Positions 1-40,807 of a stretch of 40,807 nt of DNA are shown here, one piece after another. Below the pieces are notes generated by a model. That model ran no database searches. It had not been told where the DNA came from and saw nothing but the letters and a program-made list of their open reading frames with translations. Position numbers and translations under genes: made by a program. Numbering within the stretch: position 1 is the first letter of the stretch; each line of letters begins with the position of its first letter. This DNA is from Verrucomicrobiota bacterium (GTDB lineage Bacteria > Verrucomicrobiota > Kiritimatiellia > RFP12 > UBA1067). The stretch covers positions 1 through 40,807 of the forward strand of contig JAKJGY010000015.1 in assembly GCA_022704145.1 (NCBI GenBank), given 5' to 3'.

Positions 1-78
1 TCCGGCAAAGGCGATCTCCGGGGCTGCTCCGCCTACCCCGACTGCCGCGACACCCGCGACATCCCCCAGCCCGCCTAG
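1..78 (+). CDS. C-terminal end of a protein with a topoisomerase-type C4 zinc ribbon (partial)
   Basis: Frame 1 is open from the window edge to a TAG stop and gives 25 residues, including GCSAYPDC. This is the second half of the four-cysteine zinc ribbon found at the C-terminus of bacterial DNA topoisomerase I and of some nucleases and helicases (pattern G-x(3)-GCSxYPxC). The first two cysteines would lie upstream of the window. The parent protein cannot be named. It is not the topA at 35274-37811, which is complete and has no such ribbon. The match is short but the cysteine spacing and the GCSxYP core are specific. Confidence 0.6.
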   Translation, partial: SGKGDLRGCSAYPDCRDTRDIPQPA

Positions 79-195
79 CCCGCCCGCGCGTCGCCCGCCC
101 CCTCTCACCCCGCGCCCCGCGTGTCGCTACGTCGCTGGTCGCGGGTCCCCGCCAACAACAGCTCCGCCACTCCGCTCCAGCGCGCGCGGACTGCC

Positions 196-279
196 GCCCG
201 ACCCGGCAGACACGACCTCCGCCACGCGCGAAAGCTGCCACGCCGGCAGTGAGTGGGCGAAACGCCTCGCCGCCGTGTC
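196..279 (+). repeat. 84-bp dispersed repeat, copy A (upstream of vapBC)
   Basis: Aligned by hand without gaps to 1209-1292, same orientation, 66 of 84 positions identical. Both copies begin GCCCGA-CCGGCAG and share the block GGCGAAACG-CTCGCC. The two copies bracket the toxin-antitoxin pair. Confidence 0.7.
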
Positions 280-293
280 ATGTCTCGATGTCG

Positions 294-329
294 CGACCCC
301 GATACCGATACCGATACCGACCCCGACGG
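294..329 (+). repeat. Hexanucleotide tandem repeat (CGAYMC type)
   Basis: Six consecutive 6-bp units: CGACCC, three copies of CGATAC, CGACCC, CGACGG. The period matches the CTCGTT-type repeats at 1510 and 10745. Confidence 0.75.
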
Positions 330-405
330 GTTCCTTCTGTCCGGCTGCTTCTTCTTTGCCAACGCTCGAGTCAGTGAAACGGGGTTGCGCACCCTAGACG
401 CGCCC

Positions 406-434
406 TTGACACAAATTAGGCAGCCATGTAATCT
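406..434 (+). promoter_or_regulatory. Promoter of the vapB-like antitoxin
   Basis: A perfect TTGACA at 406-411, a 17-bp spacer and TAATCT at 429-434. Transcription would begin about 7 bp further on, at 441-442, which is the ATG of the antitoxin. The mRNA is therefore probably leaderless, which fits the absence of a purine-rich ribosome binding site before the ATG. Confidence 0.65.
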
Positions 435-440
435 TTACAT
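426..440. promoter_or_regulatory. Candidate antitoxin operator (palindrome over the -10 box)
   Basis: A perfect inverted repeat, ATGTAA-TCT-TTACAT, covering the -10 hexamer and ending 1 bp before the antitoxin start. Antitoxins of this kind usually repress their own promoter by binding such palindromes. The binding is inferred. Confidence 0.6.
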
Positions 441-441
441 C

Positions 442-735
442 ATGACACGCACACAGATACAGTTGCCCGACGCCCTCTATCGCCGGGTGAAAACACTGGC
501 GGAGGCGCGGGAAGTGAGTCTGGCCGAGCTGGTCAGAAACGGGCTAGAGTACATCCTCCGCGTGTCGGCACCACCGGAAGCCGCGTCGGAGGAGTGGACG
601 TTGCCGGAGCCGCTGCACTTGGGCGCGGGTGATCCCTTCGCCGATCCCGACTGGCGCGCGAACCTGCATGTCGGCCTGGTGGCGGAGGAGCGAATCTCTT
701 ACCGGGCCGCAAAGCGGAAGGGACGCACGCCGTGA
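442..735 (+). CDS. VapB-like antitoxin, ribbon-helix-helix type
   Basis: A 97-residue protein beginning MTRTQIQLPDALYRRVKTLA. The N-terminal 45 residues have a short beta strand (TQIQLP) followed by two helices (DALYRRVKTLAEAREV, SLAELVRNGLEYIL), the pattern of a ribbon-helix-helix DNA-binding fold. The C-terminal half is acidic and proline-rich and would wrap the toxin. The ATG at 442 was chosen because the domain starts there and a TTGACA promoter places the transcript start at that base; the longer frame from 253 runs through repeat DNA. Its stop overlaps the toxin start by 4 bp, so the two are translationally coupled. Likely role: neutralise the PIN ribonuclease encoded next and repress the operon through the palindrome at 426-440. 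Confidence 0.8.
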   Translation: MTRTQIQLPDALYRRVKTLAEAREVSLAELVRNGLEYILRVSAPPEAASEEWTLPEPLHLGAGDPFADPDWRANLHVGLVAEERISYRAAKRKGRTP

Positions 736-1175
736 CTTCTTGCGACACCAACATCCTTTACGCGGCCTGCAACCGCGATGCGCACGGGCATGAGTCTGCG
801 CGAGCCTTCCTGATCAAGCACGCGACGTCACCCGCGTTCGTGATCGCGGAGCAGGTGCTCCTGGAGCTGTACTGCCTGTTGAGGAATCCGTCTGTGTCCA
901 AGCATCCTCTGACGCCAGCCGCGGCCGTGGCCGTCGTTCAGCGCTTCCGCTTGAACCCCGTGTGGAAGATCGTGGACGTGCCATCTGACCGTGCGATGAT
1001 GGAGCGGGTATGGAAGGCGGCAGAGGGAAAGAGCTTCGCTTTCCGGCGCGTGTTCGACCTGCGACTCGCCGAAACGCTGCGTCATCACGGCGTCGACACG
1101 TTCGCCACCCGCAACGTGAAGGACTTCGCGACCTCCGGATTCACCCGTCTTTTCGACCCGTGTACGGCGCCCTAA
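732..1175 (+). CDS. vapC: VapC-like PIN-domain toxin ribonuclease
   Basis: A 147-residue PIN-domain protein, starting with GTG inside the antitoxin's last codons. Acidic residues expected to bind Mg2+ are visible: D5 in the CDTN start, E45 in the LLELY segment, D109 in VFDLRLAETL, and D131 near the C-terminal TRNVKDF motif. PIN toxins cut RNA, often tRNA or rRNA, when freed from the antitoxin. Length and motif order match the VapC/TA-type PIN group. The pair forms a self-contained module between two 84-bp repeats. Nothing looks truncated or frameshifted. Confidence 0.85.
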   Translation: MTSCDTNILYAACNRDAHGHESARAFLIKHATSPAFVIAEQVLLELYCLLRNPSVSKHPLTPAAAVAVVQRFRLNPVWKIVDVPSDRAMMERVWKAAEGKSFAFRRVFDLRLAETLRHHGVDTFATRNVKDFATSGFTRLFDPCTAP

Positions 1176-1208
1176 AGCGTTGAGCGTTTCCCGCAGGCAC
1201 TGGCTCTC

Positions 1209-1292
1209 GCCCGATCCGGCAGGCATGACCGCTGCCACACGCGAGACCTGCCTCGCCCGCAACGCTTCGGCGAAACGACTCGCCACCGTGTA
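1209..1292 (+). repeat. 84-bp dispersed repeat, copy B (downstream of vapC)
   Basis: Second copy of the repeat at 196-279, same orientation, 66 of 84 positions identical by hand count. It starts 34 bp after the toxin stop codon. Confidence 0.7.
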
Positions 1293-1346
1293 TTTGGTGC
1301 CGTCGACGGACACCGCGAATGCGAGTTTCTTTCGTCGATCAGGAGC

Positions 1347-1409
1347 GGGGGCGCCCACGCCCCCGTTCGCTCGGCGCCATGCGTCGGTTCAAGGGCGAGG
1401 GCGCCCTTG
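1347..1409. repeat. Two GC-rich hairpins downstream of vapC
   Basis: GGGGGCG-CCCA-CGCCCCC at 1347-1364 and CAAGGGC-GAGGGC-GCCCTTG at 1390-1409 are both perfect 7-bp stems. Neither is followed by a T tract, so they are not clear intrinsic terminators; they may be part of a dispersed palindromic repeat. Confidence 0.5.
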
Positions 1410-1509
1410 CTCCCAGAGCTGCGCAAAGAAACCGTGCGTGCGCCCCTCACCGGAGGTTGAAGGGTCATATTTTGACATTAGGTTGCGCTGAATAAGTCGG
1501 CTCTGCCCC

Positions 1510-1599
1510 CTCGTTCTCGTCGCCGTCCTCGTTCTCGTTCTCGTTCTCGAAAACCCCGGCGAAATCGAGTGCGAAGACGAAGGACGAGCACGATCACAG
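1510..1599 (+). repeat. Hexanucleotide repeat element (CTCGTT type), copy 1
   Basis: Seven 6-bp units (five CTCGTT/CTCGTC, one GCCGTC, one CTCGAA) at 1510-1551, followed by an A/C-rich core and a partly complementary purine arm (GACGAAGGACGAGCACGA). The same layout recurs in the opposite orientation at 10745-10821, including the CTCGAAAAC core. Confidence 0.7.
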
Positions 1600-1678
1600 C
1601 CCAGGAAAGGCCTTTTTCAGCGCAACCGACATTATTCATTTAGCCGGTGGCGCCGTAAGCGTGCGGTCGGCGCGGGCT

Positions 1679-1859
1679 TCACTTCTTTCCTCTCTTCTTC
1701 TTGGGCAGCGGAGGCAACTGTTTAACAGCCGCCCGTCTTCGGCGGCATAGACGAGTATTTGGCCGTGCGGCTGCATTCCTTCACCCATGGCAGCACCATT
1801 ATTGCGTTTCCCGCCTCTTTGACGCCAGCCATCAACTCGATCAAGTTAGGTGTTACTGC
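1679..1859 (-). pseudogene. Possible remnant of a small basic-tailed protein (frameshifted)
   Basis: On the minus strand one frame reads NLIELMAGVKEAGNAIMVLP and continues to about YSSMPPK. The neighbouring frame then reads AAVKQLPPLPKKKRGKK before a stop at 1679-1681. A proline/lysine tail ending in KKKRGKK looks like a genuine C-terminus, so this may be a gene fragment broken by a one-base shift near 1735. I cannot name a family. It could equally be chance. Confidence 0.25.
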
Positions 1860-1893
1860 CCCCTGCTTACTGCTGGCTGCCTCCCGCCCCGCC

Positions 1894-3804
1894 TCACTCC
1901 GTCGGCCCGTACTCTTCCGGGAACCAGGTGCGGTAGTAGTTGTCGCGGTGCCAGGTGTTGCCTGCGGACGCGTAGTCGCAGAAGAAGACGGTCTGCGGCA
2001 GCGCGCCCTCCGGGTTCTCGTGGTGCGAGCCGAGCGGCAGCGTCGCTGAAAACGCCATCCACATGTCGCCCGTCGGCGTGCGCACGTCGGCGAAGCTCGG
2101 CATGCGCTGCCCGTCCTTGAGGCCCCGGCGGAACGGCTCGGTGAAATCGCCGTCGCCGAAGCGGCTGTCGCGGGCCAGGAGGACCGGGCCGCGCGTGAAG
2201 GCGACGTTGTGCTCGAGCTTGTGGGCCACGACGGGCATATCGAACTTGATCTCGACGATGTCGCCGAGCTTCCACTCGCGCTCGATCGTGATATAGGTCC
2301 CGGGCACGGCGCCTTTCTGCTCCTGCCCGTTCACTTTCACCACCGTCGCCTCGCTCCACTTCGGAATACGCAGCTTGAGCGGCACGACGCCGGCGTTCTC
2401 GGTGTGGCTGACGATCCGGGCGGCGCTCGAGCGCGGATAGAGCGAGTACATGTCGAAGGCGACCTTCTTGCCGGTCTTGGGCAGGACGCCCTTCACCAGC
2501 GCCGACGCATAGAAGTTGAAGACCGCCGCGTCGTCCTTCGTGCGGAAGAACTCCTTCAGGAAGCAGAGGAAGCCCCGCGGGCCGTTCGCCGTGCAGCAGT
2601 CCGTGTGCATGTAGCAGTGGTGCTGGCCGTGGTAGCGGTTGCCGGAGAGCGGCGTGTAGCCGGCGAACTCCGAGCCGTCCGCCTTCATCGCGCCAAGGTA
2701 GGCGTTGTAGAACGTGCGCTCCAGCTCGTCGGCCCACTTCGGGTCGCCCGTCAGGTCGAGCAGCTTCTCGCAGAAGCGCATCCACGTCGTCGTGACGCAC
2801 GTCTCCTGCAGCCGCAGATAGGGCAGGTGCTGCTTGCGCGCGCCGTGGAACCACGCCTCCGAGCACGCGCAGCCGCCGGCCAGGTTGATCTCCTCCTTGA
2901 TGATGTCGTTGCCGGTGGCGACCGCCGCGTCGAAAAGGTCCTTGCGCCCCGTCACCTCGAAATACTCGAGCAGGCCCTGGTAGCAGCTCATCATCTCATA
3001 GGATTTCCAGCGGTTGTGCTTCATCACGTAGCCGCCGTGGGTCTCGGCCTTGTTGCCGTAGCCGTTGCGGTCCGCGACGGAGATGCCTTTCAAGGCGAGG
3101 TCGAGCAGCCGCGGGCCGTCCTCCGCCTCGGTCATGTCCTTGACCAGGTAGGTCGCGAACTCGAGGTATTTCTTGTCGTCGGTCCGTTTGTAGAGCCACA
3201 TCACGGGCTCCAGGATCGACGAGCTGGCATAGCCGGACCAGTTGCCTGTCTGGTACAGGCGCCGGCCGCGCTTGCCGCCGGGCCCCAGCTCCGCGATCAC
3301 GTAGTCGCACAGCCGCTTACAAGCCTCCAAGACCTCAGGGGACTGGGTCGCGTCGTAGTAGTGCAGAAGCCCCATCATCGTGTACTTCATGCCCCAGACG
3401 TCCCAACCCTCGCCGCAGCGCAGCTCGTCCGGGTAGTTGCCGATATAGCCGCACGCCTCCTGCGAGGCGAGCATGCGCGCGACACCGCGGTCGACGTCCG
3501 CCTTCAGCTTCGCGGAGCCGGTGTACTGCAGATACGGCATAGCCGAGTGCATGTACTTGCCCCAGAACTCCGTCTGCCACCAGCCCTTGGTCTCGGTCTT
3601 CTCCTGGAACGGCGCGGTGATGTAGTCGACGTCCGTCCCGACCACATGGCGCTGGATCATGGCGTCGAGCCGCTCGCCGAGATATCCCTTGAGACGCACG
3701 TCACCGATGCCGCCGACGGCCGGCGTCGGGGCCTTGCCAGCCTCCTCGGCCGCGACGCCAAGCACCCTGAATACCGCGATCATAGTGAGAATCAGTCGTT
3801 TCAT
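1894..3804 (-). CDS. Secreted GH127 (DUF1680) glycoside hydrolase, beta-L-arabinofuranosidase family
   Basis: A 636-residue protein with a signal peptide (residues 1 to about 19, KRLILTMIAVFRVLGVAA) and a long (alpha/alpha)6-barrel-like catalytic region. The family's active-site residues are present: E334 and C336 in QETCVTTTW, and the C403-C404 pair in DCCTANGPRG. In characterised GH127 enzymes a glutamate and three cysteines hold zinc and one cysteine is the nucleophile, so this copy should be active. Known members remove beta-L-arabinofuranose; other specificities exist. The ATG at 3804 has AAGGAG 7 bp upstream. It follows the sugar ABC transporter and TSUP genes on the same strand but also has its own promoter at 3827-3855. 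It probably acts outside the cytoplasm on side-chain sugars of a polysaccharide. Confidence 0.85.
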   Translation of the reverse strand: MKRLILTMIAVFRVLGVAAEEAGKAPTPAVGGIGDVRLKGYLGERLDAMIQRHVVGTDVDYITAPFQEKTETKGWWQTEFWGKYMHSAMPYLQYTGSAKLKADVDRGVARMLASQEACGYIGNYPDELRCGEGWDVWGMKYTMMGLLHYYDATQSPEVLEACKRLCDYVIAELGPGGKRGRRLYQTGNWSGYASSSILEPVMWLYKRTDDKKYLEFATYLVKDMTEAEDGPRLLDLALKGISVADRNGYGNKAETHGGYVMKHNRWKSYEMMSCYQGLLEYFEVTGRKDLFDAAVATGNDIIKEEINLAGGCACSEAWFHGARKQHLPYLRLQETCVTTTWMRFCEKLLDLTGDPKWADELERTFYNAYLGAMKADGSEFAGYTPLSGNRYHGQHHCYMHTDCCTANGPRGFLCFLKEFFRTKDDAAVFNFYASALVKGVLPKTGKKVAFDMYSLYPRSSAARIVSHTENAGVVPLKLRIPKWSEATVVKVNGQEQKGAVPGTYITIEREWKLGDIVEIKFDMPVVAHKLEHNVAFTRGPVLLARDSRFGDGDFTEPFRRGLKDGQRMPSFADVRTPTGDMWMAFSATLPLGSHHENPEGALPQTVFFCDYASAGNTWHRDNYYRTWFPEEYGPTE

Positions 3805-3826
3805 CTTTCAGCTCCTTACGTGATGG

Positions 3827-3855
3827 ATCATAGTTACGTTTGACGGTGCCGTCAA
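3827..3855 (-). promoter_or_regulatory. Promoter of the GH127 gene
   Basis: Reading the minus strand: TTGACG at 3855-3850, a 17-bp spacer, then TATGAT at 3832-3827. Each box matches the sigma-70 consensus in five of six positions. Transcription would start near 3820, giving a leader of about 16 bases that just contains AAGGAG (3817-3812). The -35 box begins only 5 bp after the stop of the upstream TSUP gene. Confidence 0.7.
3840..3855. promoter_or_regulatory. Palindromic operator candidate over the GH127 -35 box
   Basis: TTGACGG-TG-CCGTCAA, perfect 7-bp arms. One arm contains the -35 hexamer, so a bound protein would block or recruit RNA polymerase. It is not followed by a T tract on either strand, which argues against a terminator. 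The cognate regulator is unknown; the XylR-type protein at 15373-16584 is one candidate. Confidence 0.6.
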
Positions 3856-3859
3856 CCGC

Positions 3860-4648
3860 TCAGCGGCGAGGCCAGAAGCGCCACACGAGCGTCAGCGCCA
3901 CCCCCAGCGACATGGCGCCCAACAGCGGCCGGATGAGCCGCGCGCCGCCACGCAAGGCGAGCCGCGCGCCGACCCACGCGCCTGCGGCCTGCCCGACGGC
4001 CATGGTGAGCCCGGGCACGACCAGCACCGTCCCGATCGAAAGGAAGAGCGCCAGGGAGATGACATTGGACGCGAAGTTCATCGCCTTGGTGTACCCTGTG
4101 GCGCGCGTCAGTCCGTACCCCGCCAGCGACACCAGCCCCACCGCCCAGAAGCTGCCCGTGCCCGGACCGAAAAACCCGTCGTAGAAACCGATCGCCAGGC
4201 CGAGCAGCGCGAACACGCGCGGCGGCGCGAGCCGGGGCGGACGGTCTTCGTCGTGAAAGCGCGGGCTGACCCAGACATAGACCGCGACAGCCGCCAGCAG
4301 CAGAGGGATGAGGCGCGTCAGCGCAGCGGCGGAGAGTCTCGTGACCACCAGCGTACCGGCCGCCGCACCCGCCATCGTCCAGCAGGCGCCAGCCGCCAGC
4401 CTGCGCCGGTCGAGAAGCCCGGGCTCGCGCCCGAAGCGCCACGCCGCCAGGCCTGCTCCGAACGTGCTCTGCAGCTTGCTGGTGCCCAGCACCGCCTCGG
4501 GCGGCACGCCTGCGGCCAGCAGCGCCGGGATGGTGAGCAGCCCGCCGCCGCCCGCGATCGCGTCGATGCAGCCCGCCGCGAGCCCTGCGCCAAGAATCAG
4601 CGCGGTGCGCCACGTTCCCAGCGCAGCCAGAAAGTCAGCGTCTGTCAC
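3860..4648 (-). CDS. TSUP family membrane exporter (TauE/SafE, sulfite/organosulfur type)
   Basis: A 262-residue integral membrane protein with about eight hydrophobic segments. Two half-repeats carry the family's glycine-rich motifs: AGGGGLLTIPALLAAGVPP with LGTSKLQ (about residues 32-60) and GFYDGFFGPGTGSF in the second half. TauE/SafE proteins export sulfite, sulfoacetate or related anions, or move other small anions, across the inner membrane. It starts with GTG, preceded by GAGAGGA, and begins 14 bp after the stop of the binding-protein gene, so it belongs to the transporter operon. Linking it to sulfate or sulfonate released from a sulfated sugar is tempting, but there is no sulfatase in this window. 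Confidence 0.8.
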   Translation of the reverse strand: MTDADFLAALGTWRTALILGAGLAAGCIDAIAGGGGLLTIPALLAAGVPPEAVLGTSKLQSTFGAGLAAWRFGREPGLLDRRRLAAGACWTMAGAAAGTLVVTRLSAAALTRLIPLLLAAVAVYVWVSPRFHDEDRPPRLAPPRVFALLGLAIGFYDGFFGPGTGSFWAVGLVSLAGYGLTRATGYTKAMNFASNVISLALFLSIGTVLVVPGLTMAVGQAAGAWVGARLALRGGARLIRPLLGAMSLGVALTLVWRFWPRR

Positions 4649-4662
4649 CCGGCCGTCCTCTC

Positions 4663-5652
4663 TCAGTTACGCCCGAAGGTCTCCGCGTTCTCGCGGGTGA
4701 CCAGTTGGAAGGGAATGTAGGTCTCGCGGGCGACCGGCTCCTTGCGGATCAGGCGTAGCGCGGTCTCGACCGCCCCGCGCCCCTGGCCCCGGCCGTCCTG
4801 GAAGACGGTGGCGTCGAGCCTACCGTCGCGCACGGCCTGGAGCGCGTCGCCGATCGCATCGACCCCCACCACCACGATGTCGTTCTTGCGCCCGGCCCGC
4901 TCGACCGCCAACAGCGCGCCCAGCGCCATCTCGTCGTTCTGCGCGAAGACCGCCCGGACAGACGCGCCGTACGCCTGCAGCCAGTTCTCCATCAGCGTCA
5001 CCGCCTTCGCCCTATCCCACTCGGCCGACTGCGCGGCCAGCAGCTTGAGGCCGGGGTGCTGGGCCAGCACCTCGCGCGCGCCTGCGCTGCGCTTGAGCTG
5101 CGCCGCCTGGCCCAGGTAACCCTCCATCATCAGCACACCCCCTGTCCCGCCCAGCCGCCGTGCGATGTAGGTCATGCCCAGCCGCGCGGCCTCCTCGTCG
5201 CGCGAGCCCACGAAGGCGGTCGGCGCAGCCTGCGTCTCCGAGTTGACGTTGACGAGCGGCACGCCTGCCGCACGCGCCTTCTCCACGGCCGGCGAGCTGG
5301 CCTCCACCTCACACGGGTTGAGGATGATCGCGCCGACCTTCTGGGCGATGAAGGTCTCGACCTGCTGCACCTGCCGCTCCGGGCTGCGTTGCCCGTCAAC
5401 CACGATCAGCCGCACGCCCAGCTCCTCGGCGCGCGCCCGCATCGCCTGCTCGATCGTCACGATGAACTCGTTGGCCACGTTCAGCAACGACACGCCGACC
5501 ACCGGCCGCGCGTCCGCAGTGCCCTCGCGTCGCCCGCACCCGCCCGACAACGTCAGCGCGACCGCCGCGCCGAGCGCCGCCGTGAGGACTGAGGCCGCCG
5601 CCGCACGGCACCGCCGGAGCGCCCGGCCCCGCCCGTCACACGCCATATCCAT
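4663..5652 (-). CDS. Sugar ABC transporter substrate-binding lipoprotein (RbsB/type I PBP)
   Basis: A 329-residue protein with a hydrophobic N-terminus ending in a lipobox (LSGGC, about residues 35-39), so it is probably anchored as a lipoprotein. The rest is the two-lobed periplasmic-binding-protein fold of the ribose/galactose/inositol group: VVGVSLLNVANEFIVTIEQ, ILNPCEVEASSPAVEKA, FAQNDEMALGALLAVE and VVGVDAIGDALQAVRDGRL in the family order. It delivers a monosaccharide or small sugar to the permease encoded just upstream. GAGGGAG lies in the last codons of the permease gene and the genes are 3 bp apart, so they are co-translated. The exact sugar cannot be read from sequence. Confidence 0.88.
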   Translation of the reverse strand: MDMACDGRGRALRRCRAAAASVLTAALGAAVALTLSGGCGRREGTADARPVVGVSLLNVANEFIVTIEQAMRARAEELGVRLIVVDGQRSPERQVQQVETFIAQKVGAIILNPCEVEASSPAVEKARAAGVPLVNVNSETQAAPTAFVGSRDEEAARLGMTYIARRLGGTGGVLMMEGYLGQAAQLKRSAGAREVLAQHPGLKLLAAQSAEWDRAKAVTLMENWLQAYGASVRAVFAQNDEMALGALLAVERAGRKNDIVVVGVDAIGDALQAVRDGRLDATVFQDGRGQGRGAVETALRLIRKEPVARETYIPFQLVTRENAETFGRN

Positions 5653-5655
5653 GCC

Positions 5656-6630
5656 CTACTCCCTCTCTACCGACCGCCGTTGCCGGTCAAACCAGACCGC
5701 CCCGACGATAATGAGGCCCTTTACGATCTGCTGATAATACGAGGAGACGTTAAGCAGGTCGAGCCCGTTTCCGATGACCCCCATCAGCAGCACGCCCAGC
5801 AACGTGCCGCCCACGCCGCCCACGCCGCCGGCGAGGCTCGTGCCTCCGATCACCACCGCCGCGATGGGGTCCAGCTCGTAGGCCACACCCGCGTTGGGCT
5901 GGCCGGTGGTGATGCGCGCCGCCAGCACCACGCCCGCCAGGCCCGCCAGCGCGCCGCACAGCGCATAGGCGAGGAACTTCACCCCCCGCACGCCGATGCC
6001 CGCAGCCCGCGCGGCCTGCTCGTTGCCGCCCACCGCGTAGAGGTAGCGCCCCTGGCGCGTATTCCGCAGCATCCACGCCGCGCCCAGCGCGACCGCCGCC
6101 AGGACCAGCGCCGGAACCGGCACACGCGCCCAGTCGCCCGCCAGCCGCGTCAGCGCCGGGCCCATGTTGGAGACCGGCCTGCCGCCGCTCAGCACCAAGG
6201 CCACGCCGCGCGCCGCCGTCATCATGCCGAGCGTCGCGATGAACGGCGGCACCCGGCCGCGCGTCACCACCAGCCCGTTCAGCCCGCCGCAGGCCGCCCC
6301 CGCCAGCACGCCCGCCAGCACCGGCACCGCGAGCGGGTACTCGCCCGGGTGCGCCAGGTGCGCCGCCACCACGCCTGAGAGCGCCACCACCGAGCCCAGC
6401 GACAGGTCCACCCCGCCGGTCAGCAGCACCAGCGTGACCCCCACCGCCAGAATGCCGTTGATCGCGACCTGCCGCACCACGTTCGTCAGGTTCGCGACGC
6501 TGAGAAACTGCGGGCAGAGGCAGGCGAGGGCGAGACCGGTCGCGAGCAGCGCGAGCACGACGCCCATCCGGCTGCCCCACGCGCGGAAACCCGGGTTCAG
6601 CCGGTTACGCTTTCCTAACGGGCATGGCAT
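5656..6630 (-). CDS. Sugar ABC transporter permease (RbsC family)
   Basis: A 324-residue inner-membrane protein with eight to ten hydrophobic segments. Family motifs are clear: LTGGVDLSLGSVVALSGV near residue 75, VVTRGRVPPFIATLGMM, and GRYLYAVGGNEQAARAAGI, the cytoplasmic loop that contacts the ATPase, followed by IGGTSLAGGVGGVGGTLLG. It forms the sugar channel for the ribose-type transporter. The ATG at 6630 overlaps the last 26 bases of the ATPase gene; a start at MGVVLAL some 21 residues in is an alternative. Order ATPase-permease-binding protein is usual for this transporter class. Confidence 0.88.
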   Translation of the reverse strand: MPCPLGKRNRLNPGFRAWGSRMGVVLALLATGLALACLCPQFLSVANLTNVVRQVAINGILAVGVTLVLLTGGVDLSLGSVVALSGVVAAHLAHPGEYPLAVPVLAGVLAGAACGGLNGLVVTRGRVPPFIATLGMMTAARGVALVLSGGRPVSNMGPALTRLAGDWARVPVPALVLAAVALGAAWMLRNTRQGRYLYAVGGNEQAARAAGIGVRGVKFLAYALCGALAGLAGVVLAARITTGQPNAGVAYELDPIAAVVIGGTSLAGGVGGVGGTLLGVLLMGVIGNGLDLLNVSSYYQQIVKGLIIVGAVWFDRQRRSVERE

Positions 6631-8107
6631 AGCTAAGGACCTCTTCTTGGGTGACGGTTAACGGATCCAGTTCGGCGACCAGCCCGCCCTGCCGCATGAC
6701 CAGCAGCCGGTCGGACAGCCTCAGCAGCTCGGGCATCTCGGAGGAGATCAGCAGCACGGCGCGCCCCTGCGCGGCCAGTGCCGCAATCAGGGCGTGCACC
6801 TCCGCCTTCGCGCCGATGTCGATGCCGCGCGTCGGCTCGTCAAGAATCACGATCTCGGGCTGCGCCAGCAGCGTCCGCGCGATCACCACCTTCTGCTGGT
6901 TGCCGCCGCTGAGCAGGCGCACCGCCTGACCCGCACCGTCCGCCTTGATGCCGTACCGGGCGGCGGCCTCGCCGGCCGCCGCCCGCTCCGCCGTCCGGCG
7001 CAGCAGCGGCCCCGGGCAGAGCTGCGGGAGCGCAGCCAGCGTGATGTTCTGCCAGACCGCCATCTGCGGCACCAGCCCGTAGCCGCGCCGGTCTTCGGTC
7101 ACCATCCCGATCCCGAGCCTCATCGCGTCGGACGGACGGCGTACGCGCACCGCCGCCCCGCGCACGCGGATCTCGCCTGCCTCGGCCGGCGCCAGCCCGA
7201 AAAGCGCGGCCGCCACCTCGCTGCGGCCCGCCCCCATCAGGCCGGCCAGCCCCACGACCTCGCCCCGCCGGATCTCAAAGCTCACGTCCCGGAACGCGCC
7301 TCCGCGCGACAGGCCCCGCACCACGAGGAGCGGCTCGCCCGCGTCAGCCCGTGGCCGCTGCGTGGCCAGGTGCCTCCAGCCGGACAGCTCGCGCCCCACC
7401 ATCAGCGCGATCAGCCGCGACTCGTCCAGCTCTCCCGCCGGAGCCGTCCTGACCAGGCAGCCGTCACGCAGCACCGTGATGCGGTCGGCGACGCGGAAGA
7501 CCTCGTCCATCTTGTGCGTGATATAGATGATGCCCACCCCGCGCGCCTTCAGGGCGGCGATCACGCGGAACAGCGCGGCGACCTCGCGGCCCGAGAGCGC
7601 GGCGGTCGGCTCGTCCATGATGACTGCGGCGGCGGCGGCCCCGAGGGCGCGCGCGATCTCGACCGTCTGCATGCCCGCCACGCTGAGGGTGCCCATGGGC
7701 GCGTCCACCGGCAGGTCGGCGTCCAGCAGCCCGAGCAGGCGGACGGCCTCTCGCCGCAGCGCGCGGCGGTCGACCGTGCCCGGCAGGCGGCCGCGCGGCT
7801 CGCGGCCCAGCAACAGGTTCTCCGCCACGCTCAGCCCGGGCACCGGCATCAGCTCCTGGTGGATCATGGCGATGCCGTTTCGCAGCGCCTCGTGCGGGCC
7901 GCGCAGGCGGACGGGTCGCCCGCGGACCAGCACCTCTCCCGCATCGGGCGCGTGCAGGCCGGCCAGGATCTTGACGAGCGTGGACTTGCCCGCGCCGTTC
8001 TCGCCCATCAGCGCGTGAACCTCACCGGCCGCAAGCTCAAAAGACACGCCGCGCAGCGCCTGCGCGCCGCCGAACGCCTTGCTGACCTCTTTCGCAGCCA
8101 GAATCAC
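6605..8107 (-). CDS. Sugar ABC transporter ATPase, two ABC domains (RbsA/MglA family)
   Basis: A 500-residue protein of two fused ATPase domains. The first has GENGAGKST (Walker A), LSVAGMQTVEIARAL (signature region) and VIMDEPTAAL (Walker B). The second has the degenerate Walker A GLMGAGRSEVA typical of RbsA/MglA, a good signature LSGGNQQKVVIARTL and VILDEPTRGIDIGAKAE. It powers uptake of the sugar bound by the lipoprotein of this operon. It starts with GTG, preceded by GAGGGG at a spacing of 9. It is the first gene of the minus-strand operon and is divergent from the FNT channel gene, with a 70-bp gap. Confidence 0.9.
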   Translation of the reverse strand: MILAAKEVSKAFGGAQALRGVSFELAAGEVHALMGENGAGKSTLVKILAGLHAPDAGEVLVRGRPVRLRGPHEALRNGIAMIHQELMPVPGLSVAENLLLGREPRGRLPGTVDRRALRREAVRLLGLLDADLPVDAPMGTLSVAGMQTVEIARALGAAAAAVIMDEPTAALSGREVAALFRVIAALKARGVGIIYITHKMDEVFRVADRITVLRDGCLVRTAPAGELDESRLIALMVGRELSGWRHLATQRPRADAGEPLLVVRGLSRGGAFRDVSFEIRRGEVVGLAGLMGAGRSEVAAALFGLAPAEAGEIRVRGAAVRVRRPSDAMRLGIGMVTEDRRGYGLVPQMAVWQNITLAALPQLCPGPLLRRTAERAAAGEAAARYGIKADGAGQAVRLLSGGNQQKVVIARTLLAQPEIVILDEPTRGIDIGAKAEVHALIAALAAQGRAVLLISSEMPELLRLSDRLLVMRQGGLVAELDPLTVTQEEVLSYAMPVRKA

Positions 8108-8131
8108 GCTTGTTATCCCCTCGCCTTTCCC

Positions 8132-8161
8132 TTGACTTTATCTTTCCGGTTCCTGTACTGT
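8132..8161 (+). promoter_or_regulatory. Possible promoter of the FNT channel gene
   Basis: In the 70-bp divergent gap there is TTGACT (8132-8137), an 18-bp spacer and TACTGT (8156-8161). CTTGAC (8131-8136) and GTCAAG (8160-8165) form inverted 6-bp arms around it. The -10 match is poor, so this is tentative. No clear ribosome binding site precedes the ATG at 8178. Confidence 0.3.
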
Positions 8162-8177
8162 CAAGCCGCGTCCTGCT

Positions 8178-9011
8178 ATGAAAGAAGCCGTCACCAACTC
8201 ATACGTCCCGGCCGACATGGCCCTGCGCGCGGAGGCCTCGGCCATTCGCAAGGCGAACCGCGATTTCGTCACCGCGTTCTTTCTCGCGGTGCAGGCCGGC
8301 TCGTTCATCGCCCTCGGCGCGGCCTTCTTCACCGCCGTGATCCACGACTCGGCGCTCGGCGCGGGCCTGACCCGGCTTGTCGGCGGCGTGGCCTTCTCGC
8401 TCGGCCTGATCCTGGTGGTCGTCGCGGGCGCGGACCTCTTCACCGGCGACACGCTGATGATCATGGGCTGCCTGAGCCGGAAGATCACGGTGCGGCAGAT
8501 GCTGCGGTGCTGGGCCTTCGTCTTCTGCGGCAACCTCGCGGGCGCGCTGGCCATCGTCTGGCTGGTCCACGCCAGCGGCCACTGGACCGCCAACGGCGCC
8601 GCCGTGGGCGTCAAGGCCCTGGCCATCGCCCAGGCGAAAATGGGCCTGACGTTCGGACAGGCGTTCAGTAGCGGCATGCTCTGCAACATCCTCGTCTGCC
8701 TGGCCATCTGGCTCTGCCACGCTTGCCGTTCGGTGACCGACAAGATTCTCGCGATCCTATTCCCCATCACCGCCTTTGTGGCCATGGGCTTCGAGCACTC
8801 GATCGCGAACATGTACTTCGTGCCGGCCGGACTGCTGCTTAAAGGCGAACCGACGGTCACGCGCCTCCTGCCGGGCGTCGACCTGTCAGGCCTCACGGCG
8901 GCCCGTTTCGCGCTCACGCACCTGCTTCCCGTGGCGATCGGCAACATGGTGGGCGGAGCCGTGTTCGTGGGCATGGTCTACTGGGTGCTCTACCTGCGTA
9001 AACGGGGCTGA
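8178..9011 (+). CDS. Formate/nitrite transporter (FNT) family channel
   Basis: A 277-residue membrane protein with six transmembrane segments. FNT signatures are visible: FTGDTLMI after the second to third helix, the short GMLCNILVCLAIW segment with its conserved asparagine, and GFEHSIANMYFVPAG. FNT proteins are pentameric channels for small monovalent anions such as formate, nitrite, hydrosulfide or lactate. Formate is an end product of sugar fermentation, which would fit the surrounding saccharide genes, though the ion is not provable. The gene stands alone between the ABC operon and the first GH-A gene. Confidence 0.88.
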   Translation: MKEAVTNSYVPADMALRAEASAIRKANRDFVTAFFLAVQAGSFIALGAAFFTAVIHDSALGAGLTRLVGGVAFSLGLILVVVAGADLFTGDTLMIMGCLSRKITVRQMLRCWAFVFCGNLAGALAIVWLVHASGHWTANGAAVGVKALAIAQAKMGLTFGQAFSSGMLCNILVCLAIWLCHACRSVTDKILAILFPITAFVAMGFEHSIANMYFVPAGLLLKGEPTVTRLLPGVDLSGLTAARFALTHLLPVAIGNMVGGAVFVGMVYWVLYLRKRG

Positions 9012-9091
9012 CCCTAGGGGCCATGCCCAGGCGCAGGCCCGCCCTATGGGGGCCAGTCCGCCGGTTGTGGCGCGCGACGGGAGGCGGCTGG

Positions 9092-9105
9092 GGCGCGATC
9101 GCGCC
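9092..9105. promoter_or_regulatory. Perfect palindrome upstream of the GH-A gene
   Basis: GGCGCGATCGCGCC is a perfect 14-bp palindrome, 27 bp before the ATG at 9133. It could be an operator, but in such GC-rich DNA chance is possible. Confidence 0.35.
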
Positions 9106-9132
9106 TGTCGGCCCAAGGCGAGGGGATGGGGT

Positions 9133-10611
9133 ATGCGTAAGCTCACGGGTTTCATTGTGGCGGTCGGTCTGATGGGCGGAGTCTCGGCGCAGGTGATCGA
9201 CAACACGGCGACGCGGGTGCAGACCACGCTCGATCCGGGAATGCGGCGGCTGGGGACGCTCGCGCCCAAGGGGGTGCGGGAGATCGGCACGTCGCGCTGG
9301 ACGCTCGGCTGCGAGACCATCGACCGCGAATACTCCGACTATCACGCCTTCAAGGAGTACCTGCCCGCACTGGGCATCCGGCGCATCCGCCTGCAAGGCG
9401 GCTGGGCGCGGACGGAGAAGGATCCGGGGATCTACGATTTCGCGTGGCTCGACGGCATCATCGACGACGCGCGCGACCGGGGGCTGGAGATCTGGCTGGA
9501 GACGAGCTACGGCAACCCGGCGTACCCCGGCGGCGGCGGGCGCACGCTGGCGGGCGGCATGCCGACCTCGGAGGAGGCGCTCAAGGCGTGGGACAAATGG
9601 GTGGGGCTGATGGCCGAGCGCTACAAGGGCAAGGTGCGCGACTGGAGCATGTGGAACGAGCCGGAGCTGAAGGGCGCCAACAGCCCGGAGGTCATCACGG
9701 CGTTCAACATCCGGACGGCGGAGATCATCAAGCGGGTGATCCCGGACGCGCGCATCGCGGCACTCTGCCTGTGCGCGCCCAAGGTCGAGATCATCGAGCC
9801 GTTCGTGAAGGCGCTCCAGGCCCAAGGGAAGACCGAGCTGTTCACGTGGATCGTCTACCACCACTACACGCGGAACCCGGACGAGAAATACGACGCCGTG
9901 GTCAAGGCGCAGGAGGTGGTCCGGGCGCACGCGCCGAACCTGCGGCTGTGGCAGGGCGAGTCCGGGACGCAGTCGGAGTGGTGCGAGTCGGGGGCGCTCT
10001 GCAAATATCCCTGGACCGAGCTGACGCAGGCCAAGTGGGTGGCGCGGCGGATGCTGGGCGACATCGGGCTTGGCGTAGACTCCTCGGTGTTCACCGCGGC
10101 AGACCTCGACTACCGCACGACGTCGTTCCACAACGGGCTGGTGCGCTACGGGCTGCTGAAGACCGCGGGCGCGGCAGAGCGGTTCCGGGTGCTCAAGGTC
10201 AAGCCGTCGTACTACACGGTGCAGAATGTGGTCTCGGTGTTTAACGACGCCCTGGAGCCGATCCCCGACTACCCGTGTGTGGCGGCGTGCGAGCGCCCGC
10301 TGGCGGTGTTCGGCCACCGCGACGTGAAGAGCGGGAGCCAGGTGTGCGTGTTCTGGGACAAGAGCGTCGTGCCGTCGAACCACAACGCCACCGTGCGCGC
10401 GACGCTTACGATCACGGGCGCGACGTTCGCCGAGCCGGTGTGGGTGGACACGCTCACGGGCGGCGTATACGCGTTTCCCAAGGAGCGCGTCTCGGCGGAG
10501 GGCGGCAAGACCGTCTTCCGCGACGTGCCGGTGTATGACGCGCCCGCGTTCCTCGCGGACCGGGCCCTGCTGAGCACGCTTCCCTGGCCCGCGCCCCACG
10601 CGGATCCTTAG
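9133..10611 (+). CDS. Secreted clan GH-A glycoside hydrolase (paralog of the LamG-GH gene)
   Basis: A 492-residue protein with a signal peptide (MRKLTGFIVAVGLMGGVSAQ). A TIM-barrel hydrolase region follows: RRIRLQGGWARTEKDPG (second strand), WSMWNEPELKG with the likely acid/base E176, and RLWQGESGTQ with the likely nucleophile E276. The two glutamates are 100 residues apart, as in its paralog at 18295-20961 (E419, E519). A C-terminal beta domain (about 400-480) resembles the sandwich that closes GH39/GH30-like enzymes. The family number is not certain. The ATG at 9133 was chosen for its signal peptide and the GAGGGG upstream; the open frame extends further but antisense to nothing functional. 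It probably cleaves an exported polysaccharide or its oligosaccharides. Confidence 0.78.
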   Translation: MRKLTGFIVAVGLMGGVSAQVIDNTATRVQTTLDPGMRRLGTLAPKGVREIGTSRWTLGCETIDREYSDYHAFKEYLPALGIRRIRLQGGWARTEKDPGIYDFAWLDGIIDDARDRGLEIWLETSYGNPAYPGGGGRTLAGGMPTSEEALKAWDKWVGLMAERYKGKVRDWSMWNEPELKGANSPEVITAFNIRTAEIIKRVIPDARIAALCLCAPKVEIIEPFVKALQAQGKTELFTWIVYHHYTRNPDEKYDAVVKAQEVVRAHAPNLRLWQGESGTQSEWCESGALCKYPWTELTQAKWVARRMLGDIGLGVDSSVFTAADLDYRTTSFHNGLVRYGLLKTAGAAERFRVLKVKPSYYTVQNVVSVFNDALEPIPDYPCVAACERPLAVFGHRDVKSGSQVCVFWDKSVVPSNHNATVRATLTITGATFAEPVWVDTLTGGVYAFPKERVSAEGGKTVFRDVPVYDAPAFLADRALLSTLPWPAPHADP

Positions 10612-10658
10612 CGAAGGCGAGTTCTGGCCTCCGAAGGATGAGAGGCCCGGTATCGCGT

Positions 10659-10683
10659 GGCACGGGCATCTTGCCTGTGCGCC
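10659..10683. repeat. Short inverted repeat of the GGCACGGGCA type
   Basis: GGCACGGGCA-TCT-TGCCTGTGCGCC forms a near-perfect stem. Translated, it gives GTGILPV on one strand and QDARAT on the other, peptides I associate from memory with a repeat scattered through PVC-group genomes. Confidence 0.6.
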
Positions 10684-10744
10684 AGTCCCCGCTCTCCAGA
10701 CCGACAGAAGTCGCGACCAAGTTTCTGCGACGCCCACACTCCTC

Positions 10745-10821
10745 CTCGTTCTCGTGCTCGTCCTCGTTCTCGTCCTCGTCCTCGATCCGGCCGCGTTTTC
10801 GAGGACGAGAACAAGGACGAG
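10745..10821 (-). repeat. Hexanucleotide repeat hairpin (CTCGTT type), copy 2
   Basis: Seven 6-bp units (10745-10786), a spacer, then a purine arm (10800-10821). The arms 10757-10778 and 10800-10821 pair at 21 of 22 positions around a 21-base loop. Relative to the copy at 1510-1599 the orientation is reversed. Confidence 0.75.
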
Positions 10822-11044
10822 TGGTGGCGGACAGCGGGAGGGGCGCTACGGTGGAGGCGGCGTCCCCGCCGCGTGCGGCGTATCTGAACGTGCCCCCCTT
10901 CCCCACTGAGAACGCACAACAGGATTGCTTACGGCCGGGACAAGGCTTATCCTTATCCCCGCACACTTGAACCGGGCGCCTCGCGGACGGCCTTAAGAAA
11001 AGGCGCGCAGGCGAGGCGCAGCCACAACGAAAGAGGGAACCAGG

Positions 11045-11911
11045 ATGAACAGTCAGGCGATTTCTGTCTCACGTCGGTCGTTTTTAGGCGGCGCGGCGGC
11101 GCTGGGCGCGGCGGCGCTGGCTCCCGCCAAGCTGTTTGGCGCGGAAGCCAAGCCGAACTCCTGTTTCGGCGGCGTGCAGATCGGCACGATCACCTACAGT
11201 TTCCGCTCGATGCCCAAGGGCGCCGAGGCGGTGCTGCAGCATGTGCTCGGCTGCGGTCTCAGCTCGATCGAGCTGATGGGCGACGTGGTCGAGTCGTTCG
11301 CCGGCAATGACCTGGAAAAGGTCGCGGCGCTGAAGAAGATGTACGCGGACGCGGGCGTCGGCATCCACATCGTCAAGTTCGGCAACATCGGCGACGCCAA
11401 GGTGACGGACGAGAAGATCGAGTACTACTTCAACGTGGCCAAGGCGCTGGGCGCCAAAGCCATCACGCGCGAGATCAGCGAGGAGGCGGCCAAGCGCCTC
11501 GGGCCGCTCGCGGACCGCCACGGCGTGAAGGTCGCGTTCCACAACCACACGCAGATCAACGCGACGACCTACGACGGGGCGATCCTGTCGTACGGCAAGA
11601 ACCTCGCGATCAACCTCGACATCGGCCACTATGTGGCGGCGAACGCGGACTGCGTCCTGGCGCTCATCGAGAAATACCGCGACCGCATCTACAGCCTGCA
11701 CCTCAAGGACCGCAAGAGCAAGGCGAACGGCGGCGCCAACATGCCGTTCGGCGAGGGCGACACGCCGGTCGTCGGGGCGCTGCAGCTCCTGAAGAAAGCC
11801 AAGCTGCCGATCTTCGCCGACATCGAACTGGAGTACAAGATTCCCGAAGGCTCCGACGCGGTCAAAGAGGTCGCCAAGTGCGTCCAGTACTGCAAGCAGG
11901 CCCTGGCGTAA
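11045..11911 (+). CDS. Tat-exported sugar phosphate isomerase/epimerase-like protein (xylose isomerase-like TIM barrel)
   Basis: A 288-residue protein with a twin-arginine signal (SRRSFLGGAAALGAAA) within the first 35 residues. The mature part is an AP-endonuclease-2/xylose-isomerase-like TIM barrel. Metal ligands are visible: IELMG early, FHNHTQ, NLDIGHYVA, LHLKDR and DIELEY near the end. Such barrels isomerise or epimerise keto sugars, or act as dehydratases on inositol-type substrates. Export by Tat implies a cofactor or metal loaded in the cytoplasm. GAGGGA precedes the ATG. The next gene, another Tat-exported sugar enzyme, starts 61 bp later, so they are probably one operon acting on sugars in the periplasm. 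Confidence 0.8.
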   Translation: MNSQAISVSRRSFLGGAAALGAAALAPAKLFGAEAKPNSCFGGVQIGTITYSFRSMPKGAEAVLQHVLGCGLSSIELMGDVVESFAGNDLEKVAALKKMYADAGVGIHIVKFGNIGDAKVTDEKIEYYFNVAKALGAKAITREISEEAAKRLGPLADRHGVKVAFHNHTQINATTYDGAILSYGKNLAINLDIGHYVAANADCVLALIEKYRDRIYSLHLKDRKSKANGGANMPFGEGDTPVVGALQLLKKAKLPIFADIELEYKIPEGSDAVKEVAKCVQYCKQALA

Positions 11912-11921
11912 GAGTGGGGCT

Positions 11922-11956
11922 TGGAATGGTGGGATGGTGAAATGGTGGAGTGATGG
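11922..11956 (+). repeat. Octanucleotide TGGAATGG-type tandem repeat
   Basis: TGGAATGG, TGGGATGG, TGAAATGG, then a degenerate unit, in the 61-bp gap between the two Tat-exported enzyme genes. Open frames reading through it give tryptophan-rich peptides, which argues for starting the next gene downstream of it. Confidence 0.6.
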
Positions 11957-11972
11957 AGCGAAAGGGCGTCAC

Positions 11973-13352
11973 ATGAAGAGTCAGCCTCAAGGTGCGGCCA
12001 AGCTGTCGCGCCGCTCGTTTCTGGGTTCGGCCGCCGCGGCGGGCGCGGCGTTCTCGATCGTGCCGCGGCACGTGGTGGCGCGCTCGGGCCAACTGGCGCC
12101 GAGCGACAAGCTGAACATCGGCTGCATCGGCGTCGGCGGCATGCAGGGCGCCAGCGACGTGAATAACGTCAGCAGCGAGAACATCTACGCCCTTTGCGAC
12201 GTGGACGAGACCTTCCTGAACAAGTCGGCGGGGAAGTACGCGCAGGCCAAGAAGTATCGTGACTTCCGCGAGCTGCTGGACAAGGAGCACAAGAGCCTCG
12301 ACGCCGTGACGATCACGATCCCCGACCACATGCACGCGACCGCCGCACTGTGGGCGATGGAGCGGGGCCTGCACGTGCACTGCCAGAAGCCGCTGGCGCA
12401 GAGCGTGTGGGAGTGCCGCCAGCTCGCGAAGGCGGCGCAGAAGTACAAGGTGGCCACACAGATGGGCAACCAGGGCTACTCGCACCCGGCGACGCGCATC
12501 GCGTGCGAGACGATCTGGAATGGCGACCTGGGCGAGATCAAGGAGGTCCACGGCATGAGCGGCGGCGGCTTCGCGCGCGGCGTCAAGGCGTGGCCGGCCA
12601 AGGAGGAGCTGCCGCGCACGCTGGACTGGGAGCTGTGGACCGGCCGCGCGGCGCTGCGCGACTACAGCCCGAAAATCGCGCCGATCCAGTGGCGCGGCTT
12701 CATCGACTACGGCACGCAGATGATCGGCGACTGGGGCGTGCACATCATGGGCCCGGCCAACTGGGGCCTGCAGCTCGCGGATCCGCTCAGCGTGGAGTGC
12801 ATCGCGGTCGACGAGGTCAACGAGGTGACCTACCCGCACTACGCGTGCCGCTTCGAGTTCGGCGAGCGACCGAACCCGCATGTGCCCGGCGGCAAGATGC
12901 CCCCCGTGACGGTCTACTGGTACGAGGGCAAGATGTGCGGCAAGTTCCAGGCTCCGGAGGGGCTGACGCCTGAAGACGTGAAGCCCTACAACGAGGTCTT
13001 TGTCGGAACCAAGGGCTTCATGGGCACGACCGGCCGCGGCGAAGGCGTGCGCCTGATCCCCGAGGCCAAGATGAAGGACTACAAGAAGCCGCCCGAGGTC
13101 ATCGAGCGCTCGCCGGGGCACTTCAAGGACTGGATCCGCGCCTGCAAGGGCGGCCCGGCGGCCTGCTCGAACTTCGGCATCTCCGCCGCGTTCACAGAGT
13201 GGATGCTGCTCGGCACGATCTGCTGGCGCTTCCCTAACCAGAAGCTGCTGTGGGACGCCAAGAACCTGCGCTTCACCAACAGCGAGCAGGCCAGCGCCTT
13301 CGTCAAGCCCCACTTCCGCAAAGGGTGGGAGCTGAAGGAGGTTTCGGTCTAG
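11973..13352 (+). CDS. Tat-exported Gfo/Idh/MocA family oxidoreductase
   Basis: A 459-residue protein with a twin-arginine signal (SRRSFLGSAAAAGAAF). A Rossmann NAD(P)-binding motif follows at about residues 47-60 (NIGCIGVGGMQGAS). The conserved lysine segment is HCQKPLAQS, where QKP replaces the usual EKP; this variant is common in Tat-exported members as I recall. The C-terminal alpha/beta domain includes GDWGVHIMGPANW and binds the sugar. These enzymes oxidise or reduce a sugar hydroxyl, often carrying a tightly bound NAD(P). The ATG at 11973 has AAGGG 8 bp upstream; the longer frame starts in the TGG repeat. With the preceding isomerase-like gene it suggests oxidation-isomerisation of sugars outside the cytoplasm. 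Confidence 0.88.
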   Translation: MKSQPQGAAKLSRRSFLGSAAAAGAAFSIVPRHVVARSGQLAPSDKLNIGCIGVGGMQGASDVNNVSSENIYALCDVDETFLNKSAGKYAQAKKYRDFRELLDKEHKSLDAVTITIPDHMHATAALWAMERGLHVHCQKPLAQSVWECRQLAKAAQKYKVATQMGNQGYSHPATRIACETIWNGDLGEIKEVHGMSGGGFARGVKAWPAKEELPRTLDWELWTGRAALRDYSPKIAPIQWRGFIDYGTQMIGDWGVHIMGPANWGLQLADPLSVECIAVDEVNEVTYPHYACRFEFGERPNPHVPGGKMPPVTVYWYEGKMCGKFQAPEGLTPEDVKPYNEVFVGTKGFMGTTGRGEGVRLIPEAKMKDYKKPPEVIERSPGHFKDWIRACKGGPAACSNFGISAAFTEWMLLGTICWRFPNQKLLWDAKNLRFTNSEQASAFVKPHFRKGWELKEVSV

Positions 13353-13431
13353 GCGGGCTCAGGCCGGGACGGACGGGATCTCGTAGCCCTTGCTCATGAT
13401 CTCCTGCAGCCTACGGAAGCGAGGGCGGCGT

Positions 13432-15351
13432 ATGTCTGAGCTACTTCGCAAAGCGGCGCGGTTTGCGCTGGCGGTTTTCGCGGTCGGCGCGCTCGCCGAG
13501 GAGCGGCCGCCGCTGGCGTTCGCCTACCGTTCGTTCTGGCCCGAATTCGAGGCCATGGCGCAGTTCCGCGACGTCGGCGTCGACACGGTCTGCATTTTCG
13601 CGGCGAACACCGACAACTCGCTGGGGCAGCCCTACTGCAAGTACCCGCCCGTCTGGCGCTGGTTCGGCAAGTACGACTTCGGCTCGCTGGACAAGCAGTA
13701 CGATGACGTGCTGGCCGTGAACAGCAACGCGGCCTTCATCTGTATGCTCGACCTCAACACCCCGGTCTGGCTGCAGCGGCAGCTCTCGTTAAAAGGCCAC
13801 AGCGCCGAGTGCGAGAGCTTCACCATGCTGAGCTGCGCCTGCGCCAACCCCGCGTGGCGCAAGGAGACGGGCGAGTACGTCCAGGCGGTCGTCCGGCATC
13901 TGGAGGCGCGCTACGGCGACCGCATCCGGGCCTATCTGCTGGCGGCCGGACAGACTGACGAGTGGATGGACTACAGCCGCGGAACGGCGGGCCGGGCCAA
14001 GACCGCGGCGTGGCAGGCGTGGCGGAAGGCGCGAGGCCTGGCGGAAATACCGGTGCCGTCATACGCGCGCCTGGACCGCGCCGCGCTCGACAACTTCCTC
14101 CGCGACCCGGCCGAGGAGCGTGACGTGATCGACTACGCGCAGTTCACCGGCGACACGGTGGTCGATGCGGTCCTCGGCTTTGCCGCCCAGGTGCGGGGCC
14201 TGATTCCGCGGCAGCGGCAGATCGGCATGTTCTTCGGCTACATCCTGGAGCTGACGCACAACCGCCTCGTGTGGGCGGGCCATCTGGAGTACGAGCGGCT
14301 CTACGCCTCGCCGGATATCGATTTCTTCATCAGCCCCGGCACGTACGGCGACCGGCCGGTGGGCGGCGGCAGCGGCTTCATGGTTCCGAACGGCACGCGG
14401 CGGCTGCACGGCAAGGGCTTCCTACACGAGATCGACCACCGCACGCCGACCTATAACTGCGCCCTTGACGAGTACGTCTCGATCGGGTGGATGGTGCCGT
14501 GGAAAGACCAGGCCGAGACCGACGCGGGGCTCAAGCGCGAGTTCGCGCTGGCGATCGTCAATCAGGCGTCGCTCTGGTGCTTCGACATGTGGGGCGGGGT
14601 GTTCAGGACGCCTGAGACGATGCAGGTGGTCGCGCAGAGCAAGCGGCTCTGGGACGACTACGCGGGGCTGCCGCTCAAGCCGGTGGCTGAGGTCGCGCTG
14701 GTCGTGGATCCGCAGAGCGCGCGGCTGGTGAACGACCAGCACCCGCTGGTCGCGAAGCTCTATCAGGGCACGCGCAACACGCTGAACCGGCTGGGCGCGC
14801 CGTTCGAGATCTATTCTGTCAACGATCTGCCGCGCGCGGACCTGTCGCAGGTCAGGCTGCTGGTGTTCCCGGGGCTTTTCGAGATCACGCCGGAGAAGGC
14901 GGCGTTGCTCAAGCGTCACGCGCTGTGCGGCGGCCGGACGGCGGTGTTCGTCTACGCGCCCGGCGTCAGCGACGGACAGAGTCTCGATCCGGCGCGGGTG
15001 GCGGCGCTCACCGGGACCGCCTTCAGGACTCCGGGCGTCAGCACGGCCGTGCGCGACGGCTGGACGGCGGTCTACGCGGGCACGTACGACGCGCTGACGC
15101 CGCAGTCGTTGCGGCAGGCGGCGGTCGCGGCGGGCGTGACGATCTATTGCGAGGAGGCGGTGCCGGTCTACGCCAACGAGCGGCTGGTCGCGGTGCATGT
15201 GGCGCAAGGCGGCGATAAGACGATCACGCTGCCGCAGGCGTGCCGCGCGGTGCGCGAGCTGTACACGGGGCGTGTCGTTCCGGTGCGGGACAGGCGCTTC
15301 ACCTACCCTTTCGCCACGCCCGACACCGCGCTGTTCGAGCGGGTCGAATGA
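13432..15351 (+). CDS. Secreted GH42-like hydrolase (beta-galactosidase-like barrel plus trimerisation-type domain)
   Basis: A 639-residue protein with a signal peptide (about residues 1-22, ending GALAEE). Residues 25-390 form a TIM barrel; E177 in GQTDEWMD is the likely acid/base and E333 in LHEIDHRT the likely nucleophile. Residues 400-550 (VALVVDPQSARLVN, LVFPGLFEITPEKAALLKR) resemble the glutaminase-like trimerisation domain of GH42 beta-galactosidases. Sequence divergence is high, so the family assignment is approximate and substrate is unknown. The ATG at 13432 fits the signal peptide and the GCGAGGG upstream. It starts 79 bp after the oxidoreductase and is convergent with the regulator at 15373, 21 bp away. 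Confidence 0.65.
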   Translation: MSELLRKAARFALAVFAVGALAEERPPLAFAYRSFWPEFEAMAQFRDVGVDTVCIFAANTDNSLGQPYCKYPPVWRWFGKYDFGSLDKQYDDVLAVNSNAAFICMLDLNTPVWLQRQLSLKGHSAECESFTMLSCACANPAWRKETGEYVQAVVRHLEARYGDRIRAYLLAAGQTDEWMDYSRGTAGRAKTAAWQAWRKARGLAEIPVPSYARLDRAALDNFLRDPAEERDVIDYAQFTGDTVVDAVLGFAAQVRGLIPRQRQIGMFFGYILELTHNRLVWAGHLEYERLYASPDIDFFISPGTYGDRPVGGGSGFMVPNGTRRLHGKGFLHEIDHRTPTYNCALDEYVSIGWMVPWKDQAETDAGLKREFALAIVNQASLWCFDMWGGVFRTPETMQVVAQSKRLWDDYAGLPLKPVAEVALVVDPQSARLVNDQHPLVAKLYQGTRNTLNRLGAPFEIYSVNDLPRADLSQVRLLVFPGLFEITPEKAALLKRHALCGGRTAVFVYAPGVSDGQSLDPARVAALTGTAFRTPGVSTAVRDGWTAVYAGTYDALTPQSLRQAAVAAGVTIYCEEAVPVYANERLVAVHVAQGGDKTITLPQACRAVRELYTGRVVPVRDRRFTYPFATPDTALFERVE

Positions 15352-15372
15352 CCTCTCCAAGCCGCCTGCGGG

Positions 15373-16584
15373 TCAGGCGTGGCGGTGCCGTTCGCGGTAG
15401 TCGCGCATGGTCATGCCGCAGGCGTCGCGGAAGAGCACGCCGAGGTGGTTGGCGCCGGTGAAGCCGCAGCGGCGCGCGATCTCCGAGAAGGTCAGGCCGG
15501 TGTGGGCGACCAGCGAGCAGACGGTCGCGATGCGGACGCGCTGAATCTCGTCCATGGCCGAGCGTCCTAACGACTGCGCGAAGCGTTTCTCCAGCCAGCG
15601 CGGGGTCACCCCGGCGTGGTCGGCCACATCGGACACGCGGATGTTCAGCCCCGCGTTGATGCGGATGTATTCCAGCGCGCGGATCACGAGGCGGTCGTTG
15701 ACCTGCAAGCGCTGCGTGGAGGCGCGGGTCACGACCTGCTGCGGCTTGAAGGACACGCGCTGCTGCCCGCGCAGCGCCTTGCGCATCAGCTTGTCCAGCA
15801 GCTCGGCGGCCGTATACCCCGCCTGCTCCATATCGACCGCCACGCTCGAGAGCGGCGGCTGGCTGGTCTCGCAGATCATCACGTCATTGTTCACGCCCAG
15901 CACGGCGACCTCATACGGCACGGGCAGGTCGGCGGCCAGACAGGCGTTCAAGACCTGTCGGCCGCGCTCGTCGTTCGCCGCGAAGACGGCGAGCGGCTTG
16001 GGGAGCCTGAGCAGCCAGCGGCTCATGCGCTTGCGCTCCAGCTCCCACTCCGCGCGCTCAACCGCGCACGGATTCTGATAGACCGCGCAGCCGTACCCGG
16101 CCTCTTTGAGCCGAAGGACAAAGGCCTCCTGGCGCCAGCATGACCAGTTCATGCCGCTGGGTTCGCCGACAAAGGCGAAATGCTTGAACTCGTTTGCGAG
16201 ATAGTGGTCGGCGGCCAGCCGCGCCACCTCCGCCGAATCGCACTGGATGCGGCTGCAGCGGGACAGCGGGTGCCTCGCGTTCAGATAGGCGTCGAGGGGG
16301 TCGATCAGGACGGTGGGCAGGCGCGCCGCCACGACGGCGTCGGCGACCTGCGGCGTCGGCACGCGCGCGATGATGCCGTTACCGCGCCAGACCTTCAGGT
16401 CCGGCAGTTTCTGGTCGCTCCAGCCTCCGGACTCGAGGTGCAGCGCCCACGGCCCATGGAGCCGCACGTAGGCGAGAATGCCGCGGATCATGCCACGCGA
16501 GATCTCGTGCGACGACTCCAGCAGGATGGCGACCTGCGGGATACGCTGTCGGGTGGTCTTCTTGGCTGGCCGATTCGGAGTCAC
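15373..16584 (-). CDS. XylR-type regulator: LacI-like sugar sensor fused to AraC DNA-binding domain
   Basis: A 403-residue protein. Residues 15-285 are a periplasmic-binding-like sensor (VAILLESSHEISRGMIRGI, FAFVGEPSGMNW, VFAANDERGRQVLNAC, VAVLGVNNDVMICE). Residues 295-400 are an AraC helix-turn-helix pair (IRVSDVADHAGVTPRWLEKRF, LTFSEIARRCGFTGANHLGVLF). This is the architecture of XylR from E. coli, which activates sugar genes when the sensor binds its sugar. It starts with GTG without a ribosome binding site and is divergent from the exported-protein gene at 16872, so it probably controls the saccharide locus on one or both sides. Short palindromes in the 287-bp divergent gap are candidate sites. 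Confidence 0.88.
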   Translation of the reverse strand: MTPNRPAKKTTRQRIPQVAILLESSHEISRGMIRGILAYVRLHGPWALHLESGGWSDQKLPDLKVWRGNGIIARVPTPQVADAVVAARLPTVLIDPLDAYLNARHPLSRCSRIQCDSAEVARLAADHYLANEFKHFAFVGEPSGMNWSCWRQEAFVLRLKEAGYGCAVYQNPCAVERAEWELERKRMSRWLLRLPKPLAVFAANDERGRQVLNACLAADLPVPYEVAVLGVNNDVMICETSQPPLSSVAVDMEQAGYTAAELLDKLMRKALRGQQRVSFKPQQVVTRASTQRLQVNDRLVIRALEYIRINAGLNIRVSDVADHAGVTPRWLEKRFAQSLGRSAMDEIQRVRIATVCSLVAHTGLTFSEIARRCGFTGANHLGVLFRDACGMTMRDYRERHRHA

Positions 16585-16871
16585 GGGTCAAACGTAACGC
16601 TTATCCGGCGGCCCAGCAATCCCAAAATGGATGCATCCTGCGGACCGAAGGGACTTCGGCGCGTCCCCCACCCCCCTGCCCCATGGCCAGGCGTCAGCCC
16701 CTCCCCTCATCTTGGCCCGCTTCGTAAAATCGAGGGTTGAGTTCGCATTATCGAGATTGATCCACGTTCGTTTCAGCCCCTATCATTTTGATTGATGGTC
16801 CAAGGTGTCAAGGTGCTCTCGATTAGGATAGCCGTCAGAGATATGGCGTGCAAATGCGGATGGGAGAGGGT
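16585..16871. promoter_or_regulatory. Divergent regulatory gap with short palindromes
   Basis: The 287-bp gap between the XylR-type regulator and the exported protein contains GGATGCATCC (16629-16638, perfect) and CCGAAG-GGA-CTTCGG (16645-16659, perfect). Near 16730-16835 the motif ATCGAG/CTCGAT occurs three times. A regulator of this architecture would be expected to bind here. No strong sigma-70 promoter could be picked by eye. Confidence 0.4.
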
Positions 16872-18209
16872 ATGAATGCGTTCAAGGCCGGAAGGGGCGT
16901 GGCGGGTGTTGTCCTGGCGTGTGCGGTGGCGCGGGCTGCGCCGGTGCCGGTGTCGAATGTTCTGACCGTTCCGGGGTTCAGTGCTTCCGGGATCACGTCG
17001 AACGGGCAGACGCTCGCCTATATCCAGCTCGGTTCCTCGTGGTATCCGCCTTCGGGTGCGCTCTGCACGTCGTGTGCGGCAGGCACCCTCTCGCGGGCGG
17101 TGCTCGAGCCTGATGCCATCACCCGGACCAATGCCTTGAGCGGGCTTCAGCTCACGCAGGCGGTCGTGAATTTTGAGAGCGGCGGGGCCAAGTTTAAGCT
17201 CGGGCTGACCGTGGAGGACGACAGCGTGGGCATTGTGCTGGGCGAGCTGGGCACCAATCAGCAGAACACGGGAGATCCGATCACCGTGTACCCCACGCTC
17301 AACGGCGCACGCGTCGGGGGCTGGGTGCGGGCCATCGTGGCGGCGGACTACGGTGACACGGGGCACCTCTGGCAGAACACCTACGGCAACCTGATCATGC
17401 ATGCGTTTGTGACCGTCTTCCGGCACAGCGACTTCACAAATGGCACCGGGGTGCTGACCTTCGACGGGATCGAGCTGACGGGAAACACGGGCTACGACCC
17501 CAACCTCGTGGCCGTGATCGGGGAGCCGGCGCCGCCCTACTCGCCGTCGACGTCCCGTGTGCTACCCGCTACGGCGACGTTCTCGCCCGGTTTTGTCGAA
17601 AGTCCGGAGACCAACCTCCAGACGGTCGTGAGCCTCACCACCAGCGAAGGCACGTTCACGAATCTGACGGGCCTGACCTGCACCAGCGTTTCGGGCGGCG
17701 CGGTCTACCAGACCAACACCAATGTGCCCCTGTCAACAGTGGAGGCGATGAGCGGGCTGAAGTTCACGGAGATCGTGGCCAATGCGAACAGCATGGATTT
17801 TTCGCTCGGGCGAACAGTGAACAGCACGAATGACCGGGTGCGGTTCTTCCTGAGCGAATGCGAGGTGGACACGGCGGGCACGATGGACACGATGATCGTT
17901 TATCCGCTTGCGGGGAACACGCGCATCTATAACTGGGCGCTGGAGCTGACCAGCCCCGACTACGGGACACCTAGCCCAAAGTGGAACGCCATCCGGGTCA
18001 GTGACAGGCACAACCCTGGATTCTACGGTTCGATCGCCACTTTCGCGCTCAGCGACTTCACCAACGGCCCGCCGATCGCCCTGACCGGGGTGACCGGATT
18101 CCGGGTGGTGATTCCCCTGCTCGGCGGCCTGCAGGCGGATCCGAGCGTGTTCGGCATGTACGAAATCCCGCCACCTCCGCCGAAGGGGACGATGATTCAA
18201 GTCTGGTGA
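16872..18209 (+). CDS. Exported protein with two tandem copies of an unrecognised domain
   Basis: A 445-residue protein; a signal peptide (about residues 1-23, ending VARAAP) is followed by two related segments. Copy 1 has SGLQLTQAVVNF, ITVYPTLNGARVGGWVRAI, AADYGDT and HSDFTNGTGVLTFDGIEL. Copy 2 has SGLKFTEIVANA, MIVYPLAGNTRIYNWALEL, SPDYGTP and LSDFTNGPPIALTGVTGF. Each copy is roughly 190 residues, rich in beta-prone, Ser/Thr/Asn-rich sequence. I recognise no family. There is no lipobox, PEP-CTERM or membrane tail. The ATG at 16872 has GGGAGAGGG upstream. It is the first gene of the cluster leading to the LamG-GH, transporter and dehydratase genes, so a carbohydrate-binding or surface role is a reasonable guess. 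Confidence 0.75.
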   Translation: MNAFKAGRGVAGVVLACAVARAAPVPVSNVLTVPGFSASGITSNGQTLAYIQLGSSWYPPSGALCTSCAAGTLSRAVLEPDAITRTNALSGLQLTQAVVNFESGGAKFKLGLTVEDDSVGIVLGELGTNQQNTGDPITVYPTLNGARVGGWVRAIVAADYGDTGHLWQNTYGNLIMHAFVTVFRHSDFTNGTGVLTFDGIELTGNTGYDPNLVAVIGEPAPPYSPSTSRVLPATATFSPGFVESPETNLQTVVSLTTSEGTFTNLTGLTCTSVSGGAVYQTNTNVPLSTVEAMSGLKFTEIVANANSMDFSLGRTVNSTNDRVRFFLSECEVDTAGTMDTMIVYPLAGNTRIYNWALELTSPDYGTPSPKWNAIRVSDRHNPGFYGSIATFALSDFTNGPPIALTGVTGFRVVIPLLGGLQADPSVFGMYEIPPPPPKGTMIQVW

Positions 18210-18294
18210 TCGCGGTGACGGCAGGGACTGGGCGGTGGGCAAGCGCGCTGCGAGGCGTTCAGCACGCAACGCTCAAGTGGGGGGGCGACAAGGG

Positions 18295-20961
18295 ATGAGG
18301 ATGGGCAACATACGGGGTCTTTTGTGTTGGGTGGCAGGCGCGGCCTGCGCGGGGCCGACAGCGTTCTGGCGGTTCGAGGAGGGCAAGGTCGGCGGCACGG
18401 CGGGCGTGTTCGACAAGGGCGCGGCGCCGGTGTTTGCGGAAGAGGTGCCGGTCAAGGAGCTGTGGGACGGCGCGAGCGGGCTGCCGGTCGCGCCGGAGAA
18501 CCGCGCGTCGCTGCGTTTCCGCGTTCCGGAGGAGGTCAGGGGCGGCGGCGCGCCGGTGGGCGGCGAGGTGACGGTCTCGGGCAAGGAGGCGCTGACGCGG
18601 CCGGAGAGTTTCACGGTGGAGGCGTTCGTGCGGGTGGCGCGGCAGACGGAGCGCCACGCGCTGGTGGCGAGCAAGCGGCGCGGCGGACAGACGGGCGCGA
18701 GCTGGTCGCTCTCGCTGACGCCGGGCGGGACGCTCGGGGTGCGGTTCGACACGCAAGCGGGAGCCGCGGGCGGCGGGCCTGGTTTCAACCAGATCGTCGG
18801 CTCGGCGGCGCTGGTGAACGACGGCGCGTGGCATCAGGTGGCGCTGACCTACGATGCGGCGACGCGGGCGGCGGTGCTGTACGTGGATTATTTGCCGAGC
18901 GGCAAGGGGACGGTGCTGAACCCGTTGGTGTATGACGAGAGCGACCTCGTGCTGGGGCGCGGGCTGGACGGCTGGCTGGACGAGGTGCGGCTGACGGCGG
19001 AGGCGCTGCATCCCGAGCAGTTCCTGCGGCCGGTGCGGTTCTTCTCAGACATGAAGCCCAAGGCTGCGGTTCTGCCGCCGATGTTGGATCAGACGCCGAC
19101 GCGGGTGCAGAGCGCGCTGAAACCGGCGCTGAAGAAGATCGGCACGCTGATCCCGAAACCGGTCGGTCAGCTTGAGACGTCGATGTGGTCGCTTGGATGC
19201 GAGACGCTCGACCGCGATCTGGCGGACTGGGAGGCATACAAGGGGTATCTGGTGCCGCTGGGCATCCGGCGTATCCGCTTGCAGGGCGGCTGGAACCGTA
19301 CTGAGAAGAGGAAGGGCGAGTACGATTTCGAGTGGCTCGACCGGATCGTGGACAGCGCGCACGAGCTGGGGCTGGAGGTATGCCTGGAGACGTCGTACAA
19401 CAACCGGCTGTATGAACCGGGCGGAGCGACGGGACCGGGCGGGCTCCTGCCGGCAGGCGAGGAGACGCTGGCGGCGTGGGACCGGTGGGTCGAGGCGATG
19501 GCGCGACGTTACTCGGCCAAAGGCGTGAAAGAGTGGATGATGTATAACGAGCCGAACCTGCGCAAGGAGAACACGCCCGCGCAGATCGTCGCCAACAACA
19601 TCCGCACCGCAGAGATCATCAAGCGGGTCGATCCGCAGGCCAAGATCGGCGCGTTCGTGCTGGCCGGGCTGAATCTGGAGATGATCCGAAGCATGCTGAT
19701 CTCGATCCAGGAGCAGGGCAAGCTCGACCTCTTCCACTGGGCGATCTATCACGGCTACAGCGGCAACCCCGACCGGCTGAACGGGCGCATGGCGGAGTTC
19801 AACGCGATGCTGGCGGAAGTCGCGCCGAAGATCAGGGCGTGGCAGGGCGAGGCGGGATGCGCGTCCGAGGAGGTGCAGTTCGCGCTAGCGGGGATTGACT
19901 GGACCGAGTACTCGCACGCCAAGTGGAACGCGCGGCGGATGCTGTGCGACATCGGCCACGGCGTCGAGTCGTCGGTGTTCACGATCTCGGATCTCAGTTA
20001 CCACAAGGACTTCATCTCGCGCTACGGGTTACTCAAGACCAGTCCGGACAATGCGATCATCCGCGTGAAGACGGCGTATTATACGGTACAGAATGTGGTG
20101 ACGGCTTTCCATGACGCGCTGGAACGACTGCCGGAGTACGCGCTGACGGTCGAGGGGACGGAGAAGGCGTTGACGTGGTTCGCGTTCCGCGACCGGAGGA
20201 GCGGTCTCGACGTGGTGGCGTTGTGGGACGGCACGGAGATTCCCTCCAACCACTCCGAGATCGAGACGGTGCGGGTGACGGTCAAGGGCGGGCGCTTTAA
20301 GGAGCCCGTGTGGGCGGATCTGATCACAGGGAACCTTTACGAGATTCCGGCGGGGCAGATGACCGTGGCGGACGGGACTACGGTGTTCACGGACGTGCCG
20401 GTGTACGACGGGCCGGGCGCGCTCATGGATCGCGGGCAGCTTGATTTCGTTCCGGCGCGCGAGAAGAAAGGCGCGAAGCGCGCGCCGGCGGCGCAGCCGA
20501 AGCAGTCTGCGGCGGCAGCAGCCGTGCCGAAGGTGGGTGTCCATCTGCTGCCGGGCACGCAGCAGCCCGCGCCTGCGGTGCTGGTGGTGGCGCAGAAGGC
20601 GGAGGCGGGCGGCTGGGTCAAATGGCTCAACGCGCAGGAGGTTCACGCGTTTGTCGTGGAGACGGACGGCAAGTCGGCGGAGGAGGTCGCCCAGGAGGCG
20701 GCAGGCGCGCTGGCGCTGATCCGCGGCCGCGCGGCGGAGTGGCAGGTGCGGGCGGGCTCGGTGGGCGCGCTCGGCGCTGAGGCCGAGGGCGCGCTGGCGG
20801 CGCGCGCGGAGGGCGTGGATTTCGTGGCGGTGATCGGCGCTAAGGTGCCGGAGGACGCGCTGGCGCTGGCGGAGAAAGGGCGGCTGTTCGTCGGCAAGCG
20901 GGACGCGTGGCAGGCGCCGTTCGCCGCATGGCTAGAGAGGTACAAGGGGAAGGTGTTCTGA
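18295..20961 (+). CDS. Secreted LamG-GH-A glycoside hydrolase with extra C-terminal domain
   Basis: An 888-residue multidomain protein. A signal peptide ends near residue 20. Residues 22-250 are a LamG/concanavalin-like domain (SFTVEAFVRV, GAWHQVALTYDAATRAAVLY, GWLDEVRLTAEAL), usually carbohydrate-binding. Residues 265-735 are a clan GH-A hydrolase closely matching the enzyme at 9133-10611: RRIRLQGGWNRTEK, MMYNEPNL (acid/base E419), RAWQGEAGC (nucleophile E519). After an Ala/Lys/Gln linker, residues 770-888 look like a degraded alpha/beta-hydrolase-type fold without an obvious catalytic serine. A start at 18301 is equally likely because AAGGG sits 6 bp before it. Its TGA overlaps the ATG of the dehydrogenase gene, so they are translationally coupled. 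Confidence 0.78.
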   Translation: MRMGNIRGLLCWVAGAACAGPTAFWRFEEGKVGGTAGVFDKGAAPVFAEEVPVKELWDGASGLPVAPENRASLRFRVPEEVRGGGAPVGGEVTVSGKEALTRPESFTVEAFVRVARQTERHALVASKRRGGQTGASWSLSLTPGGTLGVRFDTQAGAAGGGPGFNQIVGSAALVNDGAWHQVALTYDAATRAAVLYVDYLPSGKGTVLNPLVYDESDLVLGRGLDGWLDEVRLTAEALHPEQFLRPVRFFSDMKPKAAVLPPMLDQTPTRVQSALKPALKKIGTLIPKPVGQLETSMWSLGCETLDRDLADWEAYKGYLVPLGIRRIRLQGGWNRTEKRKGEYDFEWLDRIVDSAHELGLEVCLETSYNNRLYEPGGATGPGGLLPAGEETLAAWDRWVEAMARRYSAKGVKEWMMYNEPNLRKENTPAQIVANNIRTAEIIKRVDPQAKIGAFVLAGLNLEMIRSMLISIQEQGKLDLFHWAIYHGYSGNPDRLNGRMAEFNAMLAEVAPKIRAWQGEAGCASEEVQFALAGIDWTEYSHAKWNARRMLCDIGHGVESSVFTISDLSYHKDFISRYGLLKTSPDNAIIRVKTAYYTVQNVVTAFHDALERLPEYALTVEGTEKALTWFAFRDRRSGLDVVALWDGTEIPSNHSEIETVRVTVKGGRFKEPVWADLITGNLYEIPAGQMTVADGTTVFTDVPVYDGPGALMDRGQLDFVPAREKKGAKRAPAAQPKQSAAAAAVPKVGVHLLPGTQQPAPAVLVVAQKAEAGGWVKWLNAQEVHAFVVETDGKSAEEVAQEAAGALALIRGRAAEWQVRAGSVGALGAEAEGALAARAEGVDFVAVIGAKVPEDALALAEKGRLFVGKRDAWQAPFAAWLERYKGKVF

Positions 20962-21737
20962 TGCGTTTTCAAGACAAGGTGGTCCTGGTGACCGGCGCGA
21001 GCCGGAACACAGGGGTGAGTATCGCGGCGCTCTTCCTGCGCGAGGGCGCGCGGGTCGGTGTGAACGGCTCCACGCCTGAGAGCACGGCGCGGGGTGGCGA
21101 GACGCTGCGGGGGATGGGATATGACGGCTTCCTTGAGCTGCCGGCCGATATCGGCGACACGGGGCAGGTGCGGGCGATGTTCGACAAGATCCGCGAGGTG
21201 TACGGGCGCATCGACATCCTCGTCAACAACGCCTGTAACCAGGGGATAGGGCCGGCTTTCGAGGAGATGGAGCCGGACTATTTCCTGTCGGTCGTGCGGA
21301 CGAACCTACTCGGCACTTTCCAAGTGTCACAGGAAGCGGTTAAGATGATGCTCAGACAGGAGAGCCGGGGGGTGATCGTGAACCTCGGCTCGAACGTCTC
21401 GATGCGGGCGATCCGTAACCGGACGGCGTATGTGTCGAGCAAAGGCGGGCTGGATGCGCTGACCCGTTCGATGGCGGTGGATCTGGGGCCGAAGGGGATA
21501 CGGGTGAACATGGTCGCGCCGGGGTACATCTTCACCGACCGCTGGGAGAGGATCAGCGAGGGGACGCGCGCGCGGCGCCGGCTGAATTGTCCGTTGGGGG
21601 CAGAAGCCTCCGGTGATGACATCGCGCAGGCCGTGGCGTTCCTGGCGTCGGACGCGGCGCGTAACATCGGCGGTGAGCGCCTCGTGGTGGACGCCGGGTG
21701 CAGCGCGCAGCACATGCCGGTCGATACGGATTTGTGA
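20961..21737 (+). CDS. Short-chain dehydrogenase/reductase (SDR), probable sugar dehydrogenase
   Basis: A 258-residue classical SDR. The cofactor motif is TGASRNTG (residues 11-18), with asparagine where most have the first glycine of GxG. NNAC at 89-92 replaces NNAG. The catalytic set is S144, Y157 and K161 (YVSSK). The C-terminal VAPGYIFT and ASDAARNIGGERLVVDAG segments are standard. It uses NAD(P) to oxidise or reduce a sugar or sugar-derived alcohol in the cytoplasm. The ATG overlaps the hydrolase stop by one base (TGATG). With the MFS transporter and dehydratase that follow, oxidation of an imported sugar to an acid and its dehydration is a likely sequence. Confidence 0.9.
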   Translation: MRFQDKVVLVTGASRNTGVSIAALFLREGARVGVNGSTPESTARGGETLRGMGYDGFLELPADIGDTGQVRAMFDKIREVYGRIDILVNNACNQGIGPAFEEMEPDYFLSVVRTNLLGTFQVSQEAVKMMLRQESRGVIVNLGSNVSMRAIRNRTAYVSSKGGLDALTRSMAVDLGPKGIRVNMVAPGYIFTDRWERISEGTRARRRLNCPLGAEASGDDIAQAVAFLASDAARNIGGERLVVDAGCSAQHMPVDTDL

Positions 21738-21751
21738 GGGGGTATCGAGAA

Positions 21752-21787
21752 AGTCAGACGGGTCTGACAGGTCGGACGGGTCAGACG
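21752..21787 (+). repeat. Nine-base tandem repeat built on GTCNGAC
   Basis: Four 9-bp units, AGTCAGACG, GGTCTGACA, GGTCGGACG and GGTCAGACG, fill most of the 58-bp gap between the dehydrogenase and transporter genes. Each unit holds the palindrome GTCNGAC. Confidence 0.75.
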
Positions 21788-21795
21788 TAATAAAC

Positions 21796-23049
21796 ATGAA
21801 ATCATCAAAAACCTACAAGTGGGAGCTGTTGTTGTGGCTCTCGCTGGCGTTCTTCACGCATCAGGCCGGTCGTGCGGTTCTGGGGATCGTGGTCCCGGAT
21901 GTCCAGCGCGACCTGAATCTCTCGGATGAGCTGACGGGGTGGGTGCCGGCCTGCCTTTCGATCGTGCTCGGCGTCATGATCCCCGTCTCCGGCATCCTCG
22001 GGGACCGCTACAGCCGCAAATGGATCATCACCTGGACGCTGATCGTGGGGAGCGCCGCGACTGCGCTGGCAGGCGCTTCGGTGGGGTTTCTCACGCTCGT
22101 GCTCTTCTACAGTGTCACGTCGGCCACCTGTGAGGCGCTGTATGCGCCTTCGGGATATTCGCTGCTGGCCAGTTTCCATAAGGAGACGCGCGCCGTGGCG
22201 ATGTCCGTGCATCAGTCCGCGCTCTACATCGGCGTGATGACCTGCGGCGTGATCTCGGCGTACATCGCCGAGCGCTGGAGCTGGCGTTGGTCGTTCGCCG
22301 CTTTCGGACTCTTCGGCGTGGCGCTGGGGGTCATCGCGATATTCCGGCTCAAGGACGCGCCGCATGACACCGCGGAGGCGGCGGGCGGGCCGGACAGGCC
22401 CGGCGTGCTGGAGGCGCTACGCGCGCTGATCCGGATACCCAGCGCGGTGCTGTTGACCGTCGCTTTCACGGCGGTCGTCTTTGTGAACAACATATACTGG
22501 TTTTGGGTGCCCAAATATTTGCAGGATCCTGAAGGGCTGTTCCGGCTGAGCAAGACCCAGTCCAGCGGGGCCTTCACGTACCATGTGCTCGCGGCGATGG
22601 TCACGATCCTGTGCGGCGGCTTCCTGACGGACTGCTGCGTGAAGCGTGACCCCAAGTTCCGCCTGCGGCTGCAGGTGGCGGCGCTGCTGCTGGGGGCGCC
22701 GACGCTGTATATGGTCGGGAAGTCAACGACGGTCATGGCGGTCTGGGTGTTCTGCGCGCTCTACGGTGTGTTTCGGGGACTCTTCGAGATCAACACGCAT
22801 ACTTCGCTCTTCGATGTGGTGCCGGCGCGTTTCCGTGCCACGGCGGTCGGGTTGCTGACCATGTTCGGTTTTCTGGTCGGCGGTACGGCAGGCCCCTGGC
22901 TGGTCGGCTATCACATGAAACGGATCGGCACAGAGGCGGGCATGCGGCTCGGCTTCAGGCTCATGGCGGTCGCCTATGTAATCGGGGGGTTAGCCATGCT
23001 GGCCTCGCTGCTGTTCACGTTCGTGAGAGACCGGAGGGATTCGGAATGA
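21796..23049 (+). CDS. MFS transporter, anion:cation symporter type (sugar acid uptake)
   Basis: A 417-residue membrane protein with about twelve transmembrane segments. The loop between helices 2 and 3 carries the MFS motif as GDRYSRK (near residue 72). Overall it resembles the hexuronate/glucarate/phosphate-sugar group (ExuT, GudP, UhpC types): TSATCEALYAPSGYSLLASF and FVNNIYWFWVPKYLQ. It likely brings a sugar acid or oligosaccharide product into the cell. The ATG at 21796 was chosen where the hydrophobic protein begins; upstream frame runs through the 9-bp repeat. No clear ribosome binding site precedes it. Its stop overlaps the next ATG by 4 bp. Confidence 0.85.
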   Translation: MKSSKTYKWELLLWLSLAFFTHQAGRAVLGIVVPDVQRDLNLSDELTGWVPACLSIVLGVMIPVSGILGDRYSRKWIITWTLIVGSAATALAGASVGFLTLVLFYSVTSATCEALYAPSGYSLLASFHKETRAVAMSVHQSALYIGVMTCGVISAYIAERWSWRWSFAAFGLFGVALGVIAIFRLKDAPHDTAEAAGGPDRPGVLEALRALIRIPSAVLLTVAFTAVVFVNNIYWFWVPKYLQDPEGLFRLSKTQSSGAFTYHVLAAMVTILCGGFLTDCCVKRDPKFRLRLQVAALLLGAPTLYMVGKSTTVMAVWVFCALYGVFRGLFEINTHTSLFDVVPARFRATAVGLLTMFGFLVGGTAGPWLVGYHMKRIGTEAGMRLGFRLMAVAYVIGGLAMLASLLFTFVRDRRDSE

Positions 23050-24221
23050 AGATTACGGGGGTCAAGACGTTCGTCTGCAACGCGTACCGGACAAACTGGG
23101 TGTTCGTCAAGGTGCTGACGGACGAGCCGGGGCTGCACGGTGTCGGCGAGGCGACTTTGGAGTACAAGGAGCACACGGTCGTTTCAGCCTGCCAGGAACT
23201 GGAGCGCGACCTGATCGGGAAAGATCCGCGCGATATTGAGGCGTTGTGGCACAGCAGCTATCGCGACGCGTACTGGCGCGGCGGGCCGGTGCTGATGAGC
23301 GCGATATCGGCGATCGACATCGCGCTTTGGGATATTCTGGGCAAGAGCCTTGGCGTTCCGGTCTGGCGGCTGTTGGGCGGGCAGGTGCGCGACCGTGTGC
23401 CGTGTTACGCCAACGGCTGGTTCGCCGGGGCGAAGGAGCCGGAGGAGTTCGGCGAGAAGGCGGCGGAGGCGGTGGAGAAGGTCGGCTGGAAGGGCCTCAA
23501 GTGGGATCCCTTCGGCTCAGCGTACCGTCACCTGGAACCGCAGGCTTTCCGGAAGGCGCTCCGTTGCGTCGAGAAGGTTGTCGAGGCGGTGGACGGGCGT
23601 GCCGAGATCCTGATCGAAGGGCACGGCCGGTTCGACCTGCCGACCGCCCTACGTGTCGCTCACGCGCTGGAGGATTTCAACATCCTCTGGTTCGAGGAGC
23701 CGATCATCCCGGACACGGTCGAGGCGCTTGCCGACTTGCGCAGCCGCGTGAAAGTCCCGCTCTCCTTCGGCGAGCGGCTCTACAGCGCCTGGCAGTTCCG
23801 CACGCTGCTGGAGGCGCGCGGCGCCGACTATGTGCAGCCGGACGTCTCGCACGCCGGAGGCATCACCGAGCTGCGCAAGATCGCGGCCGTCGCCGAGACG
23901 CACCACATCCCGTTCTGCCCGCACAATCCGAGCGGGCCGGTGGCCAACGCGGCCACGCTGCAACTGGCCGCCTCGCAGCCGGGCTTCTATCTGTTGGAGA
24001 CCATGGCCAGCGATGTCCCCTACCGGCGCGAGATCTGCCAGGAGCGGGTCACGCTCCGCGACGGTTACATGCACATCCCCGACACTCCGGGCCTCGGCGT
24101 GGAACTGAACGAGGCGGCGATCGTCAGATATCCCTATCAGCCCACCTCGCTCCGGCATTACAAGGGCACGCTGACCGAGATCCGTCCGGCAGACGCGACG
24201 GACTACTTCAAACAGGCTTAG
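23046..24221 (+). CDS. Enolase-superfamily dehydratase, galactonate-dehydratase-like (mandelate racemase/MLE)
   Basis: A 391-residue protein of the mandelate racemase/muconate lactonizing family, with N-terminal capping domain (1-120) and a TIM barrel. Likely metal ligands are E191 (IEGHGRF), E217 (WFEEP) and E243 (FGERLYS), with catalytic H193 and H293 (CPHNPSGP). From memory the E. coli galactonate dehydratase residues are D183, H185, E209, E235 and H285, exactly 8 lower, so the active-site plan is the same except that Asp is replaced by Glu. These enzymes dehydrate sugar acids to 2-keto-3-deoxy acids; cycloisomerases of anhydrosugar acids also belong to the superfamily. It overlaps the MFS gene, so transport and dehydration are coupled. 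Confidence 0.87.
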   Translation: MKITGVKTFVCNAYRTNWVFVKVLTDEPGLHGVGEATLEYKEHTVVSACQELERDLIGKDPRDIEALWHSSYRDAYWRGGPVLMSAISAIDIALWDILGKSLGVPVWRLLGGQVRDRVPCYANGWFAGAKEPEEFGEKAAEAVEKVGWKGLKWDPFGSAYRHLEPQAFRKALRCVEKVVEAVDGRAEILIEGHGRFDLPTALRVAHALEDFNILWFEEPIIPDTVEALADLRSRVKVPLSFGERLYSAWQFRTLLEARGADYVQPDVSHAGGITELRKIAAVAETHHIPFCPHNPSGPVANAATLQLAASQPGFYLLETMASDVPYRREICQERVTLRDGYMHIPDTPGLGVELNEAAIVRYPYQPTSLRHYKGTLTEIRPADATDYFKQA

Positions 24222-24284
24222 CCTTGGGACGCACGTGACCGCGCGACGCGAGCTTGTGCGAGACTACGTTAAGGAGACACGTTC

Positions 24285-26369
24285 ATGAGACTGATGGCGC
24301 CAGCGTTGGTGATGGTGATGGTTGCGGCGCGCGGAGGAGAGGTCGTGCTGTTCGATGCGGCAAGCACGCCGCTGGCGGCGGTCGCGTCGCATTCGGGCGG
24401 GACGTTCGCGCTGAACGCGGGGGTGCTGGAGATCGCGACCCAAGGCAACACGGGATATCCGGGCGTGCGGGTCAAGGGCCAGTGGGATCTTTCAGGGTAC
24501 AGCCGGCTCTCGCTCGAGATCGTGCACCGCGACGGCAAGGGCGAGCTGCCGCTGACGGTACGGCTGGACAATCCCGACGCCGACGCGGGCAAGGGCCGGG
24601 GCGTGTTCGTCGATCGGATCAAGACCGCGCGGGGCACGAGGGTCTATGAGGTGGCGCTGCCGCCGACGCTGCCTCACGCGCGGGCGATCAACGCCCGGCT
24701 CGCGGGCATGCGTACCGGGCCGTTCACGACCACCGGACTCGTGACCGACCTGGACGCCTCGCGGGTGGTCGGTGTGGCGGTCTACATCAAGGAGCCGAAA
24801 CTGGACTGGCTGTGGGGCGTGAAGCGCATCGTGGCTCACACCGGGCCGCTGGCGGAGGTGCCCGCGTGGATGCGGCTGACGGAGGCGGAGTTCTTTCCCT
24901 TCATCGATGTCTACGGGCAGTTCAAGTACAAGGAGTGGCCGGGCAAGATCCATTCCGACGCCGAGCTGAAGGCGGCGGCAGAGCGCGAGCAGGCCGATTT
25001 GGCCGCGCATCCCGGCCCCAGGGGCTGGAGCCGGTTCGGCGGCTGGGCGGACGGGCCGCGGCGGCAGGCGACGGGCCACTTCCGGGTGGAGAAGATGGAC
25101 GGCAAGTGGTGGCTGGTGGATCCTGAGGGCTATCTCTGGTGGTCGCACGGTCCGGTGCGCGTGACGCCCTCCACCGCCCTCACGCCGCTAGACGGCCGCG
25201 AGTCATACTTCACGGAGCTGCCGGCTGAAGGGAGCCCGTTCGCCAAGTTCTATACGACGCGCGACGAGCTGCTCTATCCGTACTACGTGAAACGCAACAT
25301 CCAGCGCACGTACGACTTCTCCTCCGCCAACTGCTACCGCAAGTACGGCCCAGGATACTACGAGGTGTTCGCCGACCTGGCCCACAAGCGCCTGCGGAGC
25401 TGGGGGCTCAACACGATCGCCAACAGCTCGGACAAGAAGATCTGCCTGATGGGCCGTACGCCCTACACCGACCGCTTCGAGCTGAAGTCCAAGCCAATCG
25501 CGGGCAGCCACGACGGCTGGTGGCCGTTCCGCGACCCGTTCGACCCCTCCTTCCGCGCGGATGTGCGCCGGCTGATGGCCGAGCACCGGGCGGAGATGGA
25601 GGACCCCTGGTGCTTCGGCTTCTTCGTGGACAACGAGCTGAGCTGGGGCGGCCCGACCGACCTCGCGGCGTGGACGCTGGCCTCGCCCGCCGACCAGGCG
25701 GCGAAAGCCGAGTTCCGCCGCAGGCTGCAGGCGAAGTACGCCACGGTCGGCCTGCTGAACGCGGCCTGGGGCACGGCGTATGCGGACTGGGAGGCCTTCC
25801 TGGCGGAGACGAGGCGTCCGGGCGCGGGGGCCGAGGCCGATCTGGCCGAATTCACGCTGGCGATCGCCGACGCCTACTTCAAGAACGTCCGTGAGGAGTT
25901 CAAGGCGGCGGCGCCGGACAAGCTCTACATGGGCTGCCGTTTTGCGGGGCGCGGGCCAGAGTTCGCGGTCAAGGCGGCGGCCAGGCACTGCGATCTGGTC
26001 AGCTACAACATCTACGCGAAACACCTGGAGGACTTCAGACTGCCGCAGGGCCTCGACAAGCCGGTGATCATCGGCGAGTTCCATTTCGGCGCGCTGGACC
26101 GCGGGCTGTTCCACCCCGGTCTGATCAAGCTGGAGAGTCAGGAGGAGCGCGGGCGCACGTACGTGCAGTATGTGACCTCGGCGCTCCGGCATCCCAACGT
26201 GGTGGGCGTGCACTGGCACCAGTTCGGCGACCAGGCGACGACCGGCCGCTTCGACGGCGAGAACTTCCAGGTCGGGTTCGTGGACTGCTGCGACACCCCG
26301 TATCCCGAGACGATCGCCGGCATCCGAGAGGTGGGCTACCGACTCTACGAGATCCGCAGCGGGAAATGA
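24285..26369 (+). CDS. Secreted GH50-like hydrolase (beta-agarase/beta-galactosidase-related)
   Basis: A 694-residue protein with an N-terminal signal (about 1-16). Residues 20-185 form a beta-sandwich like the CBM-type domain of GH50 enzymes. Residues 265-690 are a TIM barrel with the GH50-like signatures GFFVDNELSWGG (acid/base E451) and IIGEFHFGALDRGLFHPG (nucleophile E598), followed by VVGVHWHQFGDQATTGR. GH50 enzymes cut beta-1,4-linked galactose in agar-type polymers; relatives may act on other beta-galactans. AAGGAG lies 8 bp before the ATG. It is the last gene of the plus-strand cluster and is convergent with res, 15 bp away. Confidence 0.78.
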   Translation: MRLMAPALVMVMVAARGGEVVLFDAASTPLAAVASHSGGTFALNAGVLEIATQGNTGYPGVRVKGQWDLSGYSRLSLEIVHRDGKGELPLTVRLDNPDADAGKGRGVFVDRIKTARGTRVYEVALPPTLPHARAINARLAGMRTGPFTTTGLVTDLDASRVVGVAVYIKEPKLDWLWGVKRIVAHTGPLAEVPAWMRLTEAEFFPFIDVYGQFKYKEWPGKIHSDAELKAAAEREQADLAAHPGPRGWSRFGGWADGPRRQATGHFRVEKMDGKWWLVDPEGYLWWSHGPVRVTPSTALTPLDGRESYFTELPAEGSPFAKFYTTRDELLYPYYVKRNIQRTYDFSSANCYRKYGPGYYEVFADLAHKRLRSWGLNTIANSSDKKICLMGRTPYTDRFELKSKPIAGSHDGWWPFRDPFDPSFRADVRRLMAEHRAEMEDPWCFGFFVDNELSWGGPTDLAAWTLASPADQAAKAEFRRRLQAKYATVGLLNAAWGTAYADWEAFLAETRRPGAGAEADLAEFTLAIADAYFKNVREEFKAAAPDKLYMGCRFAGRGPEFAVKAAARHCDLVSYNIYAKHLEDFRLPQGLDKPVIIGEFHFGALDRGLFHPGLIKLESQEERGRTYVQYVTSALRHPNVVGVHWHQFGDQATTGRFDGENFQVGFVDCCDTPYPETIAGIREVGYRLYEIRSGK

Positions 26370-26384
26370 CGCGCGGAGCGGACG

Positions 26385-29006
26385 TCAGCCGTTCAACACG
26401 GCTTTGATCTGGGCCTCGACCGAACGGCCGAGGTCGTCATTTTCGACGGCCATCACGTAGAGCAACTGGCCCTTGCTGGCTCTGGCCGCAAGCCGGGCGA
26501 CCAGGTTCTTTTCCTTGGAGTCGTCGGTCGTCTTGTACCCTTCGCCTTTGTACTCCACCACCAGACGCCGGCCGTCCTCGAGGAGCGCGACGAAGTCTGG
26601 GTAGAAGTCACCGCCCGCCTTCGGGAAGCGGTAGGCGCGGTCGTCATTGGCGATGTTGCGCACCCAGTGCTCGACCTGCGGCAGATTGTCGATGACCCAT
26701 GCGCAGTCTTCTTCCTCGCCGCTGTCGAACGCGGCCACGTCGGCGTAGAAATGACGCTGGAAGTCGTACTTCCCTTTGTAATACCTGGGCGGCGTGTAGG
26801 CGTCGGCCTTGGGAAACACATAAGGAGCCTCGTAGCCGACCTCCGGTTGCGCCTCTTTGGAGAAAAGCAGGGTGTCGAACCCCTTGGCCTTGGCCTGTTC
26901 GACGCCTTTCGCGATTTTCCGCCTCAGCACGTCCTCCAGCTTGAAGACGGCGGCCTGAAGCACCGCCAACGAAAGCCCGCGCCGCTCGTTCAGGTCGGCG
27001 ATGACGCGGCGAAGATACTCGTTCATGACGGTCGGAGGGATATGTCTGTGCCGGAGTCGCGGCGCAAGGAACCGGACGAATTCGGTCTCGTCCCAGGTCG
27101 CCACCAACCCGTTCAGATCGACCTCCTCGCACCGAAGCGTCCGGATGAACATGCGGTTGTCGTTGATGCCCACGAGATAGCGCGTCGCGCCCTCGTCCGC
27201 CTCGAAATCAGCCGCTTCCAGAGCCACAGGCAGGTCGACCAGCCGGACGCCTTCACGCAGATACAGCTCTTCTTCGACGGGGTAGAGCACGCCGTCGATG
27301 CGGATCATCAACTGCGGCACGGAGAAGGCCTCGCCTTTCTCGGCCGGGCAGTTGCGGCGCCGCTCCTGCCGCCGGCGGAGCGCCATCTGCTCGCGCAGGC
27401 TCGCCCGTTCGGCCGGCTTCAGCGCCTGCTCCACCTTGTGTAACGCCGCATCGGTAATCTGCGCGCTCAGCACGATCTCGGTGTGGCCGTCGGCGGTCGG
27501 GCGCACCGTCACGAAGTCGCGCTCCACGGCATCGAGATGGCTCAGCGCGGGCGGCTCCCTGACGACGACGCGCGCCTCGAACAGCGGCAGGCCGCTTGTC
27601 GCGTCCGGGTATTCCAATTTCAGCCCTCGCTCGCTCTCGGCCGCAATCTGCTCGCGGATGGCGCGCTCGGCCTCGGTCTCATCGAAGCCCATGCTGACCA
27701 GCCGGTCGCGGAGCTGCACGATCGCCGTCGGCCAACTGGCGCTGGAAACGTGCGCGTACGCCCGGTTCAGCTCCTCCGCCTGACGGCAACGCGCATAGGG
27801 CATCCGCAGCACGCGGCCCAAGAGCTGTTCCACGTCTTTGGTCGAGTGTACCGTCGCCAGCGAACAGAAGATGTAGGCGAACGAGCAGTCCCAGCCCTCC
27901 TTGAGCGCCTGAACCGTAATCACGAAGCGGACCGGGCAGGCGGGATCGAACAGGTTGACGTCGTCCAACTCGCGCCGCTCGCCGGTCGCCACGGCGATCT
28001 GCGCCTCGGGGATATTCTCCTGAGCGAGCAGGTACTCGCGGACCACATCGACGCTGACATCCTTGTCCTTGTTCTCCGCCTGAATCAGGACGATGGGCCG
28101 CAGGTGCTCCTTTTCATGGACGGCGACCGCAGCCAGACGCGCCTGCTCCTGCACCGCCGCGTGGAGCGCAAGCTGCCAGTTGTCGTGCTGGGTCAGCTCG
28201 ATCGGCATCTTGATCATCTGCTCCTTCTGGAGCGTGGAGGCGGCGACATGGTGCAGGATGTTGCTCTCCGCCGCCGGCGTAGCGGTGAATTCCACCACGC
28301 ACGAGGGCCGGATGCGGTTCATGACCTCCAGGCTGAGCGGCGACTTGTTGTTGTGGGCCTCGTCCACGATCACCAGCGGACGCACCAGCGACAGCAGGTT
28401 GATGAAGGAGTACTTCACCTTGCCGCTATCCGGGTCGCGCTCCAGCTCAGCCCCTTCCGGCACGCCGCGCGCGAAGAACGGTTCCAGGTCTTCGTTGTGG
28501 TCGTACACCCTGCGGCTCTCGGTCTTGTCCACGCGCGCCGTGGCCAGCGTGCCGATGAGGATGTTGGCGCGCGAGACCAGGTCCTGCGGACGCAACTGCG
28601 CGAAGTCCGACAGGGCGAGCACGCGCACGCGGCCCTTGTACGCGTCATCCAGCGCCTTCCGGTAAGGGTGTTTCGCGTCCTGCAGCGCGTCGAGGGTCTG
28701 GTCGCGGATCATGCTGGTGGGCACGAGCCACAGGACCAGCGGCGAGTCGGTGCACATCCAGGCTTCGGCGGCGGTCTTGACCGCATGGGTCGCGAGGATG
28801 GTCTTGCCGCCGCCGGTCGGCAGCCGCAGGCAGACGAACGGCGCTTCGGCCGTGGTGTCGGTGAGCGGCCGGTAGGGCCGGAAGAGGTCGGGCCGGTCTG
28901 GCTTGGCCACCTGTTCGAACGCGCCGGCCAGCGACCCCGCGCGCGCGGCGCGCAGGAACGCATCGAGTTTCGCCAGCGACTCTTTCTGAAAGTCCTTCAG
29001 TTCCAT
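26385..29006 (-). CDS. res: Type III restriction enzyme Res subunit (SF2 helicase-nuclease)
   Basis: An 873-residue protein. The translocase has Walker A PTGGGKT (63-69), DEAH (215-218), TATP (241-244) and motif VI QLLGRVLRMP. The C-terminal nuclease is PD-(D/E)xK: P803-D804 in YPDFVALL and E818-x-K820 in VEYKG. Together with Mod it recognises an asymmetric site, moves along DNA using ATP and cuts. The start MELKDFQ at 29006 matches where such proteins begin and has AAGG about 10 bp upstream; an in-frame GTG at 29051 would add 15 residues that come from a Bro-motif-like palindrome. It is the last gene of the mod-DinD-res run. Confidence 0.88.
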   Translation of the reverse strand: MELKDFQKESLAKLDAFLRAARAGSLAGAFEQVAKPDRPDLFRPYRPLTDTTAEAPFVCLRLPTGGGKTILATHAVKTAAEAWMCTDSPLVLWLVPTSMIRDQTLDALQDAKHPYRKALDDAYKGRVRVLALSDFAQLRPQDLVSRANILIGTLATARVDKTESRRVYDHNEDLEPFFARGVPEGAELERDPDSGKVKYSFINLLSLVRPLVIVDEAHNNKSPLSLEVMNRIRPSCVVEFTATPAAESNILHHVAASTLQKEQMIKMPIELTQHDNWQLALHAAVQEQARLAAVAVHEKEHLRPIVLIQAENKDKDVSVDVVREYLLAQENIPEAQIAVATGERRELDDVNLFDPACPVRFVITVQALKEGWDCSFAYIFCSLATVHSTKDVEQLLGRVLRMPYARCRQAEELNRAYAHVSSASWPTAIVQLRDRLVSMGFDETEAERAIREQIAAESERGLKLEYPDATSGLPLFEARVVVREPPALSHLDAVERDFVTVRPTADGHTEIVLSAQITDAALHKVEQALKPAERASLREQMALRRRQERRRNCPAEKGEAFSVPQLMIRIDGVLYPVEEELYLREGVRLVDLPVALEAADFEADEGATRYLVGINDNRMFIRTLRCEEVDLNGLVATWDETEFVRFLAPRLRHRHIPPTVMNEYLRRVIADLNERRGLSLAVLQAAVFKLEDVLRRKIAKGVEQAKAKGFDTLLFSKEAQPEVGYEAPYVFPKADAYTPPRYYKGKYDFQRHFYADVAAFDSGEEEDCAWVIDNLPQVEHWVRNIANDDRAYRFPKAGGDFYPDFVALLEDGRRLVVEYKGEGYKTTDDSKEKNLVARLAARASKGQLLYVMAVENDDLGRSVEAQIKAVLNG

Positions 29007-29207
29007 AAAAACAATGCCTTTTGCCCGTTTCAGTTGGTGACAGTCTGTCACCGGCCGACTTCCTCCGTGGGGCGCTTGCGTCTCACTCGTTCACCTCAAA
29101 TCCGTTTGCGTCACACAAAAGCCGTTTTGTGAGAGACGCTAAAGCGCCTGTGTCAAACAGGTGAAAACAACCAATTTTCTAATCGCCTGCATGGAAGGGG
29201 GTTATGA
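29007..29207. other. Palindrome-rich leader of res
   Basis: The 201-bp gap is richer in A and T than its neighbours and carries CACAAAA-GCCG-TTTTGTG (29114-29131), CCTGT-GTCAA-ACAGG (29147-29161), paired GCGTCTCAC (29078-29086) and GTGAGAGACGC (29129-29139) arms, and the palindrome at 29036-29052. Res may therefore be transcribed or controlled separately from mod. Confidence 0.5.
29036..29052. promoter_or_regulatory. Perfect palindrome upstream of res
   Basis: GGTGACAG-T-CTGTCACC, perfect 8-bp arms around one base, 30 bp before the likely res start. On the minus strand it reads VTDCHQLK in frame with res, matching the VTNCNRLK segment of the DinD-like gene. Confidence 0.65.
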
Positions 29208-30062
29208 CTATTCGCCGGATTGCTTTCTTGAGCGGTCTGAAAACACCTGCGGGGCCAGGTAATTCTCGTCCGAGACCACTTTTTTGCCGGTTTTCGCTTC
29301 GAGTTCCTGCCGGGCTTTCTTGGCCACGCCGCCGCCCTTCTTGCCGGCGGCGCTGTTCTCGACCATGCCGGTGGCGTTCACGCTTTCCGCGATCTGCCGG
29401 GTGGCGAGTTCGGCCAGGGCGGTGAAGATCAATTCCGCCTCGGTCATGTGGTCGCGCAGGTTCTGACGCTCTAGCCCCTTCATCTCTTTGTGCTTTTTGA
29501 CCGTGACGCCGGACCACTCCCGATGGATGATGTTCGTGAGTATGGCGTATTCCGCCTCGCCCTTGATCTCGTGCCCTTTCCAGTAGTCGGTCAGCTTGTT
29601 GCGAGTCTCCTGCCCCATCATGCGCTGCTGGATCCACTTCTCGCTGCGGCCGTGCTGCTGCCAGTACTCGCGGGCGCGGTCGACCGAACGCGCCGGGTCG
29701 GCCATGTCCTGCAACCGCTCGTAACCGACTTTCGCCAGCCAGAGTTTGATTGGCTCGGCCTTGGGACTGGGCACCGACTGGATCAGGCGCAAGAGCGTTT
29801 CGGGATCGGCCACATCGGTGAGGCGCAACTTGCCGTCTTCAGCGGGCAATTTCAACCGGTTACAGTTTGTAACCGTTTCACTCCCCTCCTTCTTCAGCCG
29901 GTTCTTCAGCACTTTCCAGTAATTCCGCGCAGTCTGGAAATCCGGCTGCTGCAAGAGCACCTGCAGGATATCGACCACAGAAAAGAGCCAGACGCCGCGC
30001 GCCTCGTCGAACTGGCGCCGGATCTTGTAGTTCTCAAAAAAGGCCAAACTCTCGTCCGTCAT
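29208..30062 (-). CDS. Bro-N/DinD-like protein between mod and res
   Basis: A 284-residue protein. Residues 1-110 resemble the Bro-N domain (IRRQFDEARGVWLFSVVDIL, NYWKVLKNRLKKEGSETV, VTNCNRLKLPAEDGKLRLTD), a DNA-binding fold of phage antirepressors. Residues 120-284 follow DinD: RLIQSVPSPKAEPIKLWLAK, EYAILTNIIHREWSGVTVKK, HKEMKGLERQNLRDHMTEAEL, then VAKKARQELEAKTGKKVV. E. coli DinD is SOS-induced and disassembles RecA filaments. Similar genes are often found within restriction-modification loci, but the role there is not established. Start at 30062 with AGGGGG 9 bp upstream; it begins 19 bp after mod, so the two are co-transcribed. Confidence 0.78.
   Translation of the reverse strand: MTDESLAFFENYKIRRQFDEARGVWLFSVVDILQVLLQQPDFQTARNYWKVLKNRLKKEGSETVTNCNRLKLPAEDGKLRLTDVADPETLLRLIQSVPSPKAEPIKLWLAKVGYERLQDMADPARSVDRAREYWQQHGRSEKWIQQRMMGQETRNKLTDYWKGHEIKGEAEYAILTNIIHREWSGVTVKKHKEMKGLERQNLRDHMTEAELIFTALAELATRQIAESVNATGMVENSAAGKKGGGVAKKARQELEAKTGKKVVSDENYLAPQVFSDRSRKQSGE
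29857..29875. promoter_or_regulatory. Palindrome inside the DinD-like gene
   Basis: CGGTTACA-GTT-TGTAACCG, perfect 8-bp arms, lying in the codons for VTNCNR. It aligns with the palindrome before res (29036-29052). Confidence 0.5.
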
Positions 30063-30081
30063 GTGATGATTCCCCCTTGAA

Positions 30082-31599
30082 TCAGCGAACCCGGATGTCG
30101 TACGGCGTCTGCTTGAAGGCCACCCGTTCGCGCTTGAGCCGCTCCGCGCCCCACTGGCACCACTCGCCATAAATCACCTTCGGGCCGTCGAAGGGCGGCA
30201 GCCCCGCGTAGACGGCGGAGTTCAGCACGTTGCCGCCCGCGGTGCGCTTGTCGCCCAGAATGCCGTTGTAGAGCAGATAATAGGCCGTGCCGTTGTGGAC
30301 GCCCAGCAGCGGGCTCTTGCGCCGGTCGCGGCGGGCGGGTGTGCCGGTCTCGGAAAACCAGACGTGGGCGGCCAGCGCCTCGAACGACACCTCCGGGTTG
30401 ATCGCGCCGTAGGCGTCGAAGACCGCCTCGCCGAGCCGGAAGAAGCGGAACCCGCCGCCGCCAGCCCAGCCGACGGCCTTGGAAATCCCGCCTTGCTCGC
30501 CCTCGACCACTTTTTTCAGGCGCGGGGCGCAGTGGCTCTCCGCGTGCGCCCCCATCTCGATGCCGATCCAGCGGCGTCCCATCTTGTGCGCCACCGCCGC
30601 GGTCGTGCCCGACCCCAGGAACGAGTCCAGCACCAGGTCGCCGGGATTGGTCGCGATCTGCAGCACGCGCTGTATCAGGCGCTCGGGTTTTGGGGTGTCG
30701 AAAGGATTGTCAGCCCCAAAAAGCACATTGATCTCTTTCTTCGCCTCATCCGTGTGTCCCGCATCCTCATGCGACCACCACGTGTTCGGAACAATCGCCG
30801 AAGCGTCCCTCAAAAACTGCTTGAAAGACGGAGCCCCGTCGCCCGATTTCCCAAAATAACCCAAACCGTCGGCAACAATTTGCAGCCATTGATCTTCGGT
30901 TCTTGACCAATGTCTTCCAGGCGGGGGCAATCGGACTTTGCCCGAAGGCGTCGTGATGGGGTAACTGAGATTGGGTCTCAAGTTAGGAGCGTCCCAAGGT
31001 ATTGCACGCCACGGGCCTCTTGGGTCATTGTCCGGATTCGCGTATTGGGCGGCCTGCTTTTCGTCCCGCTCCAACCGGTTGCGAACCGACTTCCATTTCT
31101 CCGTATCTTTCGCGTACACAAGCAAGAAATTGTGCGACAGGGATATGCTGGCATCGTTCGACCGTGAATAGCGACATTGCCAAAGCACCGTTGCAACGAA
31201 ATTCTTGCGTCCGAAGACCTCGTCCATGATGACCTTGAGGTAATGGGCCTCGTTGTCGTCGATGGAGACCCAGACGGAGCCGTCCTCGGCGAGGAGGTCG
31301 CGGAGGAGTTCGAGGCGCGGGTACATGAGCGAGAGCCAGGTGGAGTGCTCGATGTTGTCGTCGTAATGCTCGAAGGCGGAGCCGGTATTGTAGGGCGGGT
31401 CGATGAAGACGCATTTGACGCGGCCGGCGACATAGGGCATGAGCGATTTGAGGGCATCGAGGTTGTCGCCCTGGATGAGCATGTTCTCCGCGGCCAGGTC
31501 GCCGCAGGAGAGCGCGTCATCGGGCCGGAGCATGCGGTACGGCACCTTTTCAACGGCCCTGCGGGCCTGTCCGTCATCTAACCATTGGAGCGTCGGCAT
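30082..31599 (-). CDS. mod: Type III restriction-modification adenine methyltransferase (Mod)
   Basis: A 505-residue beta-class N6-adenine methyltransferase: the catalytic DPPY motif (67-70, DPPYNTGS) precedes the S-adenosylmethionine-binding FLGSGTT motif (327-333). The stretch between them (about 131-300) is the target-recognition region. It methylates one strand of the recognition site and directs the Res subunit. The ATG at 31599 was chosen because MPTLQWLDDGQA begins the conserved region; no good ribosome binding site precedes it. DNA for roughly residues 130-300 (about 30700-31210) is visibly poorer in GC than either side, as though the target domain came by recombination. First gene of the mod-DinD-res run. 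Confidence 0.9.
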   Translation of the reverse strand: MPTLQWLDDGQARRAVEKVPYRMLRPDDALSCGDLAAENMLIQGDNLDALKSLMPYVAGRVKCVFIDPPYNTGSAFEHYDDNIEHSTWLSLMYPRLELLRDLLAEDGSVWVSIDDNEAHYLKVIMDEVFGRKNFVATVLWQCRYSRSNDASISLSHNFLLVYAKDTEKWKSVRNRLERDEKQAAQYANPDNDPRGPWRAIPWDAPNLRPNLSYPITTPSGKVRLPPPGRHWSRTEDQWLQIVADGLGYFGKSGDGAPSFKQFLRDASAIVPNTWWSHEDAGHTDEAKKEINVLFGADNPFDTPKPERLIQRVLQIATNPGDLVLDSFLGSGTTAAVAHKMGRRWIGIEMGAHAESHCAPRLKKVVEGEQGGISKAVGWAGGGGFRFFRLGEAVFDAYGAINPEVSFEALAAHVWFSETGTPARRDRRKSPLLGVHNGTAYYLLYNGILGDKRTAGGNVLNSAVYAGLPPFDGPKVIYGEWCQWGAERLKRERVAFKQTPYDIRVR

Positions 31600-31838
31600 A
31601 GTGTCAAAATCCAAGTTGCGGCGTGACCGGAAAAAGACAAGCCCCCAAGCCCGCCGCACGTTCGGTTGGGTATGTCCGGAGTTTAGCATTTCGCGCGAGG
31701 CTGGGGCGAGGGGAAATAGGGAGAAGTGCGGAAGAAGTGCTTTCGGTGTAAACCGGGGCTTCTATCGGGTACGCGTCGACCTGCCTTGAGCGCCGCGCCG
31801 CCCCACGGTGACGGTGTAGAGAGGGGGCGGCTGGTGGC

Positions 31839-32672
31839 TCAGCGCTGGTACACGCTGGGGTCAAGCGGCTGGATATCCAGGTCGGGCTTCCAGTGCGGCG
31901 AGGCGCTGTAGAAGCGCATCGCGGTGTTGAAGACCAGATCGGCGATCACGCCCTCGCCATGCCCGTCGCCGCGCATCTGCGCGACCACCTTGACCAGCGC
32001 CAGCGGGTCGGAGACGCCCCAGTCGGCCGAGCCGTTGACGATGACCCTCTCGTGGCCGTACTGCCTGACCATCGCCGAGACCCGCTGCGGGTTGAGCTTC
32101 GAATACGGATAGACGGTCATCCCGGCGTAGCAGCCGGAGTCGAGCGTCAGGCCGATCGTCTCCTCGGTGTTGTGGTCCACGTCGATCCGTCCGACAGTGA
32201 ACCCCTCGGCCTTGATGATCTCCAGGATACGGCGGGTCCCGCGCAGCTTGTCGACATGGGGGGTGTGCAGGATCACCGGCATCTTACGCTCCTCGGCCAT
32301 CCGCAACTGCCGGATCATCGCGTGCTCCTCGTTAGGCGTATTGAGGTTCAGGCCGACCTCGCCCAGCGCCACGCAGCGCGGGTGGTCGAGGTATTCGGCG
32401 ATGCCGTCGATCACCTCGTCCGCCAAGCCCCGGTCGTCCGCCTCCTTGGGGTTCATGGCGATGGCGCAGTAATGGTCGATGCCGAACCGGGCCGCGCGAA
32501 CGGTCTCGAACTCGAGGATCAGACGGAAGTAATCGAAGAACGACCCGGCGTAACGGCGGTTTGTGCCGAGCCAGAAGGAGGGTTCGACACACGCCCGGAT
32601 ACCGGCCTGGTACAGGGCCTGGTACTCATCCGTCGTCCGCGAAAGCATATGGATATGGGGCTCGATGATCAT
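31839..32672 (-). CDS. TatD-like metal-dependent hydrolase
   Basis: A 277-residue amidohydrolase-superfamily TIM barrel. Metal-binding residues are visible in the TatD order: HIH (residues 6-8), EVGLN, ILHTPHVD, VDHNTEE and NGSADWG. TatD enzymes are Mg2+-dependent 3'-5' exonucleases or related hydrolases, but many relatives act on lactones or other small esters; this one is divergent and its substrate is open. The ATG at 32672 has GAGGGAG immediately upstream. It lies between mod and fic with more than 200 bp on each side, so it is probably a single-gene unit. Confidence 0.75.
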   Translation of the reverse strand: MIIEPHIHMLSRTTDEYQALYQAGIRACVEPSFWLGTNRRYAGSFFDYFRLILEFETVRAARFGIDHYCAIAMNPKEADDRGLADEVIDGIAEYLDHPRCVALGEVGLNLNTPNEEHAMIRQLRMAEERKMPVILHTPHVDKLRGTRRILEIIKAEGFTVGRIDVDHNTEETIGLTLDSGCYAGMTVYPYSKLNPQRVSAMVRQYGHERVIVNGSADWGVSDPLALVKVVAQMRGDGHGEGVIADLVFNTAMRFYSASPHWKPDLDIQPLDPSVYQR

Positions 32673-32725
32673 CCTGACTCCCTCTCGCCGCGAATAACCC
32701 GCAGGCTGATGTATAGAACGTCGGC

Positions 32726-32754
32726 AGTTAACCATGGGTTCAGGGGCGCGTCAA
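32726..32754 (-). promoter_or_regulatory. Possible promoter of the TatD-like gene
   Basis: Minus strand TTGACG (32754-32749), 17-bp spacer, TTAACT (32731-32726), about 50 bp before the gene. The -35 box is good, the -10 box only fair. Confidence 0.35.
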
Positions 32755-32876
32755 CTTTTTCCTGCACAAGTGCCGGCGGCGGCTAGCGTCCCACGCCGGA
32801 TCCCCTGGAATATTCCAACAGCCGACACCGCGAATCGACATGCTGGGGGAGACCCTTGTCACATATTTCTCTAAGA

Positions 32877-32893
32877 AACGGCGTTCAGCCGTT
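32877..32893 (-). terminator. Stem-loop at the fic stop codon
   Basis: AACGGC-TGAAC-GCCGTT on the minus strand, a perfect 6-bp stem whose loop contains the fic TGA stop, followed by TTTCTT. It resembles a weak intrinsic terminator for fic. Confidence 0.45.
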
Positions 32894-34057
32894 GCCGAGC
32901 GGTTCCGTGCCTTCGTTGAGGATGGCGATATAGGCGGGATAGCTGAAGACCCGGTTTCGCTTCTGGCCGGTGAGTTCGCGGACAATGCCTAGCTTGCTGA
33001 GGTGGGCGAGCGACTTGTTGACGGTCATGGGGGTGAGGCCTGTCTTGCCGGCCAGGTGCTGGGAGGTGGCGATGGGATGGGCGAGCAGTTCGTGGTGCAG
33101 ACGCAAAGCCGAACCGGCGGCGCGGCCAAGGGCCTGGATGCGGCCGCGATCCTCTTGGGCCATGCCGTCCAAGCGGCGTGCGGCGTCCACCGCCTGCCCG
33201 GCGGTCACGGTGACAGCCTCGGCGAAGAAGTCGAGCCACGCTTCCCAGTCGCCCTCCAGGCGTACGCGGTTCAGCAGTTCGTAGTACGTCTGGCGGTGGG
33301 TCTTGAAGAAGAGGCTGAGATAAAGTAGAGGCTGGCGCAGCGCTTGGCGCTCGCAGAGCAGCAGGGCGATCAGGAGGCGGCCGAGGCGGCCGTTGCCGTC
33401 GAGGAACGGATGGATGGTTTCAAACTGCACATGCGCCAGTGCCGCCTTGAGGAGCAGCGGCGTGGGCTCCGGCTGGTCATGGAGGAACAGCTCCAGCGCG
33501 TTCATGCAGGGCGCGACATTCTGGGGCGGCGGCGGCACGTAGACGGCGTTGCCGGGACGCGTGCCGCCGATCCAGTTCTGGCTGGCGCGGAGTTCGCCGG
33601 GGTTCTTGCCGTTGCCGCGGCCCTGCGCCAGCAGTATGGCGTGGATCTCGCGGAGCAGACGCAGGGAGAGCGGAAAGCCCTCGCGCAGGCGCCTGAGGCC
33701 GTGGTCCATGGCCGCGACGTAGTTGCTGACCTCGCGAACGTCGTCGACCGGCACGCCGGGCAACTCGTCGAGTTCGAAAAGCAGAAGATCCGAGAGGGAG
33801 GATTGCGTGCCTTCGATCATCGACGAGAGGACCGCTTCTTTGCGGACATAGGTGTAGAGGAATAGAGTTACGTTCGGCAGCAGGGCCGAGACACTGTCAA
33901 GGCGGCCGAGAGCCAGTAGGGCGCTGTCGAACCGTTCGCGCAGGGCGGGCGTCCAGACAATCGCCGGCGAAGGGGGGAGGTCGTACGGGATGAAGGCCCG
34001 GGCCTTCTCGCCGACGGTCGAAATCGTTTCGTAACGACCTTGAAGTGTTCTCTTCAT
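32885..34057 (-). CDS. Fic family AMP-transferase, class II (self-inhibited), with C-terminal winged helix
   Basis: A 390-residue protein. The catalytic Fic motif HPFLDGNGRLGR is at 216-227, complete, with the catalytic histidine H216. The inhibitory helix motif SxxxEG occurs upstream as SSMIEG (S78, E82), which marks class II Fic proteins that are kept off until the helix moves. Residues 315-380 form a winged helix (LAGKTGLTPMTVNKSLAHLSKLGIV). Fic enzymes attach AMP to hydroxyls of target proteins. The ATG at 34057 fits GAGG 10 bp upstream. A palindrome over the likely -10 box suggests autoregulation through the winged helix. No antitoxin gene lies alongside, as expected for class II. Confidence 0.9.
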   Translation of the reverse strand: MKRTLQGRYETISTVGEKARAFIPYDLPPSPAIVWTPALRERFDSALLALGRLDSVSALLPNVTLFLYTYVRKEAVLSSMIEGTQSSLSDLLLFELDELPGVPVDDVREVSNYVAAMDHGLRRLREGFPLSLRLLREIHAILLAQGRGNGKNPGELRASQNWIGGTRPGNAVYVPPPPQNVAPCMNALELFLHDQPEPTPLLLKAALAHVQFETIHPFLDGNGRLGRLLIALLLCERQALRQPLLYLSLFFKTHRQTYYELLNRVRLEGDWEAWLDFFAEAVTVTAGQAVDAARRLDGMAQEDRGRIQALGRAAGSALRLHHELLAHPIATSQHLAGKTGLTPMTVNKSLAHLSKLGIVRELTGQKRNRVFSYPAYIAILNEGTEPLGNG

Positions 34058-34088
34058 CGTGTGCGATCCTCGAACAGTTGTTTCGATT

Positions 34089-34101
34089 GTTATAGTATAA
34101 C
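34089..34101 (-). promoter_or_regulatory. Palindromic -10 region of fic
   Basis: GTTATA-G-TATAAC is a perfect palindrome. On the minus strand it contains TATACT (34099-34094), a good -10 box, in an AT-rich patch. The best -35 box is weak (TTGCTT, 19-bp spacer). Transcription would start about 30 bp before fic. Confidence 0.5.
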
Positions 34102-34228
34102 GCATTAACCCATAATAAAAGCAAGCGTTATTCTAAGATCGTTGCCTGATGCTTGCAGGAGAAGCCCGGCTGTCCCCTGCATGATACAACAGGTGACTCC
34201 CCTTCAACTAAAATGTAGCTCACCCTCC

Positions 34229-35257
34229 TCATGCGCGTGGATGCGCGCGCCCGTACTCCTCCTTGAGCCGCTCCACCGACACGTGCGTGTAGATCTGCGT
34301 GGTGGAGAGGCTCGCGTGCCCGAGCATCTCCTGGACGCACCGGAGGTCTGCGCCCGCGTCCAGCAGATGTGTGGCGAAGCTGTGCCTGAGCTTGTGCGGG
34401 CTCAGCTCCGGCGGCAGGCCGCAGGCCCTCAGCCAGACCTTCATCTGGCGTTCGACGGAACGCGTCGTGAGCCGGCCCCCGCGCGCGTTCAGGAACAGCG
34501 CCCCCCCGCTCTGGCCCGACCCCGGCCAGACGGTCTCGGCCCGCTCGCGCAGCTCGCGCAACGCGTCGCACGCGGGCGCGCCCAGCACACACAGCCGCTG
34601 CTTACGGCCCTTGCCCTCCACCACCGTCGTGCCCCGCTCCAGATCGACGCCCCCCCAGTCCAGTGCCGCGACCTCGCTGATGCGGCAGCCCGTACTGTAG
34701 AGCACCTCGAAGAGCGCCGCGTCGCGCCAGGCGGCGTAGGCCGCGGCGGGCGCGGGCGGCCCGCGGCGGGCGCGGGCGGCCTCAAGCGCGGCCAGGGGCG
34801 CCGCCAGCAGCGCGGCGACCTCGCGGACGGAGAGGACCGCGGGCAGGCGCCTGCCGGCGCGCGGCCCGCGCAACCCGGCGAAGGGGTTGATGCGGGCCAG
34901 CCCCTCCCGCACCAGATACCGGTAGAAGGAACGCAGCGAGGCCAGCTTGCGGCGCGTCGTGGCAGGCGCCCAGCCGTCCCGATGGAACGCGGCCAGAAAA
35001 GCGCGCGCGACAGCCTTATCGGGCCGCTCCCAGACGCAGGCCTCAGCCGCAGGCCAGGCGAAGGCCGCGAACTGTCCGACGTCCTGCACATAACCGGCGA
35101 CCGTATGTTCGGAAGCGTGACCTTCGGCCAGCAGGTGACGCACAAAGCGCGCCACAGACGGATCGCCCGCCACGTCGCGCACCGGCAAAGGCTCAGGTCG
35201 CGCCTCCGTGAGGCGCACCTCGGCCTCGAACCCCTCCGGCTCGACCTCCGGCCTCAT
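34229..35257 (-). CDS. xerC: Tyrosine recombinase XerC
   Basis: A 342-residue recombinase. The N-terminal SAM-like domain (about 35-125) precedes the catalytic domain with R of GCRISEVAAL, the beta-hairpin lysine of GKGRKQR, HKLRHSFATHLL (H and R) and LGHASLSTTQIYTHV (H and the nucleophilic Y). With a XerD partner it resolves chromosome dimers at dif. A GC-rich Ala/Arg/Pro insert (ARARRGPPAPAAA) interrupts the middle of the catalytic domain. The ATG at 35257 has GGGAGG 8 bp upstream. It begins 16 bp after the topA stop, so the two are one operon, which argues against a phage integrase. Confidence 0.88.
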   Translation of the reverse strand: MRPEVEPEGFEAEVRLTEARPEPLPVRDVAGDPSVARFVRHLLAEGHASEHTVAGYVQDVGQFAAFAWPAAEACVWERPDKAVARAFLAAFHRDGWAPATTRRKLASLRSFYRYLVREGLARINPFAGLRGPRAGRRLPAVLSVREVAALLAAPLAALEAARARRGPPAPAAAYAAWRDAALFEVLYSTGCRISEVAALDWGGVDLERGTTVVEGKGRKQRLCVLGAPACDALRELRERAETVWPGSGQSGGALFLNARGGRLTTRSVERQMKVWLRACGLPPELSPHKLRHSFATHLLDAGADLRCVQEMLGHASLSTTQIYTHVSVERLKEEYGRAHPRA

Positions 35258-35273
35258 GCTGCTGGCCTCCCGT

Positions 35274-37811
35274 TCACTCCGCCTTGGCCTCCTCCGCCTT
35301 GGCCTTGCGATTGAGCCCGAGCTGCTCGGCATAGCGGTCGAACTGCGGGATCTGGGCCTTATACCGGAACGCCAGCCGCTTCATGGCGAAGCGCTGCCGG
35401 GGCGAGAGGAACTTCTTGCGGCTATACTGCTCGGCCAGGCTGGCATAGAACGCCTGGTCGTCGAACGTCCGTTTGCCGCGCGTCACAGGCTCCTGCCACT
35501 GCGTCACCTGCCCGAGCATCTCCAGCAGGGCCGGGCTCTCCAGGTCAGGCTGCTGTTCGGCCTCGGTCTCGGCCAGGCCGAGGCTTTGCCGGACCTCCTC
35601 AAAGTTCTCGAGCTGCGCGCCGTTCTGGACGATGATCCGATCAACGGCGGCGAACTGTTTCTCGCTGAGCTTGCGCCCGCCCTCGGCCTGCTGCCGCAGC
35701 GACGTCACAAACTCCGCCTGCGACTCCGAGAGGCGCAGCCCCTGGAGGATCTCGAAGCGCCGCATCGCCTCCTCGCTGCTCGGCGCCGCACGGTCGCTCG
35801 CGACCAGCTCATGAAAGCCCAGCGCGCCCAACGCGGAGTCGGCCTCCGGGATCTGCTCGCCATAGCGGATGGCGATCTTGACCAGCGCCTCAAGCTGCTT
35901 GTCGGAAACCGGCTTCTCGCCCTTCTCGATCTGCTCGATCACAGAAGCGACAAACCGCTCGTCGCTATAGGTGCGTTTGCCGCGCTGCACCTCGGGTGCC
36001 CAGCGCGTGACCTGCTTCAGCAGGCCGAGCACCGCCGCGACCTTGGCGGCGTCGGCGGGCGGCTCCTTGGCCTGCTCCATCCAGAGCTTGAAGCGCGCAA
36101 AGAAGTCCCCCATCATCCGCGTCCACTCGACATGCCCCTCCTCGATCTGGTCGAGCGACTCCTCCATCGTCGCGGTGAACCCCACATCGAACAGATGCTC
36201 CAGCTTGGCGACCAGCAGGTCATTGACCGAAAGCCCCAGCTCCGTGGGCACAAGCTGGCGCTTCTCACGTGTGGTGTAGTCGCGCGAGTTGAGCGTCTCG
36301 ATGATCGACGCGTAGGTGGAGGGGCGCCCGACGCCGTTAGCCTCCAGCGCCCGGATGAGCGACGCTTCGCTGTAACGGGCCGGCGGCTTGGTCTCCTTGC
36401 GCTCACTCTCCCACTCGAGGAGCTGGAGCGGGTCGCCCGGCGCGAGCGGCGGCAGGCGGTCGACCTCGGAATCCTCCTCCTCGGAGTCCTCCTCCTCGGG
36501 CTTCTTCTTGCGAATGTCGAGGGCCATCACCTTAAGGAAGCCGGCGAAGAGCACTTCCGACGAGGTTGCGGTCAGCAGTATGGCGCGCGTAAGCCCCGGC
36601 TTGACCGGCTCGACCTCCACGGTACGCTGCGCGATCTTGGCGGCCGCCATCTGGCTCGCGACAAAACGTTTCCAGATGAGGTCGTACAGTTTGAGGGCGG
36701 GCGGCTCCAGCACACCGCGCAGACTCTCGGGCGTACGTGCGACGTCTGTCGGGCGGATCGCCTCATGGGCCTCCTGGGCGCTCGCGCGGCTCCTGTAGAC
36801 GTTCGGCGTCTCGGGATAGAAGGCCGCGCCATAGGTGTCCGTGATGAAGGCATGGGCGGCGGCCTGCGCGTCGCGGGCCACACTCACCGAGTCGGTACGC
36901 ATGTAGGTGATCAGTCCGACCGGGCCGCCGCTGCCGAGATCCACGCCCTCGTAAAGCTTCTGGGCCAGCCCCATCGTCCGGTTCGGCGACAGGCCGTACA
37001 CGCTCGAGGCCGCCTGCTGGAGCGTCGAGGTGATGAACGGCGGCAGCGGACGGCGCGCGGTCTCGCGGACGCGCACCTCGCGCACGCGCAGCGCACATCC
37101 CTCCAGCTCGGAGAGCAGCGCCCGCGCCGAGGCCTCGGAGTTGACCGTGGGCTTCTCGCCGTCAACCTTGGCGAGCCGCACCGAGAACGGGTCGAGCGGC
37201 GCGGTCTCGCGCCGCACGCGCGCCCCCAGCAGCCAGTACTCCTCCACCTGGAAGGCGCTGATCTGACGCTCGCGCTCCGCCACCAGCCGCAGCGCCACCG
37301 ACTGCACGCGGCCGGCGCTCAGGCCCTTCTTCAGGCGGCGCCACAGCATCGGGCTGACCATATAGCCGACGATGCGGTCGAGCACGCGGCGCGCCTGCTG
37401 CGCGTCGACCCGGTGCTGGTCGATCTCGCCGGGCTGCTCAAAGGCGGCGCGGACCGCGCGCGGCGTGATCTCGTTGTACTGCACACGGTGAAAGGGCTTG
37501 TCCTTGGCCGCGTCGGCCAGCGTCTCGCGCAGATGCCACGCGATGGCCTCTCCCTCGCGGTCAGGATCAGGCGCCAGATAGACCGCGTCACACGACTTGG
37601 CCGCCTTCTTCAGCTCCGCGATGACTTTCGCCTTGCCTTTCGAAAAGACATATTTCGGAGCGAACTGGTGCTCGATATCGATGCCTAACGTACGTTCCGG
37701 CAGGTCACGGATATGACCGACCGACGACTTCACGACATATCCCGAACCCAGGATCTTCCCAATGGTTTTCGCCTTCGCAGGCGACTCGACAATCACTAGC
37801 TTCTTACCCAT
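35274..37811 (-). CDS. topA: DNA topoisomerase I without zinc ribbons, with C-terminal helical repeats
   Basis: An 845-residue type IA topoisomerase. The TOPRIM domain has E9 (VIVESPAKAK) and D82, D84, E86 (DPDREGEA). The catalytic tyrosine is Y303 in ITYMRTDS. A charged linker (KKKPEEEDSEEEDSE) is near residue 430. Instead of the usual cysteine zinc ribbons, residues about 595-845 contain three copies of a helical module with the pattern [GR]KRTYSDERF...LSxxQ...A[IF]RYxxQIP. There are no cysteines after about residue 240. It relaxes negatively supercoiled DNA. ATG at 37811 with AAAGG 5 bp upstream; xerC follows, dprA precedes by 75 bp. Confidence 0.93.
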   Translation of the reverse strand: MGKKLVIVESPAKAKTIGKILGSGYVVKSSVGHIRDLPERTLGIDIEHQFAPKYVFSKGKAKVIAELKKAAKSCDAVYLAPDPDREGEAIAWHLRETLADAAKDKPFHRVQYNEITPRAVRAAFEQPGEIDQHRVDAQQARRVLDRIVGYMVSPMLWRRLKKGLSAGRVQSVALRLVAERERQISAFQVEEYWLLGARVRRETAPLDPFSVRLAKVDGEKPTVNSEASARALLSELEGCALRVREVRVRETARRPLPPFITSTLQQAASSVYGLSPNRTMGLAQKLYEGVDLGSGGPVGLITYMRTDSVSVARDAQAAAHAFITDTYGAAFYPETPNVYRSRASAQEAHEAIRPTDVARTPESLRGVLEPPALKLYDLIWKRFVASQMAAAKIAQRTVEVEPVKPGLTRAILLTATSSEVLFAGFLKVMALDIRKKKPEEEDSEEEDSEVDRLPPLAPGDPLQLLEWESERKETKPPARYSEASLIRALEANGVGRPSTYASIIETLNSRDYTTREKRQLVPTELGLSVNDLLVAKLEHLFDVGFTATMEESLDQIEEGHVEWTRMMGDFFARFKLWMEQAKEPPADAAKVAAVLGLLKQVTRWAPEVQRGKRTYSDERFVASVIEQIEKGEKPVSDKQLEALVKIAIRYGEQIPEADSALGALGFHELVASDRAAPSSEEAMRRFEILQGLRLSESQAEFVTSLRQQAEGGRKLSEKQFAAVDRIIVQNGAQLENFEEVRQSLGLAETEAEQQPDLESPALLEMLGQVTQWQEPVTRGKRTFDDQAFYASLAEQYSRKKFLSPRQRFAMKRLAFRYKAQIPQFDRYAEQLGLNRKAKAEEAKAE

Positions 37812-37886
37812 TTTATCCTTTCCGCAATCACTGACCCGGACTGCGGGGCCGCTCACGTGCCACGCCCCGCCGCCCTGCACCAGAAA

Positions 37887-39032
37887 CTATCCTGTGGCGC
37901 CGCCGCCCTCCTGCGACGCGCGCGCGACGGCCCCGCCTGGCAACAGGCGGACCAGACGCTTGATCTGCAACCCCACCAGCAGCGCGCTCACCCGGCCGGC
38001 GTCCAGCCCGCTGCCGCGCACCAGCTCGTCCACCGGCGAGCCGCCGTCCTCGATCCGCGACAGCAACGCGCGCTCCTCCGGACTCAGCGCCGCCGCCGGC
38101 CGCTTCGGCTCGGCCGCGCGCGGCGCCGCCTGCGCCTGCGGCCTCCGCTGTCCGGCGAACAGGTCCTGCACCTCCTCCTCCACATCCTCCACCCGCGTCA
38201 CCAGCCTTGCGCCGTTGCGCAGCAGGGCGTGGCACCCTTGAGAGGCGGGCGAATCGATCCGTCCCGGCACGGCCATCACCGAGCGCCCCTGCTCCAGCGC
38301 CTGGTTAACCGTGATCATCGTGCCGCTCTTCAGCGGCGCCTCGATCACCAGGACGCCCTTTGAGAGCCCGCTGACGATACGGTTCCGCATCGGAAAGGTC
38401 TGCGCGTCGGGCTGTCGCCCGAACGGATACTCGGAGACCACCGCTCCGCCCTTGCCAACGATGTCACGGGCCAGGCCCTTATTCTCGCTCGGGTAGAGGC
38501 AGTCCAAGGCCCCGCCCAGCACCGCCACCGTCCGCCCGCTGGCCTGCAGCGCGCCGGTGTGCGCCTCGGTATCAACCCCCAACGCGAGACCGCTGACCAC
38601 CGTATAGCCGGCCGCCGCCAACTGATAGCCGAAGCGCCGCGCCGTCTCGCGCCCGTAGACCGTCGGGCGCCGTGTGCCGATGATCGCGACGGAGGGCGTC
38701 TCCAACGCCGCAACCTCACCCGCCACATACAGCACCAGCGGCGGGTCGGCGATCCGCTTGAGGCACTCCGGATACCCCTCGTCCGCCCAGGTCACCAGCG
38801 TCACGCCGGTCTTGGCCGCACGCGCCAGCTCCTCTTCCGCATGCGACGCGCACAGCTCACGGTGGAAAAGGCGGGCCCGCTCCGGCCCGATATCCGGCAC
38901 GCCCAACAGCTCAGCCTCCCCGCACTGCGACGCGGCCAGCAGCGAGCCGAACCTTTCGACCAGACGCTTGGCCGTCATGGCGCCGAGTCCCTGAACCCGG
39001 TTCATCGCTATTAAGGCTTCACGTTCTGTCAC
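37887..39032 (-). CDS. dprA: DNA processing protein DprA
   Basis: A 381-residue protein. N-terminal helix-hairpin-helix-like part (VQGLGAMTAKRLVERFGS, LGVPDIGPERARLF), then the DprA Rossmann fold: IIGTRRPTVYG, VVSGLALGVDTEAHTGAL, VAVLGGALDCLYPSEN, FPMRNRIVSGLS and VNQALEQGRSVMAVPG. The C-terminal 60 residues form a winged helix. DprA loads RecA onto incoming single-stranded DNA in transformation. GAGGG directly abuts the ATG at 39038 but stands 6 bp before a GTG at 39032, so the GTG is the better start. A promoter and two palindromes lie upstream. Confidence 0.9.
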   Translation of the reverse strand: MTEREALIAMNRVQGLGAMTAKRLVERFGSLLAASQCGEAELLGVPDIGPERARLFHRELCASHAEEELARAAKTGVTLVTWADEGYPECLKRIADPPLVLYVAGEVAALETPSVAIIGTRRPTVYGRETARRFGYQLAAAGYTVVSGLALGVDTEAHTGALQASGRTVAVLGGALDCLYPSENKGLARDIVGKGGAVVSEYPFGRQPDAQTFPMRNRIVSGLSKGVLVIEAPLKSGTMITVNQALEQGRSVMAVPGRIDSPASQGCHALLRNGARLVTRVEDVEEEVQDLFAGQRRPQAQAAPRAAEPKRPAAALSPEERALLSRIEDGGSPVDELVRGSGLDAGRVSALLVGLQIKRLVRLLPGGAVARASQEGGGATG

Positions 39033-39042
39033 AGTCATCCCT

Positions 39043-39055
39043 CGTTTCCGAAACG
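39043..39055. promoter_or_regulatory. Palindrome just upstream of dprA
   Basis: CGTTTC-C-GAAACG, perfect 6-bp arms, about 10 bp before the dprA start and downstream of its promoter. It could be an operator or leader hairpin. Confidence 0.45.
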
Positions 39056-39062
39056 GGCGTGG

Positions 39063-39091
39063 TAATTAGCATATTCCCGCGCGTCTGACAA
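39063..39091 (-). promoter_or_regulatory. Possible dprA promoter
   Basis: Minus strand TTGTCA (39091-39086), 17-bp spacer ending in TGC, then TAATTA (39068-39063). The -35 box matches five of six positions; the -10 box is weak but has the extended TGn. Confidence 0.4.
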
Positions 39092-39102
39092 GATGAGATC
39101 CC

Positions 39103-39119
39103 CTCCAGGTATACTGGAG
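39103..39119. repeat. Hairpin between ridA and dprA
   Basis: CTCCAG-GTATA-CTGGAG, perfect 6-bp stem in the gap between the ridA stop side and the dprA promoter. It has no T tract on the minus strand, so a factor-independent terminator is unlikely. Confidence 0.45.
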
Positions 39120-39157
39120 TGAGGGCTAACTACTTGTCCGGAAGAGGGTTATATATT

Positions 39158-39538
39158 CTACGCGGAAACGCACGCGACCGCCTCGATCTCCACCTTCGCG
39201 CCACGCGGCAACCGGGCCACCTGCACCGTCGAACGTGCGGGGGTGTGCCCGCCGAAGAACTCGGCGTAGACCTTGTTGACCGTCGGAAAGTCGCCGATGT
39301 CCGTCAGGAACACCGTTGTCTTCACCACCTGTGAGAGCCCCGACCCCGCCGCCTCGAGAACAGCCCGCAGGTTCAGCAAGACCTGCATGGTCTGCTCGGC
39401 GGCACCCGCCACCTCGATCACCCCGCTCTTCGGATTGAGCGGGATCTGCCCGGAGCAGAACACCAGCCCGTTCGCCACAATCGCCTGCGCGTAGGGCCCG
39501 ATCGCCTCGGGCGCGCCCGCCGTCTTGACAACCTCCAT
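39158..39538 (-). CDS. ridA: RidA family enamine/imine deaminase
   Basis: A 126-residue single-domain protein of typical length. Active-site residues are present: the arginine R102 in ARSTVQVARLP and the glutamate E118 in VEIEAVA, with GQIPLNPKSG and FLTDIGDF loops. RidA hydrolyses reactive enamines and imines made by PLP enzymes, releasing ammonia. AAAGGAG lies 6 bp before the ATG. It starts 12 bp after the stop of the secreted repeat protein, so those two are probably co-transcribed. Confidence 0.93.
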   Translation of the reverse strand: MEVVKTAGAPEAIGPYAQAIVANGLVFCSGQIPLNPKSGVIEVAGAAEQTMQVLLNLRAVLEAAGSGLSQVVKTTVFLTDIGDFPTVNKVYAEFFGGHTPARSTVQVARLPRGAKVEIEAVACVSA

Positions 39539-39550
39539 CGTGCGCTCCTT

Positions 39551-40132
39551 TCAGAACCGCCAGTTCACCAGCACCATCGCAGGGGCCACCTCGTCGGGCA
39601 AGCGCGCGAACCAGCCCCGGTTCTGCGCGATCACGTTCACCACGCCCACCTGCACGCCGGCCTCGGCCCTCTGCGTGTAGTTGACCAGCCCGATCTGCAC
39701 GCCGTTCAGGCTGCCGCTGAGGTTGACCAGCCCCGTCTGCAGCCCGGTCATCTGCCCGCCCGTGTAGTTGAGCGCGCTGACCAGCAGCCCGAACACCGGG
39801 CCGCCCTGCCAGCCCGTGACGTCGCCCGAGGCGAGGTTGACGAACGACCAGTGCGCCCCGCGATAGCTCTCCGCATAGTTGACCAGACCCACGCTCAGCC
39901 CGGCGCTGTCGCCGACCGACCCGTTCACCAAGCCCAACGCCAGCGCCGACTGGGGGTTCTCGCCCCAGACGCTCAACGTCAGCCCCTCGATGCGCCGGTC
40001 ACGCCCGTGAAGCGCATGCCCCGGCACCAGGCTCGCCTGAAACGCGGGGCACTCCGCCTCCTGCGCGCACAGCCCGGCCACGCCCAGCGCCGCCGCCACC
40101 CCTACCGCCAACCCTATCGTCCGCCTGAACAT
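39551..40132 (-). CDS. Secreted repeat protein (LA_2272-like GLxxGLVN repeats)
   Basis: A 193-residue protein with a signal peptide (1-24, ending GLCAQ). The mature part has several copies of a roughly 15-20-residue unit built on GLxxGLVN: LALGLVNGSVGD, GLSVGLVNYAES, TGLQTGLVNLSG, NGVQIGLVNYTQ and AGVQVGVVNVIA. This matches the surface repeat class I know as LA_2272-like, whose function is unknown; the periodic beta pattern suggests an outer-membrane or surface protein. GGGGAGG lies 6 bp before the ATG. Its upstream neighbour is a lipid kinase, with an 18-bp gap. Confidence 0.72.
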   Translation of the reverse strand: MFRRTIGLAVGVAAALGVAGLCAQEAECPAFQASLVPGHALHGRDRRIEGLTLSVWGENPQSALALGLVNGSVGDSAGLSVGLVNYAESYRGAHWSFVNLASGDVTGWQGGPVFGLLVSALNYTGGQMTGLQTGLVNLSGSLNGVQIGLVNYTQRAEAGVQVGVVNVIAQNRGWFARLPDEVAPAMVLVNWRF

Positions 40133-40150
40133 CGCGCACCTCCCCCTCGC

Positions 40151-40807
40151 TCACGCCCTTTCGGGGACCACCACCGAAACCGCCGACGGCAGCACATCGA
40201 CCGTCACCGGCGTCCGCCCGATGATGTCGCCGTCAGCCTGCACCACGAGCGGCTTCCTGCTGCGTACGGTCACCTGCCGCGCCGCCACGCGCTCGTGCAT
40301 GATGCGGTTCACGCGCTGCGGCGCGATCCGCTTCAGAAAATAATACCACGGATACTCCAGCGGCGTCTTCATGCACAGCACGCAGATGTCGATGCGGCCG
40401 TCGTCCGCACGCACATCCGGCCCGTTCGGATTGAGCGCCTTCGCCAGGATCCCGCAGTTCGAGATCGCCACGTCCGTCGCCTCGTACACCCCCGTCTCGC
40501 CGTCCACCGTAATCTCCAGCCGCTGCGGCTTGGCCTGCAGCACCTTCCACACCGCCGTCCCCACATAGGCCGACCGCCCGAACAGGCTCTTGCCAAGCCG
40601 CGAGGTCTCGTCGATCACCTCGGCGTTGATCCCCACGCCCGCATTGAGCAGATACGTGCGCCCGCTGATCCGCATCGCGTCGATCCGCCGCGTCGCGTGC
40701 GGCCCCGCCAGCAGCGCCACCGCGTCGCCGAGCGACAGCGGGATCTCCAGCTCGCGCGCGACCAGATTGCCCGTCCCAGCCGGAATGATGCCGAGCGGCG
40801 TGTCGCC
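40151..40807 (-). CDS. Diacylglycerol kinase-like lipid kinase, C-terminal part (partial)
   Basis: The reading frame is open to the window edge; the visible 218 residues are the C-terminal two thirds of a YegS/DagK/sphingosine-kinase family protein. PLGIIPAGTGNLVAREL is the conserved nucleotide-binding motif of the catalytic domain. The second domain includes FGRSAYVGTAVWKVLQ, VAISNCGILAKALNPN, DDGRIDICVLC and the terminal VQADGDIIGRTPVTVDVLP. It phosphorylates a lipid such as diacylglycerol with ATP at the membrane. The start lies beyond 40807. An internal Met at 40720 is not the start. Confidence 0.85.
   Translation of the reverse strand, partial: GDTPLGIIPAGTGNLVARELEIPLSLGDAVALLAGPHATRRIDAMRISGRTYLLNAGVGINAEVIDETSRLGKSLFGRSAYVGTAVWKVLQAKPQRLEITVDGETGVYEATDVAISNCGILAKALNPNGPDVRADDGRIDICVLCMKTPLEYPWYYFLKRIAPQRVNRIMHERVAARQVTVRSRKPLVVQADGDIIGRTPVTVDVLPSAVSVVVPERA

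Follow-up and report, generated by a model that had tools for sequence, protein, structure and literature searches.

A candidate saccharide-use module combining secreted glycosidases and a Tat-exported enzyme pair in a Kiritimatiellae-type genome

Gene content and organization of the locus

The window analyzed here, a stretch of 40,807 nucleotides, is the whole of contig C127 from a 4.57 Mb MAG of Kiritimatiellae type (G000; 88% complete). Between approximately 9133 and 26369 it carries a set of genes (Table 1) arranged as two operons separated by a XylR-like gene on the opposite strand. The left operon codes in order for the first copy of a clan GH-A glycosidase, a Tat-exported TIM barrel, a Tat-exported oxidoreductase and a GH42-fold enzyme, whereas the right operon codes for a secreted protein of unknown function, the LamG-fused second copy of the GH-A glycosidase, an SDR, an MFS transporter, an MR_MLE enzyme and a GH50 enzyme. 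The locus therewith encodes four secreted glycosidases, namely one GH50, one GH42-fold and two GH39/PslG-like enzymes.

Table 1. Features of the locus, with window coordinates and the principal basis of each assignment
Feature	Position	Strand	Basis
Formate/nitrite transporter, FocA type	8178..9011	+	Pfam Form_Nir_trans 252.6 bits; none in related loci
Secreted clan GH-A glycosidase, GH39/PslG-like, copy 1, 492 aa	9133..10611	+	start ATG 9133; 49% to copy 2
Tat-exported xylose-isomerase-like TIM barrel, candidate 3-keto-glycoside lyase/hydratase	11045..11911	+	AP_endonuc_2 46.3 bits; TAT_signal
Tat-exported Gfo/Idh/MocA oxidoreductase, candidate glycoside 3-dehydrogenase	11973..13352	+	BT_2158_fam; 8tdf/8tdh
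Secreted GH42-fold glycosidase, no Pfam family	13432..15351	+	AlphaFold model vs GH42; two invariant Glu
XylR-like regulator	15373..16584	-	Peripla_BP_3 + AraC HTH
Divergent intergenic region	16585..16871	.	holds all three sigma-70-like sites
Secreted protein, function unknown	16872..18209	+	no Pfam or NCBIfam match; homologues in L022
Secreted LamG + clan GH-A glycosidase, GH39/PslG-like, copy 2	18295..20961	+	Laminin_G_3; PslG/GH39 fold
SDR dehydrogenase, candidate aldose 1-dehydrogenase	20961..21737	+	adh_short_C2 179.6 bits
MFS transporter, nearest D-galactonate transporter subfamily	21796..23049	+	TIGR00893, below cut-off
MR_MLE sugar-acid dehydratase, galactonate type	23046..24221	+	PRK14017; active-site positions invariant
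Secreted GH50 glycosidase	24285..26369	+	5e-89 to GH50 agarases; E451, E598 invariant

A preliminary description of this DNA had drawn a single saccharide locus from 8178 to 26369. Its unity is supported by conserved gene neighborhoods across PVC genomes (see below), but its start falls on a FocA-type formate/nitrite transporter, which we rejected as a member of the module as it is without a counterpart in any related locus and which probably lies outside it. The gene families listed there were recovered, including the SDR, the MFS transporter, the MR_MLE enzyme, the XylR-type regulator, the GH50 enzyme and the GH42-like enzyme, the last by its fold despite the lack of a Pfam match. The list had omitted the secreted protein at the head of the right operon, for which Pfam and NCBIfam searches returned no family and which has two homologs (51% and 42% identity) beside the LamG-GH-A gene in the related locus L022. 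Likewise, both the "clan GH-A" enzyme and the "LamG-GH" enzyme are present, but the two, listed separately, are paralogs of each other. Based on its gene content and conserved synteny, the locus is genuine, and most of it forms a single module.

The regulator scores 23.3 against the Pfam PBP1_XylR model, short of the cut-off of 27. Promoter and terminator scans, made by consensus matching only, recovered three sigma-70-like sites in 17.7 kb, where 1.6 would be expected over the whole region; all three lie in the divergent gap between the operons, a placement that at this expected number is suggestive at most.

The flanks hold further genes. A separate divergent operon on the minus strand (1894-8107) codes for a GH127 protein, a TauE protein and an RbsBCA-type sugar ABC transporter; an RbsA-like gene also occurs near SDR-MFS-MR_MLE, with a GH127 fragment, in the related locus L212. 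On the other side, a minus-strand region (26385-34105) codes for a restriction-modification pair of Type III, whose components match REase_III with 561 bits and MTase_III with 616 bits, along with a TatD-like protein, a Fic protein of the SoFic type and a Bro-N protein that matches PDC-S13; it is followed by a tyrosine integrase (34229-35332).

Secreted glycosidases

The GH50 enzyme matches the solved structure 5z6p with 302.5 bits over residues 206-303 and 295-689. Its E451, the acid/base glutamate, aligns with a position occupied by Gln in entry 4bq4, and E598, within the motif GEFH, aligns with the second catalytic glutamate of the family; both positions are invariant in 14 sequences. Based on this similarity and conservation, it is a genuine member of GH50. 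With the known members (beta-agarases, VadG925 and beta-1,3-glucanases) it shares both catalytic glutamates and sequence similarity in the N-terminal segment as well as the barrel, while being distinct from the solved agarases and having SDR-MFS-MR_MLE as its neighbors. The same genome codes for a second GH50 protein, 43% identical, in L216 (G000:C309, 290-7008), beside a Gfo/Idh/MocA gene and a gene for a ThuA-HEAT protein.

The two GH-A paralogs belong to a family that retains the NEP motif and a second glutamate throughout the alignment. A predicted model of copy 2 (463 residues, pLDDT 94.7) finds PslG/GH39 as the nearest fold in Foldseek (E 8e-21), and profile comparison gives the same relationship (E 4.2e-21) with NEP and the second glutamate aligned. 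The resemblance in fold and catalytic residues is accompanied by only about 18% identity, and copy 2 misses the Pfam GH39 cut-off of 26 with 22.0 and 23.8 bits; no GH39 match was listed for copy 1 in the Pfam search. Of 50 members, 47 show some match to a GH42 barrel motif and 30 to GH39. Thus, by its profile matches the pair is poorly covered by any curated Pfam family and, unlike PslG/GH39, belongs to a coherent PVC/Bacteroidota family, some members of which carry LamG.

For the remaining glycosidase the Pfam search returned no family, GH42 included. Its AlphaFold model (pLDDT 75) has the three-domain fold of GH42, with GH42 beta-galactosidases as the top Foldseek matches (best E 5.6e-20, TM approximately 0.64) and GH164 also close. 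Two glutamates are invariant, 158 and 314 in the numbering of A4.

The Tat-exported pair

That two enzymes of the locus are Tat-exported, as previously noted, is upheld by scores above the cut-offs of Pfam TAT_signal (23.0 against 22.7 for P0002) and TIGR01409 (19.5 and 17.2 against 16.7). The TIM-barrel enzyme conserves E143, H166, D192, H195, H219 and E261 across 31 sequences, of which we take the Glu, Asp, His and Glu positions to be the metal-ligand set typical of the fold. It has no equivalog name and matches the characterized lyases 8tcs and 8tcd weakly (E approximately 0.08). The oxidoreductase has NCBIfam BT_2158_fam, a glycoside 3-dehydrogenase family, as by far its best match (E 3.2e-112), with 375.6 bits against an equivalog cut-off of 750. 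Its nearest solved relatives are 8tdf (6e-77) and 8tdh (1e-73), and it keeps the Lys and His motifs of the Gfo/Idh fold (K139 and H257, numbered from the start at 11973). Related oxidoreductases in L016 and L195 match the same family. By these measures the enzyme is a distant relative of BT2158.

BT2158 is described in PMC11300592 as a periplasmic glycoside 3-dehydrogenase required for disaccharide use in B. theta; our statements on the BT2156-BT2160 pathway rest on that source and on NCBIfam names. Given the match of the oxidoreductase to this family, periplasmic glycoside oxidation has a precedent, and the exported chemistry, earlier called unusual, is not an oddity (PMC11300592). A further parallel is levoglucosan breakdown, in which a dehydrogenase oxidizes the sugar and enzymes annotated as sugar phosphate isomerases eliminate or hydrate the 3-keto intermediates (PMC7676230). 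Since the oxidoreductase is related to BT2158 and its TIM-barrel partner retains the metal-ligand set, the pair suggests, by analogy, 3-keto beta-elimination rather than generic sugar modification. The oxidoreductase resembles BT2158 in being exported, in its Lys and His motifs and in its best family, but it scores half the equivalog cut-off, and the window is without a disaccharide 3-dehydrogenase or DUF1080 gene alongside it; DUF1080 (3keto-disac_hyd) has 20 matches elsewhere in the genome. Similarly, the pair would share with LgdA/LgdB1/LgdB2/LgdC the logic of a dehydrogenase and an isomerase-like eliminase/hydratase, while differing in substrate and in Tat export.

The catabolic core

The MR_MLE enzyme passes the NCBIfam galactonate dehydratase model PRK14017 (323.6 bits, cut-off 311), as do orthologs from L014, L020, L022 and L196, bearing out the earlier statement that it matches galactonate enzymes. 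K152, D154, E191, H193, E217, E243, D266, H293 and E318 are invariant in 31 sequences; from the enolase superfamily in general, we assume that E191, E217, E243, H193, D266 and H293 include the metal ligands and acid/base residues. The bifunctional gluconate/galactonate model gives 320.4 bits against a cut-off of 750. Among solved structures, the putative D-galactonate dehydratase 3rr1 (1e-65) is a better match than 5olc (3e-43), which is tabulated as a galactonate dehydratase and which we believe to be a 3,6-anhydrogalactonate cycloisomerase; we accordingly set aside that function for the MR_MLE enzyme. Catalytic residues, whose loss had been named as something that would refute the preliminary interpretation, are kept in the GH50 enzyme, the GH-A pair and the MR_MLE enzyme.

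The MFS transporter scores 96.3 bits against TIGR00893 (cut-off 395), and an SDR ortholog in L014 passes the NCBIfam "glucose 1-dehydrogenase" subfamily cut-off. SMP-30 lactonase genes occur beside GH-A in L014 and L015, and the genome has a PF01081 aldolase. An SDR, a galactonate-type dehydratase, a lactonase in relatives and this aldolase recall the DeLey-Doudoroff galactonate route, from which the genome, 88% complete, differs in having no match to a DGOK-family KDGal kinase, so that the full route is at most putative. The few genes examined around the aldolase (L215) include no kinase.

Conservation across PVC bacteria

We then examined the gene neighborhoods of related loci. A contig scan with the GH-A pair yielded 26 loci, 14 of which (L009-L022) have the LamG-GH-A form. 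At least one further family of the locus is present in 12 of these 14, which were picked by LamG-GH-A alone; XylR-type regulators occur in six, and SDR and MR_MLE are both found in seven (L014, L015, L017-L020 and L022, each with GH-A), distributed across Planctomycetales, Verrucomicrobia, Victivallales and Kiritimatiellae. Planctomycetales bacterium ZRK34, recorded as a complete chromosome rather than a MAG, combines XylR, MFS, MR_MLE, SDR and LamG-GH-A genes. Of 20 loci fetched by MR_MLE alone, 12 have the SDR, 12 the MFS transporter (one as a fragment at a contig end) and four GH50. The order GH50-SDR-MFS-MR_MLE is kept in L196, L199 and L201 at 78-88% identity (MFS 49-86%) and in L210 at 43-64%, while L146 preserves GH-A-GH42L-GH50-SDR-MFS at 78-87% up to the contig edge. 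Since the core genes recur together in Kiritimatiellae, Verrucomicrobia, Victivallales and Planctomycetes, their association is not a chance neighborhood. The recurrent unit, GH50/GH-A with SDR, MFS and MR_MLE and sometimes an SMP-30 lactonase, supports a predicted role in import and oxidative sugar breakdown.

The Tat-exported genes are adjacent in L016 (67% and 86% identity, beside GH-A copy 1) and in L195. Most loci retrieved only through the TIM-barrel gene are devoid of the other module genes, which makes the pair the looser part. Furthermore, as the pair and the GH50-SDR-MFS-MR_MLE unit lie on different contigs in G011, the module may consist of two systems that can occur apart.

Proposed pathway and candidate substrates

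We propose, with even confidence for and against, a saccharide-use module of two operons centered on a XylR-type regulator, in which a galacto sugar is channeled into galactonate-type oxidation and the Tat-exported pair performs C3 chemistry. The secreted retaining glycosidases (GH50, GH42-fold and the two GH39/PslG-like enzymes) would release from an extracellular polysaccharide a monosaccharide whose configuration is most likely galacto, and the MFS carrier would import the sugar or its acid. The SDR is predicted to oxidize the sugar to a lactone, which might open spontaneously or through a lactonase encoded elsewhere, the SMP-30 proteins of two relatives being candidates for this step. The galactonate-type dehydratase could then form a 2-keto-3-deoxy acid, to be split by an aldolase from elsewhere in the genome. 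In the periplasm, the Gfo/Idh/MocA enzyme may oxidize the glycoside at C3 and the TIM-barrel enzyme eliminate (or hydrate) the 3-keto glycoside, breaking the linkage without a glycosidase. Gene content, catalytic residues, folds and synteny are read directly from the sequences, while the substrate, the sequence of steps and the C3 chemistry of this organism are inferred. It is conceivable, albeit improbable, that the GH-A pair acts on a galacto-configured glycan and represents a family of clan GH-A that is new at the CAZy level, with one polysaccharide being both hydrolyzed and, after Tat-dependent 3-oxidation, beta-eliminated before uptake.

A galacto-configured sugar is the best single guess, resting mainly on the dehydratase. 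Of the earlier case for a galactose-type sugar, the part drawn from the catabolic core stands, with the MR_MLE cut-off and with VadG925 of Victivallis vadensis, a beta-galactosidase and the only characterized Verrucomicrobiota GH50 in its study (PMC11079163). The generalization from GH50 relatives to galactose polymers can no longer be relied on, as the family includes the beta-1,3-glucanases PaBglu50A and Fsa16295Glu (PMC11079163). Together with an apparently laminarinase-like GH16 in L016, whose solved relatives are mostly endo-beta-1,3-glucanases, and with the position of GH127 outside the span, this makes the guess weaker than first claimed. The GH50 glucanases and this GH16 would also suit an exopolysaccharide that contains glucose, or else a beta-1,3-glucan, with the oxidative branch handling gluconate, as would the proximity of the GH-A pair to PslG, which PMC11912335 presents as an endo-beta-glucanase, and the nearly equal score (320 bits) of the MR_MLE enzyme against the bifunctional gluconate/galactonate model. 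We regard this as unlikely, since galactonate dehydratase is the only model whose cut-off the enzyme passes, the first fold matches of the GH42-like enzyme are beta-galactosidases, and glucose, we would argue, has no need of a dedicated dehydratase operon.

Pectic or arabinogalactan side chains, with galactose, rhamnose or another heteroglycan sugar as the fuel, are an equally doubtful target. Such a target would fit the GH127 fragment beside SDR-MFS-MR_MLE in L212, whose contig also codes for a GH106 alpha-L-rhamnosidase. It would likewise fit GH28 and a GH65/95-like gene next to the Tat-exported isomerase-like and GH42-fold genes in L155, GH115 and GH29 near GH-A relatives, and the GH127 of the window itself; however, these companions vary between loci and are missing from the conserved core, and the rhamnonate dehydratase model is far lower for MR_MLE (147 bits). 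The arabinan signal of the preliminary description has no source inside the span, the GH127 gene (1894-3804) being outside it and on the other strand. A true agar locus is highly improbable: beta-agarases are the best solved matches of the GH50 enzyme, but no anhydrogalactose genes were recognized in the window, none of the 48 sulfatase matches of the genome falls in the locus, and several related records are titled from lakes, groundwater and probably a digester. The genomic counts of GH43, GH16 and sulfatases do not decide the substrate.

Conclusions

The proposed galacto-type module links a glycosidase family poorly covered by Pfam with a defined route of catabolism in bacteria of the PVC group, and its substrate is therefore directly testable. 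It would also be a natural example of the newly described 3-keto cleavage chemistry encoded beside ordinary hydrolases.
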